Source of the DNA: Exobasidium rhododendri
Taxonomy: Eukaryota > Basidiomycota > Exobasidiomycetes > Exobasidiales > Exobasidiaceae
NCBI GenBank assembly: GCA_026210745.1
Contig: CP110633.1
Location: 24,291-88,290, forward strand
DNA length: 64,000 bases
Reading direction: 5' to 3'
Part shown: positions 1 to 64,000 of the stretch, one piece after another
How the letters are laid out: each line of letters starts with the position of its first letter
Numbering within the stretch: the first letter of the stretch is position 1
Notes under the pieces: generated by a model
Seen by the model: only the letters and a program-made list of their open reading frames with translations
Databases searched by the model: none
Told to the model about the DNA's origin: nothing
Made by a program: the position numbers and the translations under genes

Positions 1-5020
<5,020 letters not shown>

Positions 5021-5100
5021 GGACAAAAGGAGATTCGAACTCCTAAGGATCTCTCCAGAAAATTAGCAATTTCCTTAACCTCACCTATGGCGGTTTGTCC
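5021..5100 (-). tRNA. trnS(gcu): tRNA-Ser(GCU)
   Basis: Acceptor GGACAAA pairs with TTTGTCC. Anticodon stem GGAAA/TTTTC has loop TTGCTAA, giving anticodon GCU. A long variable arm (class II) is followed by T arm GGAGTTCGAATCTCC. Reads AGY serine codons. Confidence 0.9.
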
Positions 5101-5129
5101 TTACTTGCATAGTCTTAATTTAATTAATA

Positions 5130-5202
5130 GAGGGTTTAACTCAGTTGGTAGAGTGGATGACTTTTAATCATTATGTCACAGGTTCGAACCCTGTAATCCT
5201 TA
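5130..5202 (+). tRNA. trnK(uuu): tRNA-Lys(UUU)
   Basis: Acceptor GAGGGTT/AATCCTT, D stem ACTC/GAGT, anticodon loop CTTTTAA (UUU), T stem ACAGG/CCTGT. One of few plus-strand tRNAs in this half of the window. Confidence 0.92.
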
Positions 5203-5604
5203 CATATAAATATGTAACTTACTAACTTATTTTGCGTGTATTAATTATTCTTAATTGACTACTTAAAAAAATTAATGCGCTTCGCGCGGTATTATTTTTA
5301 CAAAATTAACACTAATCTTACTAATTTTTTATATAAATAAAATATGACAGATACTTCAGATCTCATTAGCATTAGGGCTGATTGCACCGTGCAATCATTA
5401 TTAGTAAATAGCTAGTCACTTATATTTAGTATATTTATTCTCGTAAATAAGGAGAGTATTTTTACTAAATAATTTTAATATCCATTAGTAATTATAAAAA
5501 GTATAGAGTAGTATACGCTTACCGTGGGACATTTTTCCTTTTGTAAATTATTATAGTTAGGATTATAGATGTTGTTATAGTTACAGCTAACAACAATTAA
5601 TCTA
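5203..5604. repeat. spacer with GC-rich hairpins
   Basis: No gene is seen. It contains a GCGC-TTC-GCGC hairpin at 5276-5288 and a near-perfect inverted repeat TGATTGCAC / GTGCAATCA at 5379-5397. Similar compact GC hairpins occur in many spacers of this genome. Confidence 0.7.
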
Positions 5605-5675
5605 CTAGGATGGATTGAATCGAACAATCATATCTTCGGCCAAAGCAAAGGGTCTTTCCATTAGACGACATCCTA
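5605..5675 (-). tRNA. trnQ(uug): tRNA-Gln(UUG)
   Basis: Acceptor TAGGATG/CATCCTA, D stem GTCT/AGAC, anticodon stem CTTTG/CGAAG with loop CTTTGGC (UUG), T arm ATTGTTCGATTCAAT. Confidence 0.88.
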
Positions 5676-5891
5676 TTAAAACATTGACATATTACTACGA
5701 TTTTCTTTTAATGTTTTATTCACGCAAATTCAATTATATAAAAATATAGTGCAATTATGACTATAGAAAAAAGTAGTAATCAGTTAAAATTACTAATACT
5801 GGACTCTAGTCTTTATACTGTGACCTACAAATATGTTTTATAGAGAATGCTCAAGCATTATTTATTATATGTATTCCGTCAAGATATAAAT

Positions 5892-5962
5892 TGCCGACTA
5901 CTAGAATCGAACTAGTGTCAAGTAATTACAAGTTACCTATTCTACCATTGAACTAAGTCGAC
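5892..5962 (-). tRNA. trnT(ugu): tRNA-Thr(UGU)
   Basis: Acceptor GTCGACT/AGTCGGC, D stem GTTC/GAAT, anticodon loop CTTGTAA (UGU), T arm with TTCGATT loop. Confidence 0.88.
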
Positions 5963-6043
5963 TATTATCAGCTAGGGTCTCTGTCTCTTTGTTTTAGAAC
6001 TTCATTATTTTCACATTATCTCCTTATTGTTACTATAAAAACT

Positions 6044-6060
6044 ATTGCCCATCGGGCAAT
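6044..6060. repeat. perfect GC hairpin
   Basis: ATTGCCC-ATC-GGGCAAT, a 7-bp stem with 3-base loop in the spacer between trnT and trnE. Confidence 0.85.
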
Positions 6061-6143
6061 ATATCAGAATTTTTCAAATATTATTCTTAATAAAAAATCT
6101 ACAAGAATTTCGTGTTTTATATAAAATACGTTTTTCTATAATA

Positions 6144-6214
6144 TGATCTCTAGGAGAATCGAACTCCTGACAGTGGAATGAAGATCTACGGTTTTACCAT
6201 TAAACTAAGAGACC
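6144..6214 (-). tRNA. trnE(uuc): tRNA-Glu(UUC), unusual C33
   Basis: Acceptor GGTCTCT/AGAGATC, D arm GTTTAATGGTAAAAC, T arm AGGAGTTCGATTCTCCT. The anticodon loop is TCTTCAT, giving UUC with C instead of U at position 33. The anticodon stem GTAGA/TCCAC has one A-C mismatch. Assignment rests on the loop; Glu is otherwise absent from the set. Confidence 0.72.
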
Positions 6215-6259
6215 ATACATTACTATTTTCCTTAATTATATTATATATGTGGATACTAA

Positions 6260-6332
6260 GAGCGCATTCTAGGAATCGAACACCAGTCTAGCAAATCATG
6301 AGCTTGCTGTGCCACCATTACACTAAAGCGCT
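6260..6332 (-). tRNA. trnM(cau): tRNA-Met(CAU), copy 1
   Basis: Acceptor AGCGCTT/ATGCGCT (one mismatch), D arm GTGTAATGGTGGCAC, anticodon stem GCAAG/TTTGC with loop CTCATGA (CAU). A second CAU tRNA is at 36493. One may be initiator and one elongator, or one may carry modified C34 and read AUA as Ile; the sequence alone does not decide. Confidence 0.88.
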
Positions 6333-6783
6333 TTTTTTTATTCTTTACTATTATATACCTATAAATGTTATAATCTTCTCAGATGATACTATCAAATATC
6401 ACGAAAAATATTACAACTTATTAAAATAAAAAAATCATTTGGTATCGAAGCTATAAAATTACATTATATCACAACTCTTAAAAATGACTAATATAACTGA
6501 CCAAAAGGTTAATTATGCCATACAAAGGATCATTCATGTTAAAAGTGTTTTGACAAAAGCTATAATTCTCAAGATAGTTAATAAAAGTTTCCAATTGTAA
6601 TAAAATAAATACTGTAACTAAAAACATCTACTACAAGTTTTTAAGGGCATATCTTACATTTAGTTATAATTGGGTGCTAAAATATGCTTATTCTTATTCA
6701 ACAGTCGTATAATCTTTGTTTTTCAGTGTATTTTTATATTTCTTATTGAGCGAAAGGGGCGAATGAAAAAAAGAAAAAGGTAA
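6333..6783. other. gene-free spacer before nad5 3' end
   Basis: AT-rich. No ORF, tRNA arm or strong hairpin recognised. Confidence 0.6.
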
Positions 6784-9700
6784 CTACTTGTTTATACGGT
6801 ATAGTGGGCTTAGTAGTACTAGTCCTGTTAGAAAAATTAGTACTAGTCGTGGATCTGACATTGTATTTCCTATAATTTTTGGTGAAAATAGAATAAATGT
6901 TAGTCCCACAAGGGCTAGCATTAGGTAAAGTGCATAACTTGTAAGATTACCCGTATCAAGTTTAGATACATCTTTACTACTTGCACTTAGTCCTAGACTC
7001 ATACCATGTGGACCCACTAGTTCCACAGCACCACGATCTAGTACTTTGCTAATAGTATAACCTAGCAGTAGGCTAGCATTAATAATATAATGATTGTAAA
7101 TAACATCTACAAAGTATTTTCCATTAAAAAACTGATAAAGAGTGCGTCCAAAAGAATTACCTGTTAGACTAATTAGATAATTTGGTACAACATTGTATAG
7201 ATAAAGAGCCAGACCAGCAGAAAATACTGTAACAATGGCAGGCAGCAGTTTTATGAATTGAGGTAGAGAAAAATGAGCTTCTACCATAGAAATATGACTA
7301 GGGTGAATAAACAGACTATCACTTAGAAAATCAGATCCCATACCAACATATAGATCACTAGCAACATATCCAAAGAAAATGGCAAGTAGTCCTAGAATAG
7401 TAAGAGGGATTATAACAATTAGAGGTGCATCATGAGTATGTAGATATACAGATTTACTTGCATTAGGATAAGTTAGAAATGTTAGTGACAGTAGTCGTAG
7501 ACTATAAAAGGCAGTTAGCCCAGCACTAATAGTTCCTATCCAATAGGCAGCATGACCTGAAAAAGAGTAAGTACCATATGCAATTTCAATAATAAGGTCT
7601 TTAGAATAAAATCCTGTTAGCCATGGCACAGCCATAAGACTTAGGGACCCAATAAGAATAGCAGTATAAGTAAATGGTAGAAATCCAATAAGACCCCCTA
7701 GTCGCCGTTGGTCTTGTTGATCATAAGTAGCATGAAGTACTGCACCTGCTGCTAGGAACAGTAGTGCTTTAAAAAATGCATGGTTTACTAGATGAAATAG
7801 TGCAACATTATATTGAGATAGACCACATGCTATAAACAGATACCCTATTTGTGAACAAGTAGAGTAAGCAATTACTCGTTTTAGATCATTTTGTAGTAGA
7901 CCTGTACTAGCTGCGAAAAAAGCAGTTAGAGCACCTACCCATGTAATCACAATTAGTGTAGTTGGGCCATATTCAATAAGAGGAGAAGACCGTAGTAGTA
8001 GATATACTCCCGCAGTAACTAGTGTTGCTGCGTGAATTAGAGCACTAACAGGAGTAGGCAAGAAAGTTATTAACCTGCTCAATAAGAATAATTGGAACTA
8101 GTTAACCCATACCATTGATTGGCGCTTCAATAGCATGGCCATAGCTTTCACTATGGGTCGGACTATATCATCAAGATGTGTAATCTTGCTTCACGTGTAG
8201 TCTCTGAGGATCCTACTGTTACATTATTTTTAATGTAAGATGGTTTCCTGCTGATTGCCTATTGTAATTATCCAAAATATTGTCACTTATTCTTATATAG
8301 ATGAATTTACTTGTAATAAAATTGAAAAGGAATAAGTAATTTTGGCTTTAAGGTGTTCCAGCATATAGTGAAGTTTAAGGAAGGCCCTGGTATTTTGTTA
8401 GTTAGTGCTTAATTTGATACCTAGTTTATAGTGAAATTCTCCTGGCATTGAAGGTAGTACTAGATCTCTAAGTGTAACTATACTTGTCTTACTTAGTCGA
8501 ATACGATAGGTATCCATTTGTTTATTTCGAATTTTCAGAGTAGATTTTAGCTGAAACTTCTGTAGTACTTCCTGTAGAAGAATACATTCAGTTTTAGTAA
8601 AAGATTCTGTACATAGAAGTACAGTTTGAGTTCGACCATGGCCACCAAAATAACCATCTTGAATAATCCAGTGCATCAGACTTTCTACTGTAAAGTAGTC
8701 TGAAATGGTAACAGGTACAATCTTAGTAAATTTGTGTTTACTTTCATCTCAAATATACCACATAGAATGTAGCATTGTAAAAATAGGTAGACTTGCAGTG
8801 TTAAATTGATAGTGTTGTACCATTTTTCCAGTGTGTTGAGGTAGTAGAATGTTAGGATAGGCAATCAGTTTACCACATTTGAAATCAGAGAATACAGTAA
8901 TACGCAGATGATCTAGATAATTCTTAGTGGATTCCTTTAGAGTTATAGAAAATCGAGCATTTCCTTGAGTAATTGGGCCTTTAGTTTTACTACCTGGTCG
9001 AATACTACCGTCTCCTAGAAGACAACCAGTAATGCTTCCTATTTTTGACGTAGATACTGTAGTTAGAATAGGAACAATGCTCATGTGATAGGAGTCAGAT
9101 AGATGGCTCCAGTGCAGAATGAATAGAAACGTGAATAGAGATATGGCGCCAATAAGTACCCAACCTTCCATTGCATCCGGAAGCCATGTATGTAGTCCAA
9201 GTTGTGCACTTTTACCCATAGCAGCTAGTAGCAGCAGTAGTCCAATAATAGTAATACTATTTTCATGGATAAAAGGCGCCACACTAAATACTGTAGCGTA
9301 ATCAAGGTTACCGAATACAAAAAACATAGCAAAAAATCCTACAGAAAGGAACATATCACCTACACGGTTTACTACTAGTGCTTTAATCGCACTTTTATTA
9401 GCTTGAATTCGAGTAAACCAAAAATTAATGAGTAGATAAGAAGAAATACCAATACCTTCCCACGAGTTTTGGTAAAAATACTATACTTTGCTGATAAGGG
9501 GGGAAAAATAAAAAGTTAATGTAGTCCTTTAACTTTATAAGTCATAGAACTATGCATGTGCATACCAACAATTGTTGATAGAGGTACTGTTTGACGAATT
9601 GGAATTACAATAATTCATTGATTTTTTCGTTTTTTAGCAAGTCGCGTTCGTAGTCCAAAATTGTCAGCTAGTGCTTCTTGTAGAAAAGAGATATCTTCTA

Positions 9701-12099
9701 GTGTAAAACTATCTGTGTTTAGTTGAGTAGCCCCATAAACATTAATACCCCCATCATCTATAATTCAATAAGCCAGAGCTCGACTAGTAAGTAGTTCTTT
9801 AATAGTAGCAGGTACAATTTTTCGTCGTTTACCATCACTATCATATACATAAAATAGGTCATAAAAATAATTAAGTGACTCCAGAGATCGCGTTTTAAAA
9901 GCAATTGTTTTATATACTTTTCCTGTACGAACATCAGGTTTACGAATATGAATAGTAGGTGTTCCTAGTGGACCTGTAATATTTTTAAAGGTAGCATAAA
10001 TAGATTGTAGATATGATGCATGTTCTGGGTAACTTTGATCAAATCGTAGTCGAGTATTATGTGTAGGTTTATTTCGCTCTAGAGATGCATCTCCTAGTAG
10101 TGTACCTACAATAATATCCTTTTGGATTATAGTAAGAGGAATAATAGCTACATTGCATAGCATAGTATCTAGCCCAATTGAATCTGGCCCCATAAAAGCA
10201 AAGTATCGCAAAAATCATTTAACTTTCGTTAAATGTCGGACTATATCTTCAACTTACTTAGTAGTTAACTAAAATAAGTTGCACCACGTATAGTCTCTGA
10301 GGATCCTACTGTTCCAATGGTGTTGGAAGATGGTTTCCTGCTGATTATCCATTTCATTTGAAGAATTAATCATCCATTACGATTTTCACTTTAGTTTAAG
10401 TTAAAGTACGTAAGGCTTTAGGAACTCCCAGCATACAGTGGTGTATACTCTTTTGATGTGAGCCTATAATTCACATTATAGTTAGGCCGGGAAGAGTTGA
10501 CCAACGAACATAATTAGATAATTATCCCCTGTTACTAGCACTAGCATAAAAAAAGTAAACATAGAAAGATAAGAAAAAAATCGTTGATTATGAGGATCCG
10601 CACTTATATAATCTACGGAAAAAATATGTACCAGTGATGATACTGTTAGAACGGGTAGCAGCCATTTTTATATTAGTATAGAATATATTACCTTCTATTT
10701 ACTATATTTTTAAATAGTATTAGACTATGTCATACTTTACTATAATTACAATTTAAGATGAATTGAATTTTTTATAGTAGAGTTTGGGATATCGTGGAAG
10801 GATTATTGTTAATAGTGAACGCACCTTCTAGTCGTTGAACATTTTATTCTACTCTTTTTCGTGATATTCATTGTCCTAATTTATAAAAATGTGATTACAA
10901 ATTTATGAAAAAAGGGGATATGAGTAAAAAAGACAAACTATTGTAGAATAAATTTGCTACATATTGTCTTTAGTAGTAAGACTTTTATGTAATTGACCCA
11001 ATTTTACAACTACCGTTTTAGGTAGTAGCTACGCTGAAAATGTTTACTATGTACATCTTTGTTATAATACCCGTAGTTTGTAGTTGAAATGAGCGCACAT
11101 ATGAGGAGTTACAAGACTACGTACTTTTACAAGTTCTTTAAGATTTACTTGAATACGTGGCTTTCCACCTGAATAATTAAGAGTAGTATGGATATTCCAT
11201 TTAATAAGTAGCACATTTATTAGTTTCACAACATCAGAAACTGTGAAACTATCAGTACATAGCACAAGGCCTGCACTGTTTCTACTACCATCACACATAA
11301 TTCAGTGGGCAAGACCCACTTCATTAAGAAGATTGTAAATGTCAAACGGTACTACTTTTGTGCCGTTTACAATAAACTTGTGGTATAGAATAGACAGTGA
11401 ATGGTAAGCGCGTGTTTTAATTACCACACCCATAAAAGTGTCTGTGTTTAGGCGATGATAATTCACACCTGGAACACTTTGGCAAAAGGCAGCTAGGATC
11501 CGATATACATGCCAAACATAAGGAAAATGAATAATAGATTGACTAAAGATAATACGAGCCGTATTTGTATGTGTTTTAGAAAATGTGCTAATACTCCCAT
11601 CACCTAGCAGCAGTCCTACTATTACACTTAGATGGTAACTAGGAATACCCATAAACATACGAATAAAATAACTAGCTCTATAGCCTAGCATGGACCCCAT
11701 ACTAGAAGAAGAATTTCAAACAACTATTTCAGTACATGTTGTAGGAACAACAGGGTATTTAGGTTTATAAATATTTGCCCAACCTTTTCCAATATAAATA
11801 GTGGGTGCAATATAATTCAGATATACAGTAAACATATTCTTTTCCATAGAAACTGTTAGGCTATCAAACATAAAACCCCATGAAACATCTATTAGTTCAG
11901 AATCAATCCAACTAATTAGATTAATAGAAACAGGAGATCCACAAAGTCCTACTTCATAAAATGCTACAATAGCGAGAAATGCTGAAGTCACAAGACATGA
12001 ACATGTAATAATATGTGCTCCTGTTACTCCAATTTTTCGTCCCATAAAACCTGATACAATAGAACCAAAAAGAGGTAGAAGAAGAAGAGTTAGATACAT
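6784..12099 (-). CDS. nad5: NADH dehydrogenase subunit 5 (4 exons)
   Basis: Proton-pumping antiporter-like subunit of complex I. Exons: 12099-11846 ([13 protein letters not shown] to FDSLTVS), 10662-10500 ([15 protein letters not shown] to NYLIMFVG), 9462-9163 ([11 protein letters not shown] to LPDAMEG) and 8058-6784 ([17 protein letters not shown] to the stop). Splicing after T and before G-terminated introns rebuilds SM-LLPVL, VG-WEGIG and EG-PTPVS. Exon 4 contains the conserved antiporter core ([19 protein letters not shown]). The ATG overlaps the last base of the nad4L stop (TAATG), so the two are likely cotranscribed. In exon 4 I found only CTN leucine codons in roughly 150 codons read. 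Confidence 0.96.
8059..9162 (-). mobile_element. group I intron in nad5 after DAMEG
   Basis: The 5' exon ends GAAGGT at 9163 and the 3' exon starts CCTACTCCTG at 8058 after an intron-terminal G. The core is at about 8150-8350 (plus-strand view: TCTCTGAGGATCC, GGTTTCCTGCTGATTG). Confidence 0.92.
8398..9162 (-). CDS. LAGLIDADG endonuclease in nad5 intron 3
   Basis: In frame with nad5 exon 3 through AMEG. Motifs: [13 protein letters not shown] near 9035-9000 and [12 protein letters not shown] near 8670-8640. A TGA at 8749-8751 is Trp. It ends KLGIKLSTN at 8398. The second helix carries QDG rather than the usual DDG, so one catalytic acid may be altered. Confidence 0.88.
9463..10499 (-). mobile_element. 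group I intron in nad5 after IMFVG
   Basis: The 5' exon ends GTTGGT at 10500 and the 3' exon starts TGGGAAGG at 9462. The core (10260-10370) precedes the ORF, which fills the 3' part of the intron. Confidence 0.9.
9516..10211 (-). CDS. LAGLIDADG endonuclease in nad5 intron 2
   Basis: Motifs: [16 protein letters not shown] near 10110 and [13 protein letters not shown] near 9770. The Trp of the second motif is a TGA (9765-9767) and another TGA-Trp lies near 9617. The frame opens downstream of the intron core and is not continuous with exon 2. The start is uncertain (a TTG at 10211, or the ATG about seven codons later). The stop is TAA at 9516, 53 bases before the 3' splice site. Confidence 0.85.
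10663..11845 (-). mobile_element. group I intron in nad5 after SLTVS
   Basis: The exon ends TCTAT at 11846; the next exon starts GCTGCTACCC at 10662, rebuilding TCT ATG CTG CTA. The 3' core has a GTTCAACGACTAGAAGG-type segment (minus strand) near 10825. Confidence 0.88.
11062..11845 (-). CDS. LAGLIDADG endonuclease in nad5 intron 1
   Basis: Continuous with nad5 exon 1, reading TGA as Trp at 11716-11718 and at 11299-11301. Motifs: [15 protein letters not shown] near 11610 and [13 protein letters not shown] near 11290. It ends KLRVL at 11062. Probable self-propagation enzyme of the intron. Confidence 0.88.
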
Positions 12100-12365
12100 T
12101 AGTTACGTAGATTAATTGAACCTCGTAGTCGATAATAAGCTACTAGAATCCCTAGTCCAATAGCGGATTCAGCACCAGCAATAGCAATAATGTAAATACT
12201 GTAAGTTTGTCCTTGAATGTCATCAAAACTATAAGAACTAAGCAGTACTAGTAGTGTTACGGCTAGTAGCATAATTTCAATCGAGATAAGCATTAGAATA
12301 ATATTTTTTCGATTAAGAACAAATCCAAGAATTCCGATAAGAAATAGAATAATTGACAGATTCAT
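12099..12365 (-). CDS. nad4L: NADH dehydrogenase subunit 4L
   Basis: 88 residues with three membrane helices: [18 protein letters not shown], then [21 protein letters not shown], then [21 protein letters not shown]. The conserved Glu pair of the membrane proton path is visible (SIEIM and GAESAIG). The stop TAA shares its last A with the nad5 ATG, the usual fungal nad4L/nad5 coupling. Confidence 0.97.
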
Positions 12366-12779
12366 AATAAATTAACTAATCCTGAAGGACCTTTGAACAG
12401 AATATTTGTGCAAATATTTATCTTTATCTCTATTATATTGCTTTAGTTGTACCATACTATAAACACATTTATAATGAATTACATAGCCACGCTATGCGCG
12501 CGCGTATTTTGTATTATTACAATAATAAAGAAAAAAAAAAGTGAATAACACGGAAAGGTTTATGTTAATTTAAATGCATTAATGTCCTTAATGCATTTCA
12601 CGCTTTGCGCGTAAAAAATGAAAATTTTTATCTCCTTTTTTTAACAATTTAAACCTCTTATCAATTAGTAATTAATGGATAATTACTAAAATTAAATGAC
12701 ATCTTGTCAGATAACTTTTGGGTGAATTCATTTAATGTTATTTTTTATTATTAAAACTATTCAACTCCTAAGCAGAACA
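12366..12779. repeat. spacer with a double hairpin
   Basis: No gene. Two adjacent hairpins at 12572-12612: an 11-bp stem AAATGCATTAA/TTAATGCATTT, then ACGC-TTT-GCGCGT. A GC-alternating tract sits at about 12490-12507. Confidence 0.75.
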
Positions 12780-12853
12780 CGAGAACCACCAGGTTCGAAC
12801 TGGCATAGTCTACATTGACAATGTAGAACATTAACCACTTATGCTAGATTCCC
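12780..12853 (-). tRNA. trnD(guc): tRNA-Asp(GUC)
   Basis: Acceptor GGGAATC/GGTTCTC, anticodon stem CTACA/TGTAG with loop TTGTCAA (GUC), T arm CCAGTTCGAACCTGG. A truncated copy of its 5' half lies at 14549-14590 in the same orientation. Confidence 0.9.
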
Positions 12854-13062
12854 TTTTTCTTAAAACACTCTTTAATTTTATTTTCTAATTTTTTAACTAA
12901 TACGCACGTATAGTTACTAGTTACTTTAATTATCTGAATTAAAAAAGCTATTAATGTCATTTCTTATACCACGTTCTATATTTTTATAGTATGATATTTA
13001 CGGAAATTGCGGCTTAGCTATCCTTTTTCTATTGTTTTTTACTAAAAAGGGGAGTATTATAA

Positions 13063-14181
13063 CTATTTTGTAAATTTCCAATTCAGATAAGTTTTTCCAT
13101 TGAGTAGATATTTTCGAATAGTTCCATAGGAGATACTTGTATTATTATTTTTAAGGAGTTGGTTTATATCTAGTAGGCTATCAGCTATAAGCACTTTACC
13201 TGTTGTTATATTAGTAGCCACAACACTAATTCTTTTTGTCTCAAGGTATTTATCATGTTTTACTTTAAGATTATAACTATTTTCAATTTTACTTTTTTGA
13301 CGGAGATTAGAAACTAGTACACGAAAATCTTTTTCATTTAGTAGATCTACTGTACTATTATCTAGAAGAATTGTGCTAATTTGAAGTCTACCATAAATTA
13401 GTCCTTGTATTTTTTTTCTAGAAATTATTTTTAGGCTAATACCTGATAGTTCTGAAAGCATATTAGAAGAGTTTGCTTTAAATGTAAGAACATTGTCAAT
13501 GTATACAAAAAGAGGCTTCGCTTGACTTTTTCCTAGTTTTTTTCCATGTTCCACAAGCAGTTCTAGGTTTTGACTATTTGGAGGAGTGGATCCTGCTACT
13601 TTTAGTGTGTTCAGTGTAGAATTTATAGTAAAAATATAAAATTGCTCTAGGGCTAGTGTTTTATTTCTAGTAACTTCACTAAATTCACCCTCAATAATGT
13701 AGATATCAAGCTTATAATCAGAAAGACTAAACTTACGAAAGTCACTAAAAATTAGCCGTTTTCCAAATTCTATGTTTTTAGGAGTAAAATAACTACTTAG
13801 TCGATCACTTAGATTCGTACTTGAACCTACTAGTTGTGCTCCTGTTCTAAGATTCGTAAAAATATATACTCCTGCACACCGTTCTTTACTAAGAATTATT
13901 CTGATGCTTCGACGTAGATCTTTAACACTGTCTGTAAGAATAAGTTCTGCAGGCTTGATAGCCGTTAGAATATCTAGATCAGTTTGGGTTACAATTAGGC
14001 CTAGAACCGCATTAATAATGTTTATGTTTGTGGGCAGACCACTCAGGATATGACGACGCGCAATAATATGTACATTGGTTGTATTCTGTCCATTGTCCTT
14101 TTCATAAACTTGTTCGATGTATGATGACTTACATGATGTTGAGTAAAATGTATACGCTTTTCGGGGTAGAATAAAGTTCAT
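13063..14181 (-). CDS. free-standing GIY-YIG endonuclease ORF (372 aa)
   Basis: Not within any recognised intron. A long N-terminal region (about 120 residues) precedes the nuclease module GVYIFTNLRTGAQLVGSS (note LVG in place of YVG), then RLSSYF and ALEQFYIFTINSTLN. A C-terminal NUMOD-like region follows. No internal TGA. Leucine codons read near the start are CTN only. It lies between trnD and a truncated trnD copy. The unrelated N-terminus and loss of the YIG Tyr could mean altered activity; whether it is still mobile is unknown. Confidence 0.85.
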   Translation of the reverse strand: MNFILPRKAYTFYSTSCKSSYIEQVYEKDNGQNTTNVHIIARRHILSGLPTNINIINAVLGLIVTQTDLDILTAIKPAELILTDSVKDLRRSIRIILSKERCAGVYIFTNLRTGAQLVGSSTNLSDRLSSYFTPKNIEFGKRLIFSDFRKFSLSDYKLDIYIIEGEFSEVTRNKTLALEQFYIFTINSTLNTLKVAGSTPPNSQNLELLVEHGKKLGKSQAKPLFVYIDNVLTFKANSSNMLSELSGISLKIISRKKIQGLIYGRLQISTILLDNSTVDLLNEKDFRVLVSNLRQKSKIENSYNLKVKHDKYLETKRISVVATNITTGKVLIADSLLDINQLLKNNNTSISYGTIRKYLLNGKTYLNWKFTK

Positions 14182-14276
14182 TATAGTAATAATAAATGAG
14201 TCAACTGACTTTTAACGTACTTAATTATGAAGTAGTAATGGATGGTATGTTTTATAACCTTATTTCGTTTAACTTA

Positions 14277-14348
14277 ACAAGAAGAGGGAATTGAACCACT
14301 CCATGGATAAAAATAACTACGTTATTTAACCACTTGACCTATTTCTAT
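14277..14348 (-). tRNA. tRNA-like sequence, possible tRNA-Tyr(GUA) copy
   Basis: Class II-like layout: D arm GTCAAGTGGTTAA, anticodon stem AAATA/TATTT with loop ACGTAGT (GUA, C33), short variable helix around TCCATGGA, T loop TTCAATT. The acceptor and T stem have several mismatches and it does not resemble the sounder trnY at 51625. It may be a decaying gene. Confidence 0.42.
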
Positions 14349-14463
14349 TCTATAAATACTAGTTATTGTATAGAATTTTTTACTACTAATGAAATATACT
14401 CATTTATATTTTAGTAAAAACATAAAATTTAGAATTATTTTTTATAACTACTATAAGGGTTTA

Positions 14464-14541
14464 GGGTACAACTTTGGAATTGAACCAAAATCAAACAATT
14501 CCACAAATTGTTGCTTTATCTATTAAGCTAGAAGTATCTCT
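14464..14541 (-). tRNA. trnH(gug): tRNA-His(GUG), second copy
   Basis: Near-copy of trnH at 37014-37088, with loop TTGTGGA and anticodon stem ACAAT/ATTGT. The T stem differs from the other copy on both sides and stays paired (TTTGG/CCAAA versus TTCGG/CCGAA), which suggests constraint. The first acceptor pair (A-C) and one conserved D-loop G are lost. It may be functional or recently dead. Confidence 0.6.
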
Positions 14542-14548
14542 TATACAT

Positions 14549-14590
14549 ATAGACATGTAGGACATTAACCTATTATGCTAGATTCCCTTA
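14549..14590 (-). pseudogene. truncated trnD copy
   Basis: About 40 bases match the 5' half of trnD (acceptor, D arm and start of the anticodon arm, including CTAGCATAA and GGTTAATGT). The T arm and 3' acceptor are missing. It forms a direct repeat with trnD around the GIY-YIG ORF. Confidence 0.75.
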
Positions 14591-14864
14591 TAGCTTTTTA
14601 CTCACTTACCAATGAATTATTTTGAAACGAAATAAATCATCCTATTTTAAAAGAATACTAAGTATGTAAGTACCATAGTAGTATATACATAACACAATTT
14701 TCAATTAATTTTATCTTAACTTATATATAATTATGCCAAGTAAAGGTATAGTTACGAATCATGATCGAATATTGAAAGTGAAAAATGACAATAGTGTACT
14801 GTACTATTTAGTAGTAAGAAGTATTTACTCAATACAATAGTAGTGTTGAGTAGCTATTTGTTCA

Positions 14865-16625
14865 ATAAAAGACGTATTTAATCTTAGTACAGTTTGAATG
14901 TTATCTGGTAGTTTTACTCATGCAAATCGAATGAATATGTATTATATTCATGGTGTACAGGCGAGGGGAAAAAATACATACCCTTTGTTTCTCAGAAAAA
15001 GAGAATAATGAAAGAAAATATTTTTCGACAAGGGACTGATTTTAATTTCTAGCAGGCATTAGTCCATTGTATTTTAAAAATATAATCCTATGACGGATAG
15101 GAAAGGGCGAAAGCCTCAATTCCCGCAATTGGTTTGAGAATAACCGATGGTATCTTATTGATATGCTGCAGAGGAGAATCTTGGGCAATGCTCGAAAGAG
15201 TGACCCAGCTAACCAGAACCTCTTTACTGAGGTGTCGTAAGGGAGGATAATGACGTTACCTTACTATAAGTCCAATCTAAGTCTCGTGCCAGCAGACGCG
15301 GTTATACGAACTGGGCAAACATTAAATGGTATAAATAGGTATTAAGGATCTGTAGGCGGTAATAATAATATCATTTTTACTAGAATCAAATAGAAGATAA
15401 TAGAATGCTAGAAGGAGGGTTGATATCCTTTGATCTCTACTGGAATACCAATGGCGAAAGCAGTTATCTAGGTAATGATTGACGCTGAGGGATGAAAGCG
15501 TGGGGAGCGAAACGGATTAGAGACCCGAGTAGTCCATGCCGTAAACGATTTACACTTTGTATTCAGTTATTAATTGGGTAAAAAGCAAATAGCAGTAAGT
15601 GTAACACCTTGTAAGTACAGCCCCAAGGCAGAAAGCAAAAAGATTAGACCATCCTAAAGACCCGGAGTGGAGCATGTTGTTTAATACGATAATCCGCGTA
15701 GAACCTTACCTCTCCTTGAATGATTAGTTAATAATATTAATAAATCACAGGTGTTGCATGGCTATCGGCAGTTCGTGTTGTAAGATGTTAGGTTGAGTCC
15801 GCTAACGAACGCAATCCTTACTATAAATTACATATTTTATAGTAAAACTTCGATAAGAAGTTAAGGAATACGATAAGCCTTTATGACCCTTATGGAGTAT
15901 GGGCTACAGACGTGCTACTTGAACCTACCAAACTGATGCTATCCCGAAAGGAGGAGCTAACCAGTAAATCAAGGTACTGTATTGGGCGATTGTAGTCTGA
16001 AATTCGACTGCATGAATCAGGAATTCCGAGTAATCGTTGATTAGCATGCAACGGTGAACTTTTATATTTGGGAGGTACTAACCGTCTATATATACCCTTA
16101 TGTAGCTACTACTATACAAATCAGTAGTAGAAAATTGGATGAAATACATAGAAATCTTCTTTATTAATTAAAGAAAAAGACAATATGTAACAAAGCTTCT
16201 TTATTATGGTATCTATTAATAAATAGAAGAATGTCTAACGACTAGAGAATGAGTTAACCATAGACAAGAATTTCTCCACGAGTGTCCAAGATCTAGTTAC
16301 GCACTAACTAGATTATAATATAGTCTAATCCTATTTGTGAAAATAGGAAATAGAATTTAAGAATGATTCTATAATAATAAAAATGCAAGTGGGGGTTGTT
16401 CAGAAATCATGAATAACAGCCAAAAGGGTCTGCTTTCAATATTTGTTGTGTGATGTGTTACATTGATTGTGATTGAGTCGAGAGTTATTTTGGTTAGATA
16501 GAATTGATATAGCATGTTATTCAACAGAATATTGTAGAGATTTATGATACTGTTAGAGTGCTAAAGTATTACTCTCGCTAAGTTATAGCAAGGTAGCCGT
16601 AAGGGAACTTGCGGCTGATTGATAA
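14865..16625 (+). rRNA. rns: small subunit ribosomal RNA
   Basis: Recognised by conserved segments in order: CATGCAAATCGAATGA (14919), the 530 loop GTGCCAGCAGACGCGG (15287), GAGACCCGAGTAGTCC (15520), AGCATGTTGTTTAATACG (15672), the decoding region CGGTGAAC to TACTAACCGTC (16051), and helix 45 region AGCAAGGTAGCCGTAAGGG (16586). Ends are estimates. An ORF-less group I intron interrupts the helix 44 region. It and rnl are the main plus-strand genes; the next rightward gene is a free LAGLIDADG ORF. Confidence 0.92.
16095..16375 (+). mobile_element. small ORF-less group I intron in rns
   Basis: Between the TAACCGTC exon and an exon resuming around ATGCAAGTGGGGG (16384). Contains the group I 3' core GTCTAACGACTAGAGAATG (16232) and TCTCCACGAGTGTCC (16274), matching the cores of the rnl introns. 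Boundaries approximate, about 280 bases, with no room for an ORF. Confidence 0.7.
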
Positions 16626-16743
16626 AAAACATTTAACCCCTTTTCACAATTATAGCCATAGTAATGATTTTTACTAAAAAGGCTTATGGACTATTCTATT
16701 ACTGATTATTTACATTTGATGGCAAAGGGTTTAAAATGATTAA

Positions 16744-17496
16744 ATGGCAATGAAAGGTAACATTACTAAAACATCCGTGTCGAAATCACTAGCACCTACA
16801 GCTGTAGTATCACTTGAAATGGTAAGATCGACGCTCGGCATGAAAATGCCTCAATGGGGTCGAGATAACGCTGTGGTTTCTAAACGAATTCGATCTATTA
16901 TTCTAGGTAGTCTACTAGGCGACGGATCTCTGGATATGCCTGGTATAAATAAATATCCACTGTTTGTACTTGTACAAGGATTCCTTAATTTCGAGTATAT
17001 CTTTTTTATTTATTCAGAGCTTTCTAGCCTATGTCAGTCACTACCTAAAATGGGCCAAACAGTAAGACGAAACAATCGCCATTACTACATGCGTGTTTGA
17101 ACTCGTAGCTATAGATTTCTAGAAGAGTTCTATAATAATTTTTATATGATAGTAGATAATAAACGTGTCAAAGTTATTAATATTGAATTTATTATGCTTA
17201 TTATTGACCCACTATCTCTTGCCATTTGGGCAATAGAAGATGGTAAAAAAGTTGGTTATGGTTTCGGACTATGTACACAAAGTTTTACATTTTCTGAGGT
17301 CTATAAACTCGTAGGACTTCTTCATTATAAGTTTGATCTGCAATGTTCTGTTCACATTGTTGATAAGAATAAACCTATAATTTACATTAAGGCACAATCA
17401 ATAGATAAGTTCAGAACTATTGTATCGCCTTTCTTTCATGAGAAGATAGGGTATAAACTACGACCTGGTCGTCAAGTTCATATATTATTCTCATAA
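16744..17496 (+). CDS. free-standing LAGLIDADG endonuclease ORF
   Basis: Starts about 120 bases after the rns 3' end and is not inside a recognisable intron. Motifs: IILGSLLGDGSLDM near 16890-16930 and LAIWAIEDGKKVG near 17220-17255. TGA at 17098-17100 is Trp. CTN-only leucine usage begins right at the ATG, supporting this start. 250 residues. It could once have served the ORF-less rns intron. A decayed copy of its C-terminal half follows at about 18060-18330. Confidence 0.82.
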
Positions 17497-18747
17497 AATA
17501 TCCCCTTTTGAAGGTAATAGTAAAAAGTCATATTACATACAATAAAACAGTGATAATAAAACATTACTTATTTTATTTCTTGTATCCATTCTCAATGACA
17601 AAAAGGTTAAATGCCCTAATAGTAATAATAAACAGTGATAATAAAACACTACTTATTAAATATACTATATTTAACAATATAGTAGGTTATAGATCTATTC
17701 TAAATCACAAGATATTCATTTTGTTGTAAACTTATAAAAATTGGTACGAAATAGTACCATAACTTCTGCACTAATTTACTCTGGTTATTACAGGCAATAT
17801 TCTTGATAATCGCTCTTTAAAGGTATATTGTACTAATAAAAATCCACGGTTTGTGCGTCCTTTAATTTATTTTATTGAAATACACTTGATTTTTTACTCT
17901 ACCTAACAATATCTACCTATCATTACCTGCAATAGATGTAGATATAAAACGAAACTTACGTCATTATTCTATTACAGTTTTTACCCATTATTATCCTTTC
18001 TTAAAATTATTTTATTAATTCCCAGTAAATTAGATGTAAGGAGTGTATTAAATAATATAAATCTTGGAAATATAATGATTAAAATGAACGCACTATCTCA
18101 TGTCATTTGATCTATATATGACAGGATGGTAAAAGGGGATTATGTATTTTCACTATGTACTTAAACTCCCAGATTTACTGAAGTCTAGTAACTATAAGGT
18201 CCACTAAATTATAAATTTAATGTAGCATGTTCATTCTGTTTAAATAGAGTGAGTATAAAGATGAACTTTTTTATACTTTATAGTAAAGCTCTATTTGTAT
18301 AAAATTTCAGGTCAACCACTATGCCGCTAAAAGTTTTCACGATAGTGGTAAATATGCAATCAGATCGCTATATTGAAATTTATCATGCTTATTTTATACT
18401 ACTATATTGTCCTATCTTTACATTAAGTTAGTTATATGCCTAAAATAGGTATAAGTAATTTTTTACTTACTATAAATATAAAGATAAATTTAATATATTT
18501 ATCTTTTACTATTATCTATCATTCTTTCACCACCGGAGTGAGTATTTAGAAATAAAGGTTACTACTGTTTGATTGATAACATGTCAGACTAATTTCAATT
18601 AATAATTGTTAGTAACAATTATTGTAAAAAAGTCATATTACATACAATACAACATTGATACTAAACACTAATATAATCTTAGAAAATAGTTGCTATATAT
18701 TATGTAATACGACTACTTGACTTATTTTTATTATAAGAGGATTCTTG
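17497..18747 (+). pseudogene. spacer with decayed LAGLIDADG copy and direct repeats
   Basis: 18060-18330 aligns by eye with 17180-17480 (for example ACTATCTC.TG.CATTTG, GATGGTAAAA, ACTATGTAC, GTTCATTCTGTT), but stops and indels break every frame. AAACAGTGATAATAAAACA is repeated at about 17544 and 17630. AAAAGTCATATTACATACAAT occurs at 17523 and again at 18629, so a segment of about 1.1 kb was duplicated and has decayed. Confidence 0.72.
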
Positions 18748-18821
18748 TAGTATATTACAAGATTCGAACTTGTATACAGCCGATTAGAAGACGATGATTT
18801 TACCATTAAATTAAATATACT
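18748..18821 (-). tRNA. trnR(ucu): tRNA-Arg(UCU)
   Basis: Perfect acceptor AGTATAT/ATATACT and T stem ACAAG/CTTGT. Loop CTTCTAA gives UCU. The anticodon stem ATCGT/TCGGC is weak (one A-C, one T-T). Reads AGR arginine codons. Confidence 0.75.
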
Positions 18822-19294
18822 CACTTATAAATGTTTATTATAGGCCAGGCTTTGTACAAATAATGTACATTTTCCTCTATATGTTTAATTTCATTACTAA
18901 TTTAACAAAATTAGTAATAAAGATACAATCATCTTAGTAACTTGATACTTGCTATATAGATTTTAATCTGGTCTAGATAGTTCGGTACAAGGAAAGAGTG
19001 TTCTATCTTTATTGCTTTTTTTTGTTGTCAGAATATAATACAACTTACTAAAAAAAGTAATGTAATGTGTGTTATAGGATTATATTGTTTAACACATTAC
19101 ATTATTATACAAAATTTACTGGCAAGTTTTGTTTCTAAGATCTAGGTCGACTCTTTTATAAACAAATTTACGGTAATTTCATTAGAATATAAAAATTTTA
19201 GCCAAATTTTATTTAAAATTACATCCTACTCCCCTAACTCTAAGAACTTCTTTTTCTCATTATCGTAGAAAAGGGGTAATTATAGGATAAACGA
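18822..19294. other. gene-free spacer
   Basis: AT-rich, no convincing gene. Low-complexity runs only. Confidence 0.55.
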
Positions 19295-19760
19295 CTATGA
19301 AAAGCTACCAGCAGAGCCATCGGGGAGATTACTGTCTGCAAGACGTTCTTGAATGGCAACAAGAACTTTGTTAATTTTTAGATTTTCATTTTTCAGTTAG
19401 ATTATCTTATTTGACATTTGTTGTTTAAGGGATTCATGGTGAACTCTGGTCGCCTCCAGGTCTTTTAGACGTTCCGATTGCGCTTTAAAAGCCGCAATTC
19501 TTGAGTTATCGATTTGATTGCTAGCATCAAAACCAGCATAGAGGGATATAACAGGAGCTGTATATTTAAAATACTTGGACTTACCCATTAGACCTAGTAC
19601 ACCACCAGTCACTAGAACTATTTCTGCTGCATTTTTCAGAATAGGGTAAGCCTTACTAGCGGTATAGTCAGTCAAGTGGCTGGAGTAGTGTTTGACCTCC
19701 CTCAGAAGATGAGTTTCCTGTAGATGGCAGTATGCTTATCACCGAAGAATACGCATCCAT
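19295..19760 (-). CDS. unknown coiled-coil ORF, broken (frameshift and in-frame TAA)
   Basis: Not recognised. Frame A starts at ATG 19760 (MDAYSSVISILPSTG) and runs to about 19675. A one-base shift leads into frame B (DYTASKAYPILKNAAE), which has a hydrophobic stretch (VLVTGGVLGLMG, then YTAPVISLYAGF) and a charged, helical, coiled-coil-like tail (ERLKDLEATRVHHESLKQQ). Frame B meets TAA at 19397-19399, yet the same frame continues in the same style (LKNENLKINKVLVAIQERL) to TAG at 19295. Every leucine in these frames except a TTG at the shift point is CTN, as in real genes here. Less AT-rich than its surroundings. Probably a recently broken gene, or one containing sequence errors. Confidence 0.5.
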
Positions 19761-19784
19761 GGGAATAAACGAAAGAAAAAAGGG

Positions 19785-20144
19785 CTAAATTATAACACAG
19801 ACATAAAAAACTATTTTCGGGATACTAATAAAACCATTACCTCTAATTAGAGAATAACACGTTATAACCAGTATGGCACCAAGTGTTTTGAAAACATTAG
19901 TAAAATTAGTAATAGTAGTATTAGGTTGGAAAATTTCAAGAGGGGAACCTTCCATGACTGCGATAAAGATTCTTGAAATTGCATAATAAACAACAGCATA
20001 AAAGACTAGATTTTTAATAGTCACCACTAGTTCGTTTTTATTGTTATTCATAACACGTGAAATGAAATATAGTAGAAGCATGCTAGCTGACATACTAAGT
20101 GTTAGAGTAACAATATTAGTGTAAGTAGTATCGTAACCGAACAT
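19785..20144 (-). CDS. unknown membrane protein ORF overlapping cob
   Basis: Not recognised. About 119 residues, starting [10 protein letters not shown] if ATG 20144 is used. An upstream ATG at 20162 would include a TTA codon, which coding regions here avoid, so I prefer 20144. From there all leucines are CTN. Three to four predicted membrane segments (IVTLTLSMSASMLLLYF, LVFYAVVYYAISRIFIAV, LGAILVITCYSLI). The 5' end overlaps the last 29 bases of cob in another frame. It could be an orphan mitochondrial gene or of plasmid origin. Confidence 0.6.
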   Translation of the reverse strand: MFGYDTTYTNIVTLTLSMSASMLLLYFISRVMNNNKNELVVTIKNLVFYAVVYYAISRIFIAVMEGSPLEIFQPNTTITNFTNVFKTLGAILVITCYSLIRGNGFISIPKIVFYVCVII

Positions 20145-23100
20145 TTTCTGTAAATTGCGCATAGGCGGGGTGTTTAGTAGGATAGGACATTGAGGTTTTG
20201 GAAGGGGAAGTTACTTTATTAGTTTGTGCCATATCCATTAGTGTATTTTCAATTACACCAATAACTGGTACAATAACTAGGAAATATCCAAAATAATATA
20301 CGGTAGCTGCTGCTCCAATACCAATATAAGGATCTTCAACATGCACTTGTCCAATGAACATTAGAAGGAAGAAACATGATACAAATGACCAAAAAAATAG
20401 ACGACTTAGAGGTCGGAATTGACTACCTCGGATTCGACTAGTATCTAGCACTGGCATTAGAAGAAGAATAAGTAGTGATGCAAACATCGCAAGTACTCCA
20501 AATAGTTTATTAGGAATAGAACGTAGAATTGCATAGTAAGGTAGTAGATCAAAAAATATATTGACTAAATCCCTAGTTTGTAATACATGCTAGGTACCAT
20601 GTATGGTTGTACAATAGTACGTAGAGTTGACATAGATTCCTGTAGAATATAAATACGAGGACCACTTTTGTGATAATGAACTGTACAAACAAGAGAGTAT
20701 TTCGTACGTAGTGTTTCTAGTAGACGTTGTACACCTATTTCATCAAAAGCATAAACATTGAGATGAAGGCCTTTGTTTTGTTTAGAACCATCATCTATAA
20801 TTCAATAACTAAGACTAATAGGTGTTATTAGATCTATAATATTCATAGGAACTTCGCGTTTTCCGTTTTTATAAAAAAGATCATAATAAAGATTTAGGCA
20901 AGGTAGACGCATAGTTATGAAACCAATACTGTCTAGACTTGTGCCTTTTGTAACAAAATGTTTAATTAGAGGAACAGTAGTAAGAGTACAAAGTACTTTA
21001 AAATTTTCGAATACTTTAGTAAAATATTCTTTTTTTTTAGTAGATTGATTAAATCCGAATCTAGTGTTCGTATTTTTGCCTGGTATCTTAGTTAGAAAGC
21101 CATCTCCAAGAAGATGACCTACAATACAATCAGCTAGAAATTTGGATAGTGAAATACTCTGTCGATCTTTTAGGGACATACGTTTATTTTTCGAAGAAAT
21201 AATAGGAGCTAGGGTAATTAGATCAATATATTTTACAAATTAGCTATAATATTTATTATTATATTCCATATATTACTATATGGTTTAGACTATGTCATAC
21301 AAGTTAAAAAGTGAGATTAGAAGAATAATTTTATTCATTAATTTTTTATTGAACTTGTCCCGGGTTGTAGTCGTTGAACGCTTCTATAATAACAATAAAT
21401 GTTATTTTATGTTAACTATATAGATTCCGCTGCAAATTGGAGTATGTTTTCATACTCATTTCTTGCAATTAGTCCGGGTTTTTAAGAAAGGCATCTACTT
21501 AGTAATACCATTCAGGTACAATAGAAGGAGGTGTTTGCATAGGGTTAGCCGGAATGTAATTATCAGAATGTCCTAGAGAATTAGGCATATAAAATACAAA
21601 TGCCGATAGTGCTAGTAGGAATACAAAAACTGTAACAAGATCTTTAAAAACAAAATAAGGGTGGAAAGGCAGACGATCCGTATTACCTGATACACCTAGA
21701 GGGTTACTACTTCCGTGTTCATGCAGGGCCAGTAGATGCATAGCAGCCAGGGCAGCTAGCACAAAAGGTAGTAGATAATGAAGTGAAAAAAATCGATTTA
21801 GTGTAGCATTACTTACAGAAAAACCTCCCCAAACAACGATATTATATTCATTTCAATATAATTAATCTTGAAATATACTTATTATTACTAATAAGTCTAG
21901 ACTATATTATCATCTTTTACTAATTTAGCAAATAGATGTAGGGCATTCGTGAAGAGATTATTTCACTCTCTAGTCGTTGAACGTTTCTGTTATAACAGAT
22001 TTCGCTGCAGATTGTCTTAAAAAGGGGAAATGTATTTTAAGAGTTACTTGCAATTTACCCTATTTTTCATATTATATTACTATAATAAGCAACTTATTAT
22101 CCTTTCATATAGCTTATTTGTTATTCTAGTAGAAAATAAATCTAGTAGCATAGTTATTATTTATTATTCATATAATTATGGTAGTTTTAGCGTTTTGAAT
22201 CGACTAACATTTTTCATAAGATTGACCCATTCAAAGTACTGTTGTTTTTTGTACCCTATTAGTGGATGTACTTTAGAAAAAGAGAAAAAGTTAACCACTT
22301 TTTCAAGGTCTTTCACAGAAGAGACTGAAAATTGAGAATAACCTAGAGAAGACACATCAATTTTTCTAGTGGTATCGAAAAGAATACTAAAAGCCATAAA
22401 CAGCTCTGTATGTGTCCGTTGACGAACTGTAAAAAAAAATTCTCCAGTGTTTTTTACATAAAAAGAACCTTCAGCTATTACAAAACCTACAAACCAGTTT
22501 ATAAAAAACGGAAGATTAATATAACCCATTGCATTTGTAGGTAGATTCTTCATATTAATAAAATTAGCTGAAACTACTGAAGGAATTTTTTCATATTTTA
22601 GAATATTATTAGTTAGGATATACAGGGCTATTGAATATTGTGCTCGACGAGTATCTGTTAGAAAGAATAGATTATATTCAGTAATTAGAGGAAATAGAAC
22701 TTCTTGAAGATCTACTTTACTAATAATATATTTACTAGTAGTTTTGTATGTATAGAGCCGTCCAATCTTTAGAATCGAGTAAAAATACTCCAGAGTATTT
22801 TTATCTCTAACATCAACCGAAATTACTAGTTCTATCGAGATATAACCATTAGTAGTTTTAGTTATTTTAATATAACCGTCTCCATCAACAAATCCAATGA
22901 ATATAGCTATAAATTCATAAGAAATATCTTTATAACAGAATTTTTCATTTGATGTACGAATTTTAGCTCCTCGTAGTGCTTGCTCTTACATTGACTTTAC
23001 CAATAGTCGGAAGATAGCAATAATAAATAATAAATAGGAGAATAATAAAAAGATATACTTGAAAGAAAAGGATAGAATTAAATTGTACAAAATCTTGACC

Positions 23101-24655
23101 AATCCATGGAATGGCACTTAGAAGATTTGTAATTACAGTAGCCATACACTCAATCATATGTTGTGATGCTTAAAGCTATTTTTCCTCCAATCATATGACC
23201 CTGTACCCTATTTTTCTATGATACATAGATAATAAAATGGGCCTTGTGTTATTACTATTTAAATAATAATTAATAAGTAATAAGAGTGTGCCGACTGTAC
23301 ATTAAGCACCTTAATTTTAAGTAAGATACCCACCGAGGGACCAGTCTGTAGCGACCATCTTTTTGACTAAATAATCAAAAAGACAACCGACGGTCTAAGC
23401 TTAAGGGAAGGCTGTTGACCGTATTCTTCAGTGTTGCCCAGTTACTATTTGTAGTAAGATAATAACAGGACTATGCAATCAAGTAGAAAATTGTAGTTAA
23501 ATAGTGCAATGTTCCTAGTTTATATAGTATAGAAGGAACCATATAAGGTTTTACAATAGTTCGTAGTAGAGGCATAGATTCTTTAAAGACATAAATTACA
23601 TATTGATTTTCAACTCCTGCTGAATGTACAGAAGTTTTAAGGCCATATATGTCAGAAAGAACCTTGGTGAGTAGTAGACAATCTTCATAAGTAAATGAAT
23701 TTGTTGACCATTTTATACCTTGTCCTACTCGTGATCCATCATCCATAATTCAAATAGCAATGGCTAGAGGTGTTAGATATTCTATAATATTACTAGGTAC
23801 TCTTTTAATACCATTACTATACCAAATATCATGAATCCAATTTAGACTGCTATATGTGAAAGTATGAAATCGAATTACATATCGTAGTTTACCACCTACT
23901 CCTAGTCGAGTTTGAATGATTGGAACACTAGAACTACAATAACCTATGTTGGCAATAAGACTATGTAGCCAAATTAGATATTGTTGTCTATTAGATTCTT
24001 GAGAAAAACTAAATCGTGTTCCAGAACCTGTAGCTCTACGTTCAGCATGACAATCTCCAAGTAGAGAACCAAAAAGAATACTAATAATATCTTTATTATG
24101 GGGTCCTACTCGTGATTCAGCACGTAGTCGTTTAGCAATAATACCTGTACTAAGATAAATACTAATAAGAACAATGGATATAAAAATAAAATTAGCACAT
24201 TCATTACATCTGGGGCGATAATAAACACCCCAAAGTGACATTTGACCATATGGGAGAACATATCCTAGAAAGGCAATTGCCATCATAAGAACTAGAATCA
24301 CTACACCAATAGACCAAAGAAGAACTCGTGGTGATTTATATGATCCATAGTAAAGTCCTCGACCAATGTGAAGATACACAAAGATAAAAAAAAAGGAAGC
24401 AGTGTTAGCATGTAGATATCGAATTAGCCAACCGTAGTTAACATCACGCATAATATGTTCTACACTAACAAATGCTAGATCTACACTGGGTGTGTAGTGC
24501 ATTGCCAGAAATACCCCTGTTAGAATTTGAATAATCAGACAGGCTCCAAGCAGTGACCCAAAATTCCACATATAAGAAATATTGGCTGGTTGTGGTGAAT
24601 CCACCATATAGCTATTAGCTAGTCCTAGAATAGGATGTGTTTTAAGTAGTCGCAT
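20116..24655 (-). CDS. cob: apocytochrome b (4 exons)
   Basis: Core heme subunit of complex III. Exons: 24655-24227 ([15 protein letters not shown] to GQMSLWG), 23142-23082 ([20 protein letters not shown]), 21836-21507 ([18 protein letters not shown] to PSIVPEW) and 20549-20116 ([15 protein letters not shown] to the stop). Heme-ligand regions are present ([24 protein letters not shown]), as is PEW at the end of exon 3. Exon ends in T and introns in G at all three junctions. Leucine is CTN in all codons read. The 3' end overlaps an unknown ORF. Confidence 0.96.
20550..21506 (-). mobile_element. group I intron in cob after VPEW
   Basis: The exon ends GAATGGT at 21507 and the next begins ATCTACTACC at 20549, restoring WYLLPYYA. 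A GTCGTTGAACG-type core segment is near 21370 (plus view). Confidence 0.9.
20565..21179 (-). CDS. LAGLIDADG endonuclease in cob intron 3
   Basis: ATG at 21179, downstream of the intron core and not fused to the exon. Motifs: [15 protein letters not shown] near 21130 and [13 protein letters not shown] near 20800, the latter with TGA-Trp at 20802-20804. The stop TAG at 20565 is only 15 bases from the 3' splice site. Confidence 0.88.
21837..23081 (-). mobile_element. group I intron in cob after GQDFVQ
   Basis: The exon ends CAAT at 23082 and the next starts TTGTTTGGGG at 21836 (Q-F-V-W). The 3' core is at about 21900-22010. Confidence 0.88.
22176..22984 (-). pseudogene. LAGLIDADG endonuclease in cob intron 2, possible +1 frameshift
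   Basis: Motifs: [16 protein letters not shown] near 22890 and [16 protein letters not shown] near 22500. The frame reads [11 protein letters not shown] from 22984, but TAA lies just upstream and no start is present. The exon frame, by contrast, runs through the first part of the intron to TAA at 22963. One extra A in GTAAGAG near 22984 would explain both. Either truly broken or a sequence error. Confidence 0.72.
23143..24226 (-). mobile_element. group I intron in cob after GQMSLWG
   Basis: The exon ends TTGGGGT at 24227 and the next starts GCTACTGTAATT at 23142 after G. The intron ORF fills its 5' part. Confidence 0.9.
23471..24226 (-). CDS. LAGLIDADG endonuclease in cob intron 1
   Basis: Continuous with cob exon 1. 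Motifs: [17 protein letters not shown] near 24080-24050 (Cys replaces the usual Gly after the Asp) and [11 protein letters not shown] near 23745, preceded by TGA-Trp at 23750. Ends at 23471. Confidence 0.88.
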
Positions 24656-25130
24656 GTTAAATGATAATATTTTAGAATGTACTAAAATATTGTAGAAATA
24701 AACTGTTTGTTTTTATAATAATAGAATAATACAACATATCTTAGTTATAATAAAATTATTGTCGAATTGTAAAAATGGTAGTTATTATTATGTTTAGATA
24801 TATATGTATTTTAATAAGATTTTTGTAAAAACTAGAGTTTATCGTTGTAAATATTTACAACTAGACATATTATCTATCTTGTGATTTGTATATATTTTTA
24901 TTATAGTGTAGTTGCTAACTATTATCACTTTAACAATATACAAATAAATTACTTGGTTCTTTACCCTAATGGGTATAGGTTATTACACTAGTCTACATTT
25001 TTTAAAAAATGAAAAATTAAATAGTAATGATAGAGCCCTTTGGGCGGTTCATTAAACTTATTTTTATGTATATTTATTATATGGCTAATTTATCGTTTCT
25101 TATATAAGATATATAATATAATTATCTGTA
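24656..25130. other. spacer with a GC hairpin
   Basis: AT-rich, no gene. GAGCCC-TTT-GGGCGGTTC hairpin at about 25033-25050. Confidence 0.6.
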
Positions 25131-25202
25131 TTTGTCCTAGTGGAATCGAACCACTATATTGTCATTATCGGTAACACATTCTAACCGTTGAATTAAGGAC
25201 AA
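25131..25202 (-). tRNA. trnI(gau): tRNA-Ile(GAU), unusual C33
   Basis: Perfect acceptor TTGTCCT/AGGACAA, D stem ATTC/GAAT, anticodon stem TGTTA/TGACA with loop CCGATAA (GAU), T arm GTGGTTCGATTCCAC. Position 33 is C rather than the near-universal U. Confidence 0.88.
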
Positions 25203-25937
25203 AATAATAACCACCCCTAATCTACTACAGTAGAAAGATTACTGTTAAGTATATTTTTCTATTCTTATAATATAATTATAATAATTCTCTCATTTTGTAA
25301 TAGAGATACTAGGTTATTATCTCTTTTACAATAATATAATAAGGAAATTATATTCTATAGTATTCTTCGAATTTTAAAAATAAAAATGGGATATCACTAA
25401 AAGATATTATAAATAGCATTTTTCAGTTTTTGGTTAACCCACAATAACAAATGGTGTTATGTTATTATATAACGAATATTGATTTGATTAACGAAGGAAA
25501 AATATTCTATAGCTCATAAACGTTAACTAATACTGGTTAAATTCATTACAAATAGGTCTATTAGTAGAACTAGTACTAAGTTATGTATTTGATAATGGGT
25601 TATGTAAATAAAAAAAATAACATTTTCAAATAACTAAAGTGTTACTTATTGTACATGGCTGTGTAACATTGCAAATTGGGACGTGTTCCAATAAAAGAAG
25701 CTTTTATCTCTTTGATGTTGTGTAATGGAAGCTACTTTAGGATTAAATTAATGAAATCGTTATGCTAAAATAACAAATGATTTGTTATTTTTGTCCATTA
25801 TGAATCAAGAATGATTTATATTTAACTACTAAAATTTTCATTTCTATACTAAGGGTATAGTTTTTAGTAGTTAAAAGATTAACATAAATAATATTGTTAT
25901 TATTTATTTCTCAAAAAGGGAGAAATTAGTAGTATAT
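25203..25937. other. gene-free spacer before nad6
   Basis: AT-rich. No ORF or RNA recognised. The less AT-rich part at about 25640-25760 could not be assigned. Confidence 0.5.
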
Positions 25938-26573
25938 TTATTCATTAGGTTGTTTTATACTAAGAGTAATAGGTCCAACCATTGCTAGTAGCAGGATAAC
26001 ACTTATTACAATTAGCCAAATAGAACCATAAGTGTAAATATTTTGTCCAATACTTTGAATTTGTAGAAAATTAGTGAAATTACTATCTACAGCACAAGGG
26101 ATATCGAATACTTGTTGTACATCATTATTGTTATCTGTACTACTGATGAAAAGTGTATTCAGCCAGTTAATTCCTCCTAGAGAAGCTTCAGTAAATACAT
26201 TTGCTAGATTAAGACTGCTTACTCCTTTAAAGCTAAATGGTAGAATTGAAACTAGTTCAAATAGAAATAGAGAACCAACAATAGCACCTAGTGGAAGACT
26301 CTGAGTGTATTCTGATCCTGTAGCACTAAGTTCTGCTAGTTGAATATTCAGCATCATAACTACAAATAGAAATAGAATAGAAACAGCCCCAATATAAACA
26401 ATAATATAAGACATTCCTAGAAATCCCATTCCAAGTAGTACAAGATAACCGGCGACATTTACAAACACACAAATCAGAAAAAGTACAGAGATTACTGGGT
26501 TTTTAGAAGTGATAACAAGAATACCAGAAAGAATAGCTCCTAGTGCTAGAAAATCAAGTAGAAAATTATTCAT
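25938..26573 (-). CDS. nad6: NADH dehydrogenase subunit 6
   Basis: Membrane subunit of complex I, 211 residues, starting MNNFLLDFLALGAILSG. Conserved region GMGFLGMSYIIVYIGAVSILFLFVVMMLN (residues about 48-76) forms the helix 3 bulge of ND6. It ends LSIKQPNE. Intronless, CTN-only leucines at the start. Divergent from rnl, whose 5' end is about 230 bases away. Confidence 0.96.
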   Translation of the reverse strand: MNNFLLDFLALGAILSGILVITSKNPVISVLFLICVFVNVAGYLVLLGMGFLGMSYIIVYIGAVSILFLFVVMMLNIQLAELSATGSEYTQSLPLGAIVGSLFLFELVSILPFSFKGVSSLNLANVFTEASLGGINWLNTLFISSTDNNNDVQQVFDIPCAVDSNFTNFLQIQSIGQNIYTYGSIWLIVISVILLLAMVGPITLSIKQPNE

Positions 26574-26637
26574 AAACAGTGTAAATAATAGTATAAAATA
26601 TACTAAAACCTAACATTAAAAAAAAATATTCTTTTTA

Positions 26638-26690
26638 AGTTATGCGTTTAGCATCAATATAGGTTTGTGTAATACATAAAGAAACCATAT
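26638..26690. promoter_or_regulatory. leader block shared with 50594-50640
   Basis: GTTATGCGTTTAGCAT, then GGTTT.TGTAATACATAAAGAAAC, is repeated with few changes at 50594-50640. Here it lies in the divergent region between nad6 and rnl. It may be a promoter or processing site, but the role is inferred only from position and duplication. Confidence 0.4.
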
Positions 26691-27524
26691 CTACACATTA
26701 CCAAATGCGTTTTTAGCATTCTATGTGACTATTGAATTATTTTTAGGTAATATTGTCTTTAAATAAGATCTTCTTATACTAGTATAAGAATCGATAACAA
26801 TATAGAGTATGTGACTAAGTGATAAAAGAGATTATCAGGAATGCCTAGCAATAGCAATAGAAAGGATATTTTAATAAAAAGTGTGTGTGCTAGATAAACA
26901 TAACATTCCTAAGGTAAACCATTAGAATATTTTATAGTACGTTGGGAAGTAAAACATTACAGTACCAATAGGAAAGGAAATCAACCGAGACTCTGATAGT
27001 AATGGTGAGTGAAATCAGATAAGCCTAATAATAGTATATAGCATAACAATAACAATACTTTGGAATAAGTAGCATAAATGATTTTCGTTTTTCCAAGGAG
27101 GGTAAAAGTCCCGTAGGATGTGTATATTATTATAAAGTAAGTAAAATGGGGACGTCTGCCCTGTTAGAATAAGGGGGTACCATCCTCCAAGGCTAAGTAT
27201 ATGACTATTAGCGATAGTGAAGAGTAACGTGAGTGAAAGGTGAAAAGAAAGTATATAACTTGTGAAAAGAACCTGAACTGGTAATCTTATAAGCAGTTAA
27301 TGTGGAATAGTATTTCATAATAACGTACCTTTTGCATAATGGGTCAGCGAGTTACTCTATAGAGCTAGATGAATAATCTAACAGAAAAAGTAAAATTGTA
27401 TTTAGTACAACGTATAATAGTTCTATGGAGTAGACCCGAAGCTAAGTGATCTTACCATGGCCAGGCAATAAGTGGCCGAACTTTTGAATGTTGCAAAATT
27501 CTGAGATGAGTTGTGGTAAGGGGT

Positions 27525-28930
27525 GATTCTTTCGCCCAAATACTAAGTGATTAGTATTAAGCACCTACTCATAACGGTGAAGCCTAAGGTAGCTATTTGA
27601 TACTATGGTAATACCGTGGGAAGTTTTATCCTCCTAGATACCAATATAATATGTCTTTAGCATATTGTTGGATAATAACCCCGTAACGACTGATTTGAAA
27701 AAAGAGACGTAATCCTTTAGGATTATGTAACACGTAGGCACTCTGCGGTATTCAATTTACTATGGTAGTAATCCAAAATCACCACTCCTCTCCTCTCCGC
27801 TCGTTTGCTAACAAGCGATGAAATCTTAATCTCTAATCCATGAAACAAATTTACACATTCTCCGGATGGTGGCTTACTGGATTTACTCAAGCTGATGGTT
27901 CTTTTGTAGTAAATTTTGAATCTAGAAAACAAGGAATTATTCCTTATAGACCTCGTCCACTATTTGTAATTACACAAAGTGTAAGAGAACTAGAAATGAT
28001 AAAAGCACTACATAATTATCTAGGTGTGGGAAATCTACGTATCCATAAGGAAACTGTAGACATTGTTGTGAGTTCTCTAGAAGATATTCTTCTAGTGATT
28101 ATTCCTCATTTCGATAAATATACTCTTTATGGAGGTAAACGTATTTCATATCTTATTTTTCGTACTGTAGTATTTTCTATGAAAGATAAAAATCATAATA
28201 ATCTAGTAGGCTTTCTACAGATTCTAAATTGTAGTTATTTTATGCATGCTAGTTCTACTAGAACACTAGAAAGTAGAAATACTATCCTAACGAGCCTGTT
28301 CAATAAATTTGGTACACTGCCCAAATTTAAAGACCTGGCTATTGATCTATCCATTAAGGATAATTGACCAGAGAAGATAAGCCCTGAATACATTGCAGGT
28401 CTTACAGATGGTGATGGTAGTATTAACTTTTCATTCAGTAGTCTACGTCGACGTGTAGTGGCTAATTACACTGTAACTATAGGAAATGAAGATTTTAGTG
28501 TTCTAAAAGGACTAGTAGACTTTTTTAATTGTGGTTCTATTTATACACTACAAAGTGATGCAAGTAGATTTACTGTAGAAAATAGTAAACAGCTAGTAAA
28601 CAATGTTATGCCTGTGTTTAGCAATATTCATCTTAATACCATTAAACAAGAGTACCTACCAGCTTCTTTTAAGGCTTGAGAAATTCTTTCAACTAATGGC
28701 ATTAATCAAGATGATGATCTGCATCAGGTAGTAGAACTAGTATACACAATGAACATAGAAGGAAAAAAGCGTAAACTAAGTAAATCAGATTATCTGAAAC
28801 GTTTTACAAAAGCACTATCCCCTTTTTAGAAAGGAGATTTGAGGGATAACAAGATAAAAGGATACTACCTAAAGTGAATGTAGAGTTGAAGGTATAGTCT
28901 AAACTATAATGAAAGTTATAGAATTAATTG
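27525..28930 (+). mobile_element. group I intron in rnl domain II
   Basis: The exon ends AGGGGT and resumes GAAAGGCCAATC, around E. coli position 780-790 by eye. Carries a two-motif LAGLIDADG ORF. Confidence 0.88.
27840..28829 (+). CDS. LAGLIDADG endonuclease in rnl intron 1
   Basis: 329 residues. Motifs: WWLTGFTQADGSFVV near 27870 and YIAGLTDGDGSINF near 28390. Two in-frame TGA-Trp codons (28366 and 28677) split it under the standard code. Stop TAG at 28829. Free-standing inside the intron with its own ATG. Confidence 0.92.
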
Positions 28931-30144
28931 GAAAGGCCAATCTAACTTAGATGATAGCTGGTATTCTGCGAAACCTATTTAAGTAGGGCGTCTACTATAG
29001 TATTTTTATTTAAATTAAATAAAAATTAAGAATAATATATGTACAGCACTGATCATCATACGTTATTTTTTCAATATGGAGAAATATGTTAAATTGGGGG
29101 GCGTTACAACTCTACCATTGATGGTTAACCTCGGAAGGATATTAGTTGTTGTTAGGCGCACAGTCTATTCATGATAAGGTGGATAGACGAAAGGGAAACA
29201 GCCCAGAACATATATTAAGGTCCCTAATTACTATTAAGTGAATATAAGAAAGTTTTTTTCCTTACACAACCATGAAGTGGGCTTGGAGGTAGCCATCTTT
29301 TAATGATAGTGTAACAACTCAATGGTCTTGTTAATTTTAACAGGGAAGAAAGCGTCGAAGATTTATCGGGTCTAAGATAGTATACCTACATTATGTCTTT
29401 TTATACTAGTATAAAAAAGGGTAGCAGAACACTCCATAATCAAGGGAAGATTTCTATTATATAAATTGGATGATATGGAAGAGAGAATGCTGACATGAGT
29501 AACGTAGAAAGGAATTTTAACATTCCTCGCCGAATACGAAAGGTTTTCATGAAAAAAGTTAAACTCCATGAGTTATACGGTTTCTAAGAGACATGTGCGA
29601 AAGCATATTCTTGATGAAAGAATACAGAATTATCCTAGTTTTACTAGGATCTAGAAAATACTGTATACCACTATTTATTATAAATATAGGAGGACAACCG
29701 TACCATAAACCGACACAGGTTCGTAGGTAGAGAATACTAAGGCGTAGAGATAATGCTTGTGAAGGAACTCGGCAAATTGTATCCGTAAGTTAGACGAGAA
29801 GGATAGCCATGATTTATATCGTGTGTGACACATAATCGAGGGCTGCGACTGTTTACCAAAAACACAGCAACTTGCTAAGACCAATAGTACTTGTATAAGT
29901 TGTGAACTCTGCCCAATGCCACGTATTGTAAAGAAGGTAATATATTAGTGCTTTGCACGATATAGTTATTAACTGAAAAGTGGTGAATGGCGGTCTTAAC
30001 TATAAGGATCTGAAAGTAGCGAAATTCATTGGCCATTAAATGTGGTCCTGCATGAATGAGGTAACGTGGCCCTGCTGTCTCCACAAGCATCTCAGTGAAG
30101 TTGAATTAGCCGTGCAGATGCGGTTTGCCTTCAGTTAGACGGGA

Positions 30145-30806
30145 GTGCGACAAGAAGCTTATTATAACAATGAGGTGAAAACCCTCCAAACAATCCATTG
30201 TTTGAGCTCAAGTGGCATGCTATTTTAGTAATAGAATAGTGTGAAGCCCACCCAAATCCATCTCTTCACGAAAAGATGGTGAGCTAAATACCTATGGATA
30301 ACAATAGTGAATCCACGTTTAAGCGTAGAACTGACTAGTCGAACTAATGACTAGATGTCGAATGTAGTGAAATGTTTCCGTATTTTACTTTATGGATCTA
30401 ATTTCGACGTACGTATAGTGGGATCCTAACGGTATTACTAAAGTGTTATAATAGGAACTTGGTAAACCCTTTAGTAACTATTTATGTAAATAAATAGAGG
30501 TATATTCGCGAAAATGTATAACTACTAGAGGGCAAAGGATGTTTTAAAAAGCGAATGGTTCACTGTAATGGTGATCATAAATCTGTTGATTAATCTGAAA
30601 AGATGCTGACTTAAAACTGGCGTTTATATTTGTATTAAAAATGTCTAGGATTATAAGACTTAATTAATTTCATTTAATTTTATAATAAAACAAATTAAAT
30701 ATATAATACACAATAATTAAGATAAACGTTTAAGCTGTATGCGATGAAAGTCGCACGTACAGTTTATAGAGGGGGAAAGATTTGTGAAAATCCTACCTAT
30801 CTCAAC
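30145..30806 (+). mobile_element. ORF-less group II intron in rnl
   Basis: Starts GTGCGAC, the group II 5' consensus. Domain V is clear at 30733-30765 (AGCTGTATGCGATGAAAGTC, then GCACGTACAGTTT). A domain VI-like helix and CTATCTCAAC end follow. The exon junction GACGGGA-AGACCCTATG matches the rRNA near E. coli 2059. 662 bases, with no reverse transcriptase ORF. It is the only group II intron in the window. Confidence 0.92.
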
Positions 30807-31429
30807 AGACCCTATGCAGCTTTACTGTAATTTGATATTGATATTCTACTAAACAGGTGTAGAATACAAGGGAATGTGGCTTTTGGCCCGTGTCAATGAA
30901 ATACCTTGACTGTAATAGTTGAATATCTATACGATAACCTTATTCTTGTTTCTAACTAATTATTCACTAAATTATAATAATTAGTGATTTTTTTACTACG
31001 GTATAAAAAAAGTTGTGCTATTCTGACTAATTAGGATAGCATTAAATCTTGATTTATCATTTCTAGAAGATAAAAAGGGATAGTAGTAACGGTGGGATAC
31101 TTGAAGGCACAAAACTTGTTACTATATCAGAGTAGCTAGGCACATTACCTAGTGAAATTTTTATCTGTAGGAAGGGGAGAATATTGCGAACAGTATCAAA
31201 TGGTCAGTTTGACTGGGACGGTCGCCTCTAATAAAGTATCAGAGGCCTTCCAAGGTATGTTTTTATTGGTCAGAAACCAATGGATCATGTACGATCCATA
31301 AAAGTATAATAATAAAACATGCTTGACTGAAAGACTGACAAGTCAATCAGATACGCAAGTAGGATATAGTGATCCGGTAGTTCATTATGGAATGGCTATC
31401 GCTCAAGGAATAAAAGTTACGCTAGGGAT

Positions 31430-32533
31430 AAACTAAACCTAGTCCCATTAGTACTAAATAATACTAATAAAAAACGGGTTAATTCCAAAAATCACTATAA
31501 TAATTATTACTATAGTTAATTTGGAGCAAAGTCTATTAGAGTGAAAACTCTATAGAAATGTCCAACGACTAGAAGATGAGCGATGATGAGCAATAATTCT
31601 TCCACGAGTGCCCGACATAAATAATAATAAAGGTAGAAATACAAATATAGGTAGACTCTTGTCCGGGGGTCTAGTGTTTAGCAGCACCAACCATAGTATT
31701 TATAAAAATATAATACAACTGTCCTATTTTTTCCTATGTCACGAAATGATATTCTGAGACTGAAAGTAGAACTAGAAGAACAAGGTAAGAAACTGAGTCC
31801 CAACTCTCATCAATTTCGACAGTACAAAAATACCCTTAAGGGGCTGACCACTATGCAATATCAAGCTGCTATTGGGCTAATACTGGGTGATGTACGAATT
31901 GAAATGAGTAAGAGTGGTAATGGTGCACTACTTAAGTTTGAATGGGGTGATAGTAATAAAGAGTATGCATTTCATGTATATGATCTGTTTAATAATTATT
32001 GTCTTACATCTCCTCGAAAACAAGTACGAATCAATATCAATGGAAATGCAGTAATTACCTGGTGTTTTCAGACACTTTCTCATAAAGATTTTCTTGGTCT
32101 AGCCGGACTATTTCTTGTGAAAGGTAAAAAAGTAATTCCGAGCAATCTTATTACTTCTCATCTTAGCAAAGTAGGTCTAGCTTATTGGTTTATAGACGAT
32201 GGAGGTATAAATGGAAGCCATAGTTATGGAATGCAAATTCATACACAAAGTTTTACTGTAAAAGAAGTAGAAGCTATGTGTGTTGACCTACAAAATAAGT
32301 TTTCAATAATTTGTGGTAATAACAAAGGGAAACCTATTATTATTATTTCTTCTAAAAGTTATTCTAATTTTGTAACACTAACTAAAGATTACATTGTACC
32401 ATCTATAAGACATAAACTACGATCACGATAATCCTTATTAGTCTCCCCTTTCATTTTTATTTATGATAACATAGTCTAAACATTCTTGAAAAAGAATGAG
32501 ATAAAATTAAATGTTTTATCGATGAATTTTTTG
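31430..32533 (+). mobile_element. group I intron at the omega site of rnl
   Basis: The exon ends CTAGGGAT and resumes AACAGG, the same TAGGGAT/AACAGG position as the yeast omega intron (about E. coli 2449). Core segments GTCCAACGACTAGAAGATG and TTCCACGAGTGCCCG at 31560-31615. Confidence 0.92.
31736..32431 (+). CDS. LAGLIDADG endonuclease in rnl omega-site intron
   Basis: 231 residues. Motifs: QAAIGLILGDVRIEM near 31865 and GLAYWFIDDGGINGS near 32180. It lies 3' of the intron core. The first motif has GDVR in place of GDGS, so that half-site may be altered. It has only CTN leucines where read. Occupies the site used by I-SceI-type enzymes. Confidence 0.9.
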   Translation: MSRNDILRLKVELEEQGKKLSPNSHQFRQYKNTLKGLTTMQYQAAIGLILGDVRIEMSKSGNGALLKFEWGDSNKEYAFHVYDLFNNYCLTSPRKQVRININGNAVITWCFQTLSHKDFLGLAGLFLVKGKKVIPSNLITSHLSKVGLAYWFIDDGGINGSHSYGMQIHTQSFTVKEVEAMCVDLQNKFSIICGNNKGKPIIIISSKSYSNFVTLTKDYIVPSIRHKLRSR

Positions 32534-32766
32534 AACAGGTTTATCGTTTGCGAGAGTTCACATTGTCCAAACGGTTTGACACCTCGATAAAAATATAGAG
32601 TCATTGTCGAGTATAAATTGGGTGAATTGCAGAAAACTCTTGTTACAAAAAGACAATCTGCAGCGAAGTCTGTTATAACAGAAACGTTCAACGACTAGAA
32701 AGTGAAATAATCTTTCCAAGAGTTCCCAACAATTGTTACTTTGCTAGTATTACCAAAATATAAGAA

Positions 32767-32781
32767 GCCCCCTTCGGGGGC
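32767..32781 (+). repeat. GC hairpin GCCCCC-TTC-GGGGGC
   Basis: A perfect 6-bp GC stem just upstream of the shared leader element. Confidence 0.85.
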
Positions 32782-32840
32782 ATGTGTTACCTGGTTAGTG
32801 CTTTGCCATCTCTTTTTATTAGAGATAGGTGCATTGATAT
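32782..32840 (+). promoter_or_regulatory. structured leader element, copy 1
   Basis: ATGTGTTACCT, then GTTAGTGCTTTGCCAT, a hairpin (ATCTCT...AGAGAT), then AGGTGCATTGA. Ends about 25 bases before the ATG of the intron ORF (32866). Copy 2 has the same flanks with a different but perfectly paired hairpin, upstream of atp9. Confidence 0.6.
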
Positions 32841-32865
32841 ACCTCTAATAATCTTACATTAGGAT

Positions 32866-33555
32866 ATGAAGAATAAAATTCGGAATATACGCGATGGACA
32901 CCACCTCAATTCTAAATATTGGCAAGATTGGAAGAAAAATCTTCCAACGATTGAACCTACTCTTTTTCAAGTAATCCTCGGGATAGTGCTTAGTGATGCT
33001 AGTATGTACCGCGTAAGCAAAGACGCATATGTGAAATTTGAGCAAGGTGTAGATCAAAAGGATTTTCTATTCCATCTGTTTGATGTATGTAAACAGTATT
33101 GTTTTATGCTAGAGCCATCCGCTCGTTATTATACCGCTTTTTCTGGAGAAATAAAACAAGGTAAAGTAAAGAGTTATTGGTTCAAAACATTTAGTTTTTC
33201 ATCTTTTACTATTATTTGAAATCTATTCTACGCGGAAAGATCTAAAGTAATTAAAAAAAATGTAATTCTTACTCATCTGACAGAAATTGGTCTTGCCTAT
33301 TGGATTATGGGTGATGGTTCGCTTCATCGCGAGGGTCGAGTGCTTACTCTTCATACCCAAGGATTTACTAAAGATGAAAATGATATACTTAGTATGGAAC
33401 TAAATGAAAAGTTTGGTTTTCATACTAAAGTGGTAACCCATAAAAAAGTTTCCCATGTTATTCAGTTTAGTACAAAAGATGCTAATAAACTACATGATAT
33501 AATTTCTCCATTTATAATTCCTAGTATGAAGTATAAAGTACCTCGAAAACTATAA
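32866..33555 (+). CDS. LAGLIDADG endonuclease in rnl 2500-region intron
   Basis: 229 residues. Motifs: FQVILGIVLSDASMY near 32975 (LSDAS, divergent) and GLAYWIMGDGSLHRE near 33290. TGA-Trp at 33217-33219. It ends KVPRKL. Its ATG closely follows the structured leader element. Confidence 0.9.
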
Positions 33556-33762
33556 CAATTGAAGATATAGTCTAATTCATCGGGAAACTGATGGGGTAAG
33601 TATAAATAACTTACATATTTATACTCCCTTTCTGTCTAAATTAAATTCACTGGACGGGAACGGAACAATAAATAAATAATGGTCGACTCATCTCATCCTC
33701 CGGGTGTAGTAGCTCGGAAGGGTTCAGCTGTTCGCTGATTAAAGAGGTACGTGAGTTGGGTT

Positions 33763-34722
33763 AGGGAAAACTCTACAAAATATAGTAAAAATAACAATTA
33801 AATAAAAAATATTCATGAAAAACATTACACAATACCTACATAAAGTTATTATTGGACAAATTCTAGCTGACGGTCATGTGGAAAAGACAGGTCAAAACTG
33901 TCGACTTTCTTTTTCTTTTGGTACACCTTATATTCATTATGCAAATTGAATTTATTCTCTACTTAGAGATTATTGTTCTAATTCTGTTTATTCTGTTGTA
34001 AGTGCTACTAGAGGAAAAAAATATATTAATTATAGACTAAAAACTTCTACTATTATAATTTTCAATCAATATCGCGAAATATTTTACATTATAGAAAATG
34101 GTAAGTATAAAAAAATTATTCCTATTGCTATTGCTGAAATAGTCTGTCCTATTGTGCTAGCACATCTAATTATGGGTGATGGAACATTCGGTGCTAAAGA
34201 TAGTCGTATTCGTATTTATACTAACCATTTTTCTCTTCAAGAATGTAATATGCTTGCTGATGCTATTACGGTAAATTGTGGTATTGAGTGTAAAGTACTT
34301 TTTGATAGAACAGGAAGTTACGGAGATAAACAATATATTCTAACTATCGGTAAGAATCAACTAAGAAAACTACAGGAGCTTGTATCTCCTCATATGCATA
34401 GTAGTATGCTGTATAGAATTGGACTAACGTCTAATTTATTTAAATTTTTCCCTTTTTACTATAATAGTAGATATTGAGCCCAACTAAAACTGGATGAATT
34501 GCAATAAGAGTTAATATACTTGATCTGCAGCGTAGCTTATTATAGCATATTCTATTTATGTAGAAAAAAATAATAAGAACGTTCAACGACTAATGAGTGA
34601 GCTATGCTAGCAATAATCTCGACACGAGCGTCCAGCGGTAGTAAAAATACTATCGATGATATAGTCTTATCAATTTTTGCTAAATTGTACACTAATTAAA
34701 AATAGGTAACTAACAATAATAG
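33763..34722 (+). mobile_element. group I intron in rnl near E. coli 2585-2593
   Basis: The exon ends GAGTTGGGTT and resumes TCAATACGACGTGAGTCAG. Core at about 34575-34680 (TTCAACGACTAATGAGTG, CGACACGAGCGTCC). Confidence 0.85.
33815..34477 (+). CDS. LAGLIDADG endonuclease in last rnl intron
   Basis: 220 residues from ATG 33815. Motifs: KVIIGQILADGHVE near 33840 and LAHLIMGDGTFGAK near 34155. TGA-Trp near 33947 splits it under the standard code. Ends at 34477. Confidence 0.87.
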
Positions 34723-35128
34723 TCAATACGACGTGAGTCAGTATGGTCCCTATCTTCTGAAGGGAATAATTGTTAAAGGAGGTTCTCTAATTAGTACGAA
34801 AGGACCATGAGGGATGATTCAATGGTGTACCTATTGTCTTACTAAACGGGCATAGTAGGGTAGCCACAATCATGACAGATAAGTACTGAAAGCATCTTAA
34901 GTACGAAGCACACCTCTGGAGACAAATTGAGATAAGAAGTAGAACACTTCTCAATTACTTATCTACCTATTATAGATATTTTTATCCATTATTTTATGAT
35001 AGTGGATTTCAATTTATGGATATAATTAAGGTAAGTTATATAGGATGCAAATGTACGCATAGTAATATGTTTAGTTTAGCATTACTAATTAATTATGTAA
35101 CTTAATCGCACTATATTGTTTCTATTCA

Positions 35129-35202
35129 CAGACTGATGGCCTAATGGTTCAGGGCGCTTATTTTGGGAATAAGAGTTCTAGGTTCGAGTCCTAGCAGACT
35201 GA
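35129..35202 (+). tRNA. trnP(ugg): tRNA-Pro(UGG)
   Basis: Acceptor CAGACTG/CAGACTG (one A-A mismatch), anticodon stem CTTAT/ATAAG with loop TTTGGGA (UGG), T arm CTAGGTTCGAGTCCTAG. Lies about 165 bases after rnl. Confidence 0.92.
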
Positions 35203-35543
35203 ATTAAACATAATAAACAGAATTAACTAACAACACTCTTCGTTTCAAGGGAAGAAGCGCAGAGCGCTACTTGATCTGTTTATCCCTAAAATTATTTATA
35301 AGTATAATTTATTTTAATCTCCTGGATGTCCTTTTTTTGTTATATCCTACTGTTTTTTTATAAATTATTCCTAATTTATTGTCAATTAGGAATAATAAAT
35401 AATTACTAATCTACAATTAGCAACAATGTCATACTACAAATAGTTCTTTATTATCATAAGAAACTAACAATATCGAAAGTTATTTTTATGGTTTTTCTTG
35501 TTATAATTTTTGTTATAATAAACGAACTTAGTATTCTTTTTGC

Positions 35544-35629
35544 GGTACTATAGCATAGCGGTAATGCAGCATACTGTTAATATGTCGTGGCCTAAAGGCC
35601 CTACGAAAGTTCGATCCTTTCTAGTACCT
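35544..35629 (+). tRNA. trnN(guu): tRNA-Asn(GUU) with an extra GC-rich variable arm
   Basis: Acceptor GGTACTA/TAGTACC, D stem GCAT/ATGC, anticodon stem GCATA/TATGT with loop CTGTTAA (GUU), T arm GAAAGTTCGATCCTTTC. Between the anticodon and T stems lies an insert of about 20 bases with GGCC-TAAA-GGCC, giving class II size to a tRNA that is normally class I. Confidence 0.85.
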
Positions 35630-35643
35630 TAGTTTATATTTTA

Positions 35644-36405
35644 TTAGTATGCACTTTTTATAATAAATGATTGAATGTCTGGTGAAAGGGGGAAAATTTC
35701 GTAAAAGTGCAAGAATTTTCGGCGAATTTTTTGTGCAATTCAAACTTTAATAGTAAATGCACCTAGTTCATTTTTTGTAGTGTGTTTTGCATAATCCACT
35801 GGACCATCAAAAGATCCAAATAGACTAATTTTTTTTGTCATACGTGGCACAACTCGTTCTGTTAGTAGACGACCTGCTAGTTCAATTTTAATACCACTAA
35901 TATAAGCTGGCAGTAGCGAAGCGTTACGAGATGGATAAGTCATAATACTATTTTTGAAATGTACAAAAGTATTACTAGGTGCATTATGTGCTAGATATTT
36001 TGCAAAGATGGTACTATTCAGGTAAGGATAATGGATACGAGTTAGTACCAGTGACACTTCTTTTTTATAAATAGAAGATAGAGAATTACTAAGTGAAGAT
36101 AGGGAAATGGTTGATAGAACCTCTTGAACGGATTTTTCTTTAGTATAATTCATTTTACTAAAATAAAAAACATGAATTGTGGCTTTAGTACTTGTATGAC
36201 TATATGTGGGAGTGCTATGAAGCAGTGATCCTACATTATCTTGAATGCTAAAAAAATAACTATTAATTAGAGAGGATGCAATAGTATCTTTAGATATATT
36301 ACCTGATATACGAGAACCCGTGAAAAAATAGCCTTTGTTATTTTCTTGCAGTGAAGAAGAAATCATAATACTGGCATAAACGTTTTTAGGATGAGTGATT
36401 TTCAT
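35644..36405 (-). CDS. rps3: ribosomal protein S3 (uS3m)
   Basis: 253 residues when TGA 35740-35742 is read as Trp. The C-terminal half has the uS3 signature: GIKIELAGRLLTERVVPR, then DYAKHTTKNELGAFTIKVW, matching the KVW end of the S3 family. The N-terminal half is Ser/Tyr-rich and divergent, as is common in fungi, and short for the family. It stops at 35644, 15 bases from trnN on the other strand. Encodes the small-subunit head protein. Confidence 0.87.
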
Positions 36406-36492
36406 TAAAACTTAATTTAATAAGTCAATAGACTTACTACGTATTTCATTCTGTAACAAAAAAAAATAGTGATTGACAGACTTATATAAAAT

Positions 36493-36565
36493 AGCCGAAA
36501 GAGGGAATCGAACCCTCAAATCACCAGTATGAATGGTATGGTTTTACCTATTAGCCTACTTCGGC
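36493..36565 (-). tRNA. trnM(cau): tRNA-Met(CAU), copy 2
   Basis: Acceptor GCCGAAG/TTTCGGC, D arm GGCTAATAGGTAAAACC, anticodon stem TACCA/TGGTG with loop TTCATAC (CAU), T arm GAGGGTTCGATTCCCTC. Confidence 0.9.
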
Positions 36566-37013
36566 GTGTAACTACTTATCTTTAGGCCAAATTCTGTACT
36601 ACCGGGGAGAATACTGTCCTGGTTAAACTAGTATTTTCGTTCCATAATAGATAAATTATACTTTTCATTCCATTGAAATAGACAACAATATGCAGGTTAA
36701 CTTTTTTCATATTTGTACGCTTTTTTATTGCAAGGTAATTGCATAACATCCTCTGAAATGTTGATGATGAATAATTAATTATTCATTTAAAAGCTATAAA
36801 AATTAATTACTCTAAAAATCCCTTAGTTCACACTATCACTAATAGTATACATATATTCTGTATTAGACCTTCCTACCAGTTAAATATTCATTGTAAAATA
36901 TTTATTCTGTTCTGGCTTATCCTAAATAAGTAGTTATTCCTATATTTATATATAAATATACTCTATTAACTTACTATTGTTATTCTACCCTAATCAGTTA
37001 GAATAATTCATTA

Positions 37014-37088
37014 GGGTACAACTTCGGAATTGAACCGAAATTTGACAATTCCACAAATTGCTGCTTTACCTATTAAGCTAGAAGTACC
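37014..37088 (-). tRNA. trnH(gug): tRNA-His(GUG)
   Basis: Loop TTGTGGA on stem GCAAT/ATTGT, T stem TTCGG/CCGAA. The extra 5' G can face C73, the tRNA-His identity pair. A near-copy lies at 14464-14541. Confidence 0.9.
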
Positions 37089-38219
37089 TTACTCTTATAT
37101 TATCATAGCATAAATAAGGTATAAATACATAATATTGCTGACAAATTTAATATATAGATTACAACCTTTTTATTAGTAAAAAATCCAATGTTAATAGAGA
37201 GGTATAGTTATTATTACATAGTAGTAGTAACTGGTTATTACAATAATTAATATAAATAACACATTTAATCTATCTTTATAAAACTATAAAAGTTAAATTT
37301 ACAATAATAAAATATATCTTTTTTATAACCAGGATAAACTATAGCTTTTACAGTATTCTATTGCTTGCATTATCATTGCATTTTTAAGTAATAATACTGT
37401 TATTACGTTCTAGTGTTAAAATAAGTTCTTTTCACTACATTAACAAGTATATTTCTACTATACTTATCAACTACAAATAAATCAGTTAGTTTTTTGCACG
37501 AAACTAAAACAATAACGCATAGCTTAAAAATAAATTATTTACCCCTAAAATATTCTATATAACTTAGACTATATTTTTATATAAATAAAAAAAGATTGGA
37601 GTATTAAACTATTAATTAAGTTTCCACTATTAAATTCCGTCACTTTATAGTATAAAATACACACTCTCAGTTCTAGTATTTTTCAATAATAAACAAAGGA
37701 TAGTAAAACTTAAGTTAATAATTTGCTTACTAAGCAAATTATTAAAAGTTTGCGACATGATATATTTAGGGGACTTGTTCTTATTTACAAATTAAGTAAG
37801 CATATGAATGAGTAAAGGAAAAACATATTTAACTGTTACCAGCATAAACATAAAATTATTACTTATTTCCTTTATATTTTATCTACTTATTTGTAAATAA
37901 CCAGGGCCATGTGACATTTCTCAATTATGCTACAATAAACAACAGTAGTTTCTATTACGCTAATCAATAAATGGAACACTATAATAAATAAATATCTCAC
38001 GCTATAATATACAAAATACGGATAGCTCACCCTTATTTTGTCTTTTAATTCATTCCTAAGCAAATTAGTGTTTTCACTAAGAAAATAAAAATATTTCATT
38101 ATTTAATGGGCACTTGATAACTTTAAATAATATATAAAGATTTTTTTCTTGTATTTTTTTGAGGGTAAAAATACTAAAAATACTGTTACTGTCTACTTTA
38201 TTTTGGAAGCATAGTTTTA
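37089..38219. other. gene-free spacer with one long hairpin
   Basis: Very AT-rich. A perfect 14-bp hairpin TTAATAATTTGCTT-ACT-AAGCAAATTATTAA at 37715-37745. A 70-codon ORF at 37887-38099 uses TTG and TTA and is not credible. Confidence 0.6.
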
Positions 38220-39692
38220 TTAAAGGGGGGAACTGGTTGTAGTGTAAAGTAGTGTAGAAACAGATACATGCAGTGTATCTAGTACCACATTAGGGTAAAT
38301 ACCAAGTAGCACTGTAGCAATAAGCAGAGGAAGTAGGAGCATATATTCTCGTCGTGTTAGATCTGTTGTATAGTTCAGATATTTGCTTCATGACCCAAAT
38401 GCAATACGGTTGTATAGCCAAATAGAGTATGCAGCACTTAGAACAATACCAGTGGCACCAATAACAGCGATAAGCGGACTTTCTTGAAAAATTCCGGTTA
38501 GTGCTAGTACTTCTCCAATCCAATTTGCACTTAGCGGTACTGCAGCATTAAAAATAGTGAATAGGAAAAAGAGTAGACTAAACAGTGGCATATAAGCTGT
38601 CATACCTCGATAATACTTGATAGTTCGCGTATGATATCTATCATATAGCACACCTCCTACGAGAAAGAATAGTGCAGGACTAACAAAACCATGTGCAATA
38701 CTGAGCATAATAGCTCCTTCAATACCTTGAACAGTATTACTGAATAGTCCTAGTACTACAACACCCATATGAGCTACAGAAGAATATGCTACTAGTTTTT
38801 TAAAATCTGTTTGTCGCAGTGTAACTAGACTACCATAAATAATAGAAATAATCGCCATTACTTGCACTAGAGGTGCAAAGTAACATGTTGCATCAGGTAG
38901 AAATTGAATAAGAATTCGCATGTAACCATACGTGGCCAGTTTAAGAATAACACCCGCTAGAATAATACTCCCAGCGACAGGAGCTTCAGAGTGGGCATAA
39001 GTTAGCCAAGTGTTAAAAGGTATTAGAGGTGTCTTAATAGCCATACTCATAAAGATTGCCATCCAAATAATCTTTTGGGAATCTGGATCAATTTCTGAAA
39101 GAGACACTACATTAAAATCTGTTGATCCCACATTGTGAAAAATGATAAGAAAGGCTAGTAGCATAAATAGTGAACCAAATAGCGTATAAAGAAACAGAAG
39201 GTAAGCAGCCCGTACTCGCGTAGGACTACCTCCCCAAATACCTACAATAAGAAACAGAGGGATTAGCACACTTTCAAAAAAAATATAAAATAGTAGAATA
39301 TCTAGTACTACAAACACTGCAATAAGCAGTGTTTCTAGCAGCAGGAAGGACATTAGAAAGTATTTTACTCTATATCTAATACTATCCCAATTAGATAGAA
39401 TACAAATAGGAGTAATGAATGTAGTAAGTAGTACAAAATATAGACTAATACCATCTACTCCAATATGCAGATGACAAAATGTTACTTGATCTTCCAGAAA
39501 TTCTTGTGTAAATTGATATTGACTAGTATTAGAGTCAAATTCTCCTCAAAGAATTATAGATACTACAAAATTAACAAGAGATACACCTAGTGCTACACGT
39601 TTTATATTGGATTTTCCAATAGTAGAAGAATTATTCATGGGTGCTAGTGCTAGTGCACCAACAACAGGAATAGTTAGAAGTAGGGTTAGCAT
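38220..39692 (-). CDS. nad4: NADH dehydrogenase subunit 4
   Basis: 490 residues, intronless. Starts MLTLLLTIPVVGALALAP at 39692. Two TGA-Trp codons, at 39546-39548 (ILWGEFDS) and 38388-38390 (AFGSWSKY), would cut it in three under the standard code. Conserved antiporter core: YAHSEAPVAGSIILAGVILK and SVAHMGVVVLGL. Ends SSPL at 38220. Complex I proton-pumping subunit. Confidence 0.96.
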
Positions 39693-40485
39693 TATTAAAA
39701 AAGTGAAAACCCCCTAATATTAAATCACATAATTATCTAACCTTAATTACTTACTACTTATAGTAATTTTAGTACCTGGCAGGGTTAGTAATAAAATGAT
39801 TGCAGAATGAAAAAACATAAGAAAAAATTAGCGTTAATTTTTTTGATTCATTAATTGTTAACTAGATTAAATAAACTATTAATCTTTAAAAGATACTAAT
39901 TTATAAAAAAATGAATTTTTTGTAGTAGTTTATATTACAGTGCACGTAATCTCTATTAGAATACTCTTTTTTTCTAGTGTTCTACACACTGAACAATTTT
40001 ATTAATAGTAATTTAGTTTCCTATATTTTCGACATATAACTATATCTGCTCGAAAATATAATTAGGGAGCGGAGAAGGGTTAAATCATACTTTGATGCTG
40101 TGCAATTCTTACAACTACAACAAGTAGGCCCTTAACTATTTAGTTTTAATACAGTATTACTTATTTTTTATTCTCGTAAGATTTTTCGATAATAGTTGTC
40201 ATTATTATTATAACGTAAAAAAAAGAATGAAAATTGTTGCTACAGCGGACATACTTACTTTCTATGAAATTAATTGTCCCCGTCGTAAGTGTTAATATAT
40301 TTATATAGTTATAATATTTGTTGTATAAATAACAACATATTTTCATCGCCAAAAAAGAATTAAAAATGTTCACTATTGGCTTTAGCCTTTATTTTTATAG
40401 TTGTGCCTTGATGGATAAAAAAAGCCTTTTAAAAGCATAGTTAAAGGAATAAAGTTGCAGAGTTAGCTATAAAGAAAGGGGTTAT
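39693..40485. other. gene-free spacer between nad4 and nad3
   Basis: AT-rich. No supported gene; the ORF at 40161-40373 has no family features. Confidence 0.6.
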
Positions 40486-40872
40486 TTATTTTTGTTTTTC
40501 AACAACATTCATAGAAGATCGTCCATTAGTGAAATATAGAGCTCCTTTACCAAATTCATACACAAACCCTACAGCAAGTACAGTAAAAAAAAGCATAGCG
40601 ATTCAAAAACCATATGATTGTACAGTGTACATACATGAAGCTAGGGGGTAAACAAGTAGAATTTCTAGATCGAAAATTATAAATAGGATACCTACTAGAA
40701 AAAAAGAAATGGAGAACCGTTCACGAGTTTGTCCATAAATGGCATTATATCCACATTCATAACTTGTTACTTTTTCTGAATCAGGACGATGTACCGCAAG
40801 CAGTAGATTAGCTACTAGAAGAATCACTACTAGAATAGGGATAAAGATAAAAAATAGTGTAATTGTATTCAT
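40486..40872 (-). CDS. nad3: NADH dehydrogenase subunit 3
   Basis: 128 residues. Conserved loop [22 protein letters not shown] carries the Cys of the complex I active/deactive switch. TGA at 40603-40605 is Trp, after which the last helix ([20 protein letters not shown]) follows. The ATG shares one base with the nad2 stop (TAATG), so the two are coupled. Confidence 0.96.
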
Positions 40873-42389
40873 TAATAATAAAACAGGGAAAGAGCCAGTA
40901 GATGGCAGCTATTTAGTAGGATAGTAGGTTGTAGTACAAATAGTGTCATTACCATAGTTAGACTACTGATAACAAAAGCATGTACATTTGTAATAGATTT
41001 TTCTTGTGTTTTAGTATATACTATTTTATTTTCAAATTCTTTAGATGAATCAAAATACATCACTTTAATGATTTTTAGATAGTAAGAAGCACTAATTACA
41101 CTAACTAGAATTGCTACAATTGAGATAAAATAATATCCTCCGTGTGTAGAAGAATATAGTACCATTTGTTTAGCAAAAAACCCCATTAGTGGAGGAATAC
41201 CTGCCATAGAAAATAGACATAGAGCAAAGCTAAGACTTAGTAGTGGATTAGACGTAAATTGTCCTTTTAGGCTATCAATAAACTCAATATCTTTTTTAGG
41301 ATAAACATGGATTATATAACCAAAACCGAGTAGTACTAGGAACACATTAGCATTTGTAAGCGAATATTGTACAATGTAAAATAGTAGAGATTCAATAGAT
41401 TCTTCTGTATTAATACTTAGTGCTAGAAGTAGAAATCCTACATGACTAATAGTGGAATAAGTCAGTAGTCGTTTAAGACGATATTGAGAAAGTCCAAGTA
41501 CAGTACCAATTACTAGTGAAAGAAGAGAAGTTACAAGAAGTAGATTTTTCCAAATATCTACAGAACTGCTTCCTAGTTGTAGAGATAGTGACTCAAAACT
41601 ACCTTCCAGACCTGTTTGTAGTTCTAGTAGAAATACAAAAATAGAAATTTTAGGCATAGTACTTAGCCAAGCAGTTACTACTGTAGGCGTTCCGTCATAT
41701 ACATCTGGCGCCCAATTATGAAGAGGTGCTGCTGCTACTTTAAATAGAAAACCAATACCAATTAGCAGTAGGCCGAATACGAGTGCTCCTACATATTCAT
41801 CATCACCTGCTACAGAAGTTAGTGCATAAATACTTTCAAATTGAGTTAGTCCTGTATAACTGTAAATTAGAGCTGTTCCTAGTAGAATTAGAGCAGAAGA
41901 GAGTCCACCTAGTAGAAAGTATTTAAGCCCAGCTGCAGTTGCGGATTCTGAATTACGATACAGTGTAGCCAGAATATATACTGCAAAACTTTGTAGCTCA
42001 ATAGAAAGATACATAGATACTAGATCTGAACTTGATAGCAGTAGACTAGCACCAATAGTTGTGAACATAATTATTAGTGAATATTCACTAATAGTTGGCA
42101 CAGCAGTAGTTCCATATGCTGGTAGTCCCACGGGAGCTCAACCTAGTAGTAGAATAGCTCCTATACAGAATAGAAAGGTCTCTATTCCTAGTGAAACAGT
42201 ACTTACGTGAAATAGCCCACTGTAAATACCTACTCCTGAGGATAGGGATTCAACATATAGTGAATTATATGAAAGAAAGGCCGAAAATAGTAGCGTCACC
42301 GAAGTAATTCTATTAAATAGACTAGGTGTAATACGGTAGGAAAATAGTGGTACGGCGATAAGAAGAGATAGTAGTCCAATAGAAAGCAT
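40872..42389 (-). CDS. nad2: NADH dehydrogenase subunit 2
   Basis: 505 residues. Starts [19 protein letters not shown] at 42138-42140 is Trp (LLLGWAPVGL). Conserved: [33 protein letters not shown] and [20 protein letters not shown]. Complex I antiporter-like subunit. Overlaps nad3 by one base. Leucines read are CTN only. Confidence 0.96.
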
Positions 42390-43636
42390 TCCTCTCTCTA
42401 TTTACAACATTATTCTTTGCAGATCTCAAAAAATAATACTACTTATGCTAAATAAAATGGTATTTTTCATTGAATACTCTCTTTTACGTTAAATAATTGT
42501 GGATAAAAAAGTATTCAAAAATAAGCAACGTGTTATAACATAATTTAGTAATAAATAAATTAAAAAGGTACTTTTGTGATCCCACCATAACGTCCTTATA
42601 CAAGTACCCGGACTCGAACCGAGTACAAAAAAGGAATTCTTAAATTAATCAGTAATGTAAATCGAAGAGATTAATGATAAAAACAACTAATGGTAGATTT
42701 TTAATTTACTAATTACCTATAATTTTAGTAGAATAAACTATATGACCTTCACTTTTTTATTACAAGTGAAAAATTATGTTAACTGGTTACATGTAAAAGG
42801 GTGTTCTAAACGGCAATAATTAAATATTCTATGATTTACTCTTGTTGCGGGAGACTATTACTCATTGTCTTTATTTGAAATAGTTTAATCTACATTTATT
42901 ATACAAAGAATACTATATAACAAATGAATTCTTTATATAATACATCCTGTAAATTATTATTAATCTAAAGAGATGAATAATAATAGTTGTAAGAGTTGTA
43001 GTAAAGATTACAAAAGTGTCGATTTATTTTATTGTAATGTGAAATGGTGCAACTATGAACTGTTATTAAAGGAATCGGAACTTATCGAAGTACTTTTTTA
43101 GCCGATTCACTATTACAACTAATTGGTAGAATAATGATTTATAATTTATTACCGATGTTAAAGTGAATAGAAGTGTGAGTCCTTACAACAGTATATTACC
43201 GCCCTTATAGTAAACAAGAAAAAGATTTTTACTACAAGCATGCCTAAATATACTAGCATGCATCTATACAAATTTTCAATATTCCAGTTAGTATATTATG
43301 TTATTGGGTTTATTCTTACATAGAATACATAAAATGTAAAAAGTTATTGTATTTATAAACTCTACAAAATATTTCTTATTATAACCCCTTAAAATGACAT
43401 GTAAATTAAAGAAATTAAAAACTAATAGTATATATGTATAACTATGATTCCATTGAAGCCTACCTAAATATAAAATATTTATTAGGCCCGGGGTGTTGTA
43501 ATACTATATAAATATAGTAATAGTATAAAAAATAAGGGTTGTATCATTATCCATATGGCTAAATACATTAAAAATAGTAAGATAAATTAACAAAGACCTT
43601 ATAAACGAAATTGTTTATTTTTATAAAAAATTTTAC
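42390..43636. other. gene-free spacer with an isolated tRNA T arm
   Basis: At 42602-42627 the minus strand has ACTCGGTTCGAGTCCGGGT plus TACTTGT, a T arm and 3' acceptor half, but no matching 5' half nearby. Probably a tRNA relic. The rest is AT-rich. Confidence 0.5.
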
Positions 43637-43707
43637 TACTAGTACTGAGACTCGAACTCAGAAATTGAGAGTGGAAGTCCCAAGTTTTACCATTAAACTA
43701 TACTAGC
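43637..43707 (-). tRNA. trnG(ucc): tRNA-Gly(UCC)
   Basis: Acceptor GCTAGTA/TACTAGT, D arm GTTTAATGGTAAAAC, anticodon stem TGGGA/TCTCA with loop CTTCCAC (UCC), T arm CTGAGTTCGAGTCTCAG. Confidence 0.92.
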
Positions 43708-43792
43708 ACAGTTTTTATGTGCATAATAAATATTCTATTTATATTGTGAGATTATTAAAATGTTTATTTATTTTAAATAATACTACGAAAAG

Positions 43793-43867
43793 TAGCAACT
43801 TGAAGGACTCGAACCTCCAACCTTCTAATTCGAAGTCAGACGCTATGACCATTAAGCTAAAGCTGCT
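43793..43867 (-). tRNA. trnR(ucg): tRNA-Arg(UCG)
   Basis: Acceptor AGCAGCT/AGTTGCT, anticodon stem TCTGA/TTAGA with loop CTTCGAA (UCG), T arm GGAGGTTCGAGTCCTTC. Reads CGN codons. Confidence 0.92.
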
Positions 43868-44017
43868 TTTAAACTCTTATACAATGATTGAATGATAATA
43901 AAAGCTTACTATTTTTATAACAATTCATATATGCGAACAGCAGGACTTCATTTTTGAGTTGAATTACTACTTATAATAAAAGGGGGTAAGATAACAAGAT
44001 AAGTTTAGTTTAAATTT

Positions 44018-45163
44018 TCAATTTTTATAAGAATTTTGTGTTTTTAGTAGTCTATTAATAATATTACGATGTACTTTTCGGGTAGGATCGATGCTAACAG
44101 TATATTCATAAGCAGCCGTTATACTAGGACATAGACATGTATTATTTGTTAGCATATCTGTAACAATTACAGCTTTACTTGCTGGGTGATTCATTTTAAT
44201 TTTATCACGAAATACTTTATCTTTACTAAGATGTTTAAATGTTTCACGATCTTGTTGAAACTTCATAAGAATTGCTTCAAGTGGAAGTAGTTCAATATTT
44301 GTATCAGGATGAATAAGGTAAGAAAAGTAATATTTGGATAGAAAGAGATTTTCTGTGTTAGTTCGTCGACCTAGTGTAGACAGACTAACTGCTGTTTCTT
44401 TAGAAAGATCACTAACACTTTTGGAAATATAAATAATAGTATCTTTTTCATACACATAAATAGTTTTACGGTTACTAGCACCCATCGCAATTCGTTGTGC
44501 TTCTGTTGGCTTAAATGAAGTAATAGGTGTCATTCCTACTGCCTTTATTACATTTAGTTCGGATTTCAGAGTGAAAACATAATATTGTTCAAGAGCTCGA
44601 CAATCTCGTTCAATGAGAAGTATATCTTTTGATGATAGATTTACACTATATTTTTTTGTAACATAAATAGTAAGCCGAAAAGAGGACATACCATACTCTA
44701 GCATAGTCCGTAGAATTAGTCGGGTACCGTTTTTACGTTCATTCTCTTGGAAATAACGTTTAATTCGTTGTAGAAGATCAATACTACTTCCTACATATTG
44801 ATTACCTGTAGTAATGTGTGTCCAAACATAAACACCTGCTAGTTTATATTCTTTACTATTACTAAAGAATAGTTTTGGTTTACTTGTTAGATCTGTAAAG
44901 TCATATTGACTTGGAATAGACACTAGCTTATCTAGTTCTTTTTGTGTAATAGGAGGATATTTTATAGATATGAACATAGTAATAGTTGTAGCATTCGTCT
45001 CTTTTCCACAATATTTATTTGCTAGCTCATATAGATTACTACTCTTTTTTGATGAAATAAACGGTAGTCTGTTAGTACTATAAATAGGTAGAACACCAAT
45101 TATAATTGATGTAGAGTCAAGAAATGTAGTACATTCTGAAAGATAAGTATAAATTATTTGCAT
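44018..45163 (-). CDS. free-standing GIY-YIG endonuclease ORF (381 aa)
   Basis: Between trnR(ucg) and trnL(uag), not in an intron. Nuclease module GVYVWTHITTGNQYVGSS, then RIKRYFQ, and ALEQYYVFTLKSELN with the catalytic Glu. The C-terminal half has a NUMOD1-like helix-turn-helix (VSDLSKETAVSLSTLGRR). No TGA. Leucines read are CTN only. An N-terminal region of about 115 residues resembles that of the ORF at 49406-50532. A truncated trnL copy lies just beyond trnL. Confidence 0.87.
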   Translation of the reverse strand: MQIIYTYLSECTTFLDSTSIIIGVLPIYSTNRLPFISSKKSSNLYELANKYCGKETNATTITMFISIKYPPITQKELDKLVSIPSQYDFTDLTSKPKLFFSNSKEYKLAGVYVWTHITTGNQYVGSSIDLLQRIKRYFQENERKNGTRLILRTMLEYGMSSFRLTIYVTKKYSVNLSSKDILLIERDCRALEQYYVFTLKSELNVIKAVGMTPITSFKPTEAQRIAMGASNRKTIYVYEKDTIIYISKSVSDLSKETAVSLSTLGRRTNTENLFLSKYYFSYLIHPDTNIELLPLEAILMKFQQDRETFKHLSKDKVFRDKIKMNHPASKAVIVTDMLTNNTCLCPSITAAYEYTVSIDPTRKVHRNIINRLLKTQNSYKN

Positions 45164-45258
45164 TATAATAAAAAGTCTAATATAATTTTATATTGATCAT
45201 TTAATACACTTGCTGCTGCGTTTAATTATACATATCTTTAATAGCTCTTGGAAAAGCT

Positions 45259-45341
45259 TATGAGTAGTGGGACTTGAACCCACACAGCGTTATGCTACCG
45301 CATCCTAAATACAGCTTGGCTACCAATTTCAACACACTCAC
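45259..45341 (-). tRNA. trnL(uag): tRNA-Leu(UAG)
   Basis: Acceptor GTGAGTG/TACTCAT, anticodon stem CTGTA/TGCGG with loop TTTAGGA (UAG), long variable arm, T arm GTGGGTTCAAGTCCCAC. Reads CUN codons. It is the only leucine tRNA I can find in the window. Confidence 0.92.
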
Positions 45342-45426
45342 CTTAAAGATTGCATATAGTTTATATTTTTGTTTATTACAATAAAAAACTATAAAATAGG
45401 TCCCTTATAATAGAAAGTTGAACACG

Positions 45427-45485
45427 TGTTTGCTGTAATACTACCGCATCCTAAATACAGCTTGGCTACCAATTTCAACATGCTC
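45427..45485 (-). pseudogene. truncated trnL(uag) copy
   Basis: About 40 bases identical to the D arm and anticodon arm of trnL (CTACCGCATCCTAAATACAG on the plus strand, then CTTGGCTACCAATTTCAACA), with degenerate acceptor and no T arm. Starts 86 bases from the intact gene, same orientation. Confidence 0.85.
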
Positions 45486-45764
45486 GCTATTTATTTTATG
45501 AAGGACGTTATATCTTATTCTTATAATAATATGTACAATAATTTAATCACACAAGATATAAATAAACCCACACTATTACTTAGTTAAAAAAGATTATTTT
45601 TATTCTTGCAAGAATAACTTATAGATTATCCCACTAACTACCTTAATTAACATATAAGTATAGTAGCTATTGAGTAGTTTTTTATAATACTAAAAAAGGT
45701 AATAACTGCTATTACATGTTTTTTAGTTAATTTTAGACTAATAAGTAAAGGCATACCCACAATA

Positions 45765-45840
45765 GGAGTTAAGTTACAGATGGCTTCTGTTGAAGAACTG
45801 CAAATTCTTTTATCTAGGGTTCAATTCCCTCTTAACTCTT
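45765..45840 (+). tRNA. trnC(gca): tRNA-Cys(GCA)
   Basis: Acceptor GGAGTTA/TAACTCT, anticodon stem AAGAA/TTCTT with loop CTGCAAA (GCA), T arm AGGGTTCAATTCCCT. The D arm is enlarged. Confidence 0.9.
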
Positions 45841-45998
45841 TTTTATAACAAATGATTAATTTTTGTCACATTGTTATTATATCGATCACACAGAATAATT
45901 TCTCTTGTCATGTTCCTAAATTTATTGCAAATAGTAACGATGACAAAAAAATACTGCACTGGTTTTTAATAAATTAAACCTTATTGTTATTGGGTTAA

Positions 45999-46070
45999 AA
46001 GAGTATAGTATAATGGTAGTACAATGATCTCCAAAGTCATATTATGCTGGTTCGACTCCGGCTGCTCTTG
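45999..46070 (+). tRNA. trnW(cca): tRNA-Trp(CCA)
   Basis: Acceptor AAGAGTA/TGCTCTT, D stem GTAT/GTAC, anticodon stem ATGAT/GTCAT with loop CTCCAAA: C at 34, anticodon CCA. T arm GCTGGTTCGACTCCGGC. CCA should read UGG only, yet UGA-Trp is used in this genome. No UCA-anticodon tRNA is visible. Confidence 0.92.
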
Positions 46071-46461
46071 GTTTTTCTAAGATAACAGAAAGCTATCTCT
46101 AAAATAATACAGACACATTAGATAGTAATATAAATACTACCTAAAGATTTAGTAGATATTTTGTGATAAATATAATCAAAGACAATACTAGTTGTTACGT
46201 AATTGAAGTAAGAGTAGCCTATATAATTTCTAGATTACTACGTAGTAGAGTGATTATATTAATAAACGATGTTAATTTAGACTAGACTTTTTACTATAGT
46301 GCATATATTACATTATTCTACCATTAACTACAATTAACAGCTTAGTATAAGAAGTTATAACTAGTGTTTGAAAAAAAAAAGTTATTCTTTAACTATCTAG
46401 ATATAGGGAAAAGAGCAGCAGTAATAGTCAAACGGGCCTAATTTTATCTGCTTTTTACTAT
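46071..46461. other. gene-free spacer upstream of atp9 leader
   Basis: AT-rich, nothing recognised. Presumably contains the atp9 promoter or processing site. Confidence 0.5.
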
Positions 46462-46771
<310 letters not shown>

Positions 46772-46781
46772 TACATGAATA

Positions 46782-46829
46782 ATTTTACACTGTTAGTGAG
46801 AAAATATAATAACTGTTAACAGTGTAAAA
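46782..46829 (+). terminator. long hairpin after atp9
   Basis: ATTTTACACTGTTA pairs perfectly with TAACAGTGTAAAAT around a 20-base loop, starting 11 bases after the stop. A GC hairpin GGGGCG-TTT-CGCCCC follows at 46848-46862. Possible 3' processing or RNA stability structure. Confidence 0.6.
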
Positions 46830-47251
46830 TGTCATCATCCTATCTGCGGGGGCGTTTCGCCCCTTTCCACCAAACAAGAGAACGTTGTCTTGACAAAGAA
46901 CATAAGAAAAATTCCTTTTTTTACAGTATTCTGTGTCTTACTAATAATGAATATTTGCTGAAACAAATTCTTTTTAATTACCTTGTTTTTTACAGCATTG
47001 TAATATCTTTTGTTTTTTTTTTCTTTATAGGCTTTGGTGAGGATTTTATAAAAAGGTTATTTAAATAAAATACATACTAACATCTGATCATATATCTAAT
47101 ATGATTACAAGACTAATATAAAAAAACGCATGGTTTGTTATTTACTAAAATAACTAGTATAAAAATTACTATAGTGAATATTACTGTAGCATAAACATCA
47201 TACACACTATACTAGGTAATTTTATACTACTCAATAAGGATATTTAATATC

Positions 47252-47305
47252 TATTATTGTTATAATCCTTATTATTATTGTTATAATCCTTATTATTATT
47301 GTTAC
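47252..47305. repeat. tandem repeat, about 2.5 units of 21 bases
   Basis: Unit TATTATTATTGTTATAATCC(T), repeated head to tail in the spacer between atp9 and the unknown ORF. Confidence 0.85.
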
Positions 47306-47434
47306 TTTTTTCTTTCGATATAACCTTTATTGTTTTATCAACTCTTTCTAAAAAAGGGGAAATTGAGAAAAATTGACAAAAAGGGCGAAATTTGTGTGTA
47401 ATGGATTAAGATTATAGAAAATTACACTACAAAA

Positions 47435-47943
47435 TTAAATTGTTACTAGGAGTAGTTGAAAAAATACTCCTAGGGCAGAAATGCAACATACGAAACTAAC
47501 AAAATGCAGTAGTAGACCAATAATAGTAAGAAAATTAGTAAATGAAGTTCGAGGTGTATAATCATTATTATAACCATCATTACTACTGAAATGTGGTGTG
47601 ATAAGCCAAGCTAGCATGTTTGTAACAAAGGCTGCCAGAAGATATAGAAGAATACCATATGTAAGTTCAGTCATAATTGCGTTTTTAGCTGCAGCAGACA
47701 GGAGGGAGTTACGCTCCATAACATTAAAAAGATATGTAGTAGCATTAGCAGAGTTATGGCTAATAAAAAAATTGAAAAGTACTTCTACTAGAAAATAAAA
47801 AAAATGTTTAGCGATACCATAAAAAAATCAAAGAGTGACGAAAAATCTGGAAAGTCCAGAAACTCCTCTTCGCAAGGAAAATGTAGTAGATGTGCATTAC
47901 GAGCTGTTTTTATATTTATTAGTAGATTTATACTAATTGACAT
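47435..47943 (-). CDS. unknown membrane protein ORF, probably frameshifted
   Basis: Not recognised. The 5' frame starts at ATG 47943 (MSISINLLINIKTARN) and contains an acidic stretch (EEEFLDFPDF). The 3' frame, open from about 47870 to 47435, continues with helices (FYFLVEVLFNFFIS, YGILLYLLAAFVTNMLAWLI, IIGLLLHFVSFVCCISALGV). The two join if one base of the T7 run at 47824-47830 (minus-strand sense) is skipped. All leucines in both parts, read this way, are CTN. It would encode about 168 residues. It lies 38 bases after the cox3 stop on the same strand, so cotranscription is likely. Confidence 0.55.
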
Positions 47944-47981
47944 TGTAATGAAATAATAATAAGAAGGGGATAAATTAATTA

Positions 47982-48818
47982 TTAAGAACCCCACCAATAA
48001 ACAGAGATGAACAGGAATAGCCAAACAACATCTACGAAATGCCAATACAGAATAGAGGCTTCAAATCCTAGATGATGATGATCTGTAAGATGATAACTGA
48101 TTATTCGGAATAGCGCTACAGCAATGAATGCTGTACCGATAATAACGTGAATTCCGTGGAAACCTGTAGCGAAGAAAAAAGTTGAACCATATACTCCATC
48201 AGCAATACTAAATGGTGCAGTGTAATATTCAATACCTTGGCATGCTGTGAATAGCAGGGCAAATAGCACTGTTAGAATTGTACCAAGGATTGCTCCTCGA
48301 CGATTTCCTTGAATTAGAGAGTGGTGAGCATAAGTAACAGTTGCCCCAGATGATAGAAGCAGGATAGTATTAAGTAGAGGTAGTTCAAAAGGATTAATAG
48401 TTGCAATACCCATAGGTGGCCATTGTGCCCCTAGTTCTACAGCAGGTGACAGGCTAGAATGGAAAAAACTCCAGAAAACAGACACAAAAAAGAATACTTC
48501 ACTTAGGATAAACAGACCTACTCCTATTGTAATACCCCGTTGTACTGCAAATGTATGATCTCCTAGAAATGTACCTTCTGTAACAACATCTCGAAACCAA
48601 AGAGTTATAGAAGCAACTGTAGTAATAAATCCAATAGCCACTAGAATGATACCTGAGCCTCCAAGAGGATTAGCATAACCATTAAAATACATAACAGTTC
48701 CTGATGTTAGAATAAATAGTGTGAATGATGTTAGAAGAGGCCACGGACTAGGTGTTACTAGATGGAATGGTTGTGCTTGAAATTGAGTCCGTGATAGATT
48801 TGTAATTTGTGTGTTCAT
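47982..48818 (-). CDS. cox3: cytochrome c oxidase subunit 3
   Basis: 278 residues, seven membrane helices, intronless. Starts MNTQITNLSRTQFQAQPFHLV. Conserved: PSPWPLLTSF, SEVFFFVSVFWSFFHSSLSP, GFHGIHVIIGTAF, and the end YWHFVDVVWLFLFISVYWWGS. Structural subunit of complex IV. All Trp codons are TGG, and leucines at the start are CTN. Confidence 0.97.
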   Translation of the reverse strand: MNTQITNLSRTQFQAQPFHLVTPSPWPLLTSFTLFILTSGTVMYFNGYANPLGGSGIILVAIGFITTVASITLWFRDVVTEGTFLGDHTFAVQRGITIGVGLFILSEVFFFVSVFWSFFHSSLSPAVELGAQWPPMGIATINPFELPLLNTILLLSSGATVTYAHHSLIQGNRRGAILGTILTVLFALLFTACQGIEYYTAPFSIADGVYGSTFFFATGFHGIHVIIGTAFIAVALFRIISYHLTDHHHLGFEASILYWHFVDVVWLFLFISVYWWGS

Positions 48819-49311
48819 TAAAAAACAGCTTAGTTATAAATTTCTACTTGTTATACTTTTAATTAAAATATAACATAGCAAAGATGATCAAACACAGTCT
48901 AATTTTGTATACTATGTAACTAGCCACAGCGTTTAACGCTTTGTTTTCTGACAAAACTATTATTATTTACAGTAAATAAGATATAATCATCATTTATAAC
49001 ATGATAAATTCGTTTTGTCTAGAAAATATGAATTAATCTCACACTAGTAAAAAAGGCAGTAATACTAATTAAAAAGTATACTATATATAACAAGTTAACT
49101 AACTAAACTTTTTAATTATATACTAACTATACCATTCAATACTCATTTATCATTCCAGCATTATATGAGGTATGTATGTTAGAGGGTACTGTAGGTTTTG
49201 TAATATATAAGAATAATAGGTATGTAGTAATTGTATTATACTCTTATAATATGGTAAATTATAATTATAAAAACAAAGGGTTTTTTATAATTATAAATAA
49301 TATGTTTTCAT
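48819..49311. other. gene-free spacer
   Basis: AT-rich. A hairpin AATTATAAAAA...TTTTTTATAATT lies just before trnS. Confidence 0.6.
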
Positions 49312-49396
49312 GGACATGTGGCTGAGTGGTTGAAAGTTCCTGGCTTGAAACTAGGCGTCTCTTTGGAGACCATGGGTTCGAATCCCATCTTGTCCG
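49312..49396 (+). tRNA. trnS(uga): tRNA-Ser(UGA)
   Basis: Acceptor GGACATG/CTTGTCC, anticodon stem CCTGG/CTAGG with loop CTTGAAA (UGA), long variable arm GTCTCTTTGGAGAC, T arm ATGGGTTCGAATCCCAT. Reads UCN. A degenerate copy of its 3' end is at about 51388-51431. Confidence 0.93.
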
Positions 49397-49405
49397 TATT
49401 ATTCT

Positions 49406-50532
49406 TTAGTAAAAGGGAGTAAATTGTGTAAATAGCCATCCTTTAAACACTTTGTTCTTGATTATCATTTTTCTAAGAGTAGAAACTCCTACAGATCGAT
49501 CAACATGAGTAGAAGTAAATTTAGCGGCATTATTGTAAGAAGAAAAAAAGTATTGCTTATTATTATCGAAGGTATCTGTAACGGTTATTGGTTTTCCAGG
49601 GAGAAAACTACCATTAGGATTGACTTGTCGAGCTTTGTTAAACAGTAGTAGTAGTTGTTTATCATTGACTAGATTTTCCTTTGAAAAAGTATTGAATAGA
49701 AGAGGTTCTTCACGACTAATAAGAAATTTGTTATACAGTAGAGATGCACTACTAGTAGAATACCGTGTTAGTGTAGCAGGGCTAACTCCTGTCACCTGAC
49801 TAAGAATATTTCGAGACTTAGCTACATAAATAAGTACTCCTTCCATATATACATACAGCATAATATTTATTCTATTTCGTAGAGCCTCACGTTGTTTTAC
49901 CGTCACTACAGGAGGAATATTTCATACTCCTCCTGCGATTTTTACCATGTTAAGAGAAGGATTACATAGAATAATGTAGTATTGTTCAAGGATGACAACT
50001 AGTCGTTTAATATCATTAATTGCGCCAATAGAAGGAATAATGAAGATAGAAAGACTAAATTTATCAATACCATGTTGAAGGATATTTTTATTGACTAGTC
50101 GGTTTGAATGAGCTGTATTTTGAAAGTATCTCCGCACTCGAGAAGCTAGATCAACAGAGCTTCCAACATATTGTTCTTTGGTGATGAGATTGGTCCAAAT
50201 GTAAATACCAGCTCGTTTAGGTTTACTTGTATAACCAATCACCTCCGCTAGTTTGAGATAGTTTAGAACACCGGCGAAAAAAGACTTTCCATTTTCAGAC
50301 TTACAGATGAGATCTTTAGAAGATTGTTTAGTTCTTCTTGTATAATTGGTTGATTTTTAATTATACTATTACTAGCCAGTAGATTGTTGAGCATTAGTGC
50401 CCCAATCTCTGATGTGTTATTGATATAAAACAGTGCAAGTTCATGTACATTTGTTTTTTTAGAAATAGTAGTTTGTGTACTATATTTTTTAGATACAGAA
50501 TTTTTACTAGTTGACTTTTGGAAAATAATCAT
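49406..50532 (-). CDS. free-standing GIY-YIG endonuclease ORF, probable frameshift
   Basis: The N-terminal frame 50532-50263 and the nuclease frame (from about 50280) differ by one base at an A6/T6 run (50277-50282). Nuclease module: AGIYIWTNLITKEQYVGSS, RVRRYFQ, ILEQYYIILCNPSLN. TGA-Trp at 49922-49924. The C-terminal NUMOD1-like part (SQVTGVSPATLTRYS) ends at 49406, nine bases from trnS(uga) on the other strand. About 375 residues if joined. Resembles the ORF at 44018-45163. Confidence 0.78.
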
Positions 50533-50593
50533 TAAATAATAACTTAACTCAATATGAAATATACTGATAACCTAACATTGCTATAAGTAAGAA

Positions 50594-50640
50594 TGTTATG
50601 CGTTTAGCATGAATAGAGGTTTATGTAATACATAAAGAAA
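50594..50640. promoter_or_regulatory. second copy of the nad6/rnl leader block
   Basis: GTTATGCGTTTAGCAT.AAT, then AGGTTT.TGTAATACATAAAG. Lies about 60 bases upstream of the GIY-YIG ORF start, on the far side of that ORF from trnS. Confidence 0.4.
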
Positions 50641-51624
50641 CAATAATTTATACTTTAAAGTAAATTATTACCCTTCTATATTATTACTATTGAAAATTAT
50701 ACCTTGTCAAAAGGTGATATTGTCTTTTTCAAGATCTACCTTATACTAAGATCACCATGTTCAACAACAAGTATACTATAGAAGATAGTATTTCTACTAG
50801 TAAATACACTAACCTCACTATAACTTGATTTTAGTTAATAGGCTTCGTTTATACCAAATATTTATTAATTCTTTAACAATATATGGTAAAATATGGGTAT
50901 TTGTTATCCTCATTATAATACATAATAGTGCGGTTATATTGCAAAGTTATTGTATTGAATCTCCCCATGTCCGAACCACTGTGGCAGGAGGACCGGTTCG
51001 GGCCGTTATCTTTTATTGAAAATAGATTAGTGCTAACAAAAACGTATCATACTTTTTACTGAAAAATTATTTATTGTAAGGATATAATAAATAATTACAT
51101 TTTTCAAGGGAGAGCCCTAACAAAGAAGAGTACTCATGAGAATAATCCTATTGTTCACCTAAATAAATAGCATTATTGGCTAATGAAAAGGAGAGAATTT
51201 ACTCCATAATTCAACCTTTGTATACCATGAAAACATATTCATTTATTCTTACTGTAGTGCATAAGGTTGTATATTTCGAATAAGTTGCTGTAATTTTGAC
51301 AGCACTAAGTATATAAAAAACCGATATTTTTTGAAACAAAAGACAAAAACGATAATTGTTACTTATTTGGTGTTTTTTTTATATAATATTTGAACCCCAT
51401 CTTATCCGTATTTATTGTATTTTTAGTAAATGGCTCATTTATTGGTTTAGGGCCTTTAATCAATAGAACAAAGACTATTTCTGTCTAGTGGAAATACGTA
51501 ACACAAATTTGAAAATAATACAAACAACCCATCTCTTCCGTTTTTTACCTTATCTATTGTTATTTTTTTTAGGAACTAATTAATTTATTCCTAGTAAAGT
51601 TAACTCTTTATTGTTGTCCTAAAT
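50641..51624. other. spacer with GC hairpin and trnS 3'-end fragment
   Basis: Hairpin arms CCGAACC and GGTTCGG at 50971-51001. At 51388-51431 a degraded copy of the trnS(uga) 3' end plus flank (TTTGAACCCCATCTTATCCG). No credible ORF; the one at 50825-51019 uses TTA. Confidence 0.6.
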
Positions 51625-51707
51625 TTGCAAATTTCAGATTCGAACTGAATGCGGCCGTAGCCAATGCTTTTACAGAGCACCTCCTAAACCTTTTTGGAAT
51701 ATCTGCA
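51625..51707 (-). tRNA. trnY(gua): tRNA-Tyr(GUA)
   Basis: Acceptor TGCAGAT/ATTTGCA, anticodon stem GTGCT/AGCAT with loop CTGTAAA (GUA), long variable arm TGGCTACGGCCGCA (class II, as in bacteria and organelles), T arm TTCAGTTCGAATCTGAA. Confidence 0.9.
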
Positions 51708-52179
51708 TTTGAATGGTGTACTAACAATATATCTAACTTATATTAACATTACTTGCCGATCCTATTCTATAGCAATAGTCTTTATACTTTTGACAATGTA
51801 ATAAAGAGAAGGTAGCCATAAATTAACTAAACTTTTTATGTTTACAAGAGGAAGGATACGTAGACTTTTTTATTATAGTTAAAAAGTAGTCTTTTTTTAT
51901 TTGTTTTGCTATAGTGTAATTTTCTTGTAATTAAATTATATCTACAAAGGGGTTAAACTTTTACCATATTATTAACACTAAAAGCTGTTAATAATAGTAA
52001 GTCAACCCGTGAATTATTGTAATGTAGGAGAAAATTCTGGGGGTAAGATTTATCACAAGGTCAATGAATTATTTCTAAATTTTTTTGTGCTTTTCCATAG
52101 TTGCACACTTTCTTTTGTTAAAAAACATTTATCTACCTCCATCTATATAAAAGCGGAATACGATATACTTTTCATATAA
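51708..52179. other. gene-free spacer between trnY and trnF
   Basis: AT-rich. Nothing recognised. Confidence 0.6.
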
Positions 52180-52251
52180 TGCCCCAAAATGGAATCGAAC
52201 CAATTACCCAGAAGCTTCAATTCTGTGCTTTACCATTTAAGCTATCGGGGC
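52180..52251 (-). tRNA. trnF(gaa): tRNA-Phe(GAA)
   Basis: Acceptor GCCCCGA/TTGGGGC, anticodon stem CAGAA/TTCTG with loop TTGAAGC (GAA), T arm with TTCGATT. Confidence 0.92.
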
Positions 52252-52523
52252 TCTATTATTAAATAGAAGTATGTATAAGTTTTATACCATGTCACTTGAA
52301 GGACTGAGTGCTGTCAAAGAAAAAACATATTACATCTAGAGAAAAATAAAATTCAGGATATAAAACAAACGTTATAACTGATTATTTTACAGAAGACAAC
52401 ATTACAAAAAAAGGCTAGGAATATATAGAAGTATTTTATAGTACTTTTACTTTTAACTCCCGTAAATATATTTGTTGTAATAGTGTATTGCTATTGTTAC
52501 ACAGAGTTCCCCTGTTGAAATGT

Positions 52524-52598
52524 TGGAGATAGCAGGATTTGAACCTGCACCAAGCCTCTATGCAAAAGAGGTATACTTGCCAATTATACTATATCCCC
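52524..52598 (-). tRNA. trnA(ugc): tRNA-Ala(UGC)
   Basis: Acceptor GGGGATA/TATCTCC, anticodon stem CCTCT/AGAGG with loop TTTGCAT (UGC), T arm GCAGGTTCAAATCCTGC. Confidence 0.93.
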
Positions 52599-53140
52599 TT
52601 AATTACTAATTTTTATTAATTAACCAACCCTGAAATACAACATATCTGTTTTTTTTCGCTTCTATAAAAAAGCGAAAAATTATTATATTATTACATTTCA
52701 CCGTTAATAATAACTAACAAGAATTATGACGACAATAGATTTTATACTCTTATAAATGTCTAACTATTTTTAAATATAATATTCGGCGTCAAATATATTA
52801 TTAAATTATAACTAATTAGTTATAATTTAATAGTTAGTTATGACATTAGCTCCACGACTTCTGTTTTGCAAACCCGTACCATTTATATTATGTGGACACC
52901 AGTCATTCTTATTGATTATTTTCAGTTTGCTAAGCCTAGTTTTTTTTAGGTAAAAGGTTCAGTAATAGTGCAGGAATTTTTTTTCTCTCCCCTTAGCCTG
53001 AAAAAAAATAGTAAACTATTATAGTTTATAGTAAATGATTATTTTCTCTTGTAAATTACTAGTACTGCCAAAAATATATTTTTTACTATGACTATTTTTA
53101 TTCTTATTACATTTTTAAGGTTCTATTACGTTCTATTTAA
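52599..53140. repeat. spacer with a 34-base perfect palindrome
   Basis: 52799-52832 is a perfect inverted repeat centred on CTAATTAG (half TATTAAATTATAACTAA less edge bases). No gene. It lies between trnA and the nad1 3' end. Confidence 0.75.
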
Positions 53141-54139
53141 TTAAAAGGGGGTAGTTGGCAGAATATCAAAAGCCACAAGTAGACTTGGGATGAGAATAAG
53201 TATTGCAATAGCAATAGGTAGCATACCTGTCCAACAAAAAATCATTAGTTGATCAAACCGAACTCTAGGTAGAGTAGCTCGAATCCATACAAAAACAAAC
53301 ATAAATAGCACAGCTTTGAGTCCAAGTACGATGCTTTGTAGGTTAAGAGCACTATTATTAGTGATAATTTCAGGTACATTATAACCTCCTAGAAATAGGA
53401 TAGCAGTAAATGTAGACATTAGTACAATACTACCATATTCTGCTAGAAAGAAAAATACGAAGATTATACCAGAATGTTCTGTTATAAAACCAGCCACTAG
53501 TTCTGATTCTCCTTCACTAAGATCAAATGGTGTACGGTTTGTTTCTGCAAGAGCAGAAATAAAGAAAAGAATAAAGATAGGTAGTAGTGGCAGAATGTAC
53601 CAAACACTTTGTTGTGCTTCAATAATTTTGGTAATATTAAATGTACCACATAGTAGAATGACACTTAGTACTGCTGCACTATAAATTAGCTCATAACTAA
53701 TCATTTGTGCTGTAGATCGTAGTGCCCCAAGGAAAGCAAATTTGGAATTGGCTGACCATCCTGCAAAAAGGATTCCGTAAACACCAATGGAAGAAAGAGC
53801 AAGTGAATAAAGAATACCTAGTGAAAAATCAGACAGTGCTAGCCCTGGTCCAAATGGGATAACACCCCAACCTAGCAGACTAAAAATAAGAGTAACCATC
53901 GGAGCTAGAAAAAATAGGCTTTTTGTTGATTGAGATGGAATAATTTGTTCTTTTACTACTAGTTTAAGTGCATCTGCAAATGGTTGTAGTACTCCATAAT
54001 ATCCTACTACGTTTGGCCCAATTCGTCGTTGCATAGAAGCCATTACCTTTCGTTCAATAATTGTCATAAAAGCAACAGCTAGTAGGATAGGTACTAGTAC
54101 AATTAGAATTTCCAGTAGATTATATAGGATTGATAGCAT
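53141..54139 (-). CDS. nad1: NADH dehydrogenase subunit 1
   Basis: 332 residues, intronless. Quinone-site subunit of complex I. Starts MLSILYNLLEILIVLVP. Conserved: ERKVMASMQRRIGPN, GVYGILFAGWSANSKFAFLG, and ALAETNRTPFDLSEGESELV with the conserved Glu row. Ends PTTPF. Leucine CTN only in codons read. Upstream is a hairpin at 54195-54227. Confidence 0.97.
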   Translation of the reverse strand: MLSILYNLLEILIVLVPILLAVAFMTIIERKVMASMQRRIGPNVVGYYGVLQPFADALKLVVKEQIIPSQSTKSLFFLAPMVTLIFSLLGWGVIPFGPGLALSDFSLGILYSLALSSIGVYGILFAGWSANSKFAFLGALRSTAQMISYELIYSAAVLSVILLCGTFNITKIIEAQQSVWYILPLLPIFILFFISALAETNRTPFDLSEGESELVAGFITEHSGIIFVFFFLAEYGSIVLMSTFTAILFLGGYNVPEIITNNSALNLQSIVLGLKAVLFMFVFVWIRATLPRVRFDQLMIFCWTGMLPIAIAILILIPSLLVAFDILPTTPF

Positions 54140-55393
54140 AATAAATATAAAGTATCCTAGATATACTAGAATAATTAATGCCTACTCTGTTTTAATCCTC
54201 GACACGTATTAATACGTCACTGAGGATAACAGATGGGTGTAACAACATAATATTAGTGACTTTATGTTTATTTTTAGGAAACACGACAAGTTTATTGAAA
54301 TTTATCTAATTAGTCCCCTATAAATACTAAGCAATTAACTAAAAACTAGTATTATAAAACAGCATATGTTGTAATTACCACTACTAAATCGGTATAAGTT
54401 AAGAGTTTTTATTGATCAAGAGCTATTAAATGCATATCGTTTTTTATTTCACCTATAGTAAGAAAAATAAATTTCTACTAAATTAACCACTCTGGGACAT
54501 GTTTCTATCTTATTTTATTAACTTTACACTGAAATTTTAAGTAACTAGATCCACATGTTATTTTTACTAGTTCCATTTATTGTACTAATTTACGCTGTAT
54601 ATCTACAACAATTAAAATAATGGCCAGATGAAAGTACCTATGTCACAATATGTAACAGGACATTTAATTCAGACTTGACGAGAATGTTATTACAATAATA
54701 TCTCTTTTTTTAGAAGCTTGTGGTTGAATGACTAATTCAGTATATTTTGTGAAAAGTCCCTATTTTACTCCCTTACAATATTCATTAATAGTATTATCAA
54801 TAGTGGATAAAGGATATTTATTTTAATGATTGCTCTAGTATTATACACTTGTATCATATCATAACCTGTTATACCCAAATCTCAAAGTATAATACTTCAT
54901 TTCATAACATGAAAATTTAAAGTAGTAAATTAGAGATATAGCCAATATATTATTTACTACTTTTTTCACATAATTTTCAATTTATTTAAACATTCTCTAT
55001 TTTTTTTTCTATAGTATAACTAATATTGTACATAACACGAAAATAGTATGGCCATCGTGCCAGTATGTCTATTATCTTCTATATCACTGTGTATATTATT
55101 TTGATTTAGTATACAATATTTTTAGCTAGCAGAATTCAATTAAATAGAAAGAACTATATACTTTTTTTTTTAATCGTCGCTCGAGCTTATTATAACTAGA
55201 AAAAGTATTTTTTTTAGGATTTTTCATGTTATATCATTATATCCTTGCTCAACACATAGAAAATGTTTGGATTACTACGAATATAATCGTTTAGGATACT
55301 ATTACTAAAAGAAGAATTATAAAAATATAATAGTTCTAGTATTAATTAATAATAGGATCACAATACTCTACTCTATCCCAAATCAAGTGTTAT
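54140..55393. other. gene-free spacer between nad1 and cox2
   Basis: Palindrome ACGTATTAATACGT inside a larger stem ATCCTC...GAGGAT at 54195-54227. The rest is AT-rich with no supported gene. Confidence 0.6.
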
Positions 55394-57360
55394 TTAATCT
55401 TTGCAAATAAAAGGGGATATTGCGATTGAATCAATCCAAGCTAGGTATTTTTGAGGACTAACAGCTTCTACACAAATAGGCATAAATCCATGATATACTC
55501 CACAAATTTCAGAACATTGTCCATAAAATACACCTTCTCGTTCAATAAGTACTGATACTTGATTTAGACGCCCGGGAGTAGCATCAATTTTTAGTCCTAG
55601 GGAAGGTACTGCAAAATCATGAATAACATCTTGTCCTGTCACGATAAATCGAATATGAGTATCTACTGGTACTACTACACGGTTATCTACATCAAGTAGT
55701 CGTAGTTGACCATCTTCTAGATCTGTTTCAGGCACCATGTAAGAATCAAACTCAATAGATTCACCATCTTCGTTAATGAAATCACTATATTCATAAGACC
55801 AGTACCATTGATGTCCTACTGCTTTAATTGTCATAGATGGTGAAATCACTTCCTTTCTCTCTATCACAAAAATTTGCTGTAATGCGACACTCTCAAATTG
55901 TCGCAGTCAAATAGTTGTAAAGTAAAGAGCTTGGACTATATCATCATCTTTATTATGGTTCGTATAAAGATGTTTCACGTGTAGTCTCTGAGGAACCTAC
56001 TCTTGCAATGGTGTTGCAATTTGGTTACCTGCTGATTGTCCTTTGAAAAATTATGTAAAAAAAGAGTATTTTAATTTTTCCATAGTTATGATTTTTACTG
56101 TCATTTACTTTTATTACAGAAAACGAAGTATTATAATGGATGTACAATAGTAATCGTGACTATTTGTTATAAAATAGACAGTACATACTATGATGAGGAG
56201 TTTCCAGCATATAGTGAAATTATTCAATTAGACTTACATCTAAAGGGGACAAAGTTATTTATTAATGAATGTAAATAGAATAATAGCAGTTTATATAGTA
56301 TACTTTCATGGAAATGAGGTCTAACAAGTACATCAAAGGTATTCATTGATTTACTTTTAATATAAATTATCAGACCATCGCCATGTTTTTGTGCTGTACA
56401 TTGCAGATCATATTGATAATGTAGCATTGATACTAGTAGATATACTTCCTTATGAGTAAATCCTTCCGTATGGAGATAAAACCCTTTGCCGCGGGAGGCC
56501 TTACTACCATCATCCATAGCTCAATAAGCTAGTGCAATGCCATTAAGGTAGGGCAGAAGGTCATACGTAACTACCTTAGTCCACTTACCGTTTATATCCT
56601 TTTTGTAAAATAGATCAAATAGAACTAGTAGAAAAGAGTAACTTCGAGTGTGGACTTGACAATTGGTGGTGACTACACCATTACGGTAGGAAGTACTCGC
56701 TTTAGGAAATGTTGCACAATAGTTTTGAAGTCGTATAAACACATGCCATACATAGCTAAATCGTTTAAGAGTTTGTGAAAAGATAAAATAAGGAGTAACG
56801 GAAGTGCGTGATATGTTAAGACTACCATCGCCTAGAAGATGGCCTACTAGTTGAGATAGAATAGCACTACTACATGTTACAGAAGAAAGAATATATTTAG
56901 GTAGTCGTCTAATACCTAGTGTATTGCCTCCTTGTCCATATTTAACTAGTTCTTTGCTAGTAGCTGTTGTTACAACAAGTATACTTTTTATTATTGAAAC
57001 TGTATAATATTCTATATAATTCATAGGACTATCCATTAGATAAAGCAGTTTGAAGCTAGGAAAAGCAATTGCAATTAGTACAAAAGCAGGAGTAATAGTC
57101 CAAATAAGTTCAATTAGTGTACCATGATTGGCGTATTTATATACAATTTGTGATTTATTACTACTGAAGTTTACAATAGCAGACGATAGTACCCACATAA
57201 CTCCAAATAGAATAATAACTAGATAAAAAAAAATGGTATCATGTAGTTCTGTAATACCTTCATGTGTAGGTGAAGCTCCGTCTTGAAACCCTAGTTGCCA
57301 GGGTTCGGGAGCATCGTTATAAATAGGAGTAATAAAAGAAAATAGTAGATTTATCATACT
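55394..57360 (-). CDS. cox2: cytochrome c oxidase subunit 2 (2 exons)
   Basis: Carries the CuA center and docks cytochrome c. Exon 1 57360-57031 ([28 protein letters not shown] to LLYLMD), exon 2 55852-55394 ([24 protein letters not shown] to the stop). CuA ligands are visible: [14 protein letters not shown] and [16 protein letters not shown]. The frame is open further upstream to 57420, but those codons include TTA, so ATG 57360, matching the family start, is chosen. Confidence 0.96.
55853..57030 (-). mobile_element. group I intron in cox2 after LLYLMD
   Basis: The exon ends ATGGAT at 57031 and the next starts GAAGTG at 55852 after G. Core at about 55980-56040 (plus view TCTCTGAGGAACC, GGTTACCTGCTGATTG). 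Confidence 0.92.
56224..57030 (-). CDS. LAGLIDADG endonuclease in cox2 intron
   Basis: In frame with exon 1. Motifs: [15 protein letters not shown] near 56855-56815 and [12 protein letters not shown] near 56530-56495, the latter with TGA-Trp at 56521-56523. Ends at 56224. Confidence 0.9.
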
Positions 57361-57591
57361 AAGAAATAATTCCTGTTTTAATTTATCTCTATAACTCTCT
57401 CTGCAAAAATAGATATGCAAGATTACAGATAAGTTTTACATATATAAATTAAAAGGTAGGTTATAACCTTCTCTGTTTTAGGGTTTATTATGAATATAGA
57501 CGCTCAAGCAAGATAATATTATAGCAAGCTATATTTAATAAAAAACACTAGAAGGCAGCAAATGGTAATATCATTCAATAAGAATGATAAG

Positions 57592-57662
57592 TAAGGATTA
57601 GAGGAATCGAACCCCTATATTCGTCGTGTAAAGACGATGTTCTACCGTTTAACTAAATCCCT
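57592..57662 (-). tRNA. trnV(uac): tRNA-Val(UAC)
   Basis: Acceptor AGGGATT/AATCCTT, anticodon stem TCGTC/GACGA with loop TTTACAC (UAC), T arm AGGGGTTCGATTCCTCT. Confidence 0.92.
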
Positions 57663-58223
57663 TATTTATATTATCCTATATGTTATTAAAGTATTGTCAC
57701 TACTAGGGATTTCGTCACTATTTTTAATAGTGAGTTTTTACAAATAAATTATCATTTTAATTAGCTAGAGCATTATGCTTTTTTATTTATTTGTAATGGG
57801 TAATTTGTAAAATAGATGATAGTGTACGTTCTCACACACACTCATTTCACTACTATATAATGAAATTATCATCATATCTATTACCGGCTTTGCCCCTCAA
57901 TCATCTATTTGTTTTGGTGAGTTGAGAAGAAAAAAAAAATAATGCTAAAGTTAAATAGTAATTTATTGAAAAATAGTACAATGTTACTTTTACCATGAAT
58001 ATAAAAATAGTTACAGATAGCAGTATTATTGTGTTTTGTTAATTCAAACAATTATATAGTTAGGGATTAATTACGTTGCTTCGGCTATAATATAAAATGG
58101 TGGGACTTATTGCGTTTTTTCCACTAGATAACTACTTAAATTATGTTATAACATAATTTAAGTAGTACATCCTCATAATGCATGGAAAAGGGGGAATTTT
58201 TAAGAATAAAGTTAATGGCTGCA
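57663..58223. repeat. spacer with a 36-base perfect palindrome
   Basis: 58131-58166 is a perfect palindrome (half ACTACTTAAATTATGTTA) located 58 bases past the atp6 stop on the minus strand. Candidate 3' processing or recombination structure. No gene otherwise. Confidence 0.75.
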
Positions 58224-58988
58224 TTAATGTAGATCAATAGCATCTTTAAGATAAGATGCAGTAAGGATACAGAAAACATATGCTTGAATGAAAGAGACTG
58301 CAATTTCTAGTCCAATCAGTCCTACAAAAATTGCGAACGGTAGTAGAGTGATTACTGCAATAAGAATTCCAGAAGTGAACATAGGTGCAAGAAATCCTGA
58401 TAGAATTTTTAGTAGAGTATGCCCTGCGACCATATTGGCAAATAGTCGAACTCCAAGCGATACTGCTCGAGCTAGATAAGAAATAATTTCAATAGGCACT
58501 AGTAGTGGAATTAGGGCAGTAGGGGATCCTGTTGGTACAAAGAACGTAAAGAAATGTAGTTTGTGAAGTGATAGTCCTAGAATTGTAACCCCTAGAAAAA
58601 TCATTACACTTAGTCCTAGTGACACAATCATGGAAGTAGTTACTGTAAATCCGTATGGAACATTACCACTAAGATTAGCAAATAGAATAAAGAAAAATAG
58701 AGAATAAATAAAAGGAAGGTATACCTCATTAGCAGCCCCAATTTGTGATTTCACTAGACTGTGTACAGAAGCGAAACTACTTTCTAGAGAGATACTCCAT
58801 CGACTAGGAATAACACTTTTGTTATTACTTGCCACAAAATGAAAAGCTAGCGATAGATATACAGCAAAGATTGTGTATAGACCTAGATTAGTTAGAGAAA
58901 TATGAATGTATCCTAGTACAGGTAGTTGAAGACTAACTAGACTAGTTACTTCAAATTGTTCTAGAGGTGAGTGAAGTAGAAATGACAT
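58224..58988 (-). CDS. atp6: ATP synthase subunit 6 (a subunit)
   Basis: 254 residues. Starts MSFLLHSPLEQFEVTSL. Conserved: PFIYSLFFFILFANLSGNVPY, SLGVRLFANMVAGHTLLKIL with the essential Arg, and LEIAVSFIQAYVFCILTASYL. Forms the proton channel against the atp9 ring. Lies 174 bases downstream of atp8 on the same strand. Confidence 0.97.
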   Translation of the reverse strand: MSFLLHSPLEQFEVTSLVSLQLPVLGYIHISLTNLGLYTIFAVYLSLAFHFVASNNKSVIPSRWSISLESSFASVHSLVKSQIGAANEVYLPFIYSLFFFILFANLSGNVPYGFTVTTSMIVSLGLSVMIFLGVTILGLSLHKLHFFTFFVPTGSPTALIPLLVPIEIISYLARAVSLGVRLFANMVAGHTLLKILSGFLAPMFTSGILIAVITLLPFAIFVGLIGLEIAVSFIQAYVFCILTASYLKDAIDLH

Positions 58989-59162
58989 GTAAAAATAAAA
59001 AATCTCTATAGTTAAGAGATTATTATTGTAATTTTAACTATAATATGAAGATTGGCACTAATTGCGAAAAACGCAATGTAGTAAATGAATAACACTATTG
59101 CTAATCTAGCAATAGTGTCAGAAAAATTGTTTTAATGTATAAAATAATCTGGTTATATTAAT

Positions 59163-59309
59163 CTATAGTTTAGTGATATACATTCGTGTTACAAATAGTT
59201 CCGTAAATGCTGGTAGAATAAATCGACTCATTACGTACACTACAATAAATAGTCCTAGTAGCGCAAATGAAATTTGGTTTACGAAGTAAAATGGTAGCAG
59301 TTGTGGCAT
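59163..59309 (-). CDS. atp8: ATP synthase subunit 8
   Basis: 48 residues, too short for a typical ORF cutoff. Begins [19 protein letters not shown] and ends RMYITKL. The MPQL start, single membrane helix and basic C-terminus are the family hallmarks. The atp8-atp6 order is the usual fungal one. A 60-codon ORF overlapping it in another frame is a shadow. Confidence 0.95.
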
Positions 59310-59824
59310 GATTGAAAATGATCGCGTATATTGGATCGGTTACTATAAGCACTTATCTATGGAAAGTGCTGTCTTTAGTCTCTTTTGGAAACATTTACTA
59401 ATCATTACTATCCTACTCAGAGTTAACATAAACAGTAGCAATGATGTTTATTAGGAAGACAAGGGAATTATAAATAATGTAATGAAAAATAATACTTTTT
59501 TCTTTATTGAAATTATTATTATTTTCACCCTTATTTATTATTGTGCGTGGAGAAATATTGAAATAACTAAATAATTTATGTTATTTATATCTAATTATAT
59601 TACTATTCTTAATTTAGTCTAATTGTTACCATATTAATCAATCTCTGTAATTAACAGTACTAACTTATAAACAGTAGTTTAATTAATACAAATAAAATAA
59701 GAGAAAGTAATTAGTATGTAATTACATAGAAAAGGGTAAATGGGTAAATAAGGAATATTGTTATCATATTATACAAAGTTTCATGAAAATATCTGTATCT
59801 ATAACAGTAATACTAGTTTTTTAT
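59310..59824. other. gene-free spacer between atp8 and cox1 3' end
   Basis: AT-rich, nothing recognised. Confidence 0.6.

Positions 59825-64000
<4,176 letters not shown>

Follow-up and report, generated by a model that had tools for sequence, protein, structure and literature searches.

What do the codons UUA and UUG (together UUR) mean in a mitochondrial genome that writes its leucines without them? The question arises in Exobasidium rhododendri, a basidiomycete and plant-gall fungus of the subphylum Ustilaginomycotina, whose relatives are the smut fungi. The window, that is the whole stretch of DNA analysed, comprises 64,000 bp of a circular fungal mitogenome with a length of about 65,970 bp and leaves about 2 kb (L011) outside. 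It spans positions 24291-88290 of a contig of 88,290 bases. When positions 1-22310 of this contig are aligned to 41675-64000 of the window, 22,303 positions are identical, 30 are gaps and none is substituted. Since the contig start thereby repeats the window's end at a distance of about 65,970, the mitogenome is circular and was assembled beyond one turn. The 30 gap positions between both contig copies over 22.3 kb represent either indel errors or heteroplasmy. The best nad1 matches that carry a fungal name belong to Jaminaea and Tilletia. Our answer, to which we assign a probability of about 0.8 on the basis of sequence comparisons, is that UUA and UUG have probably been reassigned from leucine to stop: trnL(uaa) was lost, leucine is encoded by CUN only, and release is most likely carried out by the mitochondrial release factor mtRF1.

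Codon counts were made in Pfam-matched stretches, with only the best stretch per Pfam family, so that disputes over intron borders were avoided. In 5,383 codons from 33 ORFs, neither TTA nor TTG occurred once, next to 655 CTN codons, 395 of them in core genes and 260 in endonuclease domains. The initial annotation had described a near-complete avoidance of UUA and UUG that extends to mobile elements, and both statements are borne out. For this count the first residue (TTG) was cut from three Pfam stretches and a gap of seven residues was bridged in one cob exon; the untrimmed stretches hold three TTG, no TTA and 655 CTN in 5,379 codons. These three TTG directly precede PTPVSAL in nad5 and HHMYAVG and HPEVYIL in cox1, and because the preceding exons end in DAMEG, FLVWS and FWFFG, respectively, they are most simply read as the last bases of introns. 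In masked non-coding sequence, UUR accounts for 54% of the six leucine triplets, which gives a log10 P of -221.6 for finding none; the missing UUR are therefore not due to base composition. The genes that were named by eye and counted whole (nad4L, nad3, cox3, and atp8 from position 59309 downwards) are likewise free of UUR, as are two cox1 exons in the segment of about 2 kb outside the window as far as GAMN and FWFFG. UUR upstream of a recognisable coding start were not scored as coding (codon 1 of ORF 17-1312; codons 1, 4 and 8 of 6784-8082; codon 1 of 9516; codons 9 and 12 of 46508; codon 33 of 55394; codons 1, 14 and 18 of 56188; codon 1 of 59825; codon 8 of 60604). The only other sense codon with three counts or fewer is AGG, which is absent from both the trimmed and the untrimmed counts with about 47 expected. 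The gene trnR(ucu) is present at 18747 although AGG is absent, and AGG is the first terminator in none of the 33 ORFs.

The absence of UUR can be used as a coding test in the mitogenome of E. rhododendri. Four ORFs of the reverse strand without a Pfam match (19397-19675, 19785-20162, 47435-47875 and 50263-50532) are free of UUR over 88-145 codons, the exceptions being a mechanical TTG start in two of them and codon 4 in 19785-20162. By chance this would be expected with probabilities of 0.003 to 0.00007 each (single-frame values), and the four ORFs are possibly translated genes. Two more long frames without UUR lie near cox1 exons outside the window, at contig positions 23112-23636 and 22664-23092.

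ARAGORN predicted 24 tRNA genes, including a single one for leucine with 83 bases and the anticodon UAG (Table 1). No tRNA with a UAA or CAA anticodon was found across the full circle by ARAGORN or, in the part outside the window, by Rfam at E values up to 10. Very lax or metazoan ARAGORN settings added leucine-like calls with the anticodons UAG, CAG and AAG, none with UAA or CAA; an untypable call with the four-base anticodon 'gtaa' under lax settings was regarded as noise. The segment of about 2 kb outside the window, in which a trnL(uaa), together with ordinary TTA counts in the unread parts of the genes, would have refuted the initial annotation, yielded no tRNA at all, and TTA counts are not ordinary. 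That UAG is the only leucine tRNA found thus stands, and the proposed loss of the UUR-reading tRNA is supported. Two similar tRNA-His(GUG) genes are present at 14464-14537 and 37014-37087 on the reverse strand.

The initial annotation had mentioned rare UUR codons at the ends of endonuclease ORFs. They are real, and they are the key to reading UUR as stop. If UUR were merely avoided or unreadable, intact genes should reach UAA or UAG before any UUR, but in 10 of the 33 identified ORFs (19 Pfam-supported endonuclease ORFs and 14 core genes, with UUR sought in the last 40% of each ORF) UUR comes first, near the end. Of the endonuclease ORFs, 8/19 meet UUR as their first terminator, close to a neutral share of 0.472 (p 0.82). 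ORF 22176-22553, which lacks a Pfam match and ends in TAA, was kept outside this count and would change it to 8/20; the broken gene half at 62982-63353 was also left out here, while its Pfam stretch is part of the codon count. All UUR-ended ORFs are open across whole Pfam domains and hold no UUR within them.

Where these ends fall was followed in the LAGLIDADG_2 family, in which the Pfam match of three ORFs falls 1-9 positions short of the profile end, so that this end was extrapolated. Four ORFs that end in UAA or UAG have their terminator 18-20 residues past the profile. Six others reach UUR at 17, 18, 18, 19, 21 and 24 residues, and their next UAA or UAG follows only at 19 to 48 residues. 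With UUR counted as stop, the ten ORFs end 17 to 24 residues past the Pfam end (SD 1.9), as against 18 to 48 (SD 10.3) when they are counted to UAA or UAG. The 77 codons that separate the profile end from UAA or UAG in the four ordinary ORFs are free of UUR (chance 0.006). Past the first UUR, six UUR occur in 106 codons (neutral frequency 0.064), and UAA or UAG is reached after 11.6 codons on average (neutral 14.0); the stretch downstream of the first UUR behaves as untranslated sequence. From the 16th codon on, 16 of 18 UUR fall in the last 32 codons of the ORFs, which hold 11.8% of all codons, and the other two lie upstream of where cox2 sequence becomes recognisable; in the same control over all codons, TGC ranks second in end bias with 4/9. 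UAA or UAG follows within four codons of the UUR in four of the ten UUR-ended ORFs. A LAGLIDADG_1 gene at 62982-63915 on the reverse strand is split across two frames, with WNK-TTG at the end of its second half, and seems to be degenerate.

Table 1. Features of the E. rhododendri mitogenome that bear on the meaning of UUA and UUG (window coordinates).
Feature	Position	Strand	Remark
cox1-intron LAGLIDADG_1 ORF 17-1312, proposed stop TTA	26..28	-	TAG 3 codons further
nad5-intron LAGLIDADG_2 ORF 8398-9354, proposed stop TTA	8410..8412	-	TAA 4 codons further
nad5-intron LAGLIDADG_2 ORF 11062-12099, proposed stop TTA	11065..11067	-	TAA immediately after TTA
LAGLIDADG_2 ORF 16744-17496, proposed stop TTA	17485..17487	+	TAA 3 codons further
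cob last exon ORF 20116-20487, possible stop TTA	20134..20136	-	TAA 6 codons further, hence ambiguous
LAGLIDADG_2 ORF, internal control	20565..21179	-	TAG end 18 residues past domain
cob-intron LAGLIDADG_2 ORF 23471-24655, proposed stop TTG	23507..23509	-	TAG 12 codons further
LAGLIDADG_2 ORF 33815-34507, proposed stop TTA	34436..34438	+	TAA 23 codons further
rps3 ORF 35644-36405, proposed stop TTG	35710..35712	-	Codon 232, 8 residues past KVWI; TAA 22 codons further
nad4	38220..39692	-	UUR-free core gene, 77 CUN
nad2	40872..42389	-	UUR-free core gene, 92 CUN
GIY-YIG ORF 43967-45163, proposed stop TTA	44000..44002	-	TAG 11 codons further; same in second contig copy
tRNA-Leu(UAG)	45259..45341	-	Only leucine tRNA found in mitogenome; ARAGORN default and mildly relaxed settings
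nad1	53141..54139	-	UUR-free core gene, 53 CUN
cox2-intron LAGLIDADG_2 ORF 56188-57420, proposed stop TTA	56281..56283	-	TAG 31 codons further; same in second contig copy

Core genes rarely end in this way. Of the 14 counted, three of which (nad3, nad4L and cox3) lack a Pfam assignment and were identified by eye, two have a UUR end, namely rps3 and the ambiguous cob, which is fewer than expected at the neutral share (p 0.011); adding atp8, which ends in TAG, gives 2/15. The core gene rps3 most likely ends in UUG, as a comparison of its C-terminus with 79 homologues suggests. Twenty-nine of them are cut directly before the W of KVWI, probably because the gene caller took TGA as a stop. The remaining 50 end at most 8 residues past KVWI in 42 cases and at most 17 residues past it in 48, and two end at 29 and 33 residues. 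The relative P0247 (68% identity) ends 8 residues past KVWI, exactly as proposed for E. rhododendri. In three further relatives (P0250, P0251 and P0254) the seventh residue past KVWI is a leucine, followed by a longer tail than in most; this leucine is possibly a UUR stop that the gene caller read through. UUR would accordingly be a stop that core genes tend to shun, perhaps as a weaker stop, or its rarity there may be a product of stalling.

Reading UUR as stop calls attention to the factor that would have to recognise it. The genome contains two matches to the RF-1 domain. The PCRF domain, which reads the codon, was matched only once in the genome. The PCRF-bearing gene, mtRF1, is of the RF1 type by its best PDB matches, and its ORF is 100% identical over 93% of the query to CBS101457_001453 of E. 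rhododendri. Its codon loop keeps Gln181, Arg182 and Thr186, while three positions differ from other basidiomycetes: Glu187 is replaced by Gln, Arg191 by Lys and His193 by Gln. At position 193, whose histidine stacks against the middle base of the stop codon, glutamine was found in 28/28 named Ustilaginomycotina records and histidine in 37/37 other named basidiomycete records among the best 120 of 8,000 scored matches, which were ranked by likeness to the query and are not a random sample; all 120 together have Gln in 81, His in 38 and Leu in 1. Among the same matches listed, position 191 is Lys in 27/28 named Ustilaginomycotina and Arg in 37/37 others, and position 187 is Gln in 25, Thr in 2 and Ile in 1 of the 28, as compared to Glu in 37/37. 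The named records were grouped by general taxonomic knowledge, and a few species are present twice. In Thermus numbering, Gln181, Arg182 and Thr186 are tied to codon specificity in the available text of PMC6821328, and position 193 was numbered by counting on from the residues given there. A change of mtRF1 specific to E. rhododendri was considered and dropped, as all 28 named Ustilaginomycotina among the best 120 matches carry the loop change, and a uniqueness scan of these 120 found no loop residue peculiar to this species. The codon loops of mtRF1 from Meira, Sympodiomycopsis and Parajaminaea (P0129, P0199 and P0235) diverge even more than that of E. rhododendri.

Taken together, UUR is found in frame where proteins should end, at a near-neutral rate in endonuclease ORFs, and its behaviour is thus that of a stop rather than simply that of a sense codon which is avoided or has no assignment. 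A mechanism may be proposed in which leucine is written as CUN only and read by tRNA-Leu(UAG), and UUR serves as a stop: a minority one among core genes, and one whose frequency at the ends of endonuclease ORFs is close to neutral. The factor most likely to act at UUR would be mtRF1 with its changed codon loop. The second RF-1-domain gene (L014), which has no PCRF match, could encode an ICT1-like, codon-independent rescue factor that may help by freeing ribosomes stalled at UUR for which there is no tRNA. In the order of events that we infer, the ancestor of the Ustilaginomycotina most likely acquired the altered release-factor loop, and trnL(uaa) was lost with this change or after it. Leucine would then have been rewritten as CUN before UUR drifted back as stops, mostly in endonuclease genes. 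The scenario of tRNA loss and subsequent purging put forward in the initial annotation is thus right with regard to the loss and the absence of UUR, and incomplete, since UUR reappears in frame where proteins should end.

The main rival accepts this loss and purging and stops there: UUR would be unassigned without being a true stop, and a ribosome reaching a terminal UUR would stall and be set free by codon-independent rescue. The preference of core genes for UAA and UAG fits this explanation, and so do the presence of L014, in its presumed rescue role, and the unchanged Gln181, Arg182 and Thr186 of mtRF1. We nevertheless regard it as unlikely. The near-neutral share of UUR among endonuclease ends speaks against such ends being very costly; the codon loop of mtRF1 is altered throughout the named clade records among the best 120; and the core gene rps3 most likely ends in UUG. 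Still less probable, to a degree that we give it little weight, is that UUR continues to encode leucine by means of an imported cytosolic tRNA-Leu and is strongly avoided in favour of CUN. Import would be invisible in the sequence and has been suggested for Ustilago maydis in the portion of PMC13028006 available. Against it stand the 655 CUN without a single UUR in the trimmed count, even in mobile endonucleases, the ordinary UUR rates that occur only behind the expected ends, and the tails of 12 to 31 codons that read-through would add to 23471, 33815, 56188 and rps3. That the ORFs with UUR ends reflect pseudogene decay or faulty assembly and that the avoidance alone is real, as the degenerate gene at 62982-63915, the gap positions in 22 kb between the contig copies and the mere 2/10 UUR stops in the doubled part might suggest (8/10 lie in the singly assembled part), is hardly credible given domains open throughout and UUR-free, a doubled part without substitution in which both copies agree on the stops at 44000 and 56281, and a core gene, rps3, among the cases.

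The reading of UUR as stop has counterparts in other lineages. Leucine-to-stop changes have been described, as far as the available texts go, in green-algal and labyrinthulean mitochondria and in plastids of some dinoflagellates; a fungal case was not found in the literature searched, which left most subscription journals outside its coverage. The closest likeness is with the Marsupiomonadales and Pseudoscourfieldia marina (Pycnococcus provasolii), in which, according to the accessible parts of PMC12574857 and PMC6821328, UUA and UUG are absent from gene bodies and confined to 3' ends, and a cognate UUR tRNA is missing, all as here; the same sources describe a mutated codon-binding region in algal mtRF1a. 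The mtRF1 of E. rhododendri is altered in its codon loop (Q187, K191, Q193), likewise in most or all named Ustilaginomycotina records, and may resemble the algal factor in this respect. As those organisms are green algae and E. rhododendri is a basidiomycete, the origin would be independent, and unlike in the algae, most UUR ends here are those of mobile endonuclease genes, and all 28 named records of a subphylum among the best 120 matches have the mtRF1 change in common. NCBI table 4, the mould mitochondrial code, is like the present case in that in-frame UGA encodes Trp (14 in domain codons), but differs in that UUA and UUG do not behave as leucine here. NCBI table 23, the Thraustochytrium code, adds UUA alone as a stop. 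UUA as stop is shared with this code (PMC12574857, as far as available), whereas in E. rhododendri UUG appears to terminate as well (rps3, ORF 23471). In the same partial source, the labyrinthulean change lies in mtRF2a (Ser204), unlike the single, RF1-type PCRF match found here. A Thraustochytrium-type code was rejected, given the inclusion of UUG and the lack of a second PCRF gene in our search.

Codon use in relatives was taken from papers, and by these and the mtRF1 records the change of UUR looks old and common to smut fungi, not specific to this genome. In mitochondrial genes of U. maydis, TTA/G and AGG are very rare and one TTG adjoins the stop codon of I-UmaII, which matches the pattern in E. 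rhododendri; the text of PMC3498182, as far as available, treats this as rare usage within a code basically not deviating from the standard one and proposes no stop reassignment for UUR. A 2026 paper (PMC13028006, in part) lists TAG as the only leucine anticodon of U. maydis, in two copies, and suggests tRNA import with all codon combinations present. Sporisorium scitamineum has 22 tRNAs with doubles for Ser and Met only, and therefore one leucine tRNA (PMC4466345, in part); mitogenomes of Malassezia carry 22 to 32 tRNAs according to the available section of PMC10113387. The portions of PMC10849329, PMC10064765, PMC8672057, PMC11413489 and PMC7593156 that were at hand held nothing decisive on UUR. 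Searches with a nad1 alignment or cox3 as query found no DNA relatives among viral contigs, and a cox3 search of genome contigs, of which the best 80 of 582 relatives were all bacterial by title, was set aside.

By inference, the code goes back to the ancestor of the subphylum. That UUA and UUG are stops in all Ustilaginomycotina, including U. maydis and Malassezia, through an ancestral codon-loop change in their only mitochondrial release factor is a broader proposal, which we favour with some reserve. The sense-to-stop change proposed here goes together with specific substitutions in the single release factor with a codon-reading domain that was found, and named species, the laboratory model U. 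maydis among them, stand on both sides of the phylogenetic split. Through this coincidence the open question of how release factors come to recognise an additional codon becomes testable. That the endonucleases keep to the UUR rule points to a long stay in hosts that use one and the same code, and to transfer between such hosts. If the code is indeed clade-wide, annotation with table 4 would yield false C-terminal extensions throughout, which would affect the mitogenomes of smut fungi and Malassezia. The code would then also be a barrier to endonuclease genes entering from, or leaving to, other fungi, which suggests that a genetic code is able to confine mobile introns to a clade.
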